Source of the DNA: Xestospongia bergquistia
Taxonomy: Eukaryota; Porifera; Demospongiae; Haplosclerida; Petrosiidae
Assembly (NCBI GenBank): GCA_963965975.1
Contig: OZ014421.1
Span: forward strand, 1,431,001-1,495,000
Length of the DNA stretch: 64,000 nucleotides
Direction of reading: 5' to 3'
Shown here: piece after piece, positions 1-64,000 of the stretch
How the letters are laid out: each line of letters begins with the position of its first letter
How positions within the stretch are numbered: the first letter of the stretch is position 1
Notes under the pieces: generated by a model
What the model saw: the letters and a program-made list of their open reading frames with translations, nothing else
What the model was told of the DNA's origin: nothing
Database searches by the model: none
Made by a program: the position numbers and the translations under genes

Positions 1-11
1 AGTCATTACTC

Positions 12-2293
12 ATGGACAAGACCACCTCACCTCTGTCTGTGACATATCTCTCACCTCCAGTAGGTCCTGTCACTAGAGGTGTTGTCCCAAGACAGTCTAG
101 TCCACGAACTACTAGCTCAATGGTGAGTGATGATGTCATTGTCATGTGACCTTTATTCTCTCTTGTATCCCTACCTACCTCTAACACAGTACAGGATAAG
201 ATGACAAGTTTGAGAGAAGAGAACACAAAGTTAGTATCACAAGGACAGTGTCTTGTCTCTGAACTAGAAAGTACTTCACATCAACTAGAATTAGCTAATG
301 CTAAGGTATTTAATTAACTCTTAATCATAGGGGTTAGTGTTATTATCCTCGTCATTAGATTCAGCATTTAGAGGGTCGACTTAAAAAGTCAGACTCACTC
401 ACACCTCAAACCATGCCCCCAAGCACCTTCAAATCACCTTCAACTGAGAGAAGAGAGAGACAAGAATGGAGTACTCATCAGAAAGTCTTACAAGATCAGT
501 TATTAGATGTACAGGAAGAATGCAGGTATTATAATGTTATATTAGTATTACCATATATGGTTATGTTGATGTGTGTAGGCGATTAAGAGATGCTTGTGTT
601 GAAGCTGAACAAAGAACAAACAAGAGAGCAGATGTACCAGACAGAGTAAGTTATACTTGTAATTAGGACAGTCTCTATATTGAGGACACTTGTTCTAGTC
701 CCATGTTAATACTTATAACCTCTATATTGAGGATATCCCCATACCCCCAAAGTGTCTACTACTATAGTTCATATATTGATAGTCAGTGATGCTATTTATA
801 TACAACTCTAGACCACTATATGATGACTATATTATACCACCAAGATCTGAGACTATCAGTAGTTACATCTTCCAATAAAACCTCACTATTAAAGACATCC
901 CTTGTAAATTGAACTAGTACTGATAAGCCTCTTTAAAGAAAGAATGCCCCTTTAATTAAGATAATTAGTTAGAATTTACTGTATAATTTTAATAATTTAT
1001 TTTATTGGTATTATTTCTTTTAGCCTTTGTCATCACAAAGTTGTAGAGGATTTCCATCAACTGGTGTTAGCACTTACACTAGACATTCTAATAAAACTGA
1101 AAATATTCTCTCCAATTATAAAGCTGTTAGTGGAAGCAAAAGTGCTTACAGCTCTCTCTTATCAAAACCAATCCTCACTGGTGGAAATAGCTACCCTCGT
1201 GAAACAGGTCTAGACTGGTCATTATTAGGTAGCAATACCAGTTTGTCCAGTGTTAAGTCTGCTAGAGAACCTCTCACATTTTCCACACGTAGTACATTCA
1301 GTTCTGCCTACTCCAGTGTCCTTGATAGTACTGGATCTAGTTCAGCTGTAGAATTAGAGAGGGCAAAAATAAAGATCAGAAAATTGGAAAAAGAGGTCAG
1401 TTAGTGCATTTACTGGAATCGTCATGTGACTTCTTTCTCTTATCATGTGACTAGTTTTGTTTTACTTAAAGTGATTACATAATTGTCACATGACATCCAT
1501 CTCTTTTCATTTGTATTAGGTAACTGTTTTAGAACAGCAACTACAAGAGAAACAAAACTATCAGAAACTCACGTTGAGGACCTGACACAACTGAGGTCCT
1601 TACTAGCACAAGAGAAAGCCACTCATGCTATCAGTTCCCATCAAGCACAAGAGAAGGCAGCAAGGTATAATAGAGTCATGTTTATTTATTGCTAATGTTT
1701 TTTTTAGTTTCCTAAATATAATATATTCTTTCTTAGTGAATTAGGTCGTATTAAAGCATTACATACTGAACAATGTAATGATTTGGAGACACAGTTACAT
1801 CGTCTTAAAAGTGACAAGGTAAAGTTAGATGAAGAAAACTCCAAACTTAGAACATCACTTAAAGGTAACTATTATTTCTCTATAATTGTATATGTAATGG
1901 ACGTTTCTGGTAGGGAGTCAGAGTGAGGCTAAGCTACTTTCAGATAATGTATCAAAGTTACTTGCACAGTTAGATGGTGAGTGATGATGTCATTGTCATG
2001 TGACCTTTATTCTCTCCTGTATAGCTACCTACCTCTAACACAGTACAGGATAAGATGACAAGTTTGAGAGAAGAGAACACAAAGTTAGTATCACAAGGAC
2101 AGCGTCTTGTCTATGAACTATAAGCACTTCACATCAACTAGAATTAGCTAATGCTAAGGTATTTAATTAACTCTTAATCATAGGGGTTGTTGTTTTTTAT
2201 CCTTGTCATTAGATTCGCAGTTTAGAGAGTCGACTTAAGAAGTATTACATCAGTCAACAGAAATTCAAAGAAGAAGCACCAGTACTTACCTGA
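12..2293 (+). pseudogene. U1 coiled-coil protein gene, long form, broken
   Basis: Ten exons can be read: 12-122, 195-305, 359-525, 579-645, 1024-1395, 1520-1664, 1737-1864, 1914-1976, 2044-2123 (to a stop) and 2213-2293. The product starts MDKTTSPLSV, followed by heptad-like stretches (exons 2-3), a Ser/Thr-rich middle (exon 5) and a second long coiled-coil half. Exon 2 and its flanking intron recur as exon 9. Compared with the near-identical U6 copy, exon 6 is one base short near 1552 (frameshift) and exon 9 has a stop at 2121-2123 where U6 reads Glu. Its promoter lies left of the window. I do not recognise the family; a cytoskeletal or scaffold role would be a guess. The exon structure is well supported by the second copy. 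Confidence 0.7.
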
Positions 2294-2512
2294 GCAGGGC
2301 CAAGTCTTAGAGAAGAAACTATTTAAAAGAGTCGTCATGTCCATAGATGATTATACAAAGATTGAAAAGATTGGAGAAAGGACTTATGGCGTCGTTTACA
2401 AGGTAAATCTTCTTTCACGCTATATTCTTACTTGTTTTAAAGGCTAGACATAAAGCTACTGGTAAGTTTGTGGCCTTGAAGAAAATACGTCTTGAGAGTG
2501 AGGAAGAATGTG

Positions 2513-2662
<150 letters not shown>

Positions 2663-3035
2663 ACAGACTTGAGGAGATAATTCATCAAGATTCTAAGTTC
2701 TATCTTGTTTTTGAATTCATTAGTATGGATTTAAAGAAATATCTTGATACTATTCTATCAGGACAGTATATTGATCCAGTATTATTAAAGGTAACAATCA
2801 CAGTAATAATGGATACATGTTTTGATAAATGGATACATAGATTGACAAATGGATACATGGATCAATAGATAAATGGATTAATGGACAAACATATAAATGA
2901 ATGGATGTATTGTATGGATAAAAGGATGAACATATGACCAATCTACAATGACGATACATTATAGTAGTTATATTTATTGTTCTATTATTAAACTGGCTGA
3001 CTTTGGACTTGGAAGAGCCTACGTACACCCATGAG

Positions 3036-3148
3036 GTCTCTCTCTCTCTCTGTGCCTTTCTCTCTCTGTCTCTGTCTCTCTCTGTGTCTATCTCTCTGTC
3101 TCTCTCTCTGTCTCTCTGTCTCTCTCTCTGTCTCTCTCTGTCTCTCTG

Positions 3149-3202
<54 letters not shown>
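3036..3202. repeat. CT-rich then (CA)n intron in the CDK1 remnant
   Basis: The intron after GAG at 3035 starts GTCTCT and consists mostly of CT/TGT repeats followed by (CA)n, ending at the ACACAG acceptor before exon 5. In every unit this intron is little more than a polypyrimidine microsatellite between its splice sites. Confidence 0.9.
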
Positions 3203-3205
<3 letters not shown>

Positions 3206-4039
3206 TACACACTGACCCATTGTTAAATTACACAGGTAGTAACACTGGTACAGGGCCCCTGAAGTCTTACTTGGTTCAGCACGATATTCTTGTCCCATTG
3301 ATGTATGGAGTATAGCTTGTATATTTGCTGAAATGTCTAATAAAAAACCTCTGTTTCAAGGAGACTCTGAAATTGATCAACTCTTCCGAATTTTCAGGTT
3401 TATCAAACAGGTTTTATAAACTGGTTTAACTAGTTCCACTGTAGGATTTTGGGTACACTTAATGATACAACATGGCCTAATGTAACTGAACTACCAAATT
3501 TTAAACCAAATTTCCCTAAATGGATTGGAAAGACAATAAAAGAAGTTTGTCCTCGACTTGATGCAGCAGGTTGTGACCTGTTAATGGTAAGTTATTGTTC
3601 AGTGATCCTTTTTAATTCTAGTGTCTTTAATATCAGCAAATGTTAGTTTATAATCCTGGTAAGAGAATATCAGCAAAGACTGCTATGCAACATCCTTATT
3701 TCAGTGATTTAGACAAGTCAGGTCTACCTGATACAGTACAGTCTTAAGAACATATTATAACATTAATATTTTATGTATCATTAACTGTATACTGTATTAA
3801 CACACACTAATACATCTGAATGGAATAAATTATAATAAATAAAATAACTTGTATAGTCTAAGATTACTTGTTTTATGATGGAACTTGTAAGTAGAGAGTT
3901 GTCCTCTATTATAATAACTGAGAGCTCATTAATAAGGGCGTGTCTATTTTAAAGAAAAGCTGGCTACGTCTAGATCAGGTTTGACTACATTATTATAATA
4001 GTTATCTATTGTTATGTGTGTGTGTGTCATGTTCTACAG

Positions 4040-7000
4040 ATTATTATGTACCTACAAAGAGGTATGGTCACTCCACACATATAGTGGGTGACTACCTTTA
4101 CATGTGGGGTGGTAATATAGATGGTCTCCCTAGAGTACATGATAATGAAGTCAAACAGAGGATGACCTCTGTTATTGAGGTATTTCACTTACCAACTGGT
4201 AGATGGGAACAAAGACCTACTAATGGAAAACCTCCACTGGGTGTCTGGGGCTATGCTTCCACTGTTATCAGTAAAAGGATCTACTATTTTGGAGGCTATT
4301 GTAATCATGGCCAGTGTCGTCACAATAGTGTCAACTCATTAATAACAGATTCACTTACATGGAATGAACTGTTCCCAACTAATCCAAGTATGGGTCCAAT
4401 GATGAAGTCACACTGTGGGATGATATCACTTACATCCAATAAAGTGGAGTATTTACTGGTAGTTGGTGGTATTGGTCCACGTCCTACCTCTCCACAATCT
4501 CGTGCTCAGTATAGTAATAAGGGAACATTTGGTGGTATTGTTCGTACTAATGAATACCACTATTATCAGTTATCCAGTGGTAAGATCAATATATCATGTT
4601 ATCAATACATTATATATCAGGTACAATTTTATAACTGTTTGTATTTCAGGTCAGTGGATAATACCAGAAATTACTGGAGAATGCCCACCTCCTTGTAGTC
4701 ACTTCACTCTTACATCACTACCTAATAACAGAGCTCTGTTATTTGGTGGTCTTACTCCTAATGGTCCTATTAACACTGTGTATATTGCTCAGTGTACAAA
4801 GACTGCAGTGGTAAGTACAATATGTATTAAGTTAAAGTATTTAGTTACTGTATAATATTGTGAAGTAATCAAGTTTAAAGTTTGATATTATTAAATGAAC
4901 TAAATTTATAGTATATAATGTCTTTATATTATTATTAGGAACTGTTTTATTAATAAACAAGTGATTTATTGTTTGTTAATATTTCTTTAATCAACTTAGA
5001 GGTTATATTGATAACTGAAACATTCCTTTAGTCAACTATATAGTGATACCATATTTCATTGACTAAATGTCACTCTTGAATAGTAGCCTCCCTTTTTGTA
5101 TATCAGTGAAATTGATGATGAGCTTGAATAAATGATACAATGACTGCTTAACAAAATTGTCTATTTATAATTTATAATTGATTATTAAAAAAGATAATTT
5201 TTATTTTTTAAAAATGTTTATTCAGTCAGGAAATAACTGTAGTTTCATAAAGTCCTTAAACAAATGAGTTCACAATGAGGTAATATTTGTTTAAAATTTC
5301 TGTCAATGCTTGATATATCATTTACTAACTGATACACAAAGTTTAAAGCTATTGTTTATCAGGAATGTTCAGAATCACTTCTAACTCTAGAAACTTTAAT
5401 AATTCACAATCATATTTTAAATAGTGACCTCAAATAGTAAATTTCCCTATTGTTGTTCAATATTAAAATAGATGTCCCAGGTCTTATTAAAGGAAATATT
5501 GTAACTAAATTAAAATCCACATAAACTATAAAATGAATAATATTCTTAAACATTTCCCAGTATACAGTATTAATTACTGCTATGTTAATTGTATAATATG
5601 TTAACTTGAATATTATCTACCCAGCACTGGGAGAAGATAAGTGAGCCACTTCACAAATCAGTGAATTGGCTTAAGAGTAGAGATTGTCATGCTACCACTA
5701 TTATCAGTGACCTACATGTGATGATGATGGGTGGAATTGGTACATATGACAGCTGGTTATTTAACATTGATACAAAGACATGGACAAAGGTTAGTTACTA
5801 GTTATCATGTGACCTAACACTAACACAAAGTGAGTTAATGTCTATGATCTACAGTATGAGGAGATATAATAAAGTGTGACTATTTGAACTTTGACCTCTG
5901 AAAATAACCCTCATCTATAGAAAATTTATAATTAATAATAGGTTTTTTTATGACCTGGTTTTATACCTGTAGTTCTGACACTATAGTATGTTAACATTTA
6001 TGATAGTATAGTCTATTGATATATCTGATTTGTTTATAGTTATAATTCAGTTATTAAAGATTGTAAATAAGTACTTATGTTCATGTTTTAAAGTATTGTA
6101 AAATGTCAACTCTACCAGTTCATACAAAGTTATAGTCTGTTACTAGAGTACATGTATCCACTGATGTTACATGTATAATGACTAGTTTTGTAGTAATATC
6201 ATTAACATCATTATTATAATGTCATATAGTACACAATATTCCATCTTATAGCTCAATATACCAGAGTCAGTGACTAAGAGGTGGAGCCAATCCCTCTCAT
6301 TATGGAATGTGTCACCTACCACTGTATGGGTAATACAATTTGGAGGATGCTTAGGTGGTAAACTCAATGATACTACAGTGACAGAACTTAGTAAGTATTG
6401 TCTATTGATAATAGTATTTGTTATATAGTACACACACACATTATAACAGTATGATATAGGAGTATTGACACAATAACTGTTTATATTACAAACTAGTCTC
6501 ATAACTCAATACTATTGTAACATACTATATCTCTCACTGTAGTATGTAATGATGACCAATGGACTGTAGGAGATGTAATAACTAACCTGACATTTACTGA
6601 AGAATATCAACTTAAGCTACAACAGAAGAGACATGGACAACCTCAACTTACTGTCCAATCTCTTACACGTCTTCAACCTTCATCTTCATCACGTCAAGAA
6701 TTACAAGACAAAGACAGAGAAATTCAATGTTTACCACGACAACTTGAAGATACCAAACAACAGCAGATAGATATGACAAGAGCTCTTCAAGAGGACCTTC
6801 AAACAAAAGAAAGACAACTACATCAACTACATCAAGAACTTCAAGAGAAACAACAAACTCAAGCTATACTTCAACAACAGCTACAAGATAGTCAAGAGAG
6901 AGAAAGAGTACTACGTCAAGAGTGTGATGACCTTCACCAAGAACATGATGATTATCGTCAACAACATGATAATATTGAACAAGGTCTTCGTCAACAAATC

Positions 7001-7840
7001 CAAGAGTCAACTACTGCTCTTCAACAAACACATCAAGCTAATGCCACTCTACAACAACAAGTTCAACAGTTACAAAAACTGTCTCACTGGGTAGTGAGGA
7101 AGGAGGAGATTGAGATGACTGACGAAGTTCTTGGGAAAGGAGGTTGGGGAGAAGTCAAGGTGGCTATATTTTGTGGCCTGAGAGTAGCTGCGAAATGTCT
7201 TTATGAAGTTATCATGTCACCATATAACATATCAGTTTTTACAAGAGAAATGGAGATTGCTGCTCGAGTACGTCATCCTAATCTCCTTCAGTTCATAGGA
7301 GCCACTAAAGTGGGTGGTCCTATCATCCTCTCAGAACTAATGCCAACTAGTCTCCGCAAAGAGCTAGAAGCTGGTCCACTACCCTATCCTGCTGTTCTGA
7401 CTATCAGTCAAGATATAGCCTGTGGTCTCAACTATCTCCACCTCTTTGAACCAGACCCAATACTACATAGAGATGTCAGCACTGCTAACGTTCTGTTACT
7501 GCCAATTGTTGGTGGGTGGAGAGCCAAGGTATCAGACTATGGTTCAGCTAATCTTCAACCAATGATTGGTCGTACAGTCAATCCAGGTAATCCAGTTTAT
7601 TCTGCTCCAGAAGCTGGTGTACCAAGAGACCATTCTCCTGCAATGGATGTTTACAGTTATGGTGTTGTCTTGATTGAAATGATGATCTGTCGTATTCCTG
7701 AGGTAGCTCAGAGACAACTTCATATTAACAGTATTACACGACCAATGTTTAAAGCTCTTATTGAGCGATGTTTGAAAGAGAATTGTAGAGAACGTCCGAC
7801 AATGTCAGAGATCCTTACAGACTTAAATGAAACCATTTAA
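4040..7840 (+). CDS. U1 kelch propeller-coiled coil-TKL kinase
   Basis: Visible exons: 4040-4579, 4650-4810, 5625-5789, 6252-6390, 6543-7840, all in phase, about 767 codons. Exons 1-4 encode six kelch blades (GG doublets such as MWGGN, YFGGY, VVGGI, LFGGL, MMGGI, QFGGC). Exon 5 encodes a Gln-rich coiled coil (about 6640-7080) and then a tyrosine-kinase-like domain: loop GKGGWGEV, beta-3 Lys in VAAKCL, catalytic HRDVSTANVLL, metal-binding DYG, and SAPEA. All catalytic residues are present, so it should be active; no signal peptide or membrane helix is visible, suggesting a cytoplasmic sensor kinase. The first exon is unresolved: the TTCTACAG acceptor needs one base from an upstream exon. The best candidate is a tiny ATGATGGAACTT exon near 3877. 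Unit-specific residues include YG (blade 1), WG (blade 2) and DC (blade 5). Confidence 0.85.
4811..5624 (+). other. Conserved 0.8 kb kelch-gene intron
   Basis: The intron between kelch exons B and C has a GTAAGT donor and CCCAG acceptor. It is AT-rich, contains no ORF or RNA gene that I can see, and is nearly identical in all units. U1 lacks an AT-palindromic segment of about 100 bp (after about 5187) that the other copies carry. Confidence 0.7.
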
Positions 7841-7933
7841 TAGTATACTAGTGTGTGTTATAATTTTAGTAGTGAGGTTATTATAATAGTTAGTTTAGTT
7901 ATTGTACTATGTGTGAGTATTATAATAATATTA

Positions 7934-7943
7934 CCATATATGG
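7934..7943. promoter_or_regulatory. CArG-type motif CCATATATGG, repeated per unit
   Basis: A perfect CC(A/T)6GG decamer, the consensus bound by SRF-family MADS proteins, lies about 95 bases after the kinase stop. It recurs at 15052-15061, 23335-23344, 31634-31643, 39020-39029, 48703-48712 and 57507-57516, and in a coiled-coil-gene intron at 551-560 and 41271-41280. Presence is certain; function is only a possibility, because the flanks are copied with the unit. Confidence 0.35.
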
Positions 7944-8060
7944 CCATTTTTCAGAGAAGTGAATGTTTGAATTATAACTGACTTTTCTGCCCTTTCACTT
8001 AGAGAAGGCAATGCTAGACTATATATATAGAGAGAGTGTTCATAGAGAATATAATGTTAT

Positions 8061-9105
8061 TTATATAGTATATGCTGGACTTCTTAATGTACAGATGTCT
8101 ACATTAGGATGATAGTGAGCTGGTCCTGGAGTAGATTCTGTTAAATAGAACATTAATATTATAATCGTTAAAGATAATGTTGAATTGATCTTTTGTTGTG
8201 AGATGGTAAATGTGATATAGTGTAAGAAGGATAAGATGTCAGTGTAATATTAGTGGCCTCTAGTGTGTTATAACTGTTAGGAGCTGGTTGAATAGTTGAG
8301 CCTATTAGAAGATATAAGATCATACTTAAATGGAACATCTCTATAATGGACACTATGGAAGTCAACTGTGACAGTCTGAACATTAAGCCACATACTTAAT
8401 GTTTAAGGTTTAGTGATAGGATCAGTATTAAAATATGGTGATCTCAGACTGTCACACTGTACTTCTTTAGGACAATGTCATTAGTAGAGGTGTGTCCTCA
8501 ATATAAAGGTCATTAAAGTATTATTAGTATGGGACTAGAACAAGTGTCCTGAACTTCAGACTTATAATTTCTTCCAATTTTTATTACCAAGAGGTAGAGT
8601 TGTTTTAATTCTCATAGAATAAGATGGTGCTGTCCTTGTAGTTAAAGATTGACATCCAATTATGTGAGGTACATTATAGGAACATGGAGTAGTATTCTAA
8701 AATTAAATAGATTTAATACAATTATAAACAAAATTATATAAAAATTACTTGTTCCCTGTCCTGATTAGTTTGATAAATCCATAAATTTGTGGTCGTAATT
8801 GGAGGGGTTTTACCTGTTACCATGACAACATTATCAATTTAAACATAGTAATAAAGGACATACTGTTAATATGATGGGTTGATATCCAACATAATGGACC
8901 TTTACTACTTAAAGAAGATGGTCGGACATCATAGGTACAGGGAGAAGGTGTTGCTATTTGTTCCAGAGAAAGAGGCTGCCGTCAGACCAAGCATTGTCAT
9001 AAACCTGAAATTATAATCCTCTCAAGACTTTTCACTATATTACTTACCAATACAATGAGATGTCTTTGGTTTTTCAATAGTATAAAGGTGGAGGAGTTGA
9101 GGTTA
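8061..9105 (-). pseudogene. U1 ODF3/SHIPPO-repeat gene remnant (minus strand)
   Basis: On the minus strand the 3' flank of the kinase gene resolves into the same six in-phase exons as the better U4 copy. The last exon (8061-8137) reads STPGPAHYHPN then RSPAYTI and stop; the one before it (8185-8301) reads QPAPNSYN then YPSYTI; another reads TPCSYN then APSYSM. PGP-x-Y followed by SP/AP-x-Y-S/T-M/I is the SHIPPO repeat of ODF3/CIMAP proteins, which sit inside sperm-tail and ciliary microtubules. U1 damage: the GT donor after 8185 is changed (TTCAAC), and the 5' exon near 9085 is one base short, shifting the frame. No initiator Met or 5' exon is seen. Convergent with the kelch-kinase gene. Confidence 0.55.
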
Positions 9106-9224
9106 CTATAGAGAATATTATTAACAATGATCTAATTAATTGAATCTATTAATTTCACTGCTAATAAATAAAAGCGCGAATTGTTGTTATTTAAAGATTG
9201 CTAGCGGACAAATAGTCGAATCTG

Positions 9225-9251
9225 ATTGGTCGAGGGATTGAAGTATATAAA
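9225..9251 (+). promoter_or_regulatory. U2 promoter: inverted CCAAT box and TATA box
   Basis: ATTGG (inverted CCAAT) at 9225-9229 and TATATAAA at 9244-9251 sit about 20 bases apart, upstream of a 5' UTR. The same block occurs at U3, U4, U5 and U6. It drives the coiled-coil/CDK1 side. The minus-strand SHIPPO gene begins only about 120 bases to the left, so the element may be bidirectional. Confidence 0.65.
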
Positions 9252-9279
9252 GAACTGCGCTGGAATTTTTATCGTTTCA

Positions 9280-9704
9280 TGTCCAAGTTAGTTTGTAATA
9301 AAGATGTTGTCCTTGTTGCTGTGAAACTAACTATGGTCTACAATACAATGACTACCTCATCTCTACAGAGACTTTCTTGCTCACTTACCGAGTCAGTTTT
9401 AAGACAATCCTTTGAGGTCTCTTAGCTGGTCGACCATTAGGAGTCAGTGAACACAATCTATCTCTAAAGAACTGATACTCTTCCGTTTCAGATATTCACA
9501 CCCCTAGATATTTTTAACTTTTTGTGTACTGTGTGGTGTGGTAGCCCACTCCTGGCTATTGTGAACTGGTAAGTAAATTGTTTATACAATACTATAATTA
9601 GTAATGTAATAATTAGTAATAAATTGTATCTAATAATGAACTATATACAAATCTATTTAAATATTCTTTTAGGTTTATAAAAGTTCCAGTTGTAGTCATT
9701 ACTC
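9280..9704 (+). other. U2 5' UTR with intron and short upstream ORFs
   Basis: Downstream of the TATA box are ATGTTGTCC (a six-codon upstream ORF) and a 25-codon ORF (MTTSSLQKPS in the other units; altered here). A leader intron runs from GTAAGT at 9569 to TTTTAG at 9671-9672, followed by the ATG of the coiled-coil gene at 9705. Start and splice sites are conserved in U4, U6 and U7. Confidence 0.5.
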
Positions 9705-10137
9705 ATGGACAAGACCACCTCACCTCTGTCTGTGACATACCTCTCACCTCCAGTAGGTTCTGTTACTAGAGATGTTGTCCCAAGACAGTCTAGTCCACGA
9801 ACTACTAGTTTATTGGCGAGTGATGATGTCATTATCATGTGACCTTTATTCTCTCCAGTCCTGTATAGCTACCTAGCTCTAACACAGTACAGGATAAGAT
9901 GACAAGTTTGAGAGAAGAGAACATAAAGTTAGTATAACAAGGACAGCATCTTGTCTCTGAACTAGAAAGCACTTCACATCAACTAGAATTAGCTAACGCT
10001 AAGGTATTTAATTAACTCTTAATCATAGGGGTTAGTGTTATTATCCTTGTCATTAGTTTCACAGTTTAGAGAGTCGACTTAAGAAGTATTACATCAGTCA
10101 GCAGAAATACAAAGAAGAAGCACCAGTACTTACCTGA
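9705..10137 (+). pseudogene. U2 coiled-coil gene, short form, broken
   Basis: Three exons: 9705-9815, from 9893, and a last exon ending at stop 10135-10137. Exons 3-9 of the long form are absent, so exon 2 joins the last exon directly. A nonsense codon (TAA 9935-9937, Ser in other units) interrupts exon 2, and the first donor is GC rather than GT (GCGAGT at 9816). The product would end after about 50 residues. Confidence 0.65.
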
Positions 10138-10181
10138 GCAGGGCCAAGTCTTAATGAAGAAACTATTTAAAAAGAGCAGTC

Positions 10182-10540
10182 ATGTCTATAGACAATTATA
10201 CAAAGATTGAAAAGATTGGAGAAAGGACTTATGGCATTGTTTACAAGGTAAATCTTCTTTCACGCTATATTTCTTACTTGTTTTAAAGGCTAGACGTAAA
10301 GCTACTGGTGAGTTTGTGGCCTTGAAGGAAATACGTCTTGAGAGTGAGGAAGAAGGTGTACCCAGTACAGCTATTAGAGAGATTTCAATATTGAAGGAAG
10401 TTCAACATCCTAATGTTGTGACGTAAGTGAGAGTGAGAGTGTGTGTGAGTATTGTGAAGTGAACGGAATGTGGTTTATTCACTATTAGAATAGCTCGAAA
10501 TGATCTGAACTCTCCCTCCCTCCCTCACTCCCTCCCTCCC

Positions 10541-10603
<63 letters not shown>

Positions 10604-10730
10604 CAGACTTGAGGAGATAATTCATCAAGATTCTAAGTTCTATCTTGTTTTTGAATTCATGAGTATGGATTTAAAGAAATATCTTGATACTATTCCATCT
10701 GGACAGTATATTGATCCAGTATTATTAAAA
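10182..10730 (+). pseudogene. U2 CDK1-like remnant, N-lobe only (PSTAIRE present)
   Basis: Exon 1 10182-10247, exon 2 10289-10422 and exon 3 10607-10730. This is the only copy that keeps a full exon 2, reading VALKEIRLE then [16 protein letters not shown], the cyclin-binding helix that identifies CDK1/CDK2. After exon 3 the sequence jumps (near 10757) directly to the region that normally follows the CDK1 stop, so exons 4-7 (catalytic loop, DFG, C-lobe) are deleted. It cannot encode a kinase, though a truncated N-lobe peptide is conceivable. Confidence 0.85.
10508..10600. repeat. CT-rich tract in CDK1 intron 2
   Basis: Begins with CCTCCCTCC-type repeats and becomes pure (CT)n up to the CATACAG acceptor. 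It shows the ancestral position of the tract that is fused into exon 2 in U1, U5 and U7. Confidence 0.9.
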
Positions 10731-11057
10731 GTAATGATCACAGTAATAATGGATACATGAACATATTATAACATTAATATTTTATGTATCATTAACTGTA
10801 TACTGTATTAACACACATTAATACATCTGAATTGATAACTTATAATAAATAGAATAACTTGTATAGTCTAAGATTACTTGTTTTATGATGGAACTTGTAA
10901 GTAGAGAGTTGTCATCAATTATAATAACTAAGAACTCATTATTAAGGGCGTGTCTATTTTGAAAAGAAAAGATGGGGATGGCTACATCTAGATCAGGTTT
11001 GACTACATTAATATAATAGTTATCTATTGTTATGTGTGTGTGTGTCATGTTCTACAG

Positions 11058-14000
11058 ATTATTATGTACCTACAAAGAGGTATGGTCACTCCACACATAT
11101 AGTGGGTGACTACCTCTACATGTGGGGTGGTAATATAGATGGTCTCCCTAGAGTACATGATAATGAAGTCAAACGGAAGATGACCTCTGTTATTGAGGTA
11201 TTTCACTTACCAACTGGTAGATGGGAACAACGACCTACTAATGGCAAACCTCCACTGGGTGTCTATGGCTATGCCTCTATTGTTATCAGTAACAGGATCT
11301 ACTATTTTGGAGGACGTTGTAATCATGGCCAGTGTCGTCACAATAGTGTCAACTCATTAATAACAGATTCACTTAGATGGAATGAACTGTTCCCAATTAA
11401 TCCAAGTATGGGTCCAATGATGAAGTCAGACTGTGGGATGATATCACTTACATTCAATAAAGTGGATTATCTACTGGTAGTTGGTGGTATTGGTCCACGT
11501 CCTACCTCTCCAGAAGCTGGTGCTCAGTATAGTGATGCTTATGGTGGTAATGTTCGCACTAATGAACACCACTATTATCAGTTATCCAGTGGTAAGAAGA
11601 TCAATATATCATGTTATCAATACATTATATATCAAGTACAATTTTATAACTGTTTGTATTTCAGGTCAGTGGATAATACCAGATATTAGTGGAGAATGTC
11701 CACCTCCTTGTCGTAGCTTCACTCTTACATCTCTACCTAATAACAGAGCTATGTTATTTGGTGGTAATACTCCTAATGGTTATATTAACACTGCGTATAT
11801 TGCTCAGTGTAAAAAGATTGCAGTGGTGAGTACAATATGTATTAAGTTAAAGTATTTAGTTACTGTATAATATTGTGGAGTAATCAAGTTTAAAGTTGAT
11901 ATTATTAAATGAACTAAATTTATAGTTGTCTTTATATTATTATTAGGAACTGTTTTATTAATAAACAAGTGATTTATTGTTTGTTAATATTTCTTTAATC
12001 AACTTAGAGGTTATATTGATAACTGAAACATTCCTTTAGTCAACTATATAGTGATACCATATTTCATTGACTAAATGTCACTCTTGAATAGTAACCTCCC
12101 TTTTTGTATATCAGTGAAATTGATGATGAGCTTGAATAAATGATACAATGACTGCTTAACAAAATTGTCTATTGATAATTTATAATTGATTATTAATATT
12201 AATATTATATATATAATAATAATATGTATAATATTATATTAATTAATATTAAGTTGTTCTGTTAAGTGGAAAACACACAAAAAAGATAATTTTTATTTTT
12301 TAAAAATGTTTATTCAGTCAGGAAATAACTGTAGTTTGATAAAGTCCTTAAACAAATGAGTTCACAATGAGGTAATATTTGTTTAAAATTTCTGTCAATG
12401 CTTGATATATCATTTACTAACTGATACACAAAGTTTAAAGATATTGTTTATCAGGAATGTTCAGAATCACTTCTAACTCTAGAAACTTTAATAATTCACA
12501 ATTATATCTTAAATAGTGACCTCAAATAGTAAATTTCCCTATTGTTGTTCAATATTAAAATAGATGTCCCAGGTCTTATTAAAGGAAATATTGTAACTAA
12601 ATTAAAATCCACATAAACTATAAAATGAAGAATATTCTTAAACATTTCCCAGTATACAGTATTAATTACTGCTATGTTAATTGTATAATATGTTAATTTG
12701 AATATTATCTACCCAGCACTGGGAGAAGATAAGTGAACCACTTCACAAATCAGTGAATTGGCCTCAGAGTAGATATGATCATGCTACTACTATTATCAGT
12801 GACCTACATGTGATGATGATGGGTGGATATGACAGCTGGTTATTTAACATTGATACAAAGACATGGACAAAGGTTAGTTACTAGTTATCATGTGACCTAA
12901 CACTAACACAAAGTGAATTAATGTCTATGATCTACAATATGAGGAGATATAATAAAGTGTGACTATTTGAACTTTGACCTCTGAAAATAACCCCTCATCT
13001 ATAGAAAATTTATAATTAATAATAGTCATTGTTTTTTTGACCTGGTTTTATACCTGTAGTACTGACACTATAGTATGTTAACATTTATGATAGTATAGTC
13101 TATTGATATATCTGATGTGTTTATAGTTATAATTCACTTATTAAAGATTGTACATAAGTACATATGTTCGTGTTTTAAAGTATTGTAAAATGTCAATTCT
13201 ACCAGTTCATACAATGTTATAGTCTGTTACTAGAGTACATGTATCCACTGATGTTACATGTATAATGACTAGTTTTGTAGTAATATCATAACATCATTAT
13301 TATAATATCATATAGTACACTATATTCCATCTTATAGCTCAATATACCAGAGTCAGTGACTAAGAGATGGAACCACTCCCTCTCATTATGGAATGTGTCA
13401 TCTACCACTGTATGGGTAGTACAATTTGGAGGATTCTATAATGGTAAACTCAATGATACTACAGTGATAGAACTTAGTAAGTACTATCTGTCAATGATAG
13501 TATTTGCAAAATAGTACACACACACACATTATCAGAATTATAACAGTATGATATAGGAGTATTGACACATTAACTGTTTATATTACAAACTAGTCTCATA
13601 ACTCAATACTATTGTAACATACTATATCTCTCACTGTAGTATGTAATGATGACCAGTGGACTGTAGGAGATGTAATAACTAACCTGACATTTACTGAAGA
13701 ATATCAACTTAAGCTACAACAGAAGAGACATGGACAACCTCAACTTACTGTCCAATCTCCTACACATCTTCAACCTTCATCTTCATCAGGTCAAGAATTA
13801 CCAGAGAAAGATAAAGAAATTCAATTTTTAACACAACAACTTGAAGTTACCAATAAAGAGCTACAAGATACCAAACAACAGCAGATAGATATGACAAGAG
13901 CTCTTCAAGAGGACCTTGAAACAAAAGAAAGACAACTACATCAACTACATCAAGAACTTCAAGAGAAACAACAAACTCAAGCTATACTTCAACAACAGCT

Positions 14001-14958
14001 ACAAGATAGTCAAGAGAGAGAAAGAGCACTACGTCAAGAGTGTGATGACCTTCACCAAGAACATGACGATTATCGTCAACAACATGACAATATTGAACAA
14101 GATCTACGTCAACAACTCCAAGAGTCAACCTCTGCTCTTCAACAATCACGTCAAGCTAATGCTACTCTTCAACAACAAGTTCAACAGTTACAAGAACAGT
14201 CTCACTGGGTGGTGAGGAAGGAGGAGATTGAGATTGCTGAGGACATTCTTGGGAAAGGAGTTTGGGGAGAAGTCAAGGTGGCTAAATTTCGTGGCCTTAG
14301 AGTAGCTGCCAAATGTCTTCATGAAGTTATCCTGTCACCATATAACATATCAGTTTTTACACGAGAAATGGAGATTGCTGCTCGAGTACGTCATCCTAAT
14401 CTCCTTCAGTTCATAGGAGCCACTAAAGTGGGTACTCCTATCATCCTCTCAGAACTAATGCCAACTAGTCTTCGCAAAGAGCTAGAAGCTGGTCCTCTAC
14501 CTTATCCTGCGGTTCTGACTATCAGTCAAGATATAGCCTATGGTCTCAACTATCTCCACCTCTTTAAACCATACCCTATACTACATAGAGATGTTAGCAC
14601 TGCTAACGTTCTGTTACTGCCAATTGTTGGTGGGTGGAGAGCCAAGGTATCAGACTATGGTTCAGCTAATCTTCAACCAATGATTGGTCGTACAGTCAAT
14701 CCAGGTAATCCAGTTTATTCTGCTCCAGAAGCTGGTGTACCAAGAGACCATTCTCCTGCAATGGATGTTTACAGTTATGGTGTTGTCTTGATTGAAATGA
14801 TGATCTGTCGTATTCCTGAGGTAGCTCAGAGACAACTTCATATTAACAGTATTAGACGACCAATGTTTAAAGCTCTTGTTGAACGATGTTTGAAGGAGAA
14901 TCGTAGAGAACGTCCGACAATGTCAGTAATCATAAAATTCTTCAACGAAACCATTTAA
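11058..14958 (+). CDS. U2 kelch propeller-coiled coil-TKL kinase
   Basis: Exons 11058-11591, 11665-11825, 12717-12872, 13338-13476, 13640-14958; in phase, about 769 codons, same layout as U1. Variable residues: blade 1 YG, blade 2 YG, blade 3 D before C, blade 4 RS, blade 5 YD, blade 6 WNH; the blade 5 GG loop is the shortest of the set (GGYDSW). The coiled coil (about 13740-14200) is followed by the kinase: the glycine loop reads GKGVWGEV; Lys in VAAKCL, HRDVSTANVLL, DYG and SAPEA are intact. Ends NETI. The 5' exon is unresolved, as in U1; the candidate ATGATGGAACTT exon is near 10887. Confidence 0.85.
12192..12292. repeat. AT palindromic segment in kelch intron
   Basis: About 100 bp of near-palindromic AT sequence (ATTAATATTAATATTATATA and following), present at this intron position in U2-U7 and absent from U1 near 5187. 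Either an AT-rich insertion shared by six units or a deletion in U1. Confidence 0.5.
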
Positions 14959-15225
14959 TAATATACTAGTGTGTGTTATAATTTTAGTAGTGAGGTTATT
15001 ATAATAGTTAGTTTAGTTATTGTACTATGTGTGATTATTATAATAATATTACCATATATGGACATTTTGCAGAGTAGTGAATGTTTGAATTATAACTGAC
15101 ATTTCTGCCCTTTCACTTAGAGAAGACAATGCTAGACTATATATAGAGAGAGTGTTCATAGAGAAAGTGTTATCTCAAATGTTGACTGACATACAGTTAT
15201 ATTAACAATATAAAATATAATTTAT

Positions 15226-16271
15226 TTATATAGTATACGCTGGACTTCTTAATGTACAGATGTCTATATTAGGATGATAATGAGCTGGTTCTGGAGTAGA
15301 TTCTGTTAAATAGAACATTAATATTATGGTTGTTAAAGATAATGCTGACATGATCTTTTGTTGTGAGATGGTAAATGTGATATAGTGTAAGAAGGATAAG
15401 ATGTCAGTGTAATATTAGTGGCTTCTAGTGTGTTATAACTGTTAGGAGCTGGTTGAATAGTTGAGCCTATTAGAAGATATAAGATCATACTTAAATGGAA
15501 CATCTCTATAATTGACACTATGGAAGTCTAGTGTGACAGTCTGAACCTTAAGCCACATACTTAATGTTTAAGGTTTAGTGATAGGATCAGTATTAAAATA
15601 TAGTGATCTCAGACTGTCACACTGTACTTCTTTAGGACAATGTCATTAGTAGAGGTGTGTCCTCAACATGAAGGTCATTAAAGTATTATTAGTATGGACC
15701 TAGAACAAGTGTCCTGAACTTCAGACTTATAATTTATTACAATTTTTATTACCAAGAGGTAGAGTTGTTTTAATTCTCATAGAATAAGATGGTGCTGTCC
15801 TTGTAGTTAAAGATTGACGTCCAATTATATGAGGTATATTATAGGAACATGGAGTAGTATTTTAAAATTAAATAGATTTAATAAAATTATAAAGTAAATT
15901 CTATAAAAATTACTTGTTCCCTGTCCTGATTAGTTTGATAAATCCATAAATTTGTGGTCGTAATTGGAGGGGTTTTACCTGTTACCATGACAACATTATC
16001 AATTTAAACATTGTAATAAAGGACATACTGTTAATATGATGGGTTGATATCCAACATAATGGACATTTACTACTTAAAGAAGATGGTCAGACATCATAGG
16101 TACAGGGAGAAGGTGTCGCTATTTGTTCCAGAGAAAGAGGTGGCCGTGAGACCAAGCATTGTCTTAAACCTGAAATTATAATCCTCTCAAGACTTTTCAC
16201 TATATTACTTACCAATACAATGAGATGTCTTTGGTTTTTCAATAGTATAAAAAGTGGAGGAGTTGAGATTA
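15226..16271 (-). pseudogene. U2 ODF3/SHIPPO-repeat gene remnant (minus strand)
   Basis: Same six-exon layout as U4, with stop at 15226-15228. SHIPPO-like segments TPCSYN, APSYSM, QPAPNSYN and STPGPAHY are readable. Two lesions: the codon after CTYDV is TGA instead of CGA, and the acceptor before the NTTPCSYN exon is AA instead of AG. No start exon found; non-functional as read. Confidence 0.5.
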
Positions 16272-16397
16272 CTATAGAGATAAAAATATATTATTAACAA
16301 TGATCTAATTAATTGAATCTATTAATTTTACTGCTAATAAATAAAAGTGCGAATTGTTGTTATTTAAAGATTGCTAGCGGACAAATAGTCAAATCTG

Positions 16398-16425
16398 ATT
16401 GGTCGAGGGCTTGAAGTATATAAAG
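16398..16425 (+). promoter_or_regulatory. U3 promoter: inverted CCAAT box and TATA box
   Basis: ATTGG at 16398-16402 and TATATAAAG at 16417-16425. The unit sequence stops shortly after, at ATGTTGTCC (about 16486), where unrelated DNA begins, so this promoter now faces the inserted block instead of a coiled-coil gene. Confidence 0.65.
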
Positions 16426-16904
16426 AACTGCGCTGGAATTTTATCATTTCTTGTCCAAGTTAGTTTGTAATAAAGATGTTGTCCAGACAGTTAGTAGTTT
16501 ATTTCTATAATTATGAAGTTATATTTAACTATTTGCCTTTTAACCATAATAACATTTAACAAGTGATTTTCTAGTCATCGGTAGTATTTGTTTAAAACTT
16601 TGCTGACATATTAATATTTCTTTCATTACTTAGAATTGTATTATGTTTTTATATTATTCAGATTAAGAACAATCTAAAAATGAAAGCAAAGAACAGAAGA
16701 GCTCAGTAAATTTACACCTGGATTTGGGATTGATAAAAATGGTCTATAATAATAATAGTATATGATTATTGTATTAGATTATATCCTGTAATGATTATTT
16801 ACTATCATGTGCAGCATGTAACCTTCCTCTAATATTAAATACTACAATATTTTAACATTATAGCATTTATATATATGTGTGTGTTGTAAACTCTACAAAT
16901 TATT

Positions 16905-17363
16905 ATGGTTACTTTTTCTATTATAGTGCCAACTAATTTAAAATTTATTTTTCCCATTTTAATTGTCATATCCCTTGTAGCAATAAGTACGTATAATGGT
17001 AAGTTATCTATAAATCTAATACTATGATACATAATTTATACTTCATATTGTAAGTTATCCATTCATAATAATATATTATGCGTAAAATATCTCTTTTAAC
17101 TTTTAACATGAAGTTATACATTCATCTCTAAAAGTTAATATTTTCTGTGATCTGTATGTTCCTAAACAATAACCATATTATATCATCCATATATATTGTA
17201 CCAGTAAGGATATTATTTTTTACATTAAAACATGTATTACACTATAATGTTTATTACACACACATTTCTTGATAACATTGGCATTAATATAAGTGTTTTT
17301 GTTGAAGTCACATTTTTCTGTCTTCCAGGGACTATAAATGATAAGAATGTGAAAGAAGTTTAA
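16905..17363 (+). CDS. Possible two-exon small membrane protein (42 aa)
   Basis: Exon 16905-16998 starts at ATG and encodes a strongly hydrophobic stretch (FIFPILIVISLVAIS) before a GTAAGT donor; a CTTCCAG acceptor gives exon 17329-17363 ending NDKNVKEV and stop, in phase. It could be a real micro-gene or the first exons of a larger gene linked to the death-domain ORF downstream. Support is only the splice signals and hydrophobicity. Confidence 0.3.
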
Positions 17364-17710
17364 AAAAGTGAGTTCATGATAAATGTATTATTTAAATTGT
17401 TGTTTTAAGTTAAGCATTAATTATGTTAAACGTAAATTTATTAGATGTGATGATTTTGACATCATACATTTGGTGTTCACTGTATTGCTTAGTGAAAGTG
17501 TTTTTCAGTATAATTATTGTCCTATTATCTGATGTTGTGCAAAAATCAGACCCTGAAGTTGTGTAACATAATCCTTATCTAAATGAATACCATATAAGGT
17601 ATTAGGAAGTTTTTTTGAAGGCTTATAACATTAGGCGCCAATTGTAATTTAAAGTAACATTCTTTTTACAATTTGCTTTCACACACTTCTATAAAGGAAT
17701 AATATTTTCA

Positions 17711-18025
17711 ATGGATAAAATTGACAATCCATCAGAGCACACTTCTTGTCATCAAATAAAGAGCCATAATGAAGTTGTTCTGGTGCTTAAAGATAAGATA
17801 TCAAGCCCAAAGACATTTGCATCATGTCTGAACATGTCTAAGGTTGAAGCTGATATTGCTCACAAAGACAACCATTGTGTAAATGAAGTTCTAATAGACA
17901 TTCTAAATTCATGGTATGAAAGTCATGTTGAAGATCCTTGTTGGGAATACATAGTTAAAGCATTAAAATGTGTAGGTGAAAATCATTTGGCTAATGATGT
18001 TTATAAAATATGTTGTCTAGACTAG
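17711..18025 (+). CDS. Death-domain protein, 104 aa
   Basis: A single ORF from ATG 17711 to TAG 18025. Residues about 25-100 fit the six-helix death fold: FASCLNMSKVEADIA (helices 1-2), a spaced ILNSWYESH helix, then DPCWEYIVKALKCVG and NHLANDVYK, the W-x-x-L/I-x-x-AL-x-x-hG-x-x-xLA signature of the last helices. Death domains pair with each other in apoptosis and innate signalling adaptors. Here it stands alone, with no kinase or NACHT partner in the block. It may be the last exon of a larger gene, because an upstream hydrophobic exon exists on the same strand. Unique to U3. Confidence 0.6.
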   Translation: MDKIDNPSEHTSCHQIKSHNEVVLVLKDKISSPKTFASCLNMSKVEADIAHKDNHCVNEVLIDILNSWYESHVEDPCWEYIVKALKCVGENHLANDVYKICCLD

Positions 18026-18647
18026 TTTTTTCCTTCTTATTTTGTTTGTGATTTATATTGTTATAGGACACATGATAATAATTTTTGTTTATTTTGTATT
18101 ATAGTTATTATAATATTGTTGGATTCATACTATTTTGTATGACATAATGTGTAATAGTATCATTTGTATAAAAGACAATTTTTTGAAATGCACCAATCTG
18201 ATTTCATTACACAGTTTAGCTAAATTGTAAACTGTAATTTAAACACTTACATGTGCTTGAGAAATTCACTTAAGATATAGTAATGCTCATTCTTTTTATG
18301 AATTTAGTTTGCTTTTTTTAAATTTTGAATATCAACATTCATCAAATAAATCACATTATTACATAACTATATAAACTGATATACATATATTCATAACCAA
18401 ATGTTTAATGGAACACTAGCTGGGATAATTTGACCAGAAACATTTAAAAAATTATGTTATATTTTGAAAGTAAAGTTAAAAGGTATGTTCTCTTTGTGGC
18501 CCTTGACCAAACAATGTTGGGACTTGATCTTGAACCATTCCAGTGATTAGAAAGAAATGTGTCAATGTTGTGGATATCAGTGATAATTGAATCTATAAAA
18601 ATTGCAGACAAAAATAATGTTAATACAAAAAATTAACATTAGAAGTA

Positions 18648-19176
<529 letters not shown>

Positions 19177-19324
19177 AGAGAGTTGTCCTCAATTATAATA
19201 ACTGAGAGCTCATTATTAAGGGCGTGTCTAATTTGAAAGAAAAGCTGGCTACGTCTAGATCAGGTTTGACTACGTTATTATAATAGTTTTCTATTGTTAT
19301 GTGTGTGTGTGTCATGTTCTACAG

Positions 19325-22300
19325 ATTATTATGTACCTACAAAGAGGTATGGTCACTCCACACATATAGTGGGTGACTACCTCTACATGTGGGGTGGTAA
19401 TATAGATGGTCTCCCTAGAGTACATGATAATGAAGTCAAACAGAGGATGACCTCTGTTATTGAGGTATTTCACTTACCAACTGGTAGATGGGAACAAAGA
19501 CCTACCAATGGAAAACCTCCACTGGGTGTCTTGAGCTATGCCTCCACTGTTATCAGTAACAGGATCTACTATTTTGGAGGCTACTGTAATCATGATGAGT
19601 GTCGTTACAATAGTGTCAACTCATTAATAACAGATTCACTTACATGGAATGAACTGTTCCCTACTAATCCAAGTATGGGTCCAATGATGAAGTCATACTG
19701 TGGGATGATATCACTTACATTCAATAAAGTGGATTATCTACTGGTAGTTGGTGGATATGGTCTACATCCTACCTCTCCACAATCTGGTGCTCAGTATAGT
19801 GATGTTTATGGTGGTGATGTTCGTACTAATGAACACCACTATTATCAGTTATCCAGTGGTAAGAAGATCAATATATCATGTTATTAATACATTATATATC
19901 AAGTACAATTTTATAACTGTTTGTATTTCAGGTCAGTGGATAATACCAGAAATTACTGGAGAATGCCCACCTCCTTGTAGTCACTTCACTCTTACATCAC
20001 TACCTAATAACAGAGCTCTGTTATTTGGTGGTATTACTCCTAATGGTACTAGTAACACTGTGTATATTGTTCAGTGTACAAAGACTGCAGTGGTGAGTAC
20101 AATATGTATTAAGTTAAAGTATTTAGTTACTGTATAATATTGTGTAGTAATCAAGTTTAAAGTTTGATATTATTAAATGAACTAAATTTATAGTATATAA
20201 TGTCTTTATATTATTATTAGGAACTGTTTTATTAATAAACAAGTGATTTATTGTTTGTTAATATTTCTTTAATCAACTTAGAGGTTATATTGATAACTGA
20301 AACATTCCTTTAGTCAACTATATAGTGATACCATATTTCATTGACTAAATGTCACTCTTGAATAGTAGCCTCCCTATTTGTATATCAGTGAAATTGATGA
20401 TGAGCTTGAATAAATGATACAATGACTGCTTAACAAAATTGTCTATTGATAATTTATAATTGATTACTAATATTAATATTATATATATAATAATAATATG
20501 TATAATATTATATTAATTAATATTAAGTTGTTCTGTTAAGTGAAAAACACACAAAAAAGATAATTTTTATTTTTTAAAAATGTTTATTCAGTCAGGAAAT
20601 AACTGTAGTTTCATAAAGTCCTTAAACAAATGAGTTCACAATGAGGTAATATTTGTTTAAAATTTCTGTCAATGCTTGATCTATCATTTACTAACTGATA
20701 CACAAAGTTTAAAGCTATTGTTTATCAGGAATGTTCAGAATCACTTCTAACTCTAGAAACTTTAATAATTCACAATTATATTTTAAATAGTGACCTCAAA
20801 TAGTAAATTTCCCTATTGTTGTTCAATATTAAAATAGATGTCCCAGGTCTTATTAAAGGAAATATTGTAACTAAATTAAAATCCACATAAACTATAAAAT
20901 GAAGAATATTCTTAAACATTTCCCAGTATACAGTATTAATTACTGGTATGTTAATTGTATAGTATGTTAACTTGAATATTATCTACCCAGCACTGGGAGA
21001 AGATAAGTGAACCACTTCGCAAATCAGTGAATTGGCCTCCGGTTAGAGATTATCATGCTACCACTATTATCAGTGACCTACATGTGATGATGGTGGGTGG
21101 ATATTATGGAATCTTCATTATTCCTGAAAGCTGGTTATTTAACATTGATACAAAGACATGGACAAAGGTTAGTTACTAGTTATCATGTGACCTAACACTA
21201 ACACAAAGTGAGTTAATGTCTATGATCTACAGTATGAGGAAAGTGTGACTATTTGAACTTTGACCTCTGAAAATAACCCTCATCTATAGAAAATTTCTAA
21301 TTAATAATAGTTATTGTTTTTATGACCTGGTTTTATACCTGTAGTCCTGACACTATAGTATGTTAACATTTATGATAGTATAGTCTATTGATATATCTGA
21401 TTTGTTTATAGTTATAATTCAGTTATTAAAGACTGTACATAAGTACTTATGTTCATGTTTTAAAGTATTGTAAAATGTCGACTCTACCAGTTCATACAAA
21501 GTTATAGTCTGTTACTAGAGTACATGTATCCACTGATGTTACATGTATAATGACTAGTTTAGTAGTAATATCATAACATCATTATTATAATATCATATAG
21601 TACACTATATTCCATCTTATAGCTCAATATACCAGACTCAGTGACTATGAGAAGTAGACACTCCCTCTCATTATGGAATGTGTCACCTACCACTGTATGG
21701 GTAATACAATTTGGAGGATTATATCGTAATAAACTCAATGATACTACAGTGATAGAACTTAGTAAGTACTGTCTACTGATGATAGTATTTGTTATATAGC
21801 ACACACACACATTATCAGTATTATCACAGTATGATATAGGAGTATTGACACACTAACTGTTTATATTACAAACTAGTCTCATAACTCAATACTATTGTAA
21901 CATACTATATCTCTCACTGTAGTATGTAATGATGACCAGTGGACTGTAGGAGATGTAATAACTAACCTGACATCTACTGAAGAATATCAACTTAAGCTAC
22001 AACAGAAGAGACATAGACAACCTCAACTTACTGTCCAATCTCCTACACGTGTTCAACCTTCATCTTCATCATGTCAAGAATTACAAGAGAATGATAGAGA
22101 AATTCAACGTTTAACACGACAACTTGAAGTTACCAACAAAGAGCTACAAGATACCAAACAACAGCAGATAGATATGACAAGAGCTCTTCAAGAGGACCTT
22201 CAAACAAAAGAAAGACAACTACATCAACTACATCAAGAACTTCAAGAGAAACAACAAACTCAAGCTATACTTCAACAAGAGTTACAAGATAGTCAAGAGA

Positions 22301-23241
22301 GAGAAAGAGCACTACGTCAAGAGTGTGATGATCTTTACCGAGAACATGATGATTATCGTCAACAACATGACAATATTGAACAAGATCTTCGTCAACAACT
22401 CCAAGAGTCAACCTCTGCTCTTCAACAAACACGTCAAGCTAATGCTACTCTTCAACAACAAGTTCAACAGTTACAAGCACAGTCTCACTGGGTAGTGAGG
22501 AAGGAGGAGATTGAGATGACTGAGGAGATTCTTGGCAAAGGAGGTTGGGGAGAAGTCAAGGTGGCTAAATTTCGTGGCCTCAGAGTGGCTGCCAAATGTC
22601 TTTATGAAGTTATCCTGTCACCATATAACATATCAGTTTTTACACGAGAAATGGAGATTGCTGCTCGAGTACGTCATCCTAATCTCCTTCAGTTCATAGG
22701 AGCCACTAAAGTGGGTACTCCTATCATCCTCTCAGAACTAATGCCAACTAGTCTTCGCAAAGAGCTAGAAGCTGGTCCTCTACCTTATCCTGCTGTTCTG
22801 ACTATCAGTCAAGATATAGCCTGTGGTCTCAACTATCTCCACCTCTTTAAACCAGACCCTATACTACACAGAGATGTTAGCACTGCTAACGTTCTGTTAT
22901 TGCCAATTATTGGTGGGTGGAGAGCCAAGGTATCAGACTATGGTTCAGCTAATCTTCAACCAATGATTGGTCGTACAGTCAATCCAGGTAATCCAGTTTA
23001 TTCTGCTCCAGAAGCTGGTGTACCAAGAGACCATTCTCCTGCAATGGATGTTTACAGTTATGGTGTTGTCTTGATTGAAATGATGATCTGTCGTATTCCT
23101 GAGGTAGCTCAGAGACAACTTCATATTAACAGTATTAGACGACCAATGTTTAAAGCTCTTGTTGAACGATGTTTAAAAGAGAATCGTAGAGGACGTCCGA
23201 CAATGTCAAAGATCCTAACATACTTCAATGAAACCATTTAA
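19325..23241 (+). CDS. U3 kelch propeller-coiled coil-TKL kinase
   Basis: Exons 19325-19858, 19932-20092, 20991-21167, 21623-21761, 21923-23241; in phase, about 776 codons. Variable residues: blade 1 YG, blade 2 LS, blade 3 Y, blade 4 SH, blade 5 DY with an enlarged GG loop (GGYYGIFIIPE), blade 6 SRH. Kinase motifs GKGGWGEV, VAAKCL, HRDVSTANVLL, DYG and SAPEA are intact. The upstream deletion in this unit also removed the candidate ATGATGGAACTT first exon, so the start of this copy is especially uncertain. Confidence 0.8.
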
Positions 23242-23511
23242 TAGTATATTAGTGTGTGTTATAATTTTAGTAGTAAGGTTATTATAATAGTTAGTTTAGT
23301 TATTGTACTATGTGTGATTATTATAATAATATTACCATATATGGACATTTTGCAGAGAAGTGAATGTATGAATTATAACTGGCATTTCTGCCCTTTCACT
23401 TAGAGAAGGCAATGCTAGACTATATATATATAGAGAGTGTTCATATAGAAAGTTTTATCTCAAATGTTGACTGACATACAGTTATATTAACAATATAAAA
23501 TATAATGTTAT

Positions 23512-25162
23512 TTATATAGTATATGCTGGACTTCTTAATGTACAGATGTCTATATTAGGATGATAGTGAGCTGGTCCTGGAGTAGATTCTGTTAAATAGA
23601 ACATTAATATTATAGTTGTTAAAGATAATGCTGACTTGATCTTTTGTTGTGAGATGGTAAATGTGATATAGTGTAAGAAGGATAAGATGTCAGTGTAATA
23701 TTAGTGGCCTCTAGTGTGTTATAACTGTTAGGAGCTGGTTGAATAGTTGAGCCTATTAGAAGATACAAGATCACACTTAAATGGAACATCTCTATAATGG
23801 ACATTATGGAAGTCTAGTGTGACAGTCTGAACCTTAAGCCACATACTTAATGTTTAAGGTTTAGTGATAGGATCAGTATTAAAATATGGTGATCTCAGAC
23901 TGTCACACTGTACTTCTTTAGGACAATGTCATTAGTAGAGGTGTGTCCTCAATATAAAGGTCATTAAAGTATTATTAGTATGGGCCTACAACAAGTGTCC
24001 TAAATTTCAGACTTATAATTATTCAAATTTTTATTACCAAGAGGTAGAGTTGTTTTAATTCTCATAGAATAAGATGGTGCTGTCCTTGTAGTTAAAGATT
24101 GACGTCCAATTATATGAGGTACATTATAGGAACATGGAGTAGTATTCTAAAATTAAATAGATTTAATAAAATTATAAACAAAATTATATAAAAATTACTT
24201 GTTCTTTGTCCTGATTAGTTTGATAAATCCATAAATTTGTGGTCGTAATTGGAGGGAGTTTACCTGTTACCATGACAACATTATCAATTTAAAGGACATA
24301 CTGTTAATATGATATTAGTGGCCTCTAGTGTGTTATAACTGTTAGGAGCTGGTTGAATAGTTGAGCCTATTAGAAGATACAAGATCATACTTAAATGGAA
24401 CATCTCTATAATGGACACTATGGAAGTCTAGTGTGACAGTCTGAACCTTAAGCCACATGCTTAATGTTTAAGGTTTAGTGATAGGATCAGTATTAAAATA
24501 TGGTGATCTCAGACTGTCACACTGTACTTCTTTAGGACAATGTCATTAGTAGAGGTGTGTCCTCAATATAAAGGTCATTAAAGTATTATTAGTATGGGCC
24601 TAGAACAAGTGTCCTGAACTTCAGACTTATAATTTATTCCAATTTTTATTACCAAGAGGTAGAGTTGTTTTAATTCTCATAGAATAAGATGGTGCTGTCC
24701 TTGTAGTTAAAGATTGACGTCCAATTATGTGAGGTACATTATAGGAACATGGAGTAGTATTCTAAACTTTTATAAAATTATAAATAAAATTATATAAAAA
24801 TTACTTGTCCCCTGTCCTGATTAGTCTGATAAATCCATAAATTTGTGGTCGTAATTGGAGGGGTTTTACCTGTTACTATGACAACATTATCAATTTAAAC
24901 ATAGTAATAAAGGACATACTGTTAATATGATGGGTTGATATCCAACATAATGGACCTTTACTACTTAAAGAAGATGGTCGGACATCATAGGTACAGGGTT
25001 AAGGTGTCGCTATTTGTTCCAGAGAAAGAGGTGGCCGTGAGACCAAGCATTGTCTTAAACCTGAAATTATAATCCTCTCAAGACTTTTCACTATATTACT
25101 TACCAATACAATGAGATGTCTTTGGTTTTTCAATAGTATAAAAAGTGGAGGAGTTGAGGTTA
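23512..25162 (-). pseudogene. U3 ODF3/SHIPPO-repeat gene remnant with internal duplication
   Basis: The minus-strand SHIPPO exons are present (stop 23512-23514; CTYDVRPSSL with CGA retained), but a 614 bp tandem duplication repeats the exons carrying TPCSYN and QPAPNSYN. That would add or disrupt repeats depending on splicing. No 5' exon is visible. Confidence 0.5.
23698..24925. repeat. 614 bp direct tandem duplication
   Basis: ATATTAGTGGCCTCTAG recurs at 23698 and 24312, and the sequence continues in register for about 600 bp in both copies. No other unit has it, so it arose after the units separated. Confidence 0.85.
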
Positions 25163-25281
25163 CTATAGAGAATATTATTAACAATGATCTAATTAATTGA
25201 ATCTATTAATTTTACTGCTAATAAATAAAAGCGCCAATTGTTGTTATTTAAAGATTGCTAGCGGACAAATAGTCAAATCTG

Positions 25282-25309
25282 ATTGGTCGACGGCTTGAAG
25301 TATATAAAG
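25282..25309 (+). promoter_or_regulatory. U4 promoter: inverted CCAAT box and TATA box
   Basis: ATTGG at 25282-25286 and TATATAAAG at 25301-25309, same spacing as in the other units. It is followed by a 5' UTR with a leader intron (donor GTAAGT near 25629, acceptor TTTCTAG near 25748) and the intact short coiled-coil gene. Confidence 0.7.
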
Positions 25310-25779
25310 AACTGCGCTGGAATTTTTATCATTTCATGTCCAAGTTAGTTTGTAATAAAGATGTTGTCCTTGTTGCTGTGAAACTAACTATGGTCTACAC
25401 TACAATGACTACCTCATCTCTACAGAAACCTTCTCTCTCACTTACAGAGTCAGTTTTAAGACAATCCTTTGAGGTCTCTTACTTGGTCGTCCATTAGGAG
25501 TCAGTGAACACAATCTATCTCTAAAGAACTGATGCTCTGCCCCACCTAATTAAGACCACACCCTAGACATTTTTAACTCTTTATGTACTGTGTGGTGTGG
25601 TAGCCTACTCCTGGCTATTGTGAACTGGTAAGTACATTGTTTATACAATAGTATAATTGGTAATGTATTTAATAAAATATTAATAAATTGTATCTAATAA
25701 TGAACTGTATACAAATCTATTCTACAAAATTTAAACATTCTTTTCTAGTTAATAAAAGTTCCAGTTGTAGTCATTACTC

Positions 25780-26189
25780 ATGGACAAGACAACCTCACCT
25801 CTGTCTGTGACATATCTCTCACCTCCAGTAGGTCCTGTTACTAGAGGTGTTGTCCCAAGACAGTCTAGTCCACGAACTACTAGCTCATTGGTGAGTGATG
25901 ATGTCATTGTCATGTGACCTTTATTCTCTCCTGTATAGCTACCTACCTCTAACACAGTACAGGATAAGATGACAAGTTTGAGAGAAGAGAACACAAAGTT
26001 AGTATCACAAGGACAGTGTCTTGTCTCTGAACTAGAAAGCACTTCACATCATGCTAAGGTATTTAATTAACTCTTAATCATAGGGGTTAGTGTTATTATC
26101 CTTGTCATTAGATTCACAGTTTAGAGAGTCGATTTAAGAAGTATTACATCAGTCAGCAGAAATTCAAAGAAGCACCAGTACTTACCTGA
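25780..26189 (+). CDS. U4 coiled-coil gene, short form (94 aa), intact
   Basis: Three exons: 25780-25890, 25963-26058, 26112-26189; total 94 codons plus stop. Starts MDKTTSPLSV, then DKMTSLREENTKLVSQ (helical, heptad-like), and ends KEAPVLT. A 15-base in-frame deletion shortens exon 2 compared with the other copies. It equals the long U6 gene with exons 3-9 removed. Function unknown; the basic N-terminus (VPRQSSPRTT) and short coiled coil could be an adaptor fragment. Splice sites and frame are clean, but whether it is translated is unknown. Confidence 0.55.
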
Positions 26190-26233
26190 GCAGGGCCAAG
26201 TCTTCTCTCTCTCTCTCTCTCTCTCTCATACAG

Positions 26234-27361
<1,128 letters not shown>

Positions 27362-27654
27362 GAACATATTATAGCATTAATATTTTATGTATCATTAACT
27401 GTATACTGTATTAACACACACTAATACATCTGAATGGAATAAATTATAATAAATAAAATAACTTGTATAGTCTAAGATTACTTGTTTTATGATGGAACTT
27501 GTAAGTAGAGAGTTGTCCTCAATTATAATAACTGAGAATTCATTATTAAGGGCGTGTCTAATTTAAAAGAAAAGCTGGCTACATCTAGATCAGGTTTGAC
27601 TACATTATTATAATAGTTATCTATTGTTATGTGTGTGTGTGTCATGTTCTACAG

Positions 27655-30600
27655 ATTATTATGTACCTACAAAGAGGTATGATCACTCCACACATATAGT
27701 GGGTGACTACCTCTACATGTGGGGTGGTAATATAGATGGTCTCCCTAGAGTACATGATAATGAAGTCAAACAGAAGATGACCTCTGTTATTGAGGTATTT
27801 CACTTACCAACTGGTAGATGGGAACAACGACCTACTAATGGAAAACCTCCACTGGGTGTCTGTGGCTATGCCTCCACTGTTATCAGTAACAGGATCTACT
27901 ATTTTGGAGGCTATTGTAATCATTACCAGTGTTGTCACAATAGTGTCAATTCATTAATAACAGATTCACTTACATGGAATGAACTGTTCCCAACTAATCC
28001 AAGTATAGGTCCAATGATGAAGTCACTCTGTGGGATGATATCACTTACATTCAATAAAGTGGATTATCTACTGGTAGTTGGTGGTATTGGTCCACGTCCT
28101 ACCTCTCCACAACCTGGTACTCAGTATAGTAATGTTTGTACTAATGAACACCACTATTATCAGTTATCCAGTGGTAAGAAGATCAATATATCATGTTATT
28201 AATACATTATATATCAAGTACAATTTTATAACTGTTTGTATTTCAGGTCAATGGATAATACCAGAAATTACTGGAGAATGTCCACCTTGTCATAGCTTCA
28301 CTCTTACATCACTACCTAATAACAGAGCTCTGTTATTTGGTGGTAAGACTCCTAATGGTGATATTAACACTGTGTATATTGCTCAGTGTACAAAGACTGC
28401 AGTGGTGAGTACAATATGTATTAAGTTAAAGTATTTAGTTACTGTATAAGATTGTGGAGTAATCAAGTTTAAAGTTTGATATTGTTAAATGAACTAAATT
28501 TATAGTATATAATGTCTTTATATTATTATTAGGAACTGTTTTATTAATAAACAAGTGATTTATTGTTTGTTAATATTTCTTTAATCAACTTAGAGGTTAT
28601 ATTGATAACTGAAACATTCCTTTAGTCAACTATATAGTGATATCATATTTCATTGACTAAATGTCACTCTTGAATAGTAGCCTCCCTTTTTGTATATCAA
28701 TGAAATTGATGATGAGCTTGAATAAATGATACAATGACTGCTTAACAAAATTGTCTATTGATAATTTATAATTGATTATTAATATTAATATTATATATAT
28801 AATAATAATATGTATAATATTATATTAATTAATATTAAGTTGTTCTGTTAAGTGAAAAACATAAAAAAAGATATTTTTTATTTTTTAAAAATGTTTATTC
28901 AGTCAGGAAATAACTGTAGTTTCATAAAGTCCTTAAACAAATGAGTTCACAATGAGGTAATGTTTGTTTAAAATTTCTGTCAACGTTTGATCTATCATTT
29001 ACTAACTGATACACAAAGTTTAAAGCTATTGTTTATCAGGAATGTTCAGAATCACTTCTAACTCTAGAAACTTTAATAATTCACAATTATATTTTAAATA
29101 GTGACCTCAAATAGTAAATTTCCCTATTGTTGTTCAATATTAAAATAGATGTCCCAGGTCTTATTAAAGGAAATATTGTAACTAAATTAAAATCCACATA
29201 AACTATAAAATGAACAATATTCTTAAACATTTCCCAGTATACAGTATTAATTACTGCTATGTTAATTGTATAATATGTTAACTTGAATATTATCTACCCA
29301 GCACTGGGAGAAGATAAGTGAACCACTTCACAAAGCAGTGAATTGGCCTCAGAGAAGACATGGCCATGCTACTACTATTATCAGTGACCTACATGTGATG
29401 ATGATGGTGGGTGGACATCCTACAGCTGACAGCTGGTTATTTAACATTGATACAAAGACATGGACAAAGGTTAGTTACTAGTTATCATGTGACCTAACAC
29501 TAACACAAAGTGAGTTAATGTCTATGATCTACAATATGAGGAGATATAATAAAGTGTGACTATTTGAACTTTGACCTCTGAAAATAACCCTCATCTATAG
29601 AAAATTTATAATTAATAATAGTTATTGTTTTTATGACCTGGTTTTATACCTGTAGTCCTGACACTATAGTATGTTAACATTTATGACAGTATAGTCTATT
29701 GATATATCTGATTTGTTTATAGTTATAATTCAGTTATTAAAGACTGTACATAAGTACTTATGTTCATGTTTTAAAGTATTGTAACATGTCAACTCTTAGA
29801 CTACCAGTTCATACAAAGTTATAGTCTGTTACTAGAGTACATGTATCCACTGATGTTACATGTATAATGACTAGTTTTGTAGTAATATCATAACATCATT
29901 ATTATAATGTCATATAGTACACTATATTCCATCTTATAGCTCAATATACCAGAGTCAGTGACTAAGAGACTTGGCCACTCCCTCTCATTATGGAATGTGT
30001 CACCTACCACTGTATGGGTAGTACAATTTGGAGGATTTGAAAATTTTGATAATCTTAATGATACTACAGTGATAGAACTTAGTAAGTACTGTCTATTGAT
30101 GATAGTATTTGTTATATAGTACACACACACATTATCAGTATTATCACAGTATGATATAGGAGTATTGACACATTAACTGTTTATATTACAAACTAGTCTC
30201 ATAACTCAATACTATTGTAACATACTATATCTCTCACTGTAGTATGTAATGATGACCAGTGGACTGTAGGAGATGTAATAACTAACCTGACATCTACTGA
30301 AGAATATCAACTTAAGCTACGACAGAAGAGACATGGACAACCTCAACTTACTGTCCAATCTCCTACACGTCTTCAACCTTCATCTTCATCATGTCAAGAA
30401 TTACAAGAGAAAGATAGAGAACTTCAACGTTTAACACGACAACTTGAAGTTACCAACAAAGAGCTACAAGATACCAAACAACAGCAGATAGATATGACAA
30501 GAGCTCTTCAAGAGGACCTTCAAAGAAAAGAAAGACAACTACATCAAGAACGTCAAGAGAAACAACAAACTCAACAACAGCTACAAGATAGTCAAGAGAG

Positions 30601-31540
30601 AGAAAGAGTACTACGTCAAGAGTGTGATGATCTTCACCAAGAACATGATGATTATCGTCAACAACATGATAATATTGAACAAGGTCTTCGTCAACAACTC
30701 CAACAGTCAACTACTGCTCTTCAACAAACACGTCAAGCTAATGCCACTCTACAACAACAAGTTCAACAGTTACAAAAACAGTCTCACTGGGTAGTGAGGA
30801 AGGAGGAGATTGAGATGACTGACAAAGTTCTTGGGAAAGGAGGTTGGGGAGAAGTCAAGGTGGCCAAATTTCATGGCCTTAGAGTAGCTGCCAAATGTCT
30901 TCATGAAGTTATTCTGTCACCATATAACATATCAGTTTTTACAAGAGAAATGGAGATTGCTGCTCGAGTACGTCATCCCAATCTCCTTCAGTTCATAGGA
31001 GCCACTCGAGTGGGTACTCCTATCATCCTCTCAGAACTAATGCCAACTAGTCTTCGCAAAGAGCTAGAAACTGGTCCTCTACCCTATCATGCTGTTTTAG
31101 CTATCAGTCAAGATATAGCCTGTGGTCTCAACTATCTCCACCTCTTTAAACCAGACCCTATACTACATAGAGATGTCAGCACTGCTAATGTCCTTCTTCA
31201 ACAAATTAGTGGTGGGTGGAGAGCCAAGGTATCAGACTATGGTTCAGCTAATCTTCAACCAATGATTGGTCGTACAGTCAATCCAGGTAATCCAGTTTAT
31301 TCTGCTCCAGAAGCTGGTGTACCAAAAGACCATTCTCCTGCAATGGATGTTTACAGTTATGGTGTTGTCTTGATTGAAATGATGATTTGTCTTATTCCTG
31401 AGGTAGCTCAGAGACAACTTCATATTAACAGTATTAGACGACCGACATTTAAAGCTCTTATTGAACGATGTTTGAAAGAGAATCGTAGAGAACGTCCGAC
31501 AATGTCAGAGATCCTAACAGACTTCAATGAAACCATTTAA
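27655..31540 (+). CDS. U4 kelch propeller-coiled coil-TKL kinase
   Basis: Exons 27655-28173, 28247-28404, 29302-29469, 29940-30081, 30243-31540; in phase, about 761 codons. Variable residues: blade 1 YD, blade 2 CG, blade 3 L, blade 4 HS (and one codon fewer, PPC instead of PPPC), blade 5 HG with loop MVGGHPTAD, blade 6 LGH with loop GGFENFDN. The blade 3 loop is five codons shorter than usual. The coiled coil is shortened (about 30300-30780). Kinase motifs GKGGWGEV, VAAKCL, HRDVSTANVLL, DYG and SAPEA are present. The candidate first exon is near 27491. Confidence 0.85.
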
Positions 31541-31810
31541 TAGTATACTAGTGTGTGTTATAATTTTAGTAGTAAGGTTATTATAATAGTTAGTTTAGTT
31601 ATTGTACTATGTGTGATTATTATAATAATATTACCATATATGGACATTTTGCAGAGAAGTGAATGTATAAATTATAACTGACATTTCTGTCCTTTCACTT
31701 AGAGAAGACAATGCTAGACTATATATAGAGAGAGAGTGTTCATAGAGAAAGTTTTATCTCAAATGTTGACTGACATACAGTTATATTAACAATATAAAAT
31801 ATAATGTTAT

Positions 31811-32850
31811 TTATATAGTATATGCTGGACTTCTTAATGTACAGATGTCTATATTAGGATGATAGTGAGCTGGTCCTGGAGTAGATTCTATTAAATAGAA
31901 CATTAATATTATAGTTGTTAAAGATAATGCTGACTTGATCTTTTGTTGTGAGATGGTAAATGTGATATAGTGTAAGAAGGATGTCAGTGTAATATTAGTG
32001 GCCTCTAGTGTGTTATAACTGTTAGGAGCTGGTTGAATAGTTGAGCCTATTAGAAGATATAAGATCATACTTAAATGGAACATCTCTATAATGGACACTA
32101 TGGAAGTCTAGTGTGACAGTCTGAACCTTAAGCCACATACTTAATGTTTAAGGTTTAGTGATAGGATCAGTATTAAAATATGGTGATCTTAGACTGTCAC
32201 ACTGTACTTCTTTAGGACAATGTCATTAGTAGAGGTGTGTCCTCAATATAAAGGTCATTATAGTATTATTAGTATGGGCCTAGAACAAGTGTCCTGAACT
32301 TCAGACTTATAATTTATTCCAATTTTTATTACCAAGAGGTAGAGTTGTTTTAATTCTCATAGAATAAGATGGTGCTGTCCTTGTAGTTAAAGATTGACGT
32401 CCAATTATATGAGGTATATTATAGGAACATGGAGTAGTATTCTAAAATTAAATAGATTTAATAAAATTATAAACAAAATTATATAAAATTACTTGTTCTC
32501 TGTCCTGATTAGTTTGATAAATCCATAAATTTGTGGTCGTAATTGGAGGGGGTTTACCTGTTACCATGACAACATTATCACTTTAAACATAGTAATAAAG
32601 GACATACTGTTAATATGATGGGTTGATATCCAACATAATGGACCTTTACTACTTAAAGAAGATGGTCAGACATCATAGGTACAGGGAGAAGGTGTCGCTA
32701 TTTGTTCCAGAGAAAGAGGTGGCCGTGAGACCAAGCATTGTCTTAAACCTGAAATTATAATCCTCTCAAGACTTTTCACTATATTACTTACCAATACAAT
32801 GAGATGTCTTTGGTTTTTCAATAGTATAAAAAGTGGAGGAGTTGAGGTTA
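31811..32850 (-). pseudogene. U4 ODF3/SHIPPO-repeat gene remnant (best-resolved copy)
   Basis: Minus-strand exons, 5' to 3': 32850-32792 (FYTIEKPKTSH), 32748-32608 (ATPSPCTYDV), 32557-32493 (PPITTTNLWIYQ), 32441-32333 (NTTPCSYNIPHIIG, then TAPSYSMRIK), 32046-31935 (QPAPNSYN, YPSYTI), 31887-31811 (STPGPAHYHPN, RSPAYTI, stop). All five introns have GT-AG ends and their phases match, which is hard to get by chance. The repeated PGP-x-Y and AP-x-Y-S-M pattern is the SHIPPO repeat of ODF3/CIMAP axonemal proteins. Lesions: a TGA after CTYDV and a 5-base deletion in the fifth exon near 31981. No initiator exon found. Family call moderate; gene structure fairly firm. Confidence 0.6.
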
Positions 32851-32969
32851 CTATAGAGAATATTATTAACAATGATCTAATTAATTGAATCTATTAATTT
32901 TACTGCTAATAAATAAAAGCGCGAATTGTTGTTATTTAAAGATTGCTAGTGGACAAATAGTCGAATCTG

Positions 32970-32997
32970 ATTGGTCGAGGGCTTGAAGTATATAAAG
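32970..32997 (+). promoter_or_regulatory. U5 promoter: inverted CCAAT box and TATA box
   Basis: ATTGG at 32970-32974 and TATATAAAG at 32989-32997. The leader intron donor (GTAAGT after GTGAACTG) is deleted in this unit near 33325, so the 5' UTR intron could not be spliced normally. Confidence 0.65.
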
Positions 32998-33465
32998 AAC
33001 TGCGCTGGAATTTTTATCATTTCTTGTCCAAGTTAGTTTGTAATAAAGATGTTGTCCTTGTTGTTGTGAAACTAACTATGGTCTACACTACAATGACTAC
33101 CTCATCTTTACACAAACTTTCTTGCTCACTTACCGAGTCAGTTTTAAGACAATCCTTTGAGGTCTCTTAGCTGGTCGTCCATTAGGAGTCAGTGAACACA
33201 ATCTATCTCTAAAGAACTGATGCTCTTCCATTTCAGCCCCACCTAACTAAGACCACACCCCTAGATATTTTTAACTCTTTATGTACTGTGTGGTGTGGTA
33301 GCCTACTCCTGGCTATTGTGAACTGTTTATACAATACTATAATTGGTAATGTATTTAATAAAATATTAATAAATTGTATCTAATAATGAACTGTATACAA
33401 ATCTATTCTATAAAATTTAAATATTCTTTTCTAGTTAATAAAAGTTCCAGTTGTAGTCATTATTC

Positions 33466-33895
33466 ATGGACAAGACCACCTCACCTCTGTCTGTGACATA
33501 CCTCTCACCTCCAGTAGGTTGTCACTAGAGGTGTTGTCCCAAGACAGTCTAGTCCACGAACTACTAGCTCATTGGTGAGTGATGATGTCATTGTCATGTG
33601 ACCTATATTCTCTCCTATATAGCTAGCTACCTACCTCTAACACAGTACAGGATAAGATGACAAGTTTGAGAGAAGAGAACACAAAGTTAGTATCACAAGG
33701 ACAGCATCTTGTCTCTGAACTAGAAAGCACTTCACATCAACTAGAATTAGCTAATGCTAAGGTATTTATTTAACTTTTAATCATAGGGGTTGTTGTTATT
33801 ATCCTCATCATTAGATTCACAGTTTAGAGAGTCGACTTAAGAAGTATTACATCAGTCAGCAGAAATTCAAAGAAGAAGCGCCAGTATTTACCTGA
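33466..33895 (+). pseudogene. U5 coiled-coil gene, short form, frameshifted
   Basis: ATG at 33466, exon 2 33651-33761, last exon 33815-33895. A two-base deletion in exon 1 (CCAGTAGGTTGTCAC where others have GGTCCTGTCAC) brings a stop (TAG) after about 20 codons. Otherwise the same short three-exon form as U4. Confidence 0.65.
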
Positions 33896-33939
33896 GCAGG
33901 GCCAAGTCTTAGAGAAGAAACTATTTAAAAAGAGTAGTC

Positions 33940-34116
33940 ATGTCTATAGATGATTATACAAAGATTGAAAAGATTGGAGGAAGGACTTATGGTGTCGTTT
34001 ACAAGGTAAGTCTTCTTTCACGCTATATTTCTTACTCGTTGTAAAGGCTAGACATAAAGCTACTGGTAAGTTTGTGGCCTTGAAGAAAATACATCTTGAG
34101 AGTGAGGAAGAAGGTG

Positions 34117-34155
<39 letters not shown>

Positions 34156-34292
34156 GTGCAGATGAACATATGACCAATCTACAATGACCATACATTATAG
34201 TAGTTATATTTATTGTTCTATTATTAAACTGGCTGACTTTGGACTTGGATGAGCCTATGCACACCCATGAAGTCTCTCTCTCTCTGTGCCTT

Positions 34293-34344
<52 letters not shown>

Positions 34345-34905
34345 CCTCTCTCTCTCTCACACACGCACTGACCCATTTTTAAATTCCACATAGAGTAACA
34401 CTGTGATACAGGGCCCCTGAAGTCTTACTTGGTTCAGCACGATATTCTTGTCCCATTGATGTATGGAGTATAGCTTGTATATTTGCTGAAATGTCTAATA
34501 AAAAACCTCTGTTTCAAGGAGACTCCGAAATTGATCAACTCTTCTGAATTTTCAGGTTTATTAAACAGGTTTTATAAACTGGTTTAACTAGTTCCACTGT
34601 AGGATTTGGGACACACCTAATGATACAACATGGCCTAATGTAACTGAACTACCAAATTTTAAACCAAATTTTCCTAAATGGATTGGAAAGACAATAAAAC
34701 AAGTTTGTCCTCGACTTGATGTAGCAGGTTGTGACCTGTTAATGGTAAGTTATTGTTCAATGATCCTTTTTAATTCTAGTGTCTTTAATATCAGCAAATG
34801 TTGGTTTATAATCCTGGGAAGAGAATGTCAGCAAAGACTCCTATACAACATCCTTATTTCAGTGATTTAGACAAGTCAGGTCTACCAGATACAGTACAGT
34901 CTTAA
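33940..34905 (+). pseudogene. U5 CDK1-like pseudogene
   Basis: Exon 1 33940-34005 (GGRTYG loop), exon 2 from 34047 cut by a (CT)n tract at about 34119, exon 3 deleted, only the end of exon 4 left (LADFGLG then TGA), exon 5 near 34395 with Trp changed to TGA, altered exon 6, exon 7 ending at TAA 34903-34905. It lacks PSTAIRE and the catalytic loop. It shares the exon 4 deletion breakpoint with U1 and U7. Confidence 0.85.
34273..34362. repeat. (CT)n microsatellite intron
   Basis: CT tract between the end of CDK1 exon 4 and exon 5. A second short CT tract lies at about 34119-34151, fused into exon 2. Confidence 0.9.
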
Positions 34906-35200
34906 GAACATATTATAACATTAATATTTTATGTATCATTAACTGTATACTGTATTAACACACACTAATACATCTGAATGGAATAAATTGTAATAAATAA
35001 AATGACTTGTATAATCTAAGATAACTTGTTTTATGATGGAACTTGTAAGTAGAGAGTTGTCCTCAATTATAATAACTGAGAGCTCATTATTAAGGGCGTG
35101 TCTAATTTTAATGAAAAGCTGGCTACGTCTAGATCAGGTTTGACTACATTATTATAATAGTTATCTATTGTTATGTGCGTGTGTGTGTCATGTTCTACAG

Positions 35201-38200
35201 ATTATTATGTACCTACAAAGAGGTCATATCACTCCACACATATTGTGGGTGGCTACCTCTACATGTGGGGTGGTAATATAGATGGTCTCCCTAAGGTACA
35301 TGATAATGAAGTCAAACAGAGGATGACCTCTGTTATTGAGGTATTTCACTTACTAACTGGTAGATGGGAACAACGACCTACTATTGGAAAACCTCCACTG
35401 GGTGTCTATGACTATGCCTCTATTGTTATCAGTAACAGGATCTACTATTTTGGAGGACGTTGTAATCACGACCAGTGTCGTCACAATAGTGTCAACTCAT
35501 TAACAACAGATTCACTTACATGGAATGAACTGTTCCCAACTAATCCAAGTATGGGTCCAATGATGAAGTCACACTGTGGGATGATATCACTTACATTCAA
35601 TAAAGTGGATTATCTACTGGTAGTTGGTGGTATTGGTCCACGTCCCACCTCTCTACAACCTGGTGCTCAGTATAGTGATGATTACGGCAATAATGTTTGT
35701 ACTAATGAACACCACTATTATCAGTTATCCAGTGGTAAGAAGATCAATATATCATGTTATTAATACATTATATATCACGTACAATTTTATAACTGTTTGT
35801 ATTTCAGGTCAGTGGATAATACCAGATATTATTGGAGAATGTCCACCTCCTTGTGATAGGTTCACTCTTACATCACTACCTAATAACAGAGCTCTGTTAT
35901 TTGGTGGTGATACACCTAATGGTCCTATTAACACTGTGTATATTGCTCAGTGTACAAAGACTGCAGTGGTGAGTACAATATGTATTAAGTTAAAGTATTT
36001 AGTTACTGTATAATGTTGTGGAGTAATCAAGTTTAAAGTTTGATATTATTAAATGAACTAAATTTATAGCATATAATGTCTTTATATTATATATTTCATT
36101 GACTAAATGTCACTCTTGAATAGTAGCCTCCCTTTTTGTATATCAGTGAAATTGATGATGAGCTTGAATAAATGATACAATGACTGCTTAACAAAATTGT
36201 CTATTGATAATTTATAATTGATTATTAATATTAATATTATATATATAATAATAATATGTATAATATTATATTAATTAATATTAAGTTGTTCTGTTAAGTG
36301 AAAAACACAAAAAAAGATAATTTTTATTTTTTAAAAATGTTTATTCAGTCAGGAAATAACTGTAGTTTTATAAAGTCCTTAAACAAATGAGTTCACAATG
36401 AGATAATATTAATTTTGTTTAATTTCTGTCAATGCTTGATCTATCATTTACTAACTGATACACAAAGTTTAAAGCTATTTTATCAGGAATGTTCAGAATC
36501 ACTTCTAACTCTAGAAACTTTAATAATTCACAATTATATTTTAAATAGTGACCTCAAATAGTAAATTTCCCTATTGTTGTTCAATATTAAAATAGATGTC
36601 CCAGGTCTTATTAAAGGAAATATTGTAACTAAATTAAAATCCATATAAACTATAAAATGAACAATATTCTTAAACATTTCCCAGTATACAGTATTAATTA
36701 CTGCTATGTTAATTGTATAATATGTTAGCTTGAATATTATCTACCCAGCACTGGGAGAAGATAAATGAACCACTTCACAAATTAGTGAATTGGCCTCAGA
36801 GAAGATGGGGTCATGCCACCACTATTATCAGTGACCTACATGTGATGATCGTGGGTGGATATGGTACATTTGACTGCTGGTTATTTAACATTTATACAAA
36901 GACATGGACAAAGGTTAGTTACTAGTTATCATGTGACCTAACACTAACACATAGTGAGTTAATGTCTATGATCTACAATATGAGGAGATATAATAAAATG
37001 TGACTATTTGAACTTTGACCTCTGAAAATAACTCTCAATAGACAATTTATAATTAATAATAGTTATTGTTTTTATGAACTGGTTTTATACCTGTAGTCCT
37101 GACACTATAGTATGTTAACATTTATGATAGTATAGTCTATTGATATATCTGATTTGTTTATAGTTATAATTCAGTTATTAGAGACTATACATAAGTACTT
37201 ATGCTCATATTTTAAAGTATTGTAACATGTCAACTCTACCAGTTCATACAAAGTTATAGTCTGTTACTAGAGTACATGTATCCACTGATGTTACATGTAT
37301 AATGACTAGTTTTGTAGTAATATCATAACATCATTATTATAATGTCATATAGTACACTATATTCCATCTTATAGCTCAATATACCAGAGTCAGTGACTAT
37401 GAGATATGGCCACTCCCTCTCATTATGGAATGTGTCACCTACCACTGTGTGGGTAGTACAATTTGGAGGATGCTTTGGTGTCAATAATGCTACAGTGATA
37501 GAACTTAGTAAGTACTGTCTATTGATGATAGTATTTGTTATATAGTACACACACACATTATCAGTATTATAACAGTATGATATAGGAGTATTGACACACT
37601 AACTGTTTATATTACAAACTAGTCTCATAACTATTGTAACATACTATATCTCTCACTGTAGTATGTAATGATGACCAGTGGACTGTAGGAGATGTAATAA
37701 CTAACCTGACATCTACTGAAGAATATCAACTTAAGCTACAACAGAAGAGACATGGACAATCTCAACTTACTGTCCAATCTCCTACACGTCTTCAACCTTC
37801 ATCTTCATCACGTCAAGAATTACAAGAGAAAGATAGAGAAATACAACGTTTAACAAAACAACTTGAAGTTACCAACAAAGAGCTACAAGATACCAAACAA
37901 CAGCAGATAGATATCACAAGAGCTCTTCAAGAGGACCTTGAAACAAAAGAAAGACAACTACATCAACTACATCAAGAACTTCAAGAGAAACAACAAACTC
38001 AAGCTATACTTCAACAAGAGTTACAGGATAGTCAAGAGAGAGAAAGAGTACTATGTCAAGAACGTGATAATTTTCGTCAACAATTACAGGGCTCAACCTC
38101 TGCTCATCAACAATCACGTCAAGCTAATGCCACTCTTCAACAACAAGTTCAACAGTTACAAGAACAGTCTCACTGGGTAGTGAGGAAGGAGGAGATTGAG

Positions 38201-38917
38201 ATAACTGAGGAGGTTCTTGGGAAAGGAGGTTGGGGAGAAGTCAAGGTTGCTAAATTTCGTGGCCTTAGAGTAGCTGCCAAATGTCTTTATGAAGTTATCC
38301 TGTCACCGTATAACATATCAGTTTTTACAAGAGAAATGGAGGTTGCTGCTCGAGTACGTCATCCTAATCTCCTTCAGTTCATAGGAGCCACTAAAGTTGG
38401 TAGCCCTATCATCCTCTCAGAACTAATGCCAACTAGTCTTCGCAAAAAGCTAGAAGCTGGTCCTCTACTCTATCATGCTGTTCTGACTATCAGTCAAGAT
38501 ATAGCCTGTGGTCTCAACTATCTCCACCTCTTTAAACCAGACCCTATACTACATAGAGATGTCAGCACTGCTAACGTTCTTCTCACATATGGGCAGTTTG
38601 GGTGGAGAGCCAAGGTATCAGACTATGGTTCAGCTAATCTTCAACCAATGATTGGTCATACAGTCAATCCAGGTAATCCAGTTTATTCTGCTCCAGAAGC
38701 TAGTGTACCAAGAGACCATTCTCCTGCAATGGATGTTTACAGTTATGGTGTTGTCTTGATTGAAATGATGATCTGTCGTATTCCTGAGGTAGCTCAGAGA
38801 CAACTTCATATTAACAGTATTAGACGACCGACATTTAAAGCTCTTATTGAACGATGTTTGAAAGAGAATCGTAGAGAACGTCCGACAATGTCAGAGATCC
38901 TAACATACTTCAATTAA
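35201..38917 (+). CDS. U5 kelch propeller-coiled coil-TKL kinase
   Basis: Exons 35201-35734, 35808-35968, 36749-36913, 37375-37507, 37662-38917; in phase, about 749 codons. Variable residues: blade 1 SY, blade 2 YD, blade 3 H, blade 4 DR, blade 5 WG with GGYGTFDCW, blade 6 YGH with a loop two codons shorter (GGCFGVNN). The coiled coil carries Ile where others have Met (codon at 37913), which only matters if that Met were a start. Kinase motifs are intact. The stop falls three codons earlier than in the other units (TAA in place of GAA). The large B-C intron lacks about 150 bp found elsewhere. The candidate first exon is near 35034. Confidence 0.85.
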
Positions 38918-39196
38918 ACCATTTAATAGTATACTAGTGTGTGTTATAATTTTAGTAGTAAGGTTATTATAATAGTTAGTTTAGTTATTGTACTAAGTGT
39001 GATTATTATAATAATATTACCATATATGGACATTTTGCAGAGAAGTGAATGCATGAATTATAACTGGCATTTCTGCCCTTTCACTTAGAGAAGACAATAC
39101 TAGACTATATATATAGAGAGAATGTTCATAGAGAAAGTTTTATCGCAAATGTTGACTGACATACAGTTATATTAACAATATAAAATATAATGTTAT

Positions 39197-40121
39197 TTAT
39201 ATAGTATATGCTGGACTTCTTAATGTACAGATGTCTATATTACGATGATAGTGAGCTGGTCCTGGAGTAGATTCTGTTAAATAGAACATTAATATTATAG
39301 TTGTTAAAGATAATGCTGACTTGATCTTTTGTTGTGAGATGGTAAATGTGATATAGTGCAAGAAGGAGAAGATGTCAGTGTAATATTAGTGGCTTCTAGT
39401 GTGTTATAACTGTTAGGAGCTGGTTGAATAGTTGAGCCTATTAGAAGATATAAGATCATACTTAAATGGAACATCTCTATAATGGACACTATGGAAGTCT
39501 AGTGTGACAGTCTGAACCTTAAGCCACATACTTAATGTTTAAGGTTTAGTGATAGGATCAGTATTAAAATATGGTGATCTCAGATTGTCACACTGTACTT
39601 CTTTAGGACAATGTCATTAGTAGAGGTGTGTCCTCAATATAAAGGTCATTAAAGTATTATTAGTATGGGCCTAGAACAAGTGTCCTGAACTTCAGACTTA
39701 TAATTTATTCCAATTTTTATTACCAAGAGGTAGAGTTGTTTTAATTCTCATGGAATAAGATGGTGCTGTCCTTGTAGTTAAAGATTGACGTCCAATTATA
39801 TGAGGTATATTATAGGAACATGGAGTAGTATTTTAAAATTAAATAGATTTAATAAAATTATAAAGTAAATTATATAAAAGTTACTTGTTCCCTGTCCTGA
39901 TTAGTTTGATGAATCCATAAATTTGTGGTCGTAATTGGAGGGGGTTTACCTGTTACCATGACAACATTATCAATTTAAACATAGTAATAAAGGACATACT
40001 GTTAATATGATGGGTTGATATATAATTATAATCCTCTCAAGACTTTTCACTATATTACTTACCAATACAATGAGATGTCTTTGGTTTTTCAATAGTATAA
40101 AAAGTGGAGGAGTTGAGGTTA
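39197..40121 (-). pseudogene. U5 ODF3/SHIPPO-repeat gene remnant
   Basis: Minus-strand SHIPPO exons with stop at 39197-39199. The exon carrying ATPSPCTYDV is deleted (junction near 40022), and the acceptor before the NTTPCSYN exon is AA instead of AG. Non-functional. Confidence 0.5.
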
Positions 40122-40240
40122 CTATAGAGAATATTATTAACAATGATCTAATTAATTGAATCTATTAATTTTACTGCTAATAAATAAAAGCGCGAATTGT
40201 TGTTATTTAAAGATTGCTAGTGGACAAATAGTCAAATCTG

Positions 40241-40268
40241 ATTGGTCGAGGGCTTGAAGTATGTAAAG
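40241..40268 (+). promoter_or_regulatory. U6 promoter with altered TATA box
   Basis: ATTGG at 40241-40245; the TATA box reads TATGTAAAG at 40260-40268 where other units have TATATAAAG. It precedes the only intact long coiled-coil gene. The one-base change probably weakens TBP binding, but this is inferred from the consensus. Confidence 0.6.
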
Positions 40269-40746
40269 AACTGCGCTGGAATTTTTATCATTTCTTGTCC
40301 AAGTTAGTTTGTAATAAAGATGTTGTCCTTGTTGCTGTGAAACTAACTATGGTCTACACTACAATGACTACCTCATCTTTACAGAAACCTTCTCTCTCAC
40401 TTACCGAGTCAGTTTTAAGACAATCCTTTGAGGTCTCTTAGCTGGTCGTCCATTAGTAGTCAGTGAACACAATCTATCTCTAAAGAACTGATGCTATTCC
40501 ATTTCAGCCCCACCTAACTAAGACCACACCCTAGATATTTTTAACTCTTTGTGTACTGTGTGGTGTGGTAGACTACTCCTGGCTATTGTGAACTGGTAAG
40601 TACATTGTTTATACAATACTATAATTGGTAATGTATTTAATAAAATATTAATAAATTGTATCTAATAATGAACTGTATACAAATCTATTCTATAAAATTA
40701 AAATATTTTTTCTAGTTAATAAAAGTTCCAGTTGTAGTCATTACTA

Positions 40747-43001
40747 ATGGACAAGACCACCTCACCTCTGTCTGTGACATATCTCTCACCTCCAGTAGGT
40801 CCTGTCACTAGACAGTCTAGTCCACGAACTACTAGTTCATTGGTGAGTAATGATGTCATTGTCATGTGACCTTTATTCTCTCCTGTATAGCTACCTACCT
40901 CTAACACAGTACAGGATAAGATGACAAGTTTGAGAGAAGAGAACACAAAGTTAGTATCACAAGGACAGCGTCTTGTCTCTGAACTAGAAAGTACTTTACA
41001 TCAACTAGAATTAGCTAATGCTAAGGTATTTAATTAACTCTTAATTATAGGGGTTAGTGTTATTATTCTTGTCATTAGATTCATAATTTAGAGGGTCGAC
41101 TTAAAAAGTCAGACTCAATCACACCTCAAACCACACCCCCAAGCACCTTCAAATCACCTTCAACTGAGATAAGAGAGAGACAAGAATGGAGTACTCGTCA
41201 GAAAGTCTTACAAGATCAGTTATTAGATGTACAGGAAGAATGCAGGTATTATAATGTTATATTAGTATTACCATATATGGTTATGTTGATGTGTGTAGGC
41301 GATTAAGAGATGCTTGTGTTGAAGCTGAACAAAGAACAAACAAGAGAGCAGATGTACCAGACAGAGTAAGTTATACTTGTAATTAGGACACTTGTTCTAG
41401 TCCCATGTTAATACTTATAACCTCTATATTGAGGATATCTCCATGTTCCAAGCCCCCAAAGTGTGTACTACTATAGTTCATATATTGATAGTCAGTGATG
41501 CTATTTATATACAACTCTAGACCACTATATGATGACTATATTATACCACCAAGATCTGAGACTATCAGTAATTACATCTTTCAATAAAACCTCACTATTA
41601 AAGACATCCCTTGTAAATTGAACTAGTACTGATAAGCCTCTTTAAAGAAAGAATGCCCCTTTAATTAAGATAATTAGTTAGAATTTACTGTATAATTTTA
41701 ATAATTTATTTTATTGGTATTATTTCTTTTAGCCTTTGTCATCACAAAGTTGTAGAGGATTTCCATCAACTGGTGTTAGCACTTATACTAGACATTCTAA
41801 TAAAACTGAAAATATTCTCTCCAATTATAAAGCTGTTAGTGGAAGCAAAAGTGCTTACAGCTCTCTCTTATCAAAACCAATCCTCACTGGTGGAAATAGC
41901 TATCCTCGTGAAACAGGTCTAGACCGGTCATTATCAGGTAGCAATACCAGTTTGTCCAGTGTTAAGTCTGCTAGAGAACCTCTCACATTTTCCACACGTA
42001 GTACATTCAGTTCTGCCTACTCCATTGTCCTTGATAGTACTGGATCTAGTTCAGCTGTAGAATTAGAGAGAGCAAAAATAAAGATCAGAAAATTGGAAAA
42101 AGAGGTCAGTTAGTGCATTTATTAGAGTTGTCATGTGACTTCCTCCTCTTATCATGTGACTAATTTAGTCTTACTTAAAGTGATTACATAATTGTCACAT
42201 GACATCCATCTCTTTTCATTTTTATTAGGTAACTGTTTTAGAACAGCAACTACAAGAGAGAACAAAACTATCAGAGACTCACATTGAGGACCTGACACAA
42301 CTGAGGTCCTTACTAGCACAAGAGAAAGCCAGTCATGCTATCAGTTCCCATCAAGCACAAGAGAAGACAGCAAAGTATAATATAGTCATGTTTATCTATT
42401 GATAATGTTTTTTTAGTTTCCTAAATATAATATATTCTTTCTTAGTGAATTAGGTCGTATTAAAGCATTACATACTGAACAATGTGATGACTTGGAGACA
42501 CAGTTACATCGTCTTAAAAGTGACAAGGTAAAGTTAGATGAAGAAAACTCCAAACTTAGAACGTCACTTAAAGGTAACTATTATTTCTCTATAATTGTAT
42601 ATGTAATGGATGTTTCTGGTAGGGAGTCAGAGTGAGGCTAAGCTACTTTCAGATAATGTATCAAAGTTACTTGCACAGTTAGATGGTGAGTGATGATGTC
42701 ATGTCATGTGACCTTTATTCTCTCCTGTATAGCTACCTACCTCTAACACAGTACAGGATAAGATGACAAGTTTGAGAGAAGAGAACACAAAGTTAGTATC
42801 ACAAGGACAACGTCTTGTCTCTGAACTAGAAAGCACTTCACATCAACTAGAATTAGTTAATGCTAAGGTATTTAATTAACTCTTAATCATAGGGGTTAGT
42901 GTTATTATCCTTGTCATTAGATTCACAGTTTAGAGAGTCGACTTAAGAAGTATTACATCAGTCAGCAGAAATTCAAAGAAGAAGCGCCAGTACTTACCTG
43001 A
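40747..43001 (+). CDS. U6 coiled-coil protein, long form (448 aa), intact
   Basis: Ten exons in phase: 40747-40842, 40915-41025, 41079-41245, 41299-41365, 41733-42104, 42229-42374, 42446-42573, 42623-42685, 42752-42867, 42921-43001; 448 codons and stop. Order of the product: short basic N-terminus (MDKTTSPLSV), coiled coil (LREENTKLVSQGQRLVSELE), a linker, a Ser/Thr/Tyr-rich stretch (exon 5), then a long coiled-coil half (TVLEQQLQERTKLSETH, LRSLLAQEKA, RLKSDKVKLDEENSKL). Exon 9 repeats exon 2 almost exactly. No enzyme domain or membrane segment is seen. Compared with U1, a 15-base in-frame deletion shortens exon 1. Family not recognised; a coiled-coil scaffold is the plain description. Confidence 0.75.
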
Positions 43002-43044
43002 GCAGGCCAAGTCTTAGAGAAGAAACTATTTAAAAAGAGTAGTC

Positions 43045-43800
43045 ATGTCTATAGATGATTATACAAAGATTGAAAAGATTGGAGAAAGGACTTATGGTGT
43101 CGTTTACAAGATAAGTCTTCTTTCACGCTATATTTCTTACTTGTTTTAAAGTGTGAGTGTGTGTGTGAGTATTGTGAAGTGAATGGAATGTGGTTTATTC
43201 ACTAATAGAATGGCTCGAAATAATCTCAACTCTCTCTTCTCTCTTTCATACTCTCTTTCTCTCTCTCTCTCTTGTGCAGACTTGAGGAGATAATTCATCA
43301 AGATTCCAAGTTCTATCTTGTTTTTGAATTCATGAGTATGGATTTAAAGAAATATCTTGACACTATTCCATCTGGACAGTATATTGATCCAGTATTATTA
43401 AAGGTAACAATCACAGTAATAATGGATATATGGTTTGATAAATGGATACATGGATCAATAGATCAAATGTATTAATGGACAAACATATGAATGATTATGT
43501 GGATGTATAGATAGGTGACCAATCTACAATGACCATACATTATATTAGTTATATTTATTGTAAATGTTCTATTGTTAGTAATATTATATTTACTTCATTA
43601 TTTCTTATATTAATAGAGTTATATTTATCAGATCCTCAAAAGTACAGTTTTCTGTCATTGTCGACGTATTATTCATCGTGACTTAAAACCACAAAATCTG
43701 TTAATTGATGCTAAAGGAGCTATTAAACTGGCTGACTTTGGACTTGGACGAGCCTTTGGTATACCAGTTTGTGCATATACCCATGAGGTCTCTCTCTTTG

Positions 43801-43845
<45 letters not shown>

Positions 43846-44383
43846 CTGACCCATTGTTAAATTACACAGGTAGTAACACTGTGGTACAGGGTCCCTGAAG
43901 TCTTACTTGGTTCAGCACGATGTTCTTGTCCCATTGATGTATGGAGTATAGCTTGTATATTTGCTGAAATGTCTAATAAAAAACCTCTGTTTCAAGGAAA
44001 CTCTGAAATTGATCAACTCTTCCGAATTTTCACGTTTATTAAACAGGTTTTATAAACTGGTTTAACTAGTTCTATTGTAGGATTTTGGGTACACCTAATG
44101 ATACAACATGGCCTAATGTAACTGAACTACCAAATTTTAAACCAAATTTTCCTAAATGGATTGGAAAGACAATAAAACAAGTTTGTCCTCGACTTGATGC
44201 AGCAGGTTGTGACCAGTTAATGGTAAGTTATTGTTCAATGATCCTTTTTAATTCTAGTGTCTTTAATATCAGCAAATGTTGGTTTATAATCCTGGGAAGA
44301 GAATGTCAGCAAAGACTGCTATACAACATCATTATTTCAGTGATTTAGACAAGTCAGGTCTACCTGATACAGTACAGTCTTAA
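43045..44383 (+). pseudogene. U6 CDK1-like pseudogene with intact catalytic exon
   Basis: Exon 1 at 43045-43110 is followed by AT instead of GT (donor lost); exon 2 (Lys33, PSTAIRE) is deleted. Exon 3 43280-43403, exon 4 43617-43787 (HRDLKPQN and [14 protein letters not shown] intact), exon 5 43870-44033 (APE changed to VPE, last exon base changed), exon 6 44081-44222, exon 7 44273-44383. The best-preserved catalytic core of the set, but without an N-lobe. Confidence 0.85.
43788..43842. repeat. (CT)n intron after CDK1 exon 4
   Basis: An intron starting GTCTCT that is mostly CT dinucleotides, ending near the ACACAG acceptor at 43869. Another CT-rich stretch lies at 43229-43272, before exon 3. 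Confidence 0.9.
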
Positions 44384-44677
44384 GAACATATTATAACATT
44401 AATATTTTATGTATCATTAACTGTATACTGTATTAACACAGACTAATACATATGAATGGAATAACTTATAATAAATAAAATAACTTGTATAGTCTAAGAT
44501 TACTTGTTTTATGATGGAACTTGTTAAGTAGAGAGTTGTCTTCAATTATAATAGCTGAGAGCTCATTATTAAGGGCGTGTCTAATTTGAAAGAAAAGCTG
44601 GCTGCGTCTAGATCAGGTTTGACTACATCATTATAATAGTTATCTATTGTTATGTGTGTGTGTATCATGTTCTACAG

Positions 44678-47600
44678 ATTATTATGTACCTACAAAGAGG
44701 TATAGTCACTCCACACATATAGTGGGTGACTACCTCTACATGTGGGGTGGTGATATGAATGGTCTCCCTAGAATGCATGACAATGAAGTCAAACGGAAAA
44801 TGACCTCTGTTATTGAATTATTTCACTTACCAACTGGTAAATGGGAACAACGACCTACTAATGGAAAACCTCCACTGGGTGTCTGGGGTTATGCCTCAAC
44901 TGTTATCAGCAAGAGGATCTACTATTTTGGAGGCTACTGTAATCATGATGATTGCCGTTACAATAGTCTTAACTCATTAATAACAGATTCACTTACATGG
45001 AATGAACTGTTCTCAACTAATCCAAGTATGGGTCCAATGATGAAGTCACAATGCGGAATGATATCACTTACATTCAATAAAGTGGATTATCTACTGGTAG
45101 TTGGTGGATATGGTCTACGTCCCACCTCTCTACAATCTGGTGCTCAGTATAGTGATACTCCTAGTAATAATGTTCGTACAAATGAACACCACTATTATCA
45201 GTTATCCAGTGGTAAGAAGATCAATATATCGTGTTATCAATACATTATATATCAAGTACAACTTTATAACTGTTTGTATTTCAGGTCAGTGGATAGTACC
45301 AGAAATCACTGGAGAATGTCCACCTCCTTGTAGTCACTTCACTCTTACATCACTACCTAATAATAGAGCTCTGTTATTTGGTGGTTATACTCCTAATGGT
45401 TTTATTAACACTGTGTATATTGCTCAGTGTACAAAGACTGCAGTGGTGAGTACAATATGTATTAAGTTAAAGTATTTAGTTACTGTATAATATTGTGGAG
45501 TAATCAAGTTTAAAGTTTGATATTATTAAATGAACTAAATTTATAGTATATAATGTCTTTATATTATTATTAGGAACTGTTTTATTAATAAACAAGTGAT
45601 TTATTGTTTGTTAATATTTCTTTAATCAACTTAGAGGTTATATTGATAACTGAAACATTCCTTTAGTCAACTATATAGTGATACCATATTTCATTGACTA
45701 AATGTCACTCTTGAATAGTAGCCTCCCTTTTTGTATATGAGTGAAATTGATGATGAGCTTGAATAAATGATACAATGACTGCTTAACAAAATTGTCTATT
45801 GATAATTTATAATTGATTATTAATATTAATATTATATATATAATAATAATATGTATAATATTATTTTAATTAATATTAAGTTGTTCTGTTAAGTGAAAAA
45901 CACAAAAAAAGATAATTTTTATTTTTTAAAAATGTTTATTCAGTCAGGAAATAACTGTAGTTTTATAAAGTCCTTAAAACAAATGAGTTCACAATGAGGT
46001 AATATTTGTTTAAAATTTCTGTCAATGCTTGATCTATCGTTTACTAACTGATACACAAAGTTTAAAGCTATTGTTTATCAGGAATATTCAGAATCACTTC
46101 TAACTCTAGAAACTTTAATAATTCACAATTATATTTTAAATAGTGACCTCAAATAGTAAATTTCCCTATTGTTGTTCAATATTAAAATAGATGTCCCAGG
46201 TCTTATTAAAGGAAATATTGTAACTAAATTAAAATCCACATAAACTATAAAATGAACAATATTCTTAAACATTTCCCAGTATACAGTATTAATTACTGTT
46301 ATGTTAATTGTATAATATGTTAACTTGAATGTTATCTACCCAGCACTGGGAGAAGATAAGTAAAACATTTCTCAAATCATGGAATTGGCCTCAGAGTAGA
46401 TTGGGTCATGCTACCACTATTATCAGTGACCTACATGTGATAATGGTAGGTGGACATTATGGATTCATCCATACTATTGCTGACAGCTGGTTATTTAACA
46501 TTGATACAAAGACATGGACAAAGGTTAGTTACTAGTTATCATGTGACCTAACACTAACACAAAGTGAGTTAATGTCTATGATCTACAATATGAGGAGATA
46601 TAATAAAGTGTGACTATTTGAACTTTGACCTCTGAAAATAACCCTCATCTATAGACAATTTATAATTAATAATATTTATTGTTTTTATGACCTGGTTTTA
46701 TACCTGTAGTCCTGACACTATAGTATGTTAACATTTATGATAGTATAGTCTATTGATATATCTGATTTGTTTATAGTTATAATTCAGTTATTAAAGACTG
46801 TACATAAGTACTTATGTTCATGCTTTAAAGTATTGTAACATGTCAACTCTACCAGTTCATACAAAGTTATAGTCTGTTACTAGAGTACATGTATCCACTG
46901 ATGTTACATGTATAATGACTAGTTTTGTAGTAATATCATAACATCATTATTATAATGTCATATAGTACACTATATTCCATCTTATAGCTTAATATACCAG
47001 AGTCAGTGACTAAGAGATGGGACCACTCCCTCTCAGTATGGAATGTGTCACCTACCACTGTATGGGTAGTACAATTTGGAGGACTCTATGGTGGTAAACT
47101 CAATGATACTACAGTGATAGAACTTAGTAAGTACTGTCTATTGATGATAGTATTTGTTATATAGTACATACACACATTATCAGTATTATCACAGTATGAT
47201 ATAGGAGTATTGACACACTAACTGTTTATATTACAAACTAGTCTCATAACTCAATACTATTGTAACATACTATATCTCTCACTGTAGTATGTAATGATGA
47301 CCAGTAGACTGTAGGAGATGTAATAACTAACCTGACATCTACTGAAGAATATCAACTTAAGCTACGACAGAAGAGACATGGACACCCTCAACTTACTGTC
47401 CAATCTCCTACACGTCTTCAACTATCATCTTCATCACATCAAGAATTACAAGAGAAAGATAGAGAAATACAACGTTTAACACGACAACTTGAAGTTACCA
47501 ACAAAGAGCTACAAGATACCAAACAACAGCAGATAGATATGACAAGAGCTCTTCAAGAGGACCTTGAAACAAAAGAAAGACAACTACATCAACTACATCA

Positions 47601-48609
47601 AGAACTTCAAGAGAAACAACAAAATCAAGCTACACTTCAACATGAGCACAGAAATAGAGAAAGGTTACTTCAACAACAACTACAAGATCAAGAAGAGAGA
47701 GAAAGAGGACAGTTACAGGATAGTCAAGAGAGGGAAAGAGTACTATGTCAAGAACGTGATGATTTTCGTCAACAATTTCAGGACTCAACCACTGCTCTTC
47801 AACAAACATGTCAAGCTAATGCCACTCTTCAACAACAAGTTCAACAGTTACAACAACAGTCTCACTGGGTAGTGAGGAGAGAGGAGATTGAGATGACTGA
47901 GGAGATCCTTGGGAAAGGAGGTTGGGGAGAAGTCAAGGTGGCTAAATTTCGTGGCCTTAGAGTAGCTGCCAAATGTCTTTATGAAGTTATCCTGTCACCA
48001 TATAACATATCAGTTTTTACGAGAGAAATGGAGATTGCTGCTCGAGTACGTCATCCTAATCTCCTTCAGTTCATAGGAGCCACTCGAGTGGGTAATCCCA
48101 TCATCCTCTCAGAACTAATGCCAACTAGTCTTCGCAAAGAGTTAGAAACTGGTCATCCTGCTGTTCTGACTATCAGTCAAGATATAGCCTGTGGTCTCAA
48201 CTATCTCCACCTCTTTAAACCAGACCCAATACTACATAGAGATGTCAGTACTGCTAATGTTCTTCTTACACATGGGCAGTTTAGGTGGAGAGCCAAGGTA
48301 TCAGACTATGGTTCAGCTAATCTTCAACCAATGATTGGTCGTACAGTCAATCCAGGTAATCCAGTTTATTCTGCTCCAGAAGCTGGTGTACCAAAAGACC
48401 ATTCTCCTGCAATGGATGTTTACAGTTATGGTGTTGTCTTGATTGAAATGATGATCTGTCGTATTCCTGAGGTAGCTCAGAGACAACTTCATATTAACAG
48501 TATTAGACGACAAGCGTTTAAAGCTCTTATTGAACGATGTTTGAAAGAGAATCGTAGAGAACGTCCAACAATGTCAGAGATCCTAACAGACTTCAATGAA
48601 ACCATTTAA
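44678..48609 (+). pseudogene. U6 kelch-coiled coil-TKL kinase with nonsense codon
   Basis: Exons 44678-45211, 45285-45445, 46344-46523, 46988-47126, 47288-48609. The reading frame is otherwise continuous, but the Trp of the conserved DDQWTVGD motif is TAG at 47305-47307, just after the propeller. A spliced product would be a six-blade kelch protein of about 340 residues without kinase; an internal ATG at 47539 opens a 356-codon coiled-coil-kinase frame. Variable residues: blade 1 YS, blade 2 WG, blade 3 Q, blade 4 SH, blade 5 LG with a long loop (GGHYGFIHTIAD), blade 6 WDH. Kinase motifs are intact. The candidate first exon near 44512 has an extra T, which would change its splice phase. Confidence 0.75.
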
Positions 48610-48878
48610 TAGTATACTAGTGTGTGTTATAATTTTAGTAGTAAGGTTATTATAATAGTTAGTTTAGTTATTGTACTATGTGTGATTATTATAATAATAT
48701 TACCATATATGGACATTTTCCAGAGAAGTGAATGTATGAATTATAACTGGCATTTCTGCCCTTTCACTTAGAGAAGACAATGCAGACTATATATATATAG
48801 AGAGTGTTCATAGAGAAAGTTTTATCTCAAATGTTGACTGACATACAGTTATATTAACAATATAAAATATAATGTTAT

Positions 48879-49698
48879 TTATATAGTATATGCTGGACTT
48901 CTTAATGTACAGATGTCTATATTAGGATGATAGTGAGCTGGTCCTGGAGTAGATTCTGTTAAATAGAACATTAATATTATAGTTGTTAAAGATAATGCTG
49001 ACTTGATCTTTTGTTGTGAGATGGTAAATGTGATATAGTGTAAGAAGGATAAGATGTCAGTGTAATATTAGTGGCCTCTAGTGTGTTATAACTGTTAGGA
49101 GCTGGTTGAATAGTTGAGCCTATTAGAAGATATAAGATCATACTTAAATGGAACATCTCTATAATGGACACTATGGAAGTCTAGTGTGACAGTCTGAACC
49201 TTAAGCCACATACTTAATGTTTAAGGTTTAGTGATAGGATCAGTATTAAAATATGGTGATCTCAGACTGTCACACTGTACTTCTTTAGGACAATGTCATT
49301 AGTAGAGGTGTGTCCTCAATATAAAGGTCGTTAAAGTATTATTAGTATGGGCCTAGAACAAGTGTCCTGAACTTCAGACTTATAATTTATTCCAATTTTT
49401 ATTACCAAGAGGTAGAGTTGTTTTAATTCTCATAGAATAAGATGGTGCTGTCCTTGTAGTTAAAGATTGACGTCCAATTATATGAGGTATATTATAGGAA
49501 CATGGAGTAGTATTCTAAAATTAAATAGATTTAATAAAATTATAACTAAATTATATAAAAATTACTTGTTCCCTGTCCTGATTAGTTTGTTAAATCCATA
49601 AATTTGTGGTCGTAATTGGAGGGGGTTTACCTGTTACCATGACAACATTATCAATTTAAACATAGTAATAAAGGACATACTGTTAATATGATGGGTTG
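48879..49698 (-). pseudogene. U6 ODF3/SHIPPO-repeat gene remnant, 5' part replaced
   Basis: Minus-strand exons for STPGPAHY, QPAPNSYN and TPCSYN/APSYSM are present (stop 48879-48881), but unit homology ends at about 49698, so the ATPSPCTYDV exon and everything 5' of it are gone, replaced by unrelated DNA. Confidence 0.5.
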
Positions 49699-51008
49699 AA
49701 CTGCATTCATTTGAATATCTTCTAGACCATACTTTACTATAGAACTTTGAGTATGATTAGATGTAGCAATCCTTTCAATAAAATGATAAGCATTATCAGG
49801 ACGTAAATCTCTTGCCCGCAGATTTGTATCAATTGCAATAGAAAACTTTCCTAGTGACACTTTTGTCAAAGTAGACATTTGAGGACATCTTGTGATGAAA
49901 TAGTGCAAATCTTGGTAAAATCCATAATCAGGGACTCCTTAAATGCCACACCAGGGATTGTTCCTGGCCACTTAATACCTGACTGAAAACTTCGGCCAAC
50001 AGCTCTTCATTAAGGCCATAGGCTTGTAGCTCCTTAGGAAATACAGTACCTACATGCAAACATAATTTATATAAAATGCAGTAAACAATAAACATACAAT
50101 ATACCTTTAGGGCCAGGGTTTCTAACTCATGGTACCCATGTTTTACTTCTGTACAATGCAAGAGCCGGTCCACAAATTTTACTACTACCTCTTAAAGACG
50201 GTTGGGTTGGTGCGGCGATACGTTTCACTGTATCGTACAAGTGCTTGGGACGTCCGACATTCACATGAGGATGGGCAAGCTGAAACTTTTCAAAAAGAAT
50301 GTCTGGTACACTAGTACTTTCGTCTACACAATTTTCTGACTCTTGTAGCAAGTCAATCAAATCACCATATATGGGATCTAAGTAATAACATGTTAGCAAA
50401 GAGCAATTATACATTCAAATCACCTGGTGAATCTTGAACTTTCTTTGTCATGATAGCTTGATAATAGTTGAGGCCTATAGTGTAAAAAAATCAATTAAAT
50501 CATGACACAAAGGGCACCGCCCATTCCAATATGGCGACTAGCACATATCACTACATGCCCAGATAGCAAACCAACTCGCACCAATTTTCTCCTATTACCA
50601 GGTATACACCAGACATTAGTCTACAATACCATGATGTGAGAGAGAGGCTACGCTGTATTTCTGGAAAATGGGGATAGCAGAGGTGTAACCAGTCATACCT
50701 GGTTAACACATTTTCAGGAAAAAACAAAGAGCAACTTCACTACAGGGACATGCTAGTGTATCCACACCGACCTCAGACAAGTGACAGATAAATGACACAC
50801 AAGCTCACCTCTAGTCACCGTCTCACATTTCCCCCATGGCAGTGCAAAGCTAATTTTAACACCTAGTGTACCAAACGGATATTAATAAAAAATTTTCTAC
50901 AGAAAGAGAAGTTGGAGCTACATTATTGTGTTGCCTTTGTATTATATCAAGTATGTATATCAATTCATAGTACTAAAAGAATGAAAGTTCATTTTTCTCA
51001 TTGCAGAC
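49699..51008. other. Unit-unrelated insertion replacing the U7 promoter
   Basis: About 1.3 kb found in no other unit, lying between the U6 SHIPPO remnant and the U7 leader. It substitutes for roughly 500 bp that elsewhere holds the 5' SHIPPO exons, CCAAT and TATA boxes. Base composition is less AT-rich in part (50150-50350), fitting a coding fragment. No inverted termini or target-site duplication are evident at the edges. Confidence 0.75.
50127..50451 (-). CDS. Minus-strand gene fragment of unknown family
   Basis: Reads on the minus strand from ATG at 50451-50449 (MTKKVQDSP, donor GTGATT), then exon from 50377 (PIYGDLIDLLQESENCV, later HPHVNVGRPKHLYDTVKRI) to about 50127. Further open stretches follow toward 49699 (KELQAYGLNEELLAEVFSQ; TKVSLGKFSIAIDTNLRA; NAYHFIERIATSN), probably later exons whose junctions I could not settle. 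The gene is cut by the insertion edge at 49699. I do not recognise the protein; it could be a host gene fragment or part of a transposon-derived protein. Confidence 0.4.
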
Positions 51009-51401
51009 CCTAAATACAATGACTACCTCATCTCTACAGAAACCTTCTCTCTCACTTACCGAGTCAGTTTTAAGACAATTTTTTGAGGTCTCTTAGCTGG
51101 TCGTCCATTAGGAGTCAGTGAACACAATCTATCTCTAAAGAACTGATGCTCTTCCATTTCAGCCCCACCTAACTAAGACCACACCCTAGACATTTTTAAC
51201 TCTTTATGTACTGTGTGGTGTGAAAGCCTACTCCTGGCTATTGTGAACTGGTAAGTACATTGTTTATACAATACTATAATTGGTAATGTATTTAATAAAA
51301 TATTAATAAATTGTATCTAATAATGAACTATATACAAATCTATTCTATAAATTTAAATATTCTTTTCTAGTTAATAAAAGTTCCAGTTGTAGTCATTACT
51401 C

Positions 51402-51829
51402 ATGGACAAGACCACCTCACCTCTCTCTGTGACATATCTCTCACCTCCAGTAGGTCCTGTTACTAGAGGTGTTGTCCCAAGACATTCTAGTCCACGAACT
51501 ACTAGCTCATTTGTGAGTGATGATGTCATTGTCATGTGACCTTTATTCTCTCCTGTATAGCTACCTACCTCTAGCACAGTACAGGATAAGATGACAAGTT
51601 TGAGAGAAGAGAACACAAAGTTAGTATCACAAGGACAGCATCTTGTCTCTGAACTAGAAAGCACTTCACATCAACTAGAATTAGCTAATGCTAAGGTATT
51701 TAATTAACTCTTAATCATAGGGGTTAGTGTTATTATCCTCGTCATTACATTCACAGTTTAGAGAGTCGACTTAAGAAGTATTACATCAGTCAGAAGAAAT
51801 TCAAAGAAGAAGTGCCAGTACTTACCTGA
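51402..51829 (+). pseudogene. U7 coiled-coil gene, short form, splice acceptor lost
   Basis: Exon 1 51402-51512, exon 2 51585-51695, last exon expected from 51749 with stop 51827-51829. The acceptor AG before the last exon reads AC (CATTAC). The unit's TATA/CCAAT promoter is also missing, replaced by the block to the left. Coding frames of exons 1 and 2 are open. Confidence 0.65.
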
Positions 51830-51873
51830 GCAAGGCCAAGTCTTAGAGAAGAAACTATTTAAAAAGAGTAGTC

Positions 51874-53038
51874 ATGTCTATAGACGATTATACAAAGATT
51901 GAAAAGATTGGAGAAAGGACTTATGGCATCGTTTACAAAGTAAATCTTCTTTCACGCTATATTTCTTACTTGTTTTAAAGGCTAGACAAAAAGCTACTGG
52001 TAAGTTTGTGGCCTTGAAGAAAATACGTCTTGAGAGTGAGGAAGAAGGTGTACCTCTCTCTCTCTCTCTCTCTCATACAGACTTGAGGAGATAATTCATC
52101 AAGATTCCAAGTTCTATCTTGTTTTTGAATTCATTAGTATGGATTTAAAGAAATATCTTCACACTATTCCATCTGGACAATATATTGATCCAGTATTATT
52201 AAAGGTAACAATCACAGTAATAATGGATACATGGTTTGATAAATGGATACATAGATTGACAATGGATACATGGATCAATAGATAAATGGATAAATGGATG
52301 AACATATGACCAATCTACAATGACCATACATTATAGTAGTTATATTTATTGTTCTATTATTAAACTGGCTGACTTTGGACTTGGATGAGCCTACATACAC
52401 CATGAGGTCTCTCTCTCTCTCTCTGCCTTTCTCTCTTTCTGTCTCTCTCTGTGTCTTTCTCTCTTTCTCTCTCTCTCACACAAACACACACACGCACACA
52501 CTGACCCATTTTTAAATTTCACAGGTAGTAACACTGTGGTACAGGGCCCCTGAAGTCTTATTTGGTTCAGCACGATATTCTTGTCCCATTGATGTATGGA
52601 GTATAGCTTGTATATTTGCTGAAATGTCTAATAAAAAACCTCTGTTTCAAGGAGACTCTGAAATTGATCAACTATTCCGAAATTTCAGGTTTATTAAACA
52701 GGTTTTATAAACTGGTTTAACTAGTTCCACTGTAGGATTTTGGGTACACCTAATGATACAACATGGCCTAATGTAACTGAACTATCAAATTTTAAACCAA
52801 ATTTCCCTAAATGGATTGGAAAGACAATAAAACAAGTTTGTCCTCGACTTGATGCAGCAGGTTGTGACCTGTTAATGGTAAGTTATTGTTCAGTGATCCT
52901 TTTTAATTCTAGTGTCTTTAATATCAGCAAATGTTGGTTTATAATCCTGGGAAGAGAATGTCAGCAAAGACTGCTATGCAACATCCTTATTTCAGTGATT
53001 TAGACAAGTCAGGTCTACCTGATACAGTGCAGTCTTAA
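51874..53038 (+). pseudogene. U7 CDK1-like pseudogene
   Basis: Exon 1 51874-51939, exon 2 from 51981 cut by (CT)n at about 52054 (no PSTAIRE), exon 3 52081-52204, only the end of exon 4 (LADFGLG then TGA, to 52406), exon 5 52525-52688, exon 6 52736-52877, exon 7 52928-53038. The catalytic-loop exon is lost by the same deletion as in U1 and U5. Confidence 0.85.
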
Positions 53039-53257
53039 GAACATATTATAACATTAATATTTTATGTATCATTAACTGTATACTGTATTAACACACACTA
53101 ATACATCTGAATGGAGTAAATTATATTAAAATAACTGAGAGCTCATTATTAAGGGCGTGTCTATTTTGAAAGAAAAGCTGGATACGTCTAGATCAGGTTT
53201 GACTACATTATTAAAAAACTTATCTATTGTTATGTGTGTGTGTGTCATGTTCTACAG

Positions 53258-56200
53258 ATTATTATGTACCTACAAAGAGGTCTCATCACTCCACACATAT
53301 AGTGGGTGACTACCTCTACATGTGGGGTGGTAATATAGATGGTCTCCCTAGAGTACATGATAATGAAGTCAAACAGAGGATGACCTCTGTTATTGAGGTA
53401 TTTCACTTACTAACTGGTAGATGGGAACAACGACCTACTAATGGAAAACCTCCACTGGGTGTCTATGGCTATGCCTCAACTGTTATCAGTAACAGGATCT
53501 ACTATTTTGGAGGACGTTGTAATCATGATGAGTGTCGTTACAATAGTGTCAACTTATTAATAACAGATTCACTTACATGGAATGAACTGTTCCCAATTAA
53601 TCCAAGTATGGGTCCAATGATGAAGTCAAGCTGTAGGATGATATCACTTACATTTAATAAAGTGGATTATCTACTGGTAGTTGGTGGTATTGGTCCACGT
53701 CCCACCTCTCCACAATCTGGTGCTCAGTATAGTGATATAGGAATAACACCTAGTGGTAATGTTCGTACTAATGAACACCACTATTATCAGTTATCCAGTG
53801 GTAAGAAGATCAATATATCATGTTATTAATACATTATATATCAAATACAATTTTATAACTTTTTGAATTGCAGGTCAGTGGATAATACCAGAAATTACTG
53901 GAGAATGTCCACCTCCTTGTAGTAATTTCACTCTTACATCACTACCTAATAACAGAGCTCTGTTATTTGGTGGTTACACTCCTAATGGTCCTATTAACAC
54001 TGTGTATATTGCTCAGTGTACAAAGACTGCAGTGGTGAGTACAATATGTATTAAGTTAAAGTATTTAGTTATTGTATAATATTGTGGAGTAATCAAGTTT
54101 AAAGTTTGATATTATTAAATGAACTAAATTTATAGTATATAATGTCTTTATATTATTATTAGGAACTGTTTTATTAATAAACAAGTGATTTATTGTTTGT
54201 TAATATTTCTTTAATCAACTTAGAGGTTATATTGATAACTGAAACATTCCTTTAGTCAACTATATAGTGATACCATATTTCATTGACTAAATGTCACTCT
54301 TGAATAGTAGCCTCCCTTTTTGTATATCAGTGAAATTGATGATGAGCTTGAATAAATGATACAATGACTGCTTAACAAAATTGTCTATTGATAATTTATA
54401 ATTGATTATTAATATTAATATTATATATATAATAATAATATGTATAATATTATATTAATTAATATTAAGTTGTTCTGTTAAGTGGAAAACACAAAAAAAG
54501 ATAATTTTTATTTTTTAAAAATGTTTATTCAGTAACTGGAAATAACTGTAGTTTCATAAAGTCCTTAAACAAATGAGTTCACAATGAGGTAATGTTTGTT
54601 TAAAATTTCTGTCAAAGCTTGATCTATCATTTACTAACTGATACACAAAGTTTAAAGCTATTGTTTATCAGGAATGTTCAGAATCACTTCTAACTCTAGA
54701 AACTTTAATAATTCACAATTATATTTTAAATAGTGACCTCAAACAGTAAATTTCCCTATTGTTGTTCAATATTAAAATAGATGTCCCAGGTCTTATTAAA
54801 GGAAATATTGTAACTAAACTAAAATCCACATAAACTATAAAATGAACAATATTCTTAAACATTTCCCAGTATACAGTATTAATTACTGCTATGTTAATTG
54901 TATAATATGTTAACTTGAATATTATCTACCCAGCACTGGGAGAAGATAAGTGAACCACTTCACGAATCAGTGAATTGGCCTAAGAGGAGAGATTGTCATG
55001 CTACCACTATTATCAGTGACCTACATGTGATGATGGTGGGTGGACATTATGGATTCGTCAGTATTGCTGACAGCTGGTTATTTAACATTGATACAAGGAC
55101 ATGGACAAAGGTTAGTTACTAGTTATCATGTGACCTAACACTAACACAAAGTGAGTTAATGTCTATGATCTACAATATGAGGAGATATAATAAAGTGTGA
55201 CTATTTGAACTTTGACCTCTAAAAATAACCCTCATCTATAGAAAATTTCTAATTAATAATAGTTATTGTTTTTATGACCTGGTTTTATACCTGTAGTCCT
55301 GACACTATAGTATGTTAACATTTATGATAGTACACTGTAAAAAGTTATTATTATAAAAATTATTTGGTTATACAGGTTGCAATTACAAACTTATTTTTGT
55401 TAGAAAAGTAAACATAATACTGTTTTCATTAGTACTATTAAGGTTACTTTTTATATATGCAACCCACATAACCATCTATTGGTTAAATTAACTAATCAAT
55501 TTTTACAGTGTATAGTCTATTGATATATCTGATTTGTTTATAGTTATAATTCACTTATTAAAGACTGTACATAAGTACTTATGTTCATGCTTTAAAGTAT
55601 TGTAACATGTCAACTCTACTAGTTCATACAAAGTTATAGTCTGTTACTAGAGTACATGTATCCACTGATGTTACATGTATAATGACTAGTTTTGTAGTAA
55701 TATCATAACATCATTATTATAATGTCATATAGTACACTATATTCCATCTTATAGCTCAATATACCAGAGTCAGTGATTAAGAGATGGAGCCACTCCCTCT
55801 CGTTATGGAATGTGTCACCTACGACTGTATGGGTAGTACAATTTGGAGGATTTAGATCGTATGATGGTAAACTCAATGATACTACAGTGATAGAACTTAG
55901 TAAGTACTGTCTATTGATAATAGTATTTGTTATATAGTACACACACATTATCAGTATTATCACAGTATGATATAGGAGTATTGACACACTAACTGTTTAT
56001 ATTACAAACTAGTCTCATAACTCAATACTATTGTAACATACTATATCTCTTACTCTAGTATACCAGTGGTCTGTAGGAGATGTAATAACTAACCTGAGGT
56101 CAACCAAAGAATATCAACTTAAGCTACGACAGAAGGGACATGAACAGCCTCAACTTGCTGTCCAATCTCCTATACATCATCAACTGTCTTCACTACATCA

Positions 56201-57365
56201 AGAATTACATAAGAAAGATAGAGAAATCCATCATTTAACACAACAACTTGAAGTTATCAACAAAAAGCTACAAGATACCAAACAACAGCAGATAGATATG
56301 ACAAGAACTCTTCAAGAGGACCTTCAGACAAATGAAAGACAACTACATCAACTACGTCAACAACTTCAACAACTTCAAGAGAAACAACAAATTCAAGTCA
56401 CGCTTCAACACGAACAAAGGTTACTTCAACAACAGATACAAGATAGTCAACAGAGGGAAAGAGTACTACAACAAGAGTGTGATCACCGAGAACATGAAGA
56501 TCTTCGTCAACAACTCCAAGAGTCAACCACTGCTCTTCAACAAAGACAACATACTATAACCACTCTACAACAACAAGTTCAACAGTTACAAGAACAATCT
56601 CACTGGGTAGTGAGGAAGGAGGAGATTGAGATGACTGAGGAGATTCTTGGGAAAGGAGGTTGGGGAGAAGTCAAGGTGGCTAAATTTCGTGGCCTCAGAG
56701 TGGCTGCAAAATGTCTTCATGAAGTTATCCTGTCACCATATAACATATCAGTTTTTACAAGAGAAATGGAGATTGCTGCTCGAGTACGTCATCCTAATCT
56801 CCTTCAGTTCATAGGAGCCACTCGAGTGGGTACTCCTATCATCCTCTCAGAACTAATGCCAACTAGTCTTCGTAAAGAAATTGAGAAATCTCCACTAACA
56901 CGACCTCAAATCATCAAGATTGCTCAAGACATATCTGCCGCTCTAAACTACCTTCATCTCTGTCAACCACACCCTATACTACATCGTGATGTTAGTAGTC
57001 CTAATGTCCTCCTTGAGCTATCAGGTAGTGGAATGTGGAATGCTAAACTCTCTGATTATGGTTCAGCTAATCTTGTTCAAAGCATCTCAGCTAACAGTGT
57101 AGCTCCAGGTAATCCTTTCTATTCTGCACCAGAAGCACCATTTCCAGATCAACATTCTCCAGCAATGGATGTCTTTAGTTTTGGTGTCCTATTTATGGAG
57201 ATGATCCTGCGTCAACCTCCTGCTTCTAAAACAGCAGACAAAATGACTCAATCAGAGACTATCCAGTGGCCAGCTATGAAACATCTTGTTCAGAGATGTA
57301 TCTCTCGTGAGAGTCAAGTTCGTCCATCAATTTCTCAAGTACTTATTGAACTTGAACATATGTAG
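53258..57365 (+). CDS. U7 kelch-coiled coil-TKL kinase, chimeric kinase domain
   Basis: Exons 53258-53800, 53874-54034, 54934-55110, 55755-55899, 56059-57365; in phase, about 777 codons. Variable residues: blade 1 SH, blade 2 YG, blade 3 S, blade 4 SN, blade 5 DC with loop GGHYGFVSIAD, blade 6 WSH with loop GGFRSYDG. The coiled coil is divergent. The kinase N-lobe (to about 56872) nearly matches the other units (GKGGWGEV, VAAKCLHEVI), after which the sequence abruptly differs: HRDVSSPNVLL, KLSDYGSANL, YSAPEAPFP, and an unrelated tail ending ELEHM. Catalytic residues are retained. The 3' flank is also unlike the other units. The candidate ATGATGGAACTT first exon is deleted here. Confidence 0.85.
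55333..55510. mobile_element. 178 bp MITE with TA target-site duplication
   Basis: Present only in the U7 copy of kelch intron C-D. It begins CACTGTAAAAAGTT and ends AATTTTTACAGTG, inverted repeats of each other; inner parts (GGTTATACAGGTTGCA versus its counterpart near the right end) extend the pairing. Uninterrupted copies read GATAGTATAGTC; here the element splits it with TA on both sides (55331-55332 and 55511-55512). TA duplication and small size point to a Tc1/mariner-type non-autonomous element. No ORF. Confidence 0.85.
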
Positions 57366-57855
57366 TTCATACATTATACATGTAAGTAGTTCATTTAGTA
57401 CAATCCTCCTATAATGTATTATGATTATTATATTGTTTAGTATTTTGTCTATTACTGTTGTGGTAGTATTAACTTAATGTGTGACTAGTTAATATTGAGT
57501 GTATTACCATATATGGACATTATGAATAATTTAGTGTGTGAGAACTTTTTGATTTATTAATTTTATATTAACAAGTTATTATTAATAATATAATAAATTG
57601 ATCCTTTAAAATGGTTCCATCTCCTATTATGTTAAGATTTTATATGAATTGAGTACATTTATAAAATGTCTGTAAACTTGTTGTAGTAACTTCAAATAAG
57701 ATGGTTACTTGTTATATATATTATAGAATATCTGTTATCTAGACACTGGTTGGTCTAGTTTGACTAGCTAGAGACACATTCCTTTCATAGGATACAGTAC
57801 ATATTATAACCTTTTGATATTAGACAATGTGGCAATGTCCTTATAATAGAGGTAG
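57366..57855. other. U7-specific 3' flank, no gene seen
   Basis: AT-rich sequence after the chimeric kinase stop. It has a CCATATATGG motif at 57507-57516 but lacks the minus-strand SHIPPO exons found after the other kinase genes. No ORF or RNA gene is evident. Confidence 0.6.
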
Positions 57856-58608
57856 GTGTCCTCAACATAGAGGTTATATATATACTAAAGTGTTAGTATG
57901 GGACTAGAACAAGTGTCTTCAATATAGAGGTTGTATAATACACTAAGTATTAGTATGGGACTAGAACAAGTGTCCTCAATATAGAGGTTGTATAATACAC
58001 TAAAGTATTAGTATGGGACTAGAACAAGTGTCCTCAATATAGAGGTTGTATAATACACTAAAGTATTAGTATGAGACTAGAACAAGTGTCCTCAATATAG
58101 AGGTTGTATAATACACTAAAGTATTAATATGGGACTAGAACAAGTGTCCTCAATATAGAGGTTGTATAATACACTAAAGTATTAATATGGGACTAGAACA
58201 AGTGTCCTCAATATATAGAGGTTACATAATACACTAAAGTATTAGTATGGGACTAGAACAAGTGTCCTCAATATAAAGGTTGTATAATACACTAAGGTAT
58301 TAATATGGGACTAGAACAAGTGTCCTCAATATAGCAGTTATATAATACATTAAAGTATTAGTATGGGACTAGAAGAAGTGTTCTCAATATAGAGGTTGTA
58401 TAATACACTAAAGTATTAGTATGGGACTAGAACAAGTGTCCTTAATATAATGGTTGTATAATACACTAAGGTATTAATATGGGACTAGAACAAGTGTCCT
58501 CAATATAGCAGTTATATAATACATTAAAGTATTAGTATGGGACTAGAAGAAGTGTTCTCAATATAGAGGTTGTATAATACACTAAAGAATTAGTATGGGA
58601 CTAGAACA
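57856..58608. repeat. 58 bp minisatellite, about 13 copies
   Basis: Tandem copies of a monomer beginning GTGTCCTCAATATAGAGGTT and ending GGGACTAGAACAA. The last six monomers form two copies of a three-monomer block (about 174 bp, 58260-58433 and 58434-58607), recognisable by the variants ATAGCAGTTATATAATACAT and AGAAGAAGTGTTCTC. Single diverged monomers occur in the 3' flanks of U1-U6, and inverted copies near 61.5 kb. Confidence 0.9.
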
Positions 58609-58649
58609 TTGTTTTAATGTCATATAGTACACTATATTCCATCTTATAG

Positions 58650-59758
58650 CTCAATATACCAGAGTCAGTGATTAAGAGATGTTGCCAATCCCTCTCATTA
58701 TGGAATGTGTCACCTACCACTGTATGGGTAGTGCAATTTGAAGGATTCTTTGGTGGTAAACTCAATGATACTACAGTGATAGAACTTAGTAAGTACTGTC
58801 TATTGATGATAGTATTTGTTATAATATAGTACACACACACATTATCAGTATTATCATAGTATGATATAGGAGTATTGACACATTAACTGTTTTTATTACA
58901 AACTAGTCTCATAACTCAATACTATTGTAACATACTATATCTCTCACTGTAGTATGTAATGATGACCAGAGGACTGTAGGAGATGTAATAACTAACCTGA
59001 CATCTACTGAAGAATATCAACTTAAGCTACAACAGAAGAGACATGGACAACCTCAACTTACTGTCCAATCTCTTACACGTCTTCAACCTTCATCTTCATC
59101 ACGGCAAGAATTACAAGAGAAAGATAGAGAAATTCAATTTTTAACACAACAACTTGAAGTTACCAACAAAGAGCTACAAGATACCAAACAACAGCAGATA
59201 GATATGACAAGAGCTCTTCAAAAGGACCTTGAAACAAAATAAAGACAACTACATCAACTACGTCAAGAACTTCAAGAGAAACAACAAACTCAAGCTACTC
59301 TTGAACGTGAGCACAGAAATAGAGAAAGGTTACTTCAACAAAAACTACAAGATCAAGAAGAGAGGGAAAGACAACTATGTCAAGAACATGATAATTTTCG
59401 TCAACAATTTGAGAACTCAACCATTGCTCTTCAACAAACAGGTCAAGCTTATGCTACTCTTCAGCAACAAGTTCAACAGTTACAAGAACAATCTCACTGG
59501 GTAGTGAAGAAGGAGGCGATTGAGATAACTGAGGAGATCCTTGGGAAAGGTGGTTGGGGAGAAGTCAAGGTGGCTAAATTTCGTGGCCTCAGAGTGGCTG
59601 CCAAATGTCTTCATGAAGTTATCCTGTCACCATATAACATATCAGTTTTTACACGAGAAATGGAGATTGCTGCTCGAGTACGTCATCCTAATCTCCTTCA
59701 GTTCATAGGAGCCACTAAAGTGGGTAGTCCTATCATCCTCTCAGAACTAAACGAATAA
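58650..59758 (+). pseudogene. U8 truncated kelch-kinase fragment
   Basis: Begins with the intron before exon D, directly joined to the minisatellite. Exon 58650-58788 encodes blade 6 only (variable CCQ; the GG doublet is FEGF instead of FGGF). Exon from 58953 encodes the coiled coil, interrupted by TAA at 59240-59242 (Glu elsewhere), then the kinase N-lobe (GKGGWGEV, VAAKCLHEVI), and unit homology ends at ILSEL, about 59748. No C-lobe. A relic marking the right edge of the array. Confidence 0.85.
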
Positions 59759-59863
59759 AAAATAACGTTCAGGAATAGATCAAATTGATTTAGCAGTCAT
59801 GTAATCCAAGCTGCCAGCATATTTTTTAAAGGGTAAAGGTCACTTCTTACTGTACTCACCTAG

Positions 59864-60042
59864 TGAATGCTTATCACAACAAGTACATGATTCCATTTGA
59901 TTTTGAAATGTATATAACTGAAGAAGCAGAAGTTCCTTTAATACATCCTGGATCCCCTGCTTTAATATGTGAAACTAGTTCAGTGACTGTGGTATCAGTA
60001 GTAATGAGAAGAGAATCACTACTGGATGATGAAGATGACTAA
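59864..60042 (+). CDS. Orphan 3'-terminal exon, 52+ aa
   Basis: After a CTCACCTAG acceptor the frame reads NAYHNKYMIPFDFEMYIT, then EEAEVPLIHPGSPALI, and ends RRESLLDDEDD and TAA at 60040-60042; the acidic end looks like a natural C-terminus. ATG at 59887 gives 51 residues. No upstream exon is visible because the U8 fragment ends about 100 bases to the left, so this may be the last exon of a gene cut by the array boundary. Family not recognised. Confidence 0.35.
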
Positions 60043-61500
60043 TGTTTGATTTCTTACCATAATACAATTGTTTTAATTCTAGCTCATAAAACTAATTATG
60101 TTTGATTTATATAACCTTATATTTGATATGTAGTTAATAGCAATAGCTGTATGTAATGTAAATTATAATATCATAGAAGTGTGTTATTATGTACTACTAA
60201 ATATACAGTTACTATTGTTGTATTTGTTATTTACTATTAATTATAAAGGTATATTTTATATTATAACTAACTCTTATTGTTATAAGTACTAGTACTATAT
60301 AGTGACATATCAATTGACAGTACAGTTACAACTAGTGTACTGGTCACTTCATATTCTTCACTACATAATATGTAATATGATCATAAAATTGTGACAACGT
60401 ATTAATTAGCATTGTAGTATTACTTTTATTAATGAGTACTAACAAGAACCCACAGGTTCAAAAGTAGGAATGAGTGTACAACTTTTTATTCAAGACATCT
60501 TTTGGAAAATCACCGAGGACCGAGGTTGTTTACTTTTCCGGAAGTATACGGAAACGTTATGAAATTTGTATGGAAATAATAATGAAGAAAAATATGTGTT
60601 CCGTATACTTACAAAGCAACGTGGAAGTTGTAAGCAGTTAAGTATGGGATGACTGAATAACCAGCTGCTAAGTAATTTAAACTTGATGAAGGAAATTCTG
60701 TACTAGAACAAGACAGTAATATAATTCATGTCATGACACAGAGTATGTAATAATATTATTTTTATTTTCTCCATATTTTCATATTCTGTGACTAAATCCT
60801 TTGAAAGACTGACTGTGAAATACAGTCTTTGTTTTTCAAAGTCTAAAGTGTAAGTTAATGTCATATATTTCTAGTTGATATTCATTTCCTTTTTATTTCT
60901 ATTGGATCGTTGGACGTCAGGATCAAGTCTAAAGATATTGATCTATTTCAAAGAGTCTGAGGTGTAAGTTAACAGCATACATTATTAGTTTATATTAACT
61001 CATAATAAGTTTAAAGATAGTATATGACAGTTACTAATTGATACTTAAATTAGCCTTGACCATTATACCAGTGGATATATTGACATGTAAAAAACCAAAG
61101 TCTTAAGTAAACAAGGTTATAATTGTTCTTAACAGGAATGTTGTCCCTTGAAGAGACTACATTTTCACTACTGGAAGGTTGGCAGAAAATGCACACATGT
61201 GTCAGTTGTGGGTGTTGCATGGTATAGCTACACCCTCTAAGGATTAAAACCACACCCATATATGTAGACTTTGATAATCACTGATGTATAATTATTGATG
61301 TTATCATAATGGAGTTGGATCATAGTACAGAAGTGGCTAAATTCAGCAATATTTTCATAGGAAGGGATATATTATATATTCATGACAACTTTGATCAATG
61401 AATGGGTAGAGTTGAAGTTCATCTAAAATAATTACTGTCTCTGTACTCAGCCATGCTATTCCCAATATCTTCATCAGGTCTGACTTTAACTACAGAATGA
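60043..61500. other. AT-rich non-coding stretch
   Basis: I see no convincing gene. Two weakly similar segments near 60836 and 60948 (TTTCAAAG, then GTGTAAGTTAA) suggest an old local duplication. The minus ORF near 61050-61259 has no family resemblance and no splice context. Confidence 0.5.
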
Positions 61501-61806
61501 GAGTAGACACCCTCTATATTAGAATACTTGTGCTAGTCCCATACTATTATTTCAGTGTATTATACAACCTCTATATTGATGACACTTGTTCTAGTCCATA
61601 CTAATACTTTAGTGTATTATACAACCTCTTTATAGAGGACACTTGTTCTAGTCCCAAACTATTACTTTAGCGTATTTTGCAACCTCTATATTGATGACAC
61701 TTGTTCTAGTCCCATACTAATACTTTAGCGTATTATACAACCTCTATATTGATGACACTTGTTCTAGTCCCATGCTAATGCTTTAGTATATTATAGAACC
61801 TCTACT
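61501..61806. repeat. Inverted minisatellite block, about 5 copies
   Basis: Copies of the 58 bp monomer on the opposite strand to the 57.9-58.6 kb array (ACACTTGTTCTAGTCCCA ... ACAACCTCTATATTGATG). The last monomer carries the variant ATGCTAATGCTTTAG that is mirrored near 62860. Confidence 0.85.
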
Positions 61807-62748
61807 AAGATTGTTGCTGGTGCCTTATTGTCTTCCAGTATATCAATTACTCTCAACTACTACACCACCACATACCACTTCAAACTTTTCTCAGTCCAAT
61901 AACTAAAAACCATATCCATTATCAAATAGACCACAAACACTATTTTATACCTCATCATTTGTTTCCCTTGCTATCTCATGTAGAAGAACTATAGTCTTGT
62001 CCCCAGATCTATTCGCAAGTGAAAGTAGGTCTGGTCACATGAATTGACTTTTATGTTCCCAGTAAAGAATGTGGCACTGGTGTTGGTATGCAATTAGAAG
62101 TAATGTGATATATGAATATTATTAAATTGAAGTGTGGAGATATGCAAACATTGTCTTTAAAATTGATGAAGTTCCTAAAGAATTTGGATTTACTCTCTAA
62201 GAAAAACAAAAAAAATTACAAAAAGCTTGTCTATTTTTTGTGAAGCTTTTGTTGTTGCATTTCAAGTTTCTAGCACATCTATTACTATGGAGTATAGACA
62301 GGAATATTCATTGCTCTTGTTTCTTATAATAACATGATATTTGGATTTATTGCTTAAGTCAGAGCAACAGGAGTATCAGATTTCTTGAAGAGTAGCCATG
62401 CATACACTTTCACACCTGCTTAAATTTAATAATATTCATATTTCATACTACCTCTAATTTCATACCAGCACTCATGCCACATTCTTTACTGGGAACACAA
62501 AAGTCAACTAGTATGACCAGACCTACTTTTGCTTGCGAGTAGGTTTGGGGATGAGACTATAGTTCTTCTACATGAGATAGCAAGGGAAACAGATGATGAG
62601 GTATAAAATAGTGTTTGTGGTCTATTTGATAATGGATATGGTTTTTAGTTATTGGACTGAGAAAAGTTTGAAGTGGTATGTGGTGGTGGTGTAGTAGTTG
62701 AGAGTAATTGATATACTGGAAGACAATAAGGCACCAGCAACAATCTTA
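61807..62748. repeat. Long imperfect inverted repeat (fold-back)
   Basis: The left arm, about 61807-62149, and right arm, about 62401-62748, are reverse complements with scattered differences (for example TAAGATTGTTGCTGGTGCC against GGCACCAGCAACAATCTTA). The spacer is about 250 bp. Minisatellite monomers flank both arms in mirror orientation, so the palindrome effectively extends outward, with about 100 extra bases on the right. No ORF. It could be a fold-back element or an inverted duplication. Confidence 0.85.
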
Positions 62749-62819
62749 TTTTAGAGATATCACACAGACAGTAAAGGTATATCACACTGTAGGTGACACT
62801 TGAGAACCTTGGACACTCT

Positions 62820-62912
62820 TTAGTATAGAGGTGTTCTTAAAGTAGAGGTTCTATAATACACTAAAGCATTAGCATGGGACTAGAACAAGTATCACAAATA
62901 TAGAAGGTATCC
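62820..62912. repeat. Minisatellite monomers right of the palindrome
   Basis: One to one and a half monomers in plus orientation (AGTAGAGGTTCTATAATACA ... GCATTAGCATGGGACTAGAA), sharing the GCATTAGCATGGG variant with the left flank. Confidence 0.75.
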
Positions 62913-64000
62913 CTTTAAGGAATCTTGGCTATTAAGAGCATCAGTAAATGTATTTCCTTCAACCTATAATCTGGGAATGTCCCTGAGCAACAAATAAAAT
63001 TTGGCTTACAAAAAGTTTACTTAGATTTTTGGTCAAAGTAAGATGATTGGTCCACCCACTAATCATGCCCAATCTAGGTTAGTACTTGTTGACTAGAGCC
63101 CACTTTCAAGTATTTTTAACCCTTTTATGGCTCTCATATATTGAGCTCCATTATTGAACAATGGATTATTACATGATGTATTTAAACTAGGAACTCCACC
63201 ATTAGTAATCTAAAGCTAATAAAATTGAAAGAGTAAATACAGCTAAACCCCTTTCATATAAATTTTAATTAAGTTAGTGATTATCAACATCATTGTTATT
63301 ATTTAATATTACTGACTTTTCTTTTATCGGAAATTATTTGATCCTATTGTTGCCAATTGGAAGTCACAGTTTCAAGGGAAATAAAGAGACAAACGAGCTG
63401 TTTTATAATAATTATTTTATTATTATATTACTTTATAATTGTAATAATCTATTGTTATAACATTCATTATTATTATTGATTGTTTGTTAATATTATTTAT
63501 TACAAAGACATTGTATTTAATTGTATTTTAAAATAAAAATGATATGACCAGTAACGTAATTAAAATGTCACACATTAGTTACCATGACAACAAGTGTCAA
63601 ATAAACTTTATTATTGGGTCTCATAAATCAGTCCTTCATACTTTAAATAACAAGTGAGTATCCTGTCTTATAATTCTATGTAACATGTATATGAGTTGTC
63701 ACTACTGTGTCTATTGTGTTTATTGCAGTATTGTATAGGTAGCCCCTCCCATAACTTCTAATGACACTGTTGAATTTAATCTCTACTACTGGTAGTGCTA
63801 CTAATGTATCTCTTATAACAGTAAATGATTGATATATAATGACTGACTGACACCATTTATTGTGGACTTACAAGGACAAACCCATTCACTATATTGCTAA
63901 TATATATTTACAAAATTAGACCACACAAATGGTGTCATAATAACAGAAATTTAATTTGTTGTTATTAGAATTCTTATGAAAAGTATCATAATTATTGTAA
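62913..64000. other. AT-rich non-coding stretch to window end
   Basis: No ORF above background, no RNA gene and no further unit homology that I can see. It contains A/T runs and ordinary stop-rich sequence. Confidence 0.5.

Follow-up and report, generated by a model that had tools for sequence, protein, structure and literature searches.

The window, which is the whole 64,000-nucleotide stretch of DNA analysed here, contains seven kelch-coil-kinase gene copies, all on the + strand (Table 1). The reading frames of exon A start at 4039, 11057, 19324, 27654, 35200, 44677, and 53257 in copies 1 to 7, respectively. An eighth copy of the kelch-kinase family is truncated.

Table 1 Features of the window, with the variable positions of the predicted binding face itemised for copy 1
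Feature	Position	Strand	Evidence or remark
Copy 1 putative first exon (MMELV)	3875..3890	+	In-frame ATG then GT donor; string also 5' of copies 2, 4, and 5 (4/7 in all)
Copy 1 kelch exon A, blades 1-3	4040..4579	+	Open frame, Pfam kelch, KLHDC2/KLHDC3 alignment
Copy 1 hypervariable pair, blade 1 (YG)	4063..4068	+	Column variability; only second codon positive in exon-A site test
Copy 1 variable residue after GG, blade 1 (N)	4114..4116	+	Column variability and exon-A site test
Copy 1 hypervariable pair, blade 2 (WG)	4246..4251	+	Column variability; only first codon positive in exon-A site test
Copy 1 loop after GG, blade 2 (YCNHGQ)	4297..4314	+	Residues 1 and 6 variable; sixth, not first, positive in exon-A site test
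Copy 1 hypervariable residue, blade 3 (H)	4411..4413	+	Column variability and exon-A site test
Copy 1 variable residue after GG, blade 3 (I)	4471..4473	+	Column variability and exon-A site test
Copy 1 kelch exon B, blade 4	4650..4810	+	Full-gene alignment
Copy 1 hypervariable pair, blade 4 (SH)	4697..4702	+	Full-gene alignment; first codon positive in exons A-D site test
Copy 1 loop after GG, blade 4	4751..4768	+	Residues 1 and 6 align with KLHDC2 R236 and R241; sixth positive in exons A-D site test
Copy 1 kelch exon C, blade 5	5625..5789	+	Full-gene alignment
Copy 1 hypervariable pair, blade 5 (DC)	5682..5687	+	First residue aligns with KLHDC2 S269; exons A-D site test
Copy 1 variable-length loop after GG, blade 5	5736..5747	+	Full-gene alignment, exons A-D site test
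Copy 1 kelch exon D, blade 6	6252..6390	+	Full-gene alignment
Copy 1 variable triplet, blade 6 (WSQ)	6282..6290	+	Exons A-D site test: middle codon positive, first negative
Copy 1 variable-length loop after GG, blade 6	6348..6356	+	Full-gene alignment, exons A-D site test
Copy 1 exon E	6543..7840	+	Coiled coil to 7081, TKL-type kinase domain 7082-7837; Pfam Pkinase 1.7e-27
Copy 2 exons A-E	11057..14955	+	A 11057, B 11667, C 12717, D 13338, kinase 14200-14955
Copy 3 exons A-E	19324..23238	+	A 19324, B 19934, C 20991, D 21623, kinase 22483-23238
Copy 4 exons A-E	27654..31537	+	A 27654, B 28249, C 29302, D 29940, kinase 30782-31537
Copy 5 exons A-E	35200..38923	+	A 35200, B 35810, C 36749, D 37375, kinase 38168-38923
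Copy 6 exons A-E	44677..48606	+	Stop codon at exon E start, 5' of kinase
Copy 7 exons A-E	53257..57365	+	Kinase second half divergent in type

The family extends well beyond the window. At least 91 close (64% to 100% identity) and at least 68 more distant exon-A-like places are present in this genome (the best 150 candidates were scored per list), giving at least 159, a tally that takes in partial stretches and six places with an internal stop. Internal stops are absent from 90 of the 91 close matches. Seventy-three distinct exon-A copies (7 from the window and 66 from outside) were used out of these 91, leaving 18 unused; L001, L008, L010, and L025 were removed as duplicates of window copies 1, 2, 3, and 7. 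The 73 copies carry 62 distinct nine-site faces. The outside-window set comprises 61 copies (excluding L002, L004, L009, L026, and L059) and the full-gene set 23 genes, from which L031, L038, and L040 were removed as repeats and L049 for a failed orientation test. The whole-gene scan covers 22 genes (L045, with a long intron, excluded) and the linkage scans 18 copies (recent duplicates L032, L034, L036, and L039 excluded). For Amphimedon queenslandica, 49 proteins were aligned from 61 matches, the other 12 being partial or, in the case of P0008, lacking one blade.

Copy 1 matches the Pfam kelch profile KLHDC2/KLHL20/DRC7 with 105.8 bits (cut-off 50), and all 49 A. queenslandica proteins match it at E values up to 0.01. 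AlphaFold models the A. queenslandica relative P0004 (not a protein of the window) as a six-bladed propeller with a pLDDT of 85, and the best Foldseek match of this model is KLHDC2 (9bca; E 6.8e-19; TM 0.82 on target length). Sequence comparison assigns the predicted fold to the KLHDC2/KLHDC3 type of kelch propeller and puts the variable positions at a single end of the blades. Neither outcome that would have counted against the original prediction was seen, be it dN/dS not above 1 at these sites as a class or a scatter of the sites over the modelled fold. In the P0004 model, both the pairs and the residues after GG are predicted, by topology, to lie on one propeller face because of their places relative to strands 1 and 2. 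In the six blades the pairs fall 2 to 3 residues ahead of the blade's first strand, and the post-GG residues fall 3 after the second. The KLHDC2 contacts R236, R241, and S269 all align with variable columns (3/3). Eight of the ten KLHDC3 ligand contacts that could be placed (PMC11568203) are at a pair position or first after GG; a text search of that paper did not find the KLHDC2 residues. The columns equivalent to R236, R241, and S269 are variable in the 23 genes, and since the Arg/Ser/Arg carboxylate set is not conserved, the ligand need not be a C-terminus. A BC-box after the propeller serves elongin binding in the KLHDC2/3/10 receptors, and no BC-box-like motif was found in copy 1, the only copy scanned.

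A Keap1-like pocket was considered and rejected. The Keap1 kelch residues N414/R415, S508, S555, and S602, which we take to line the Nrf2 pocket and to be equivalent by motif to the variable positions, agree in place, yet KLHDC2 and KLHDC3 are closer by sequence and fold, and Keap1 is not among the best 50 of 951 structural matches of the P0004 model in Foldseek. Keap1 further differs in its output, which is BTB-cullin.

The residues that the original prediction quoted for the six blades of seven copies are all present as given. These variable spots are real, but half of the face, namely the residue after each GG, had been overlooked. In the 23 full genes (253 pairs), the introns are nearly unchanged, as claimed (mean pairwise differences 0.021 to 0.033), and framework pN is 0.036; given this value and the varying length of some post-GG loops, calling the framework otherwise invariant was too strong. 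In contrast to the framework, pN is 0.41 at the pair codons and 0.40 at the residues after GG. The named codons as a class have a pN/pS of 2.39 and a pN about 12 to 20 times the intron divergence. Nei-Gojobori pS is higher at the pair codons too (0.17 versus 0.058 in the framework, 23 genes), and kinase pN/pS is 0.46. A 50-base divergence scan of 22 genes places the kelch exons above their own introns for the most part. Copies with introns 1% to 1.5% apart already differ at about two thirds of pocket codons; pocket change is not very fast, however, since four recent duplicate pairs (introns less than 0.4% apart) differ at only 1 of 72 pocket codons.

Per-site tests resolve this signal in part. 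Fifteen sites are positive at p<0.05 in the exon-A test, seven of them after Bonferroni correction. The five exon-A sites named beforehand fared unevenly (10, 70, and 125 are positive; 9 and 71 are not), and among the eight preset exon-A sites 87 is likewise not positive and site 9 leans the opposite way (p 0.036). Across exons A-D in 22 genes, the result is positive for 10 of 18 preset codons and significantly negative for D11; none of the preset codons would pass Bonferroni over 201 sites. Such tree-based tests are only approximate because recombination is so high: in 18 copies r2 is at or near its floor beyond about 100 bp, and Rmin is 65. The sequences of these 18 copies show a lack of linkage, and gene conversion is its presumed cause. 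Blade variants are not fully independent, as the mutual information of 7 of the 15 pairs tested is above that of shuffled data (p<0.05). Taken over the class, amino acid change is in excess at the predicted binding face across paralogs, with incomplete per-site support.

The same columns vary outside the window. In the 61 outside copies, the five exon-A sites rank 11, 4, 1, 9, and 3 of 180 columns by entropy (permutation p ~1e-5), so their variability is not due to chance. For the sites of the original prediction, p ranges from 1e-5 to 3e-4 over these 61 copies, the distant C5 and C1 families of this genome, and a first A. queenslandica set. Within the C5 family, site 71 ranks 90 and site 87 ranks 55 of 178 columns. 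When all six blades were ranked in 48 A. queenslandica proteins (the 49 aligned, less one that reached at least 97% identity), 19 of 20 preset columns fell within the top 26 of 348. Eight of the nine proteins of the first A. queenslandica set recur in the 48-protein set.

All 23 kinases retain HRD, DYG (in place of DFG), and APE, and the catalytic lysine lies in VAAK in 21 and VAVK in 2. By this lysine, HRD, the DFG-type Asp, and APE, they are predicted to be protein kinases of the TKL class; the nearest PDB entries to the copy 1 kinase are TAK1, CTR1, and IRAK4. In two of the 23 kinases a stop lies close to the end, and the coil segment is interrupted or out of frame in two genes (copy 6 and L046). 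The proposed shared kinase output holds for the window family, but the seven copies do not all share the same intact output because of the stop in copy 6 and the divergent kinase half of copy 7, and relatives carry other outputs. One C1-family propeller locus has Death and ZU5 domains downstream, above the Pfam cut-off, to which the propeller is presumably spliced, and A. queenslandica relatives have a kinase, ZU5, COR-A, or Death attached. CARD and ZU5 matches in P0009 are weak, falling below the Pfam cut-off. CARD is also present in UniRef-given names of matches. The C-terminal piece of P0005 has no Pfam match, and the stretch examined at the C5-family locus L131 reaches no further than the coil. 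Pfam scans of copy 1, P0001-P0010, and the 49 A. queenslandica proteins found neither NACHT nor an LRR family.

On balance, we consider it rather probable that the window genes form an intracellular peptide-recognition repertoire, probably for immunity or allorecognition, diversified by selection and gene conversion. The receptor would be cytosolic, with a six-bladed KLHDC2/KLHDC3-type propeller whose central funnel would bind a peptide, probably the tail or a loop of a protein. A coiled coil would mediate receptor assembly, and a TKL kinase would provide the output. Each gene would have its own set of pocket residues, with pocket codons altered by diversifying selection, while frequent gene conversion among paralogs would homogenise introns and framework and reshuffle blades into new combinations. 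We infer that the kelch-kinases are intracellular and serve recognition, that their ligands are peptides, that binding activates the kinase, and that the role is immune or self/non-self. The broader reading, for which we see about even chances, is an animal receptor class on kelch propellers, in which the end-reading pocket of KLHDC2/KLHDC3 became a tyrosine-rich, antibody-like face. Such a class would comprise at least about 159 exon-A-like places, with members recombining almost freely (as measured in 18 copies) and with plug-in outputs (TKL kinase, Death, ZU5, and perhaps CARD), and would be common to at least two sponge genomes.

The same evidence also fits a reading as allorecognition rather than defence, in which the propellers read polymorphic self peptides or partners and the kinase signals mismatch upon sponge cell fusion or grafting. 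In fungi, the analogous system whose propeller face varies serves allorecognition (PMC1805685); loci with similar faces are, however, more numerous than expected of a classical allorecognition locus, and we regard this alternative as unlikely. Somewhat less likely still are housekeeping readers without an immune role, that is, adaptor kinases each fixed on one endogenous protein tail by substrate diversification. The near-floor linkage across copies would be odd if pairings were fixed, Death and ZU5 beside a related propeller suit immune or death signalling better, and copy 1 lacks the BC-box-like motif, although the pocket is equivalent to that of C-degron readers, recent duplicates retain their faces, and blade variants keep a residual association (the 7 of 15 pairs).

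A targeted mutator, DGR-like or deaminase-like, that writes pocket codons with selection secondary would account for the raised Nei-Gojobori pS at pair codons and for the T or C kept at the third position of many pocket codons. However, the nine exon-A pocket codons do show third-position variation (0.27 versus 0.10 elsewhere), and differences that are synonymous only are no more frequent at the five pair sites (5.5% of codon pairs) than elsewhere (7.7%). Because of this third-position variation and the almost unaltered recent duplicates, such writing was set aside as very improbable. Relaxed constraint, with variable sites as tolerant positions of decaying duplicates, has in its favour the premature stop of copy 6 and the truncated eighth copy, but is the least credible reading given a pocket pN beyond what relaxation alone would yield, the kinase pN/pS, and the nearly stop-free close exon-A matches. 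Pseudogene decay was rejected in view of pN versus intron divergence and the open frames.

No description of a hypervariable kelch family was found among the matches listed in a mostly open-access literature (few subscription papers or bioRxiv), represented by titles and abstract openings. Expression changes that involve genes or domains of the kelch type are mentioned for other sponges in PMC6208332 and PMC11000336, with no tie to this window's family established. The WD40-repeat allorecognition genes het-d/het-e of Podospora have four surface residues per repeat under diversifying selection, and their repeats are swapped within and between family members in concerted evolution (PMC1805685). 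The systems are alike in propeller-type repeats, diversifying selection at the interaction surface, and repeat exchange. In contrast, the window family is kelch rather than WD40, carries a coiled coil and kinase with no NACHT found in the scans above, and is probably animal; its examined copies are six-bladed, and shuffling was measured in 18 paralogs. A sponge genome also contains large sets of NLRs with CARD or DEATH subtypes (PMC12909245), comparable in being a large receptor set but unlike the present one, whose sensor is a kelch propeller and whose scanned members lack NACHT and LRR. The C-degron receptors KLHDC2, KLHDC3, and KLHDC10 share the propeller type, and the KLHDC2 and KLHDC3 contacts occupy the same pocket positions. 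Those receptors feed cullin-RING ligases, whereas the window family has a hypervariable pocket, a kinase output, and, in copy 1, no BC-box-like motif.

Sponges are early-branching animals with few tissues, and it is an open question how they discriminate friend, foe, and self. That question would become testable with a large receptor set that can be interpreted structurally and whose specificity residues are readable from sequence. If the reading is true, each gene would predict a distinct ligand and the output domains would predict the pathway, and the kelch propeller would join that of the fungal WD40 proteins as a second one bearing an evolved recognition repertoire, its blades shuffled by gene conversion.

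Copy 1 of the seven kelch-kinase genes has a predicted product of 772 residues, based on a gene model from sequence alone (table), and its exon set and exon order recur in the other six copies of the window. No transmembrane stretch is apparent in copy 1, the highest 19-residue Kyte-Doolittle mean (1.6) being located within the kinase. In a protein search with the kelch part of copy 1, the best nine matches are all from Amphimedon queenslandica (40% to 50% identity); of the remaining 16, 14 cover just 12% to 19% of the query, and the last two are host cell factor proteins belonging to other animals. The window spans C11:1431001-1495000 of a genome of 146 Mb in 21 contigs, across which further copies were sought.

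Predicted exons of kelch-kinase copy 1 (window positions)
Feature	Position	Strand	Basis
Candidate first exon	3875-3890	+	predicted gene model
Kelch exon A	4040-4579	+	predicted gene model
Kelch exon B	4650-4810	+	predicted gene model
Kelch exon C	5625-5789	+	predicted gene model
Kelch exon D	6252-6390	+	predicted gene model
Coil and kinase exon (E)	6543-7840	+	predicted gene model

The original prediction named one hypervariable spot in each blade, and every residue it quoted for the six blades is present in the window sequence. Pfam and PDB searches group the propeller with KLHDC2 and KLHDC3. The AlphaFold model of an A. queenslandica relative (P0004; pLDDT 85) has KLHDC2 as its best match (TM 0.82 on target). 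In all six blades of this model the pair is located two to three residues ahead of the first strand, and the variable residue following the blade's GG lies three residues past the second strand. Since this placement relative to the strands fixes their side by topology, the variable sites of all six blades are predicted to map to one propeller face, in agreement with the binding face proposed earlier. In the available part of PMC11470957, R236, S269, and R241 of KLHDC2 hold the acid group of the ligand. By count along the sequence alignment, R236 corresponds to the blade 4 after-GG residue, S269 to the first pair residue of blade 5, and R241 to the residue in sixth place after the blade 4 GG, and all three columns are variable in the kelch-kinase genes. 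Eleven KLHDC3 contacts named in the accessible text of PMC11568203 were checked, of which 10 fit the chain letters at an offset of one and V115 does not. Of these 10, eight occupy a pair position or the first place behind the GG, and the other two, S34 and D97, the third place behind it; R292/R293 were placed by motif, the HMMER alignment being shifted at that point.

The variability is replicated outside the window. Five exon-A sites, fixed beforehand from the original prediction, were compared by entropy with all exon-A columns. In the 61 copies outside the window, their mean is 2.35 bits versus 0.52 overall (p ~1e-5); the values are 1.85 versus 0.70 in 26 copies of the C5 family (p 3e-4), 1.81 versus 0.46 in 14 copies of the C1 family (p 5e-5), and 1.96 versus 0.75 in nine A. 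queenslandica proteins (p 2e-4). In the same four sets, p values for the three after-GG residues are 0.006, 0.005, 9e-5, and 2e-4. Exceptions are sites 71 and 87 in the C5 family, which rank 90 and 55 of 178. In a larger set of 48 non-redundant A. queenslandica proteins (including eight of the nine), 19 of 20 motif-preset columns from all six blades are among the 26 most variable of 348; only the second pair residue of blade 2 ranks lower, at 72. The residues flanking the blade 1 pair, R ahead of it and H behind it, are nearly fixed in the C11 (window contig) and C5 families and A. queenslandica; in the C1 family this R is somewhat variable (0.77 bits).

The case for excess replacement at these codons rests on tree-free Nei-Gojobori counts (23 full genes, 253 pairs). 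The pN/pS values are 0.41/0.17 for pair codons, 0.40/0.14 for residues after GG, 0.16/0.11 for gapped loops, 0.036/0.058 for the kelch framework, and 0.060/0.131 for the kinase. Introns diverge by 0.021 to 0.033 and the 200 bases upstream by 0.144; in 50-base steps across 22 genes, kelch exons are mostly more divergent than their own introns. Nine gene pairs at an intron distance of 0.01 to 0.015 already differ at 69% of the 18 pocket codons, and pairs at greater distance differ at 66% to 70%. In the four closest pairs (<0.004), one of 72 codons differs. Divergence of the pocket has therefore reached saturation in all but very recent duplicates. Kelch introns (2% to 3%) diverge less than synonymous sites in the framework (5.8%) or kinase (13%). 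Gene conversion, with selection keeping exon tracts apart, would account for this difference, as would intron constraint.

Because the copies recombine, both site-wise tests are approximate. The FEL-type likelihood test of 69 unique exon-A sequences (171 variable sites) finds 15 positive sites (seven after Bonferroni) and 24 negative at p<0.05. Five of the eight preset sites give a positive result (10, 26, 70, 125, and 145), sites 71 and 87 do not, and site 9 tends to the negative side (p 0.036); of two further sites, 92 is positive and 32 is not. With 22 full genes and an intron tree, the p<0.05 level yields 18 positive and 17 negative sites among 201 variable ones, and none passes Bonferroni, since the lowest p is 0.001. 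A positive signal is seen at 10 of the 18 preset pocket codons (A10, A70, A92, A125, A145, B16, B39, C20, C21, and D12) and not at the other eight, D11 being negative and seven neither. Loop sites C38, C39, C41, D34, and D35 are positive, and A91 and C40 negative.

The faces appear reshuffled. Across 18 full-length genes, r2 between pairs of biallelic sites averages 0.22 within 20 bases and 0.06 to 0.07 beyond 100 bases, close to the value expected under independence (0.059). When only sites outside the kelch exons are used, under a looser frequency filter, r2 is 0.07 to 0.08 beyond 25 bases. The Hudson-Kaplan minimum is 65, a figure that repeated substitution at one site could inflate. Mutual information between blade variants is near shuffled values, yet 7 of 15 pairs are higher at p<0.05 (lowest 0.006). 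The 73 exon-A copies carry 62 distinct nine-site faces, and shared faces include recent duplicates. Tyr makes up 24% of these nine sites versus 7% elsewhere in exon A, and Ser and Gly are also abundant there at the nine sites.

HRD, DYG, and APE are kept in all 23 kinases, with a lysine motif of VAAK in 21 and VAVK in two; two of the kinases carry a stop close to their C-terminal end. The closest solved kinases are TAK1, CTR1, and IRAK4, a likeness at group level only. A stop codon interrupts copy 6 at the beginning of exon E, and L046, a locus outside the window, has a coil segment that is likewise flagged as interrupted or out of frame. The second kinase half of copy 7 (56598-57365) is divergent, as if converted from another kinase. 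At the one C1-family locus followed, downstream same-strand open frames match Death (E 3.4e-9) and ZU5 (E 2.7e-6), both above the cut-off, and we infer that the propeller may be spliced to them. Among 49 A. queenslandica proteins, whose joined domains are gene predictions by other groups, matches at E up to 0.01 comprise nine kinase, four ZU5, three COR-A, two Death, one Ras, and one Roc; CARD as an output is based on one match below the cut-off and UniRef names.

Immediately upstream of copies 1 and 2 (2226-3747 and 10180-10760) is a gene or gene fragment that by eye resembles CDK1/2; it is shorter ahead of copy 2 and seems part of the tandem unit. A truncated eighth copy (58650-59758) has exon D and a shortened kinase, and its exons A to C were not found by self-comparison of the window. 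A minisatellite with a unit of ~60 bases was read by eye at 57900-58600. On C11, the regions 1.43-1.49 Mb and 1.76-1.96 Mb share almost identical copies in opposite orientation (1435039 and 1777435, for instance), which suggests either that a segment was recently duplicated and inverted or that the assembly produced the pattern. Two consecutive exon A stretches, the first partial, are present at C11:240281-241475.

Judged from sequence, the pattern is that of a putative recognition repertoire, with a selected pocket, a fixed scaffold, reshuffled parts, and interchangeable outputs. The nearest published analogue found is the fungal het-d/het-e family, as described in the available portion of PMC1805685. 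Candidate roles of the kelch-kinase repertoire may include immunity, allorecognition, and the reading of endogenous substrates.
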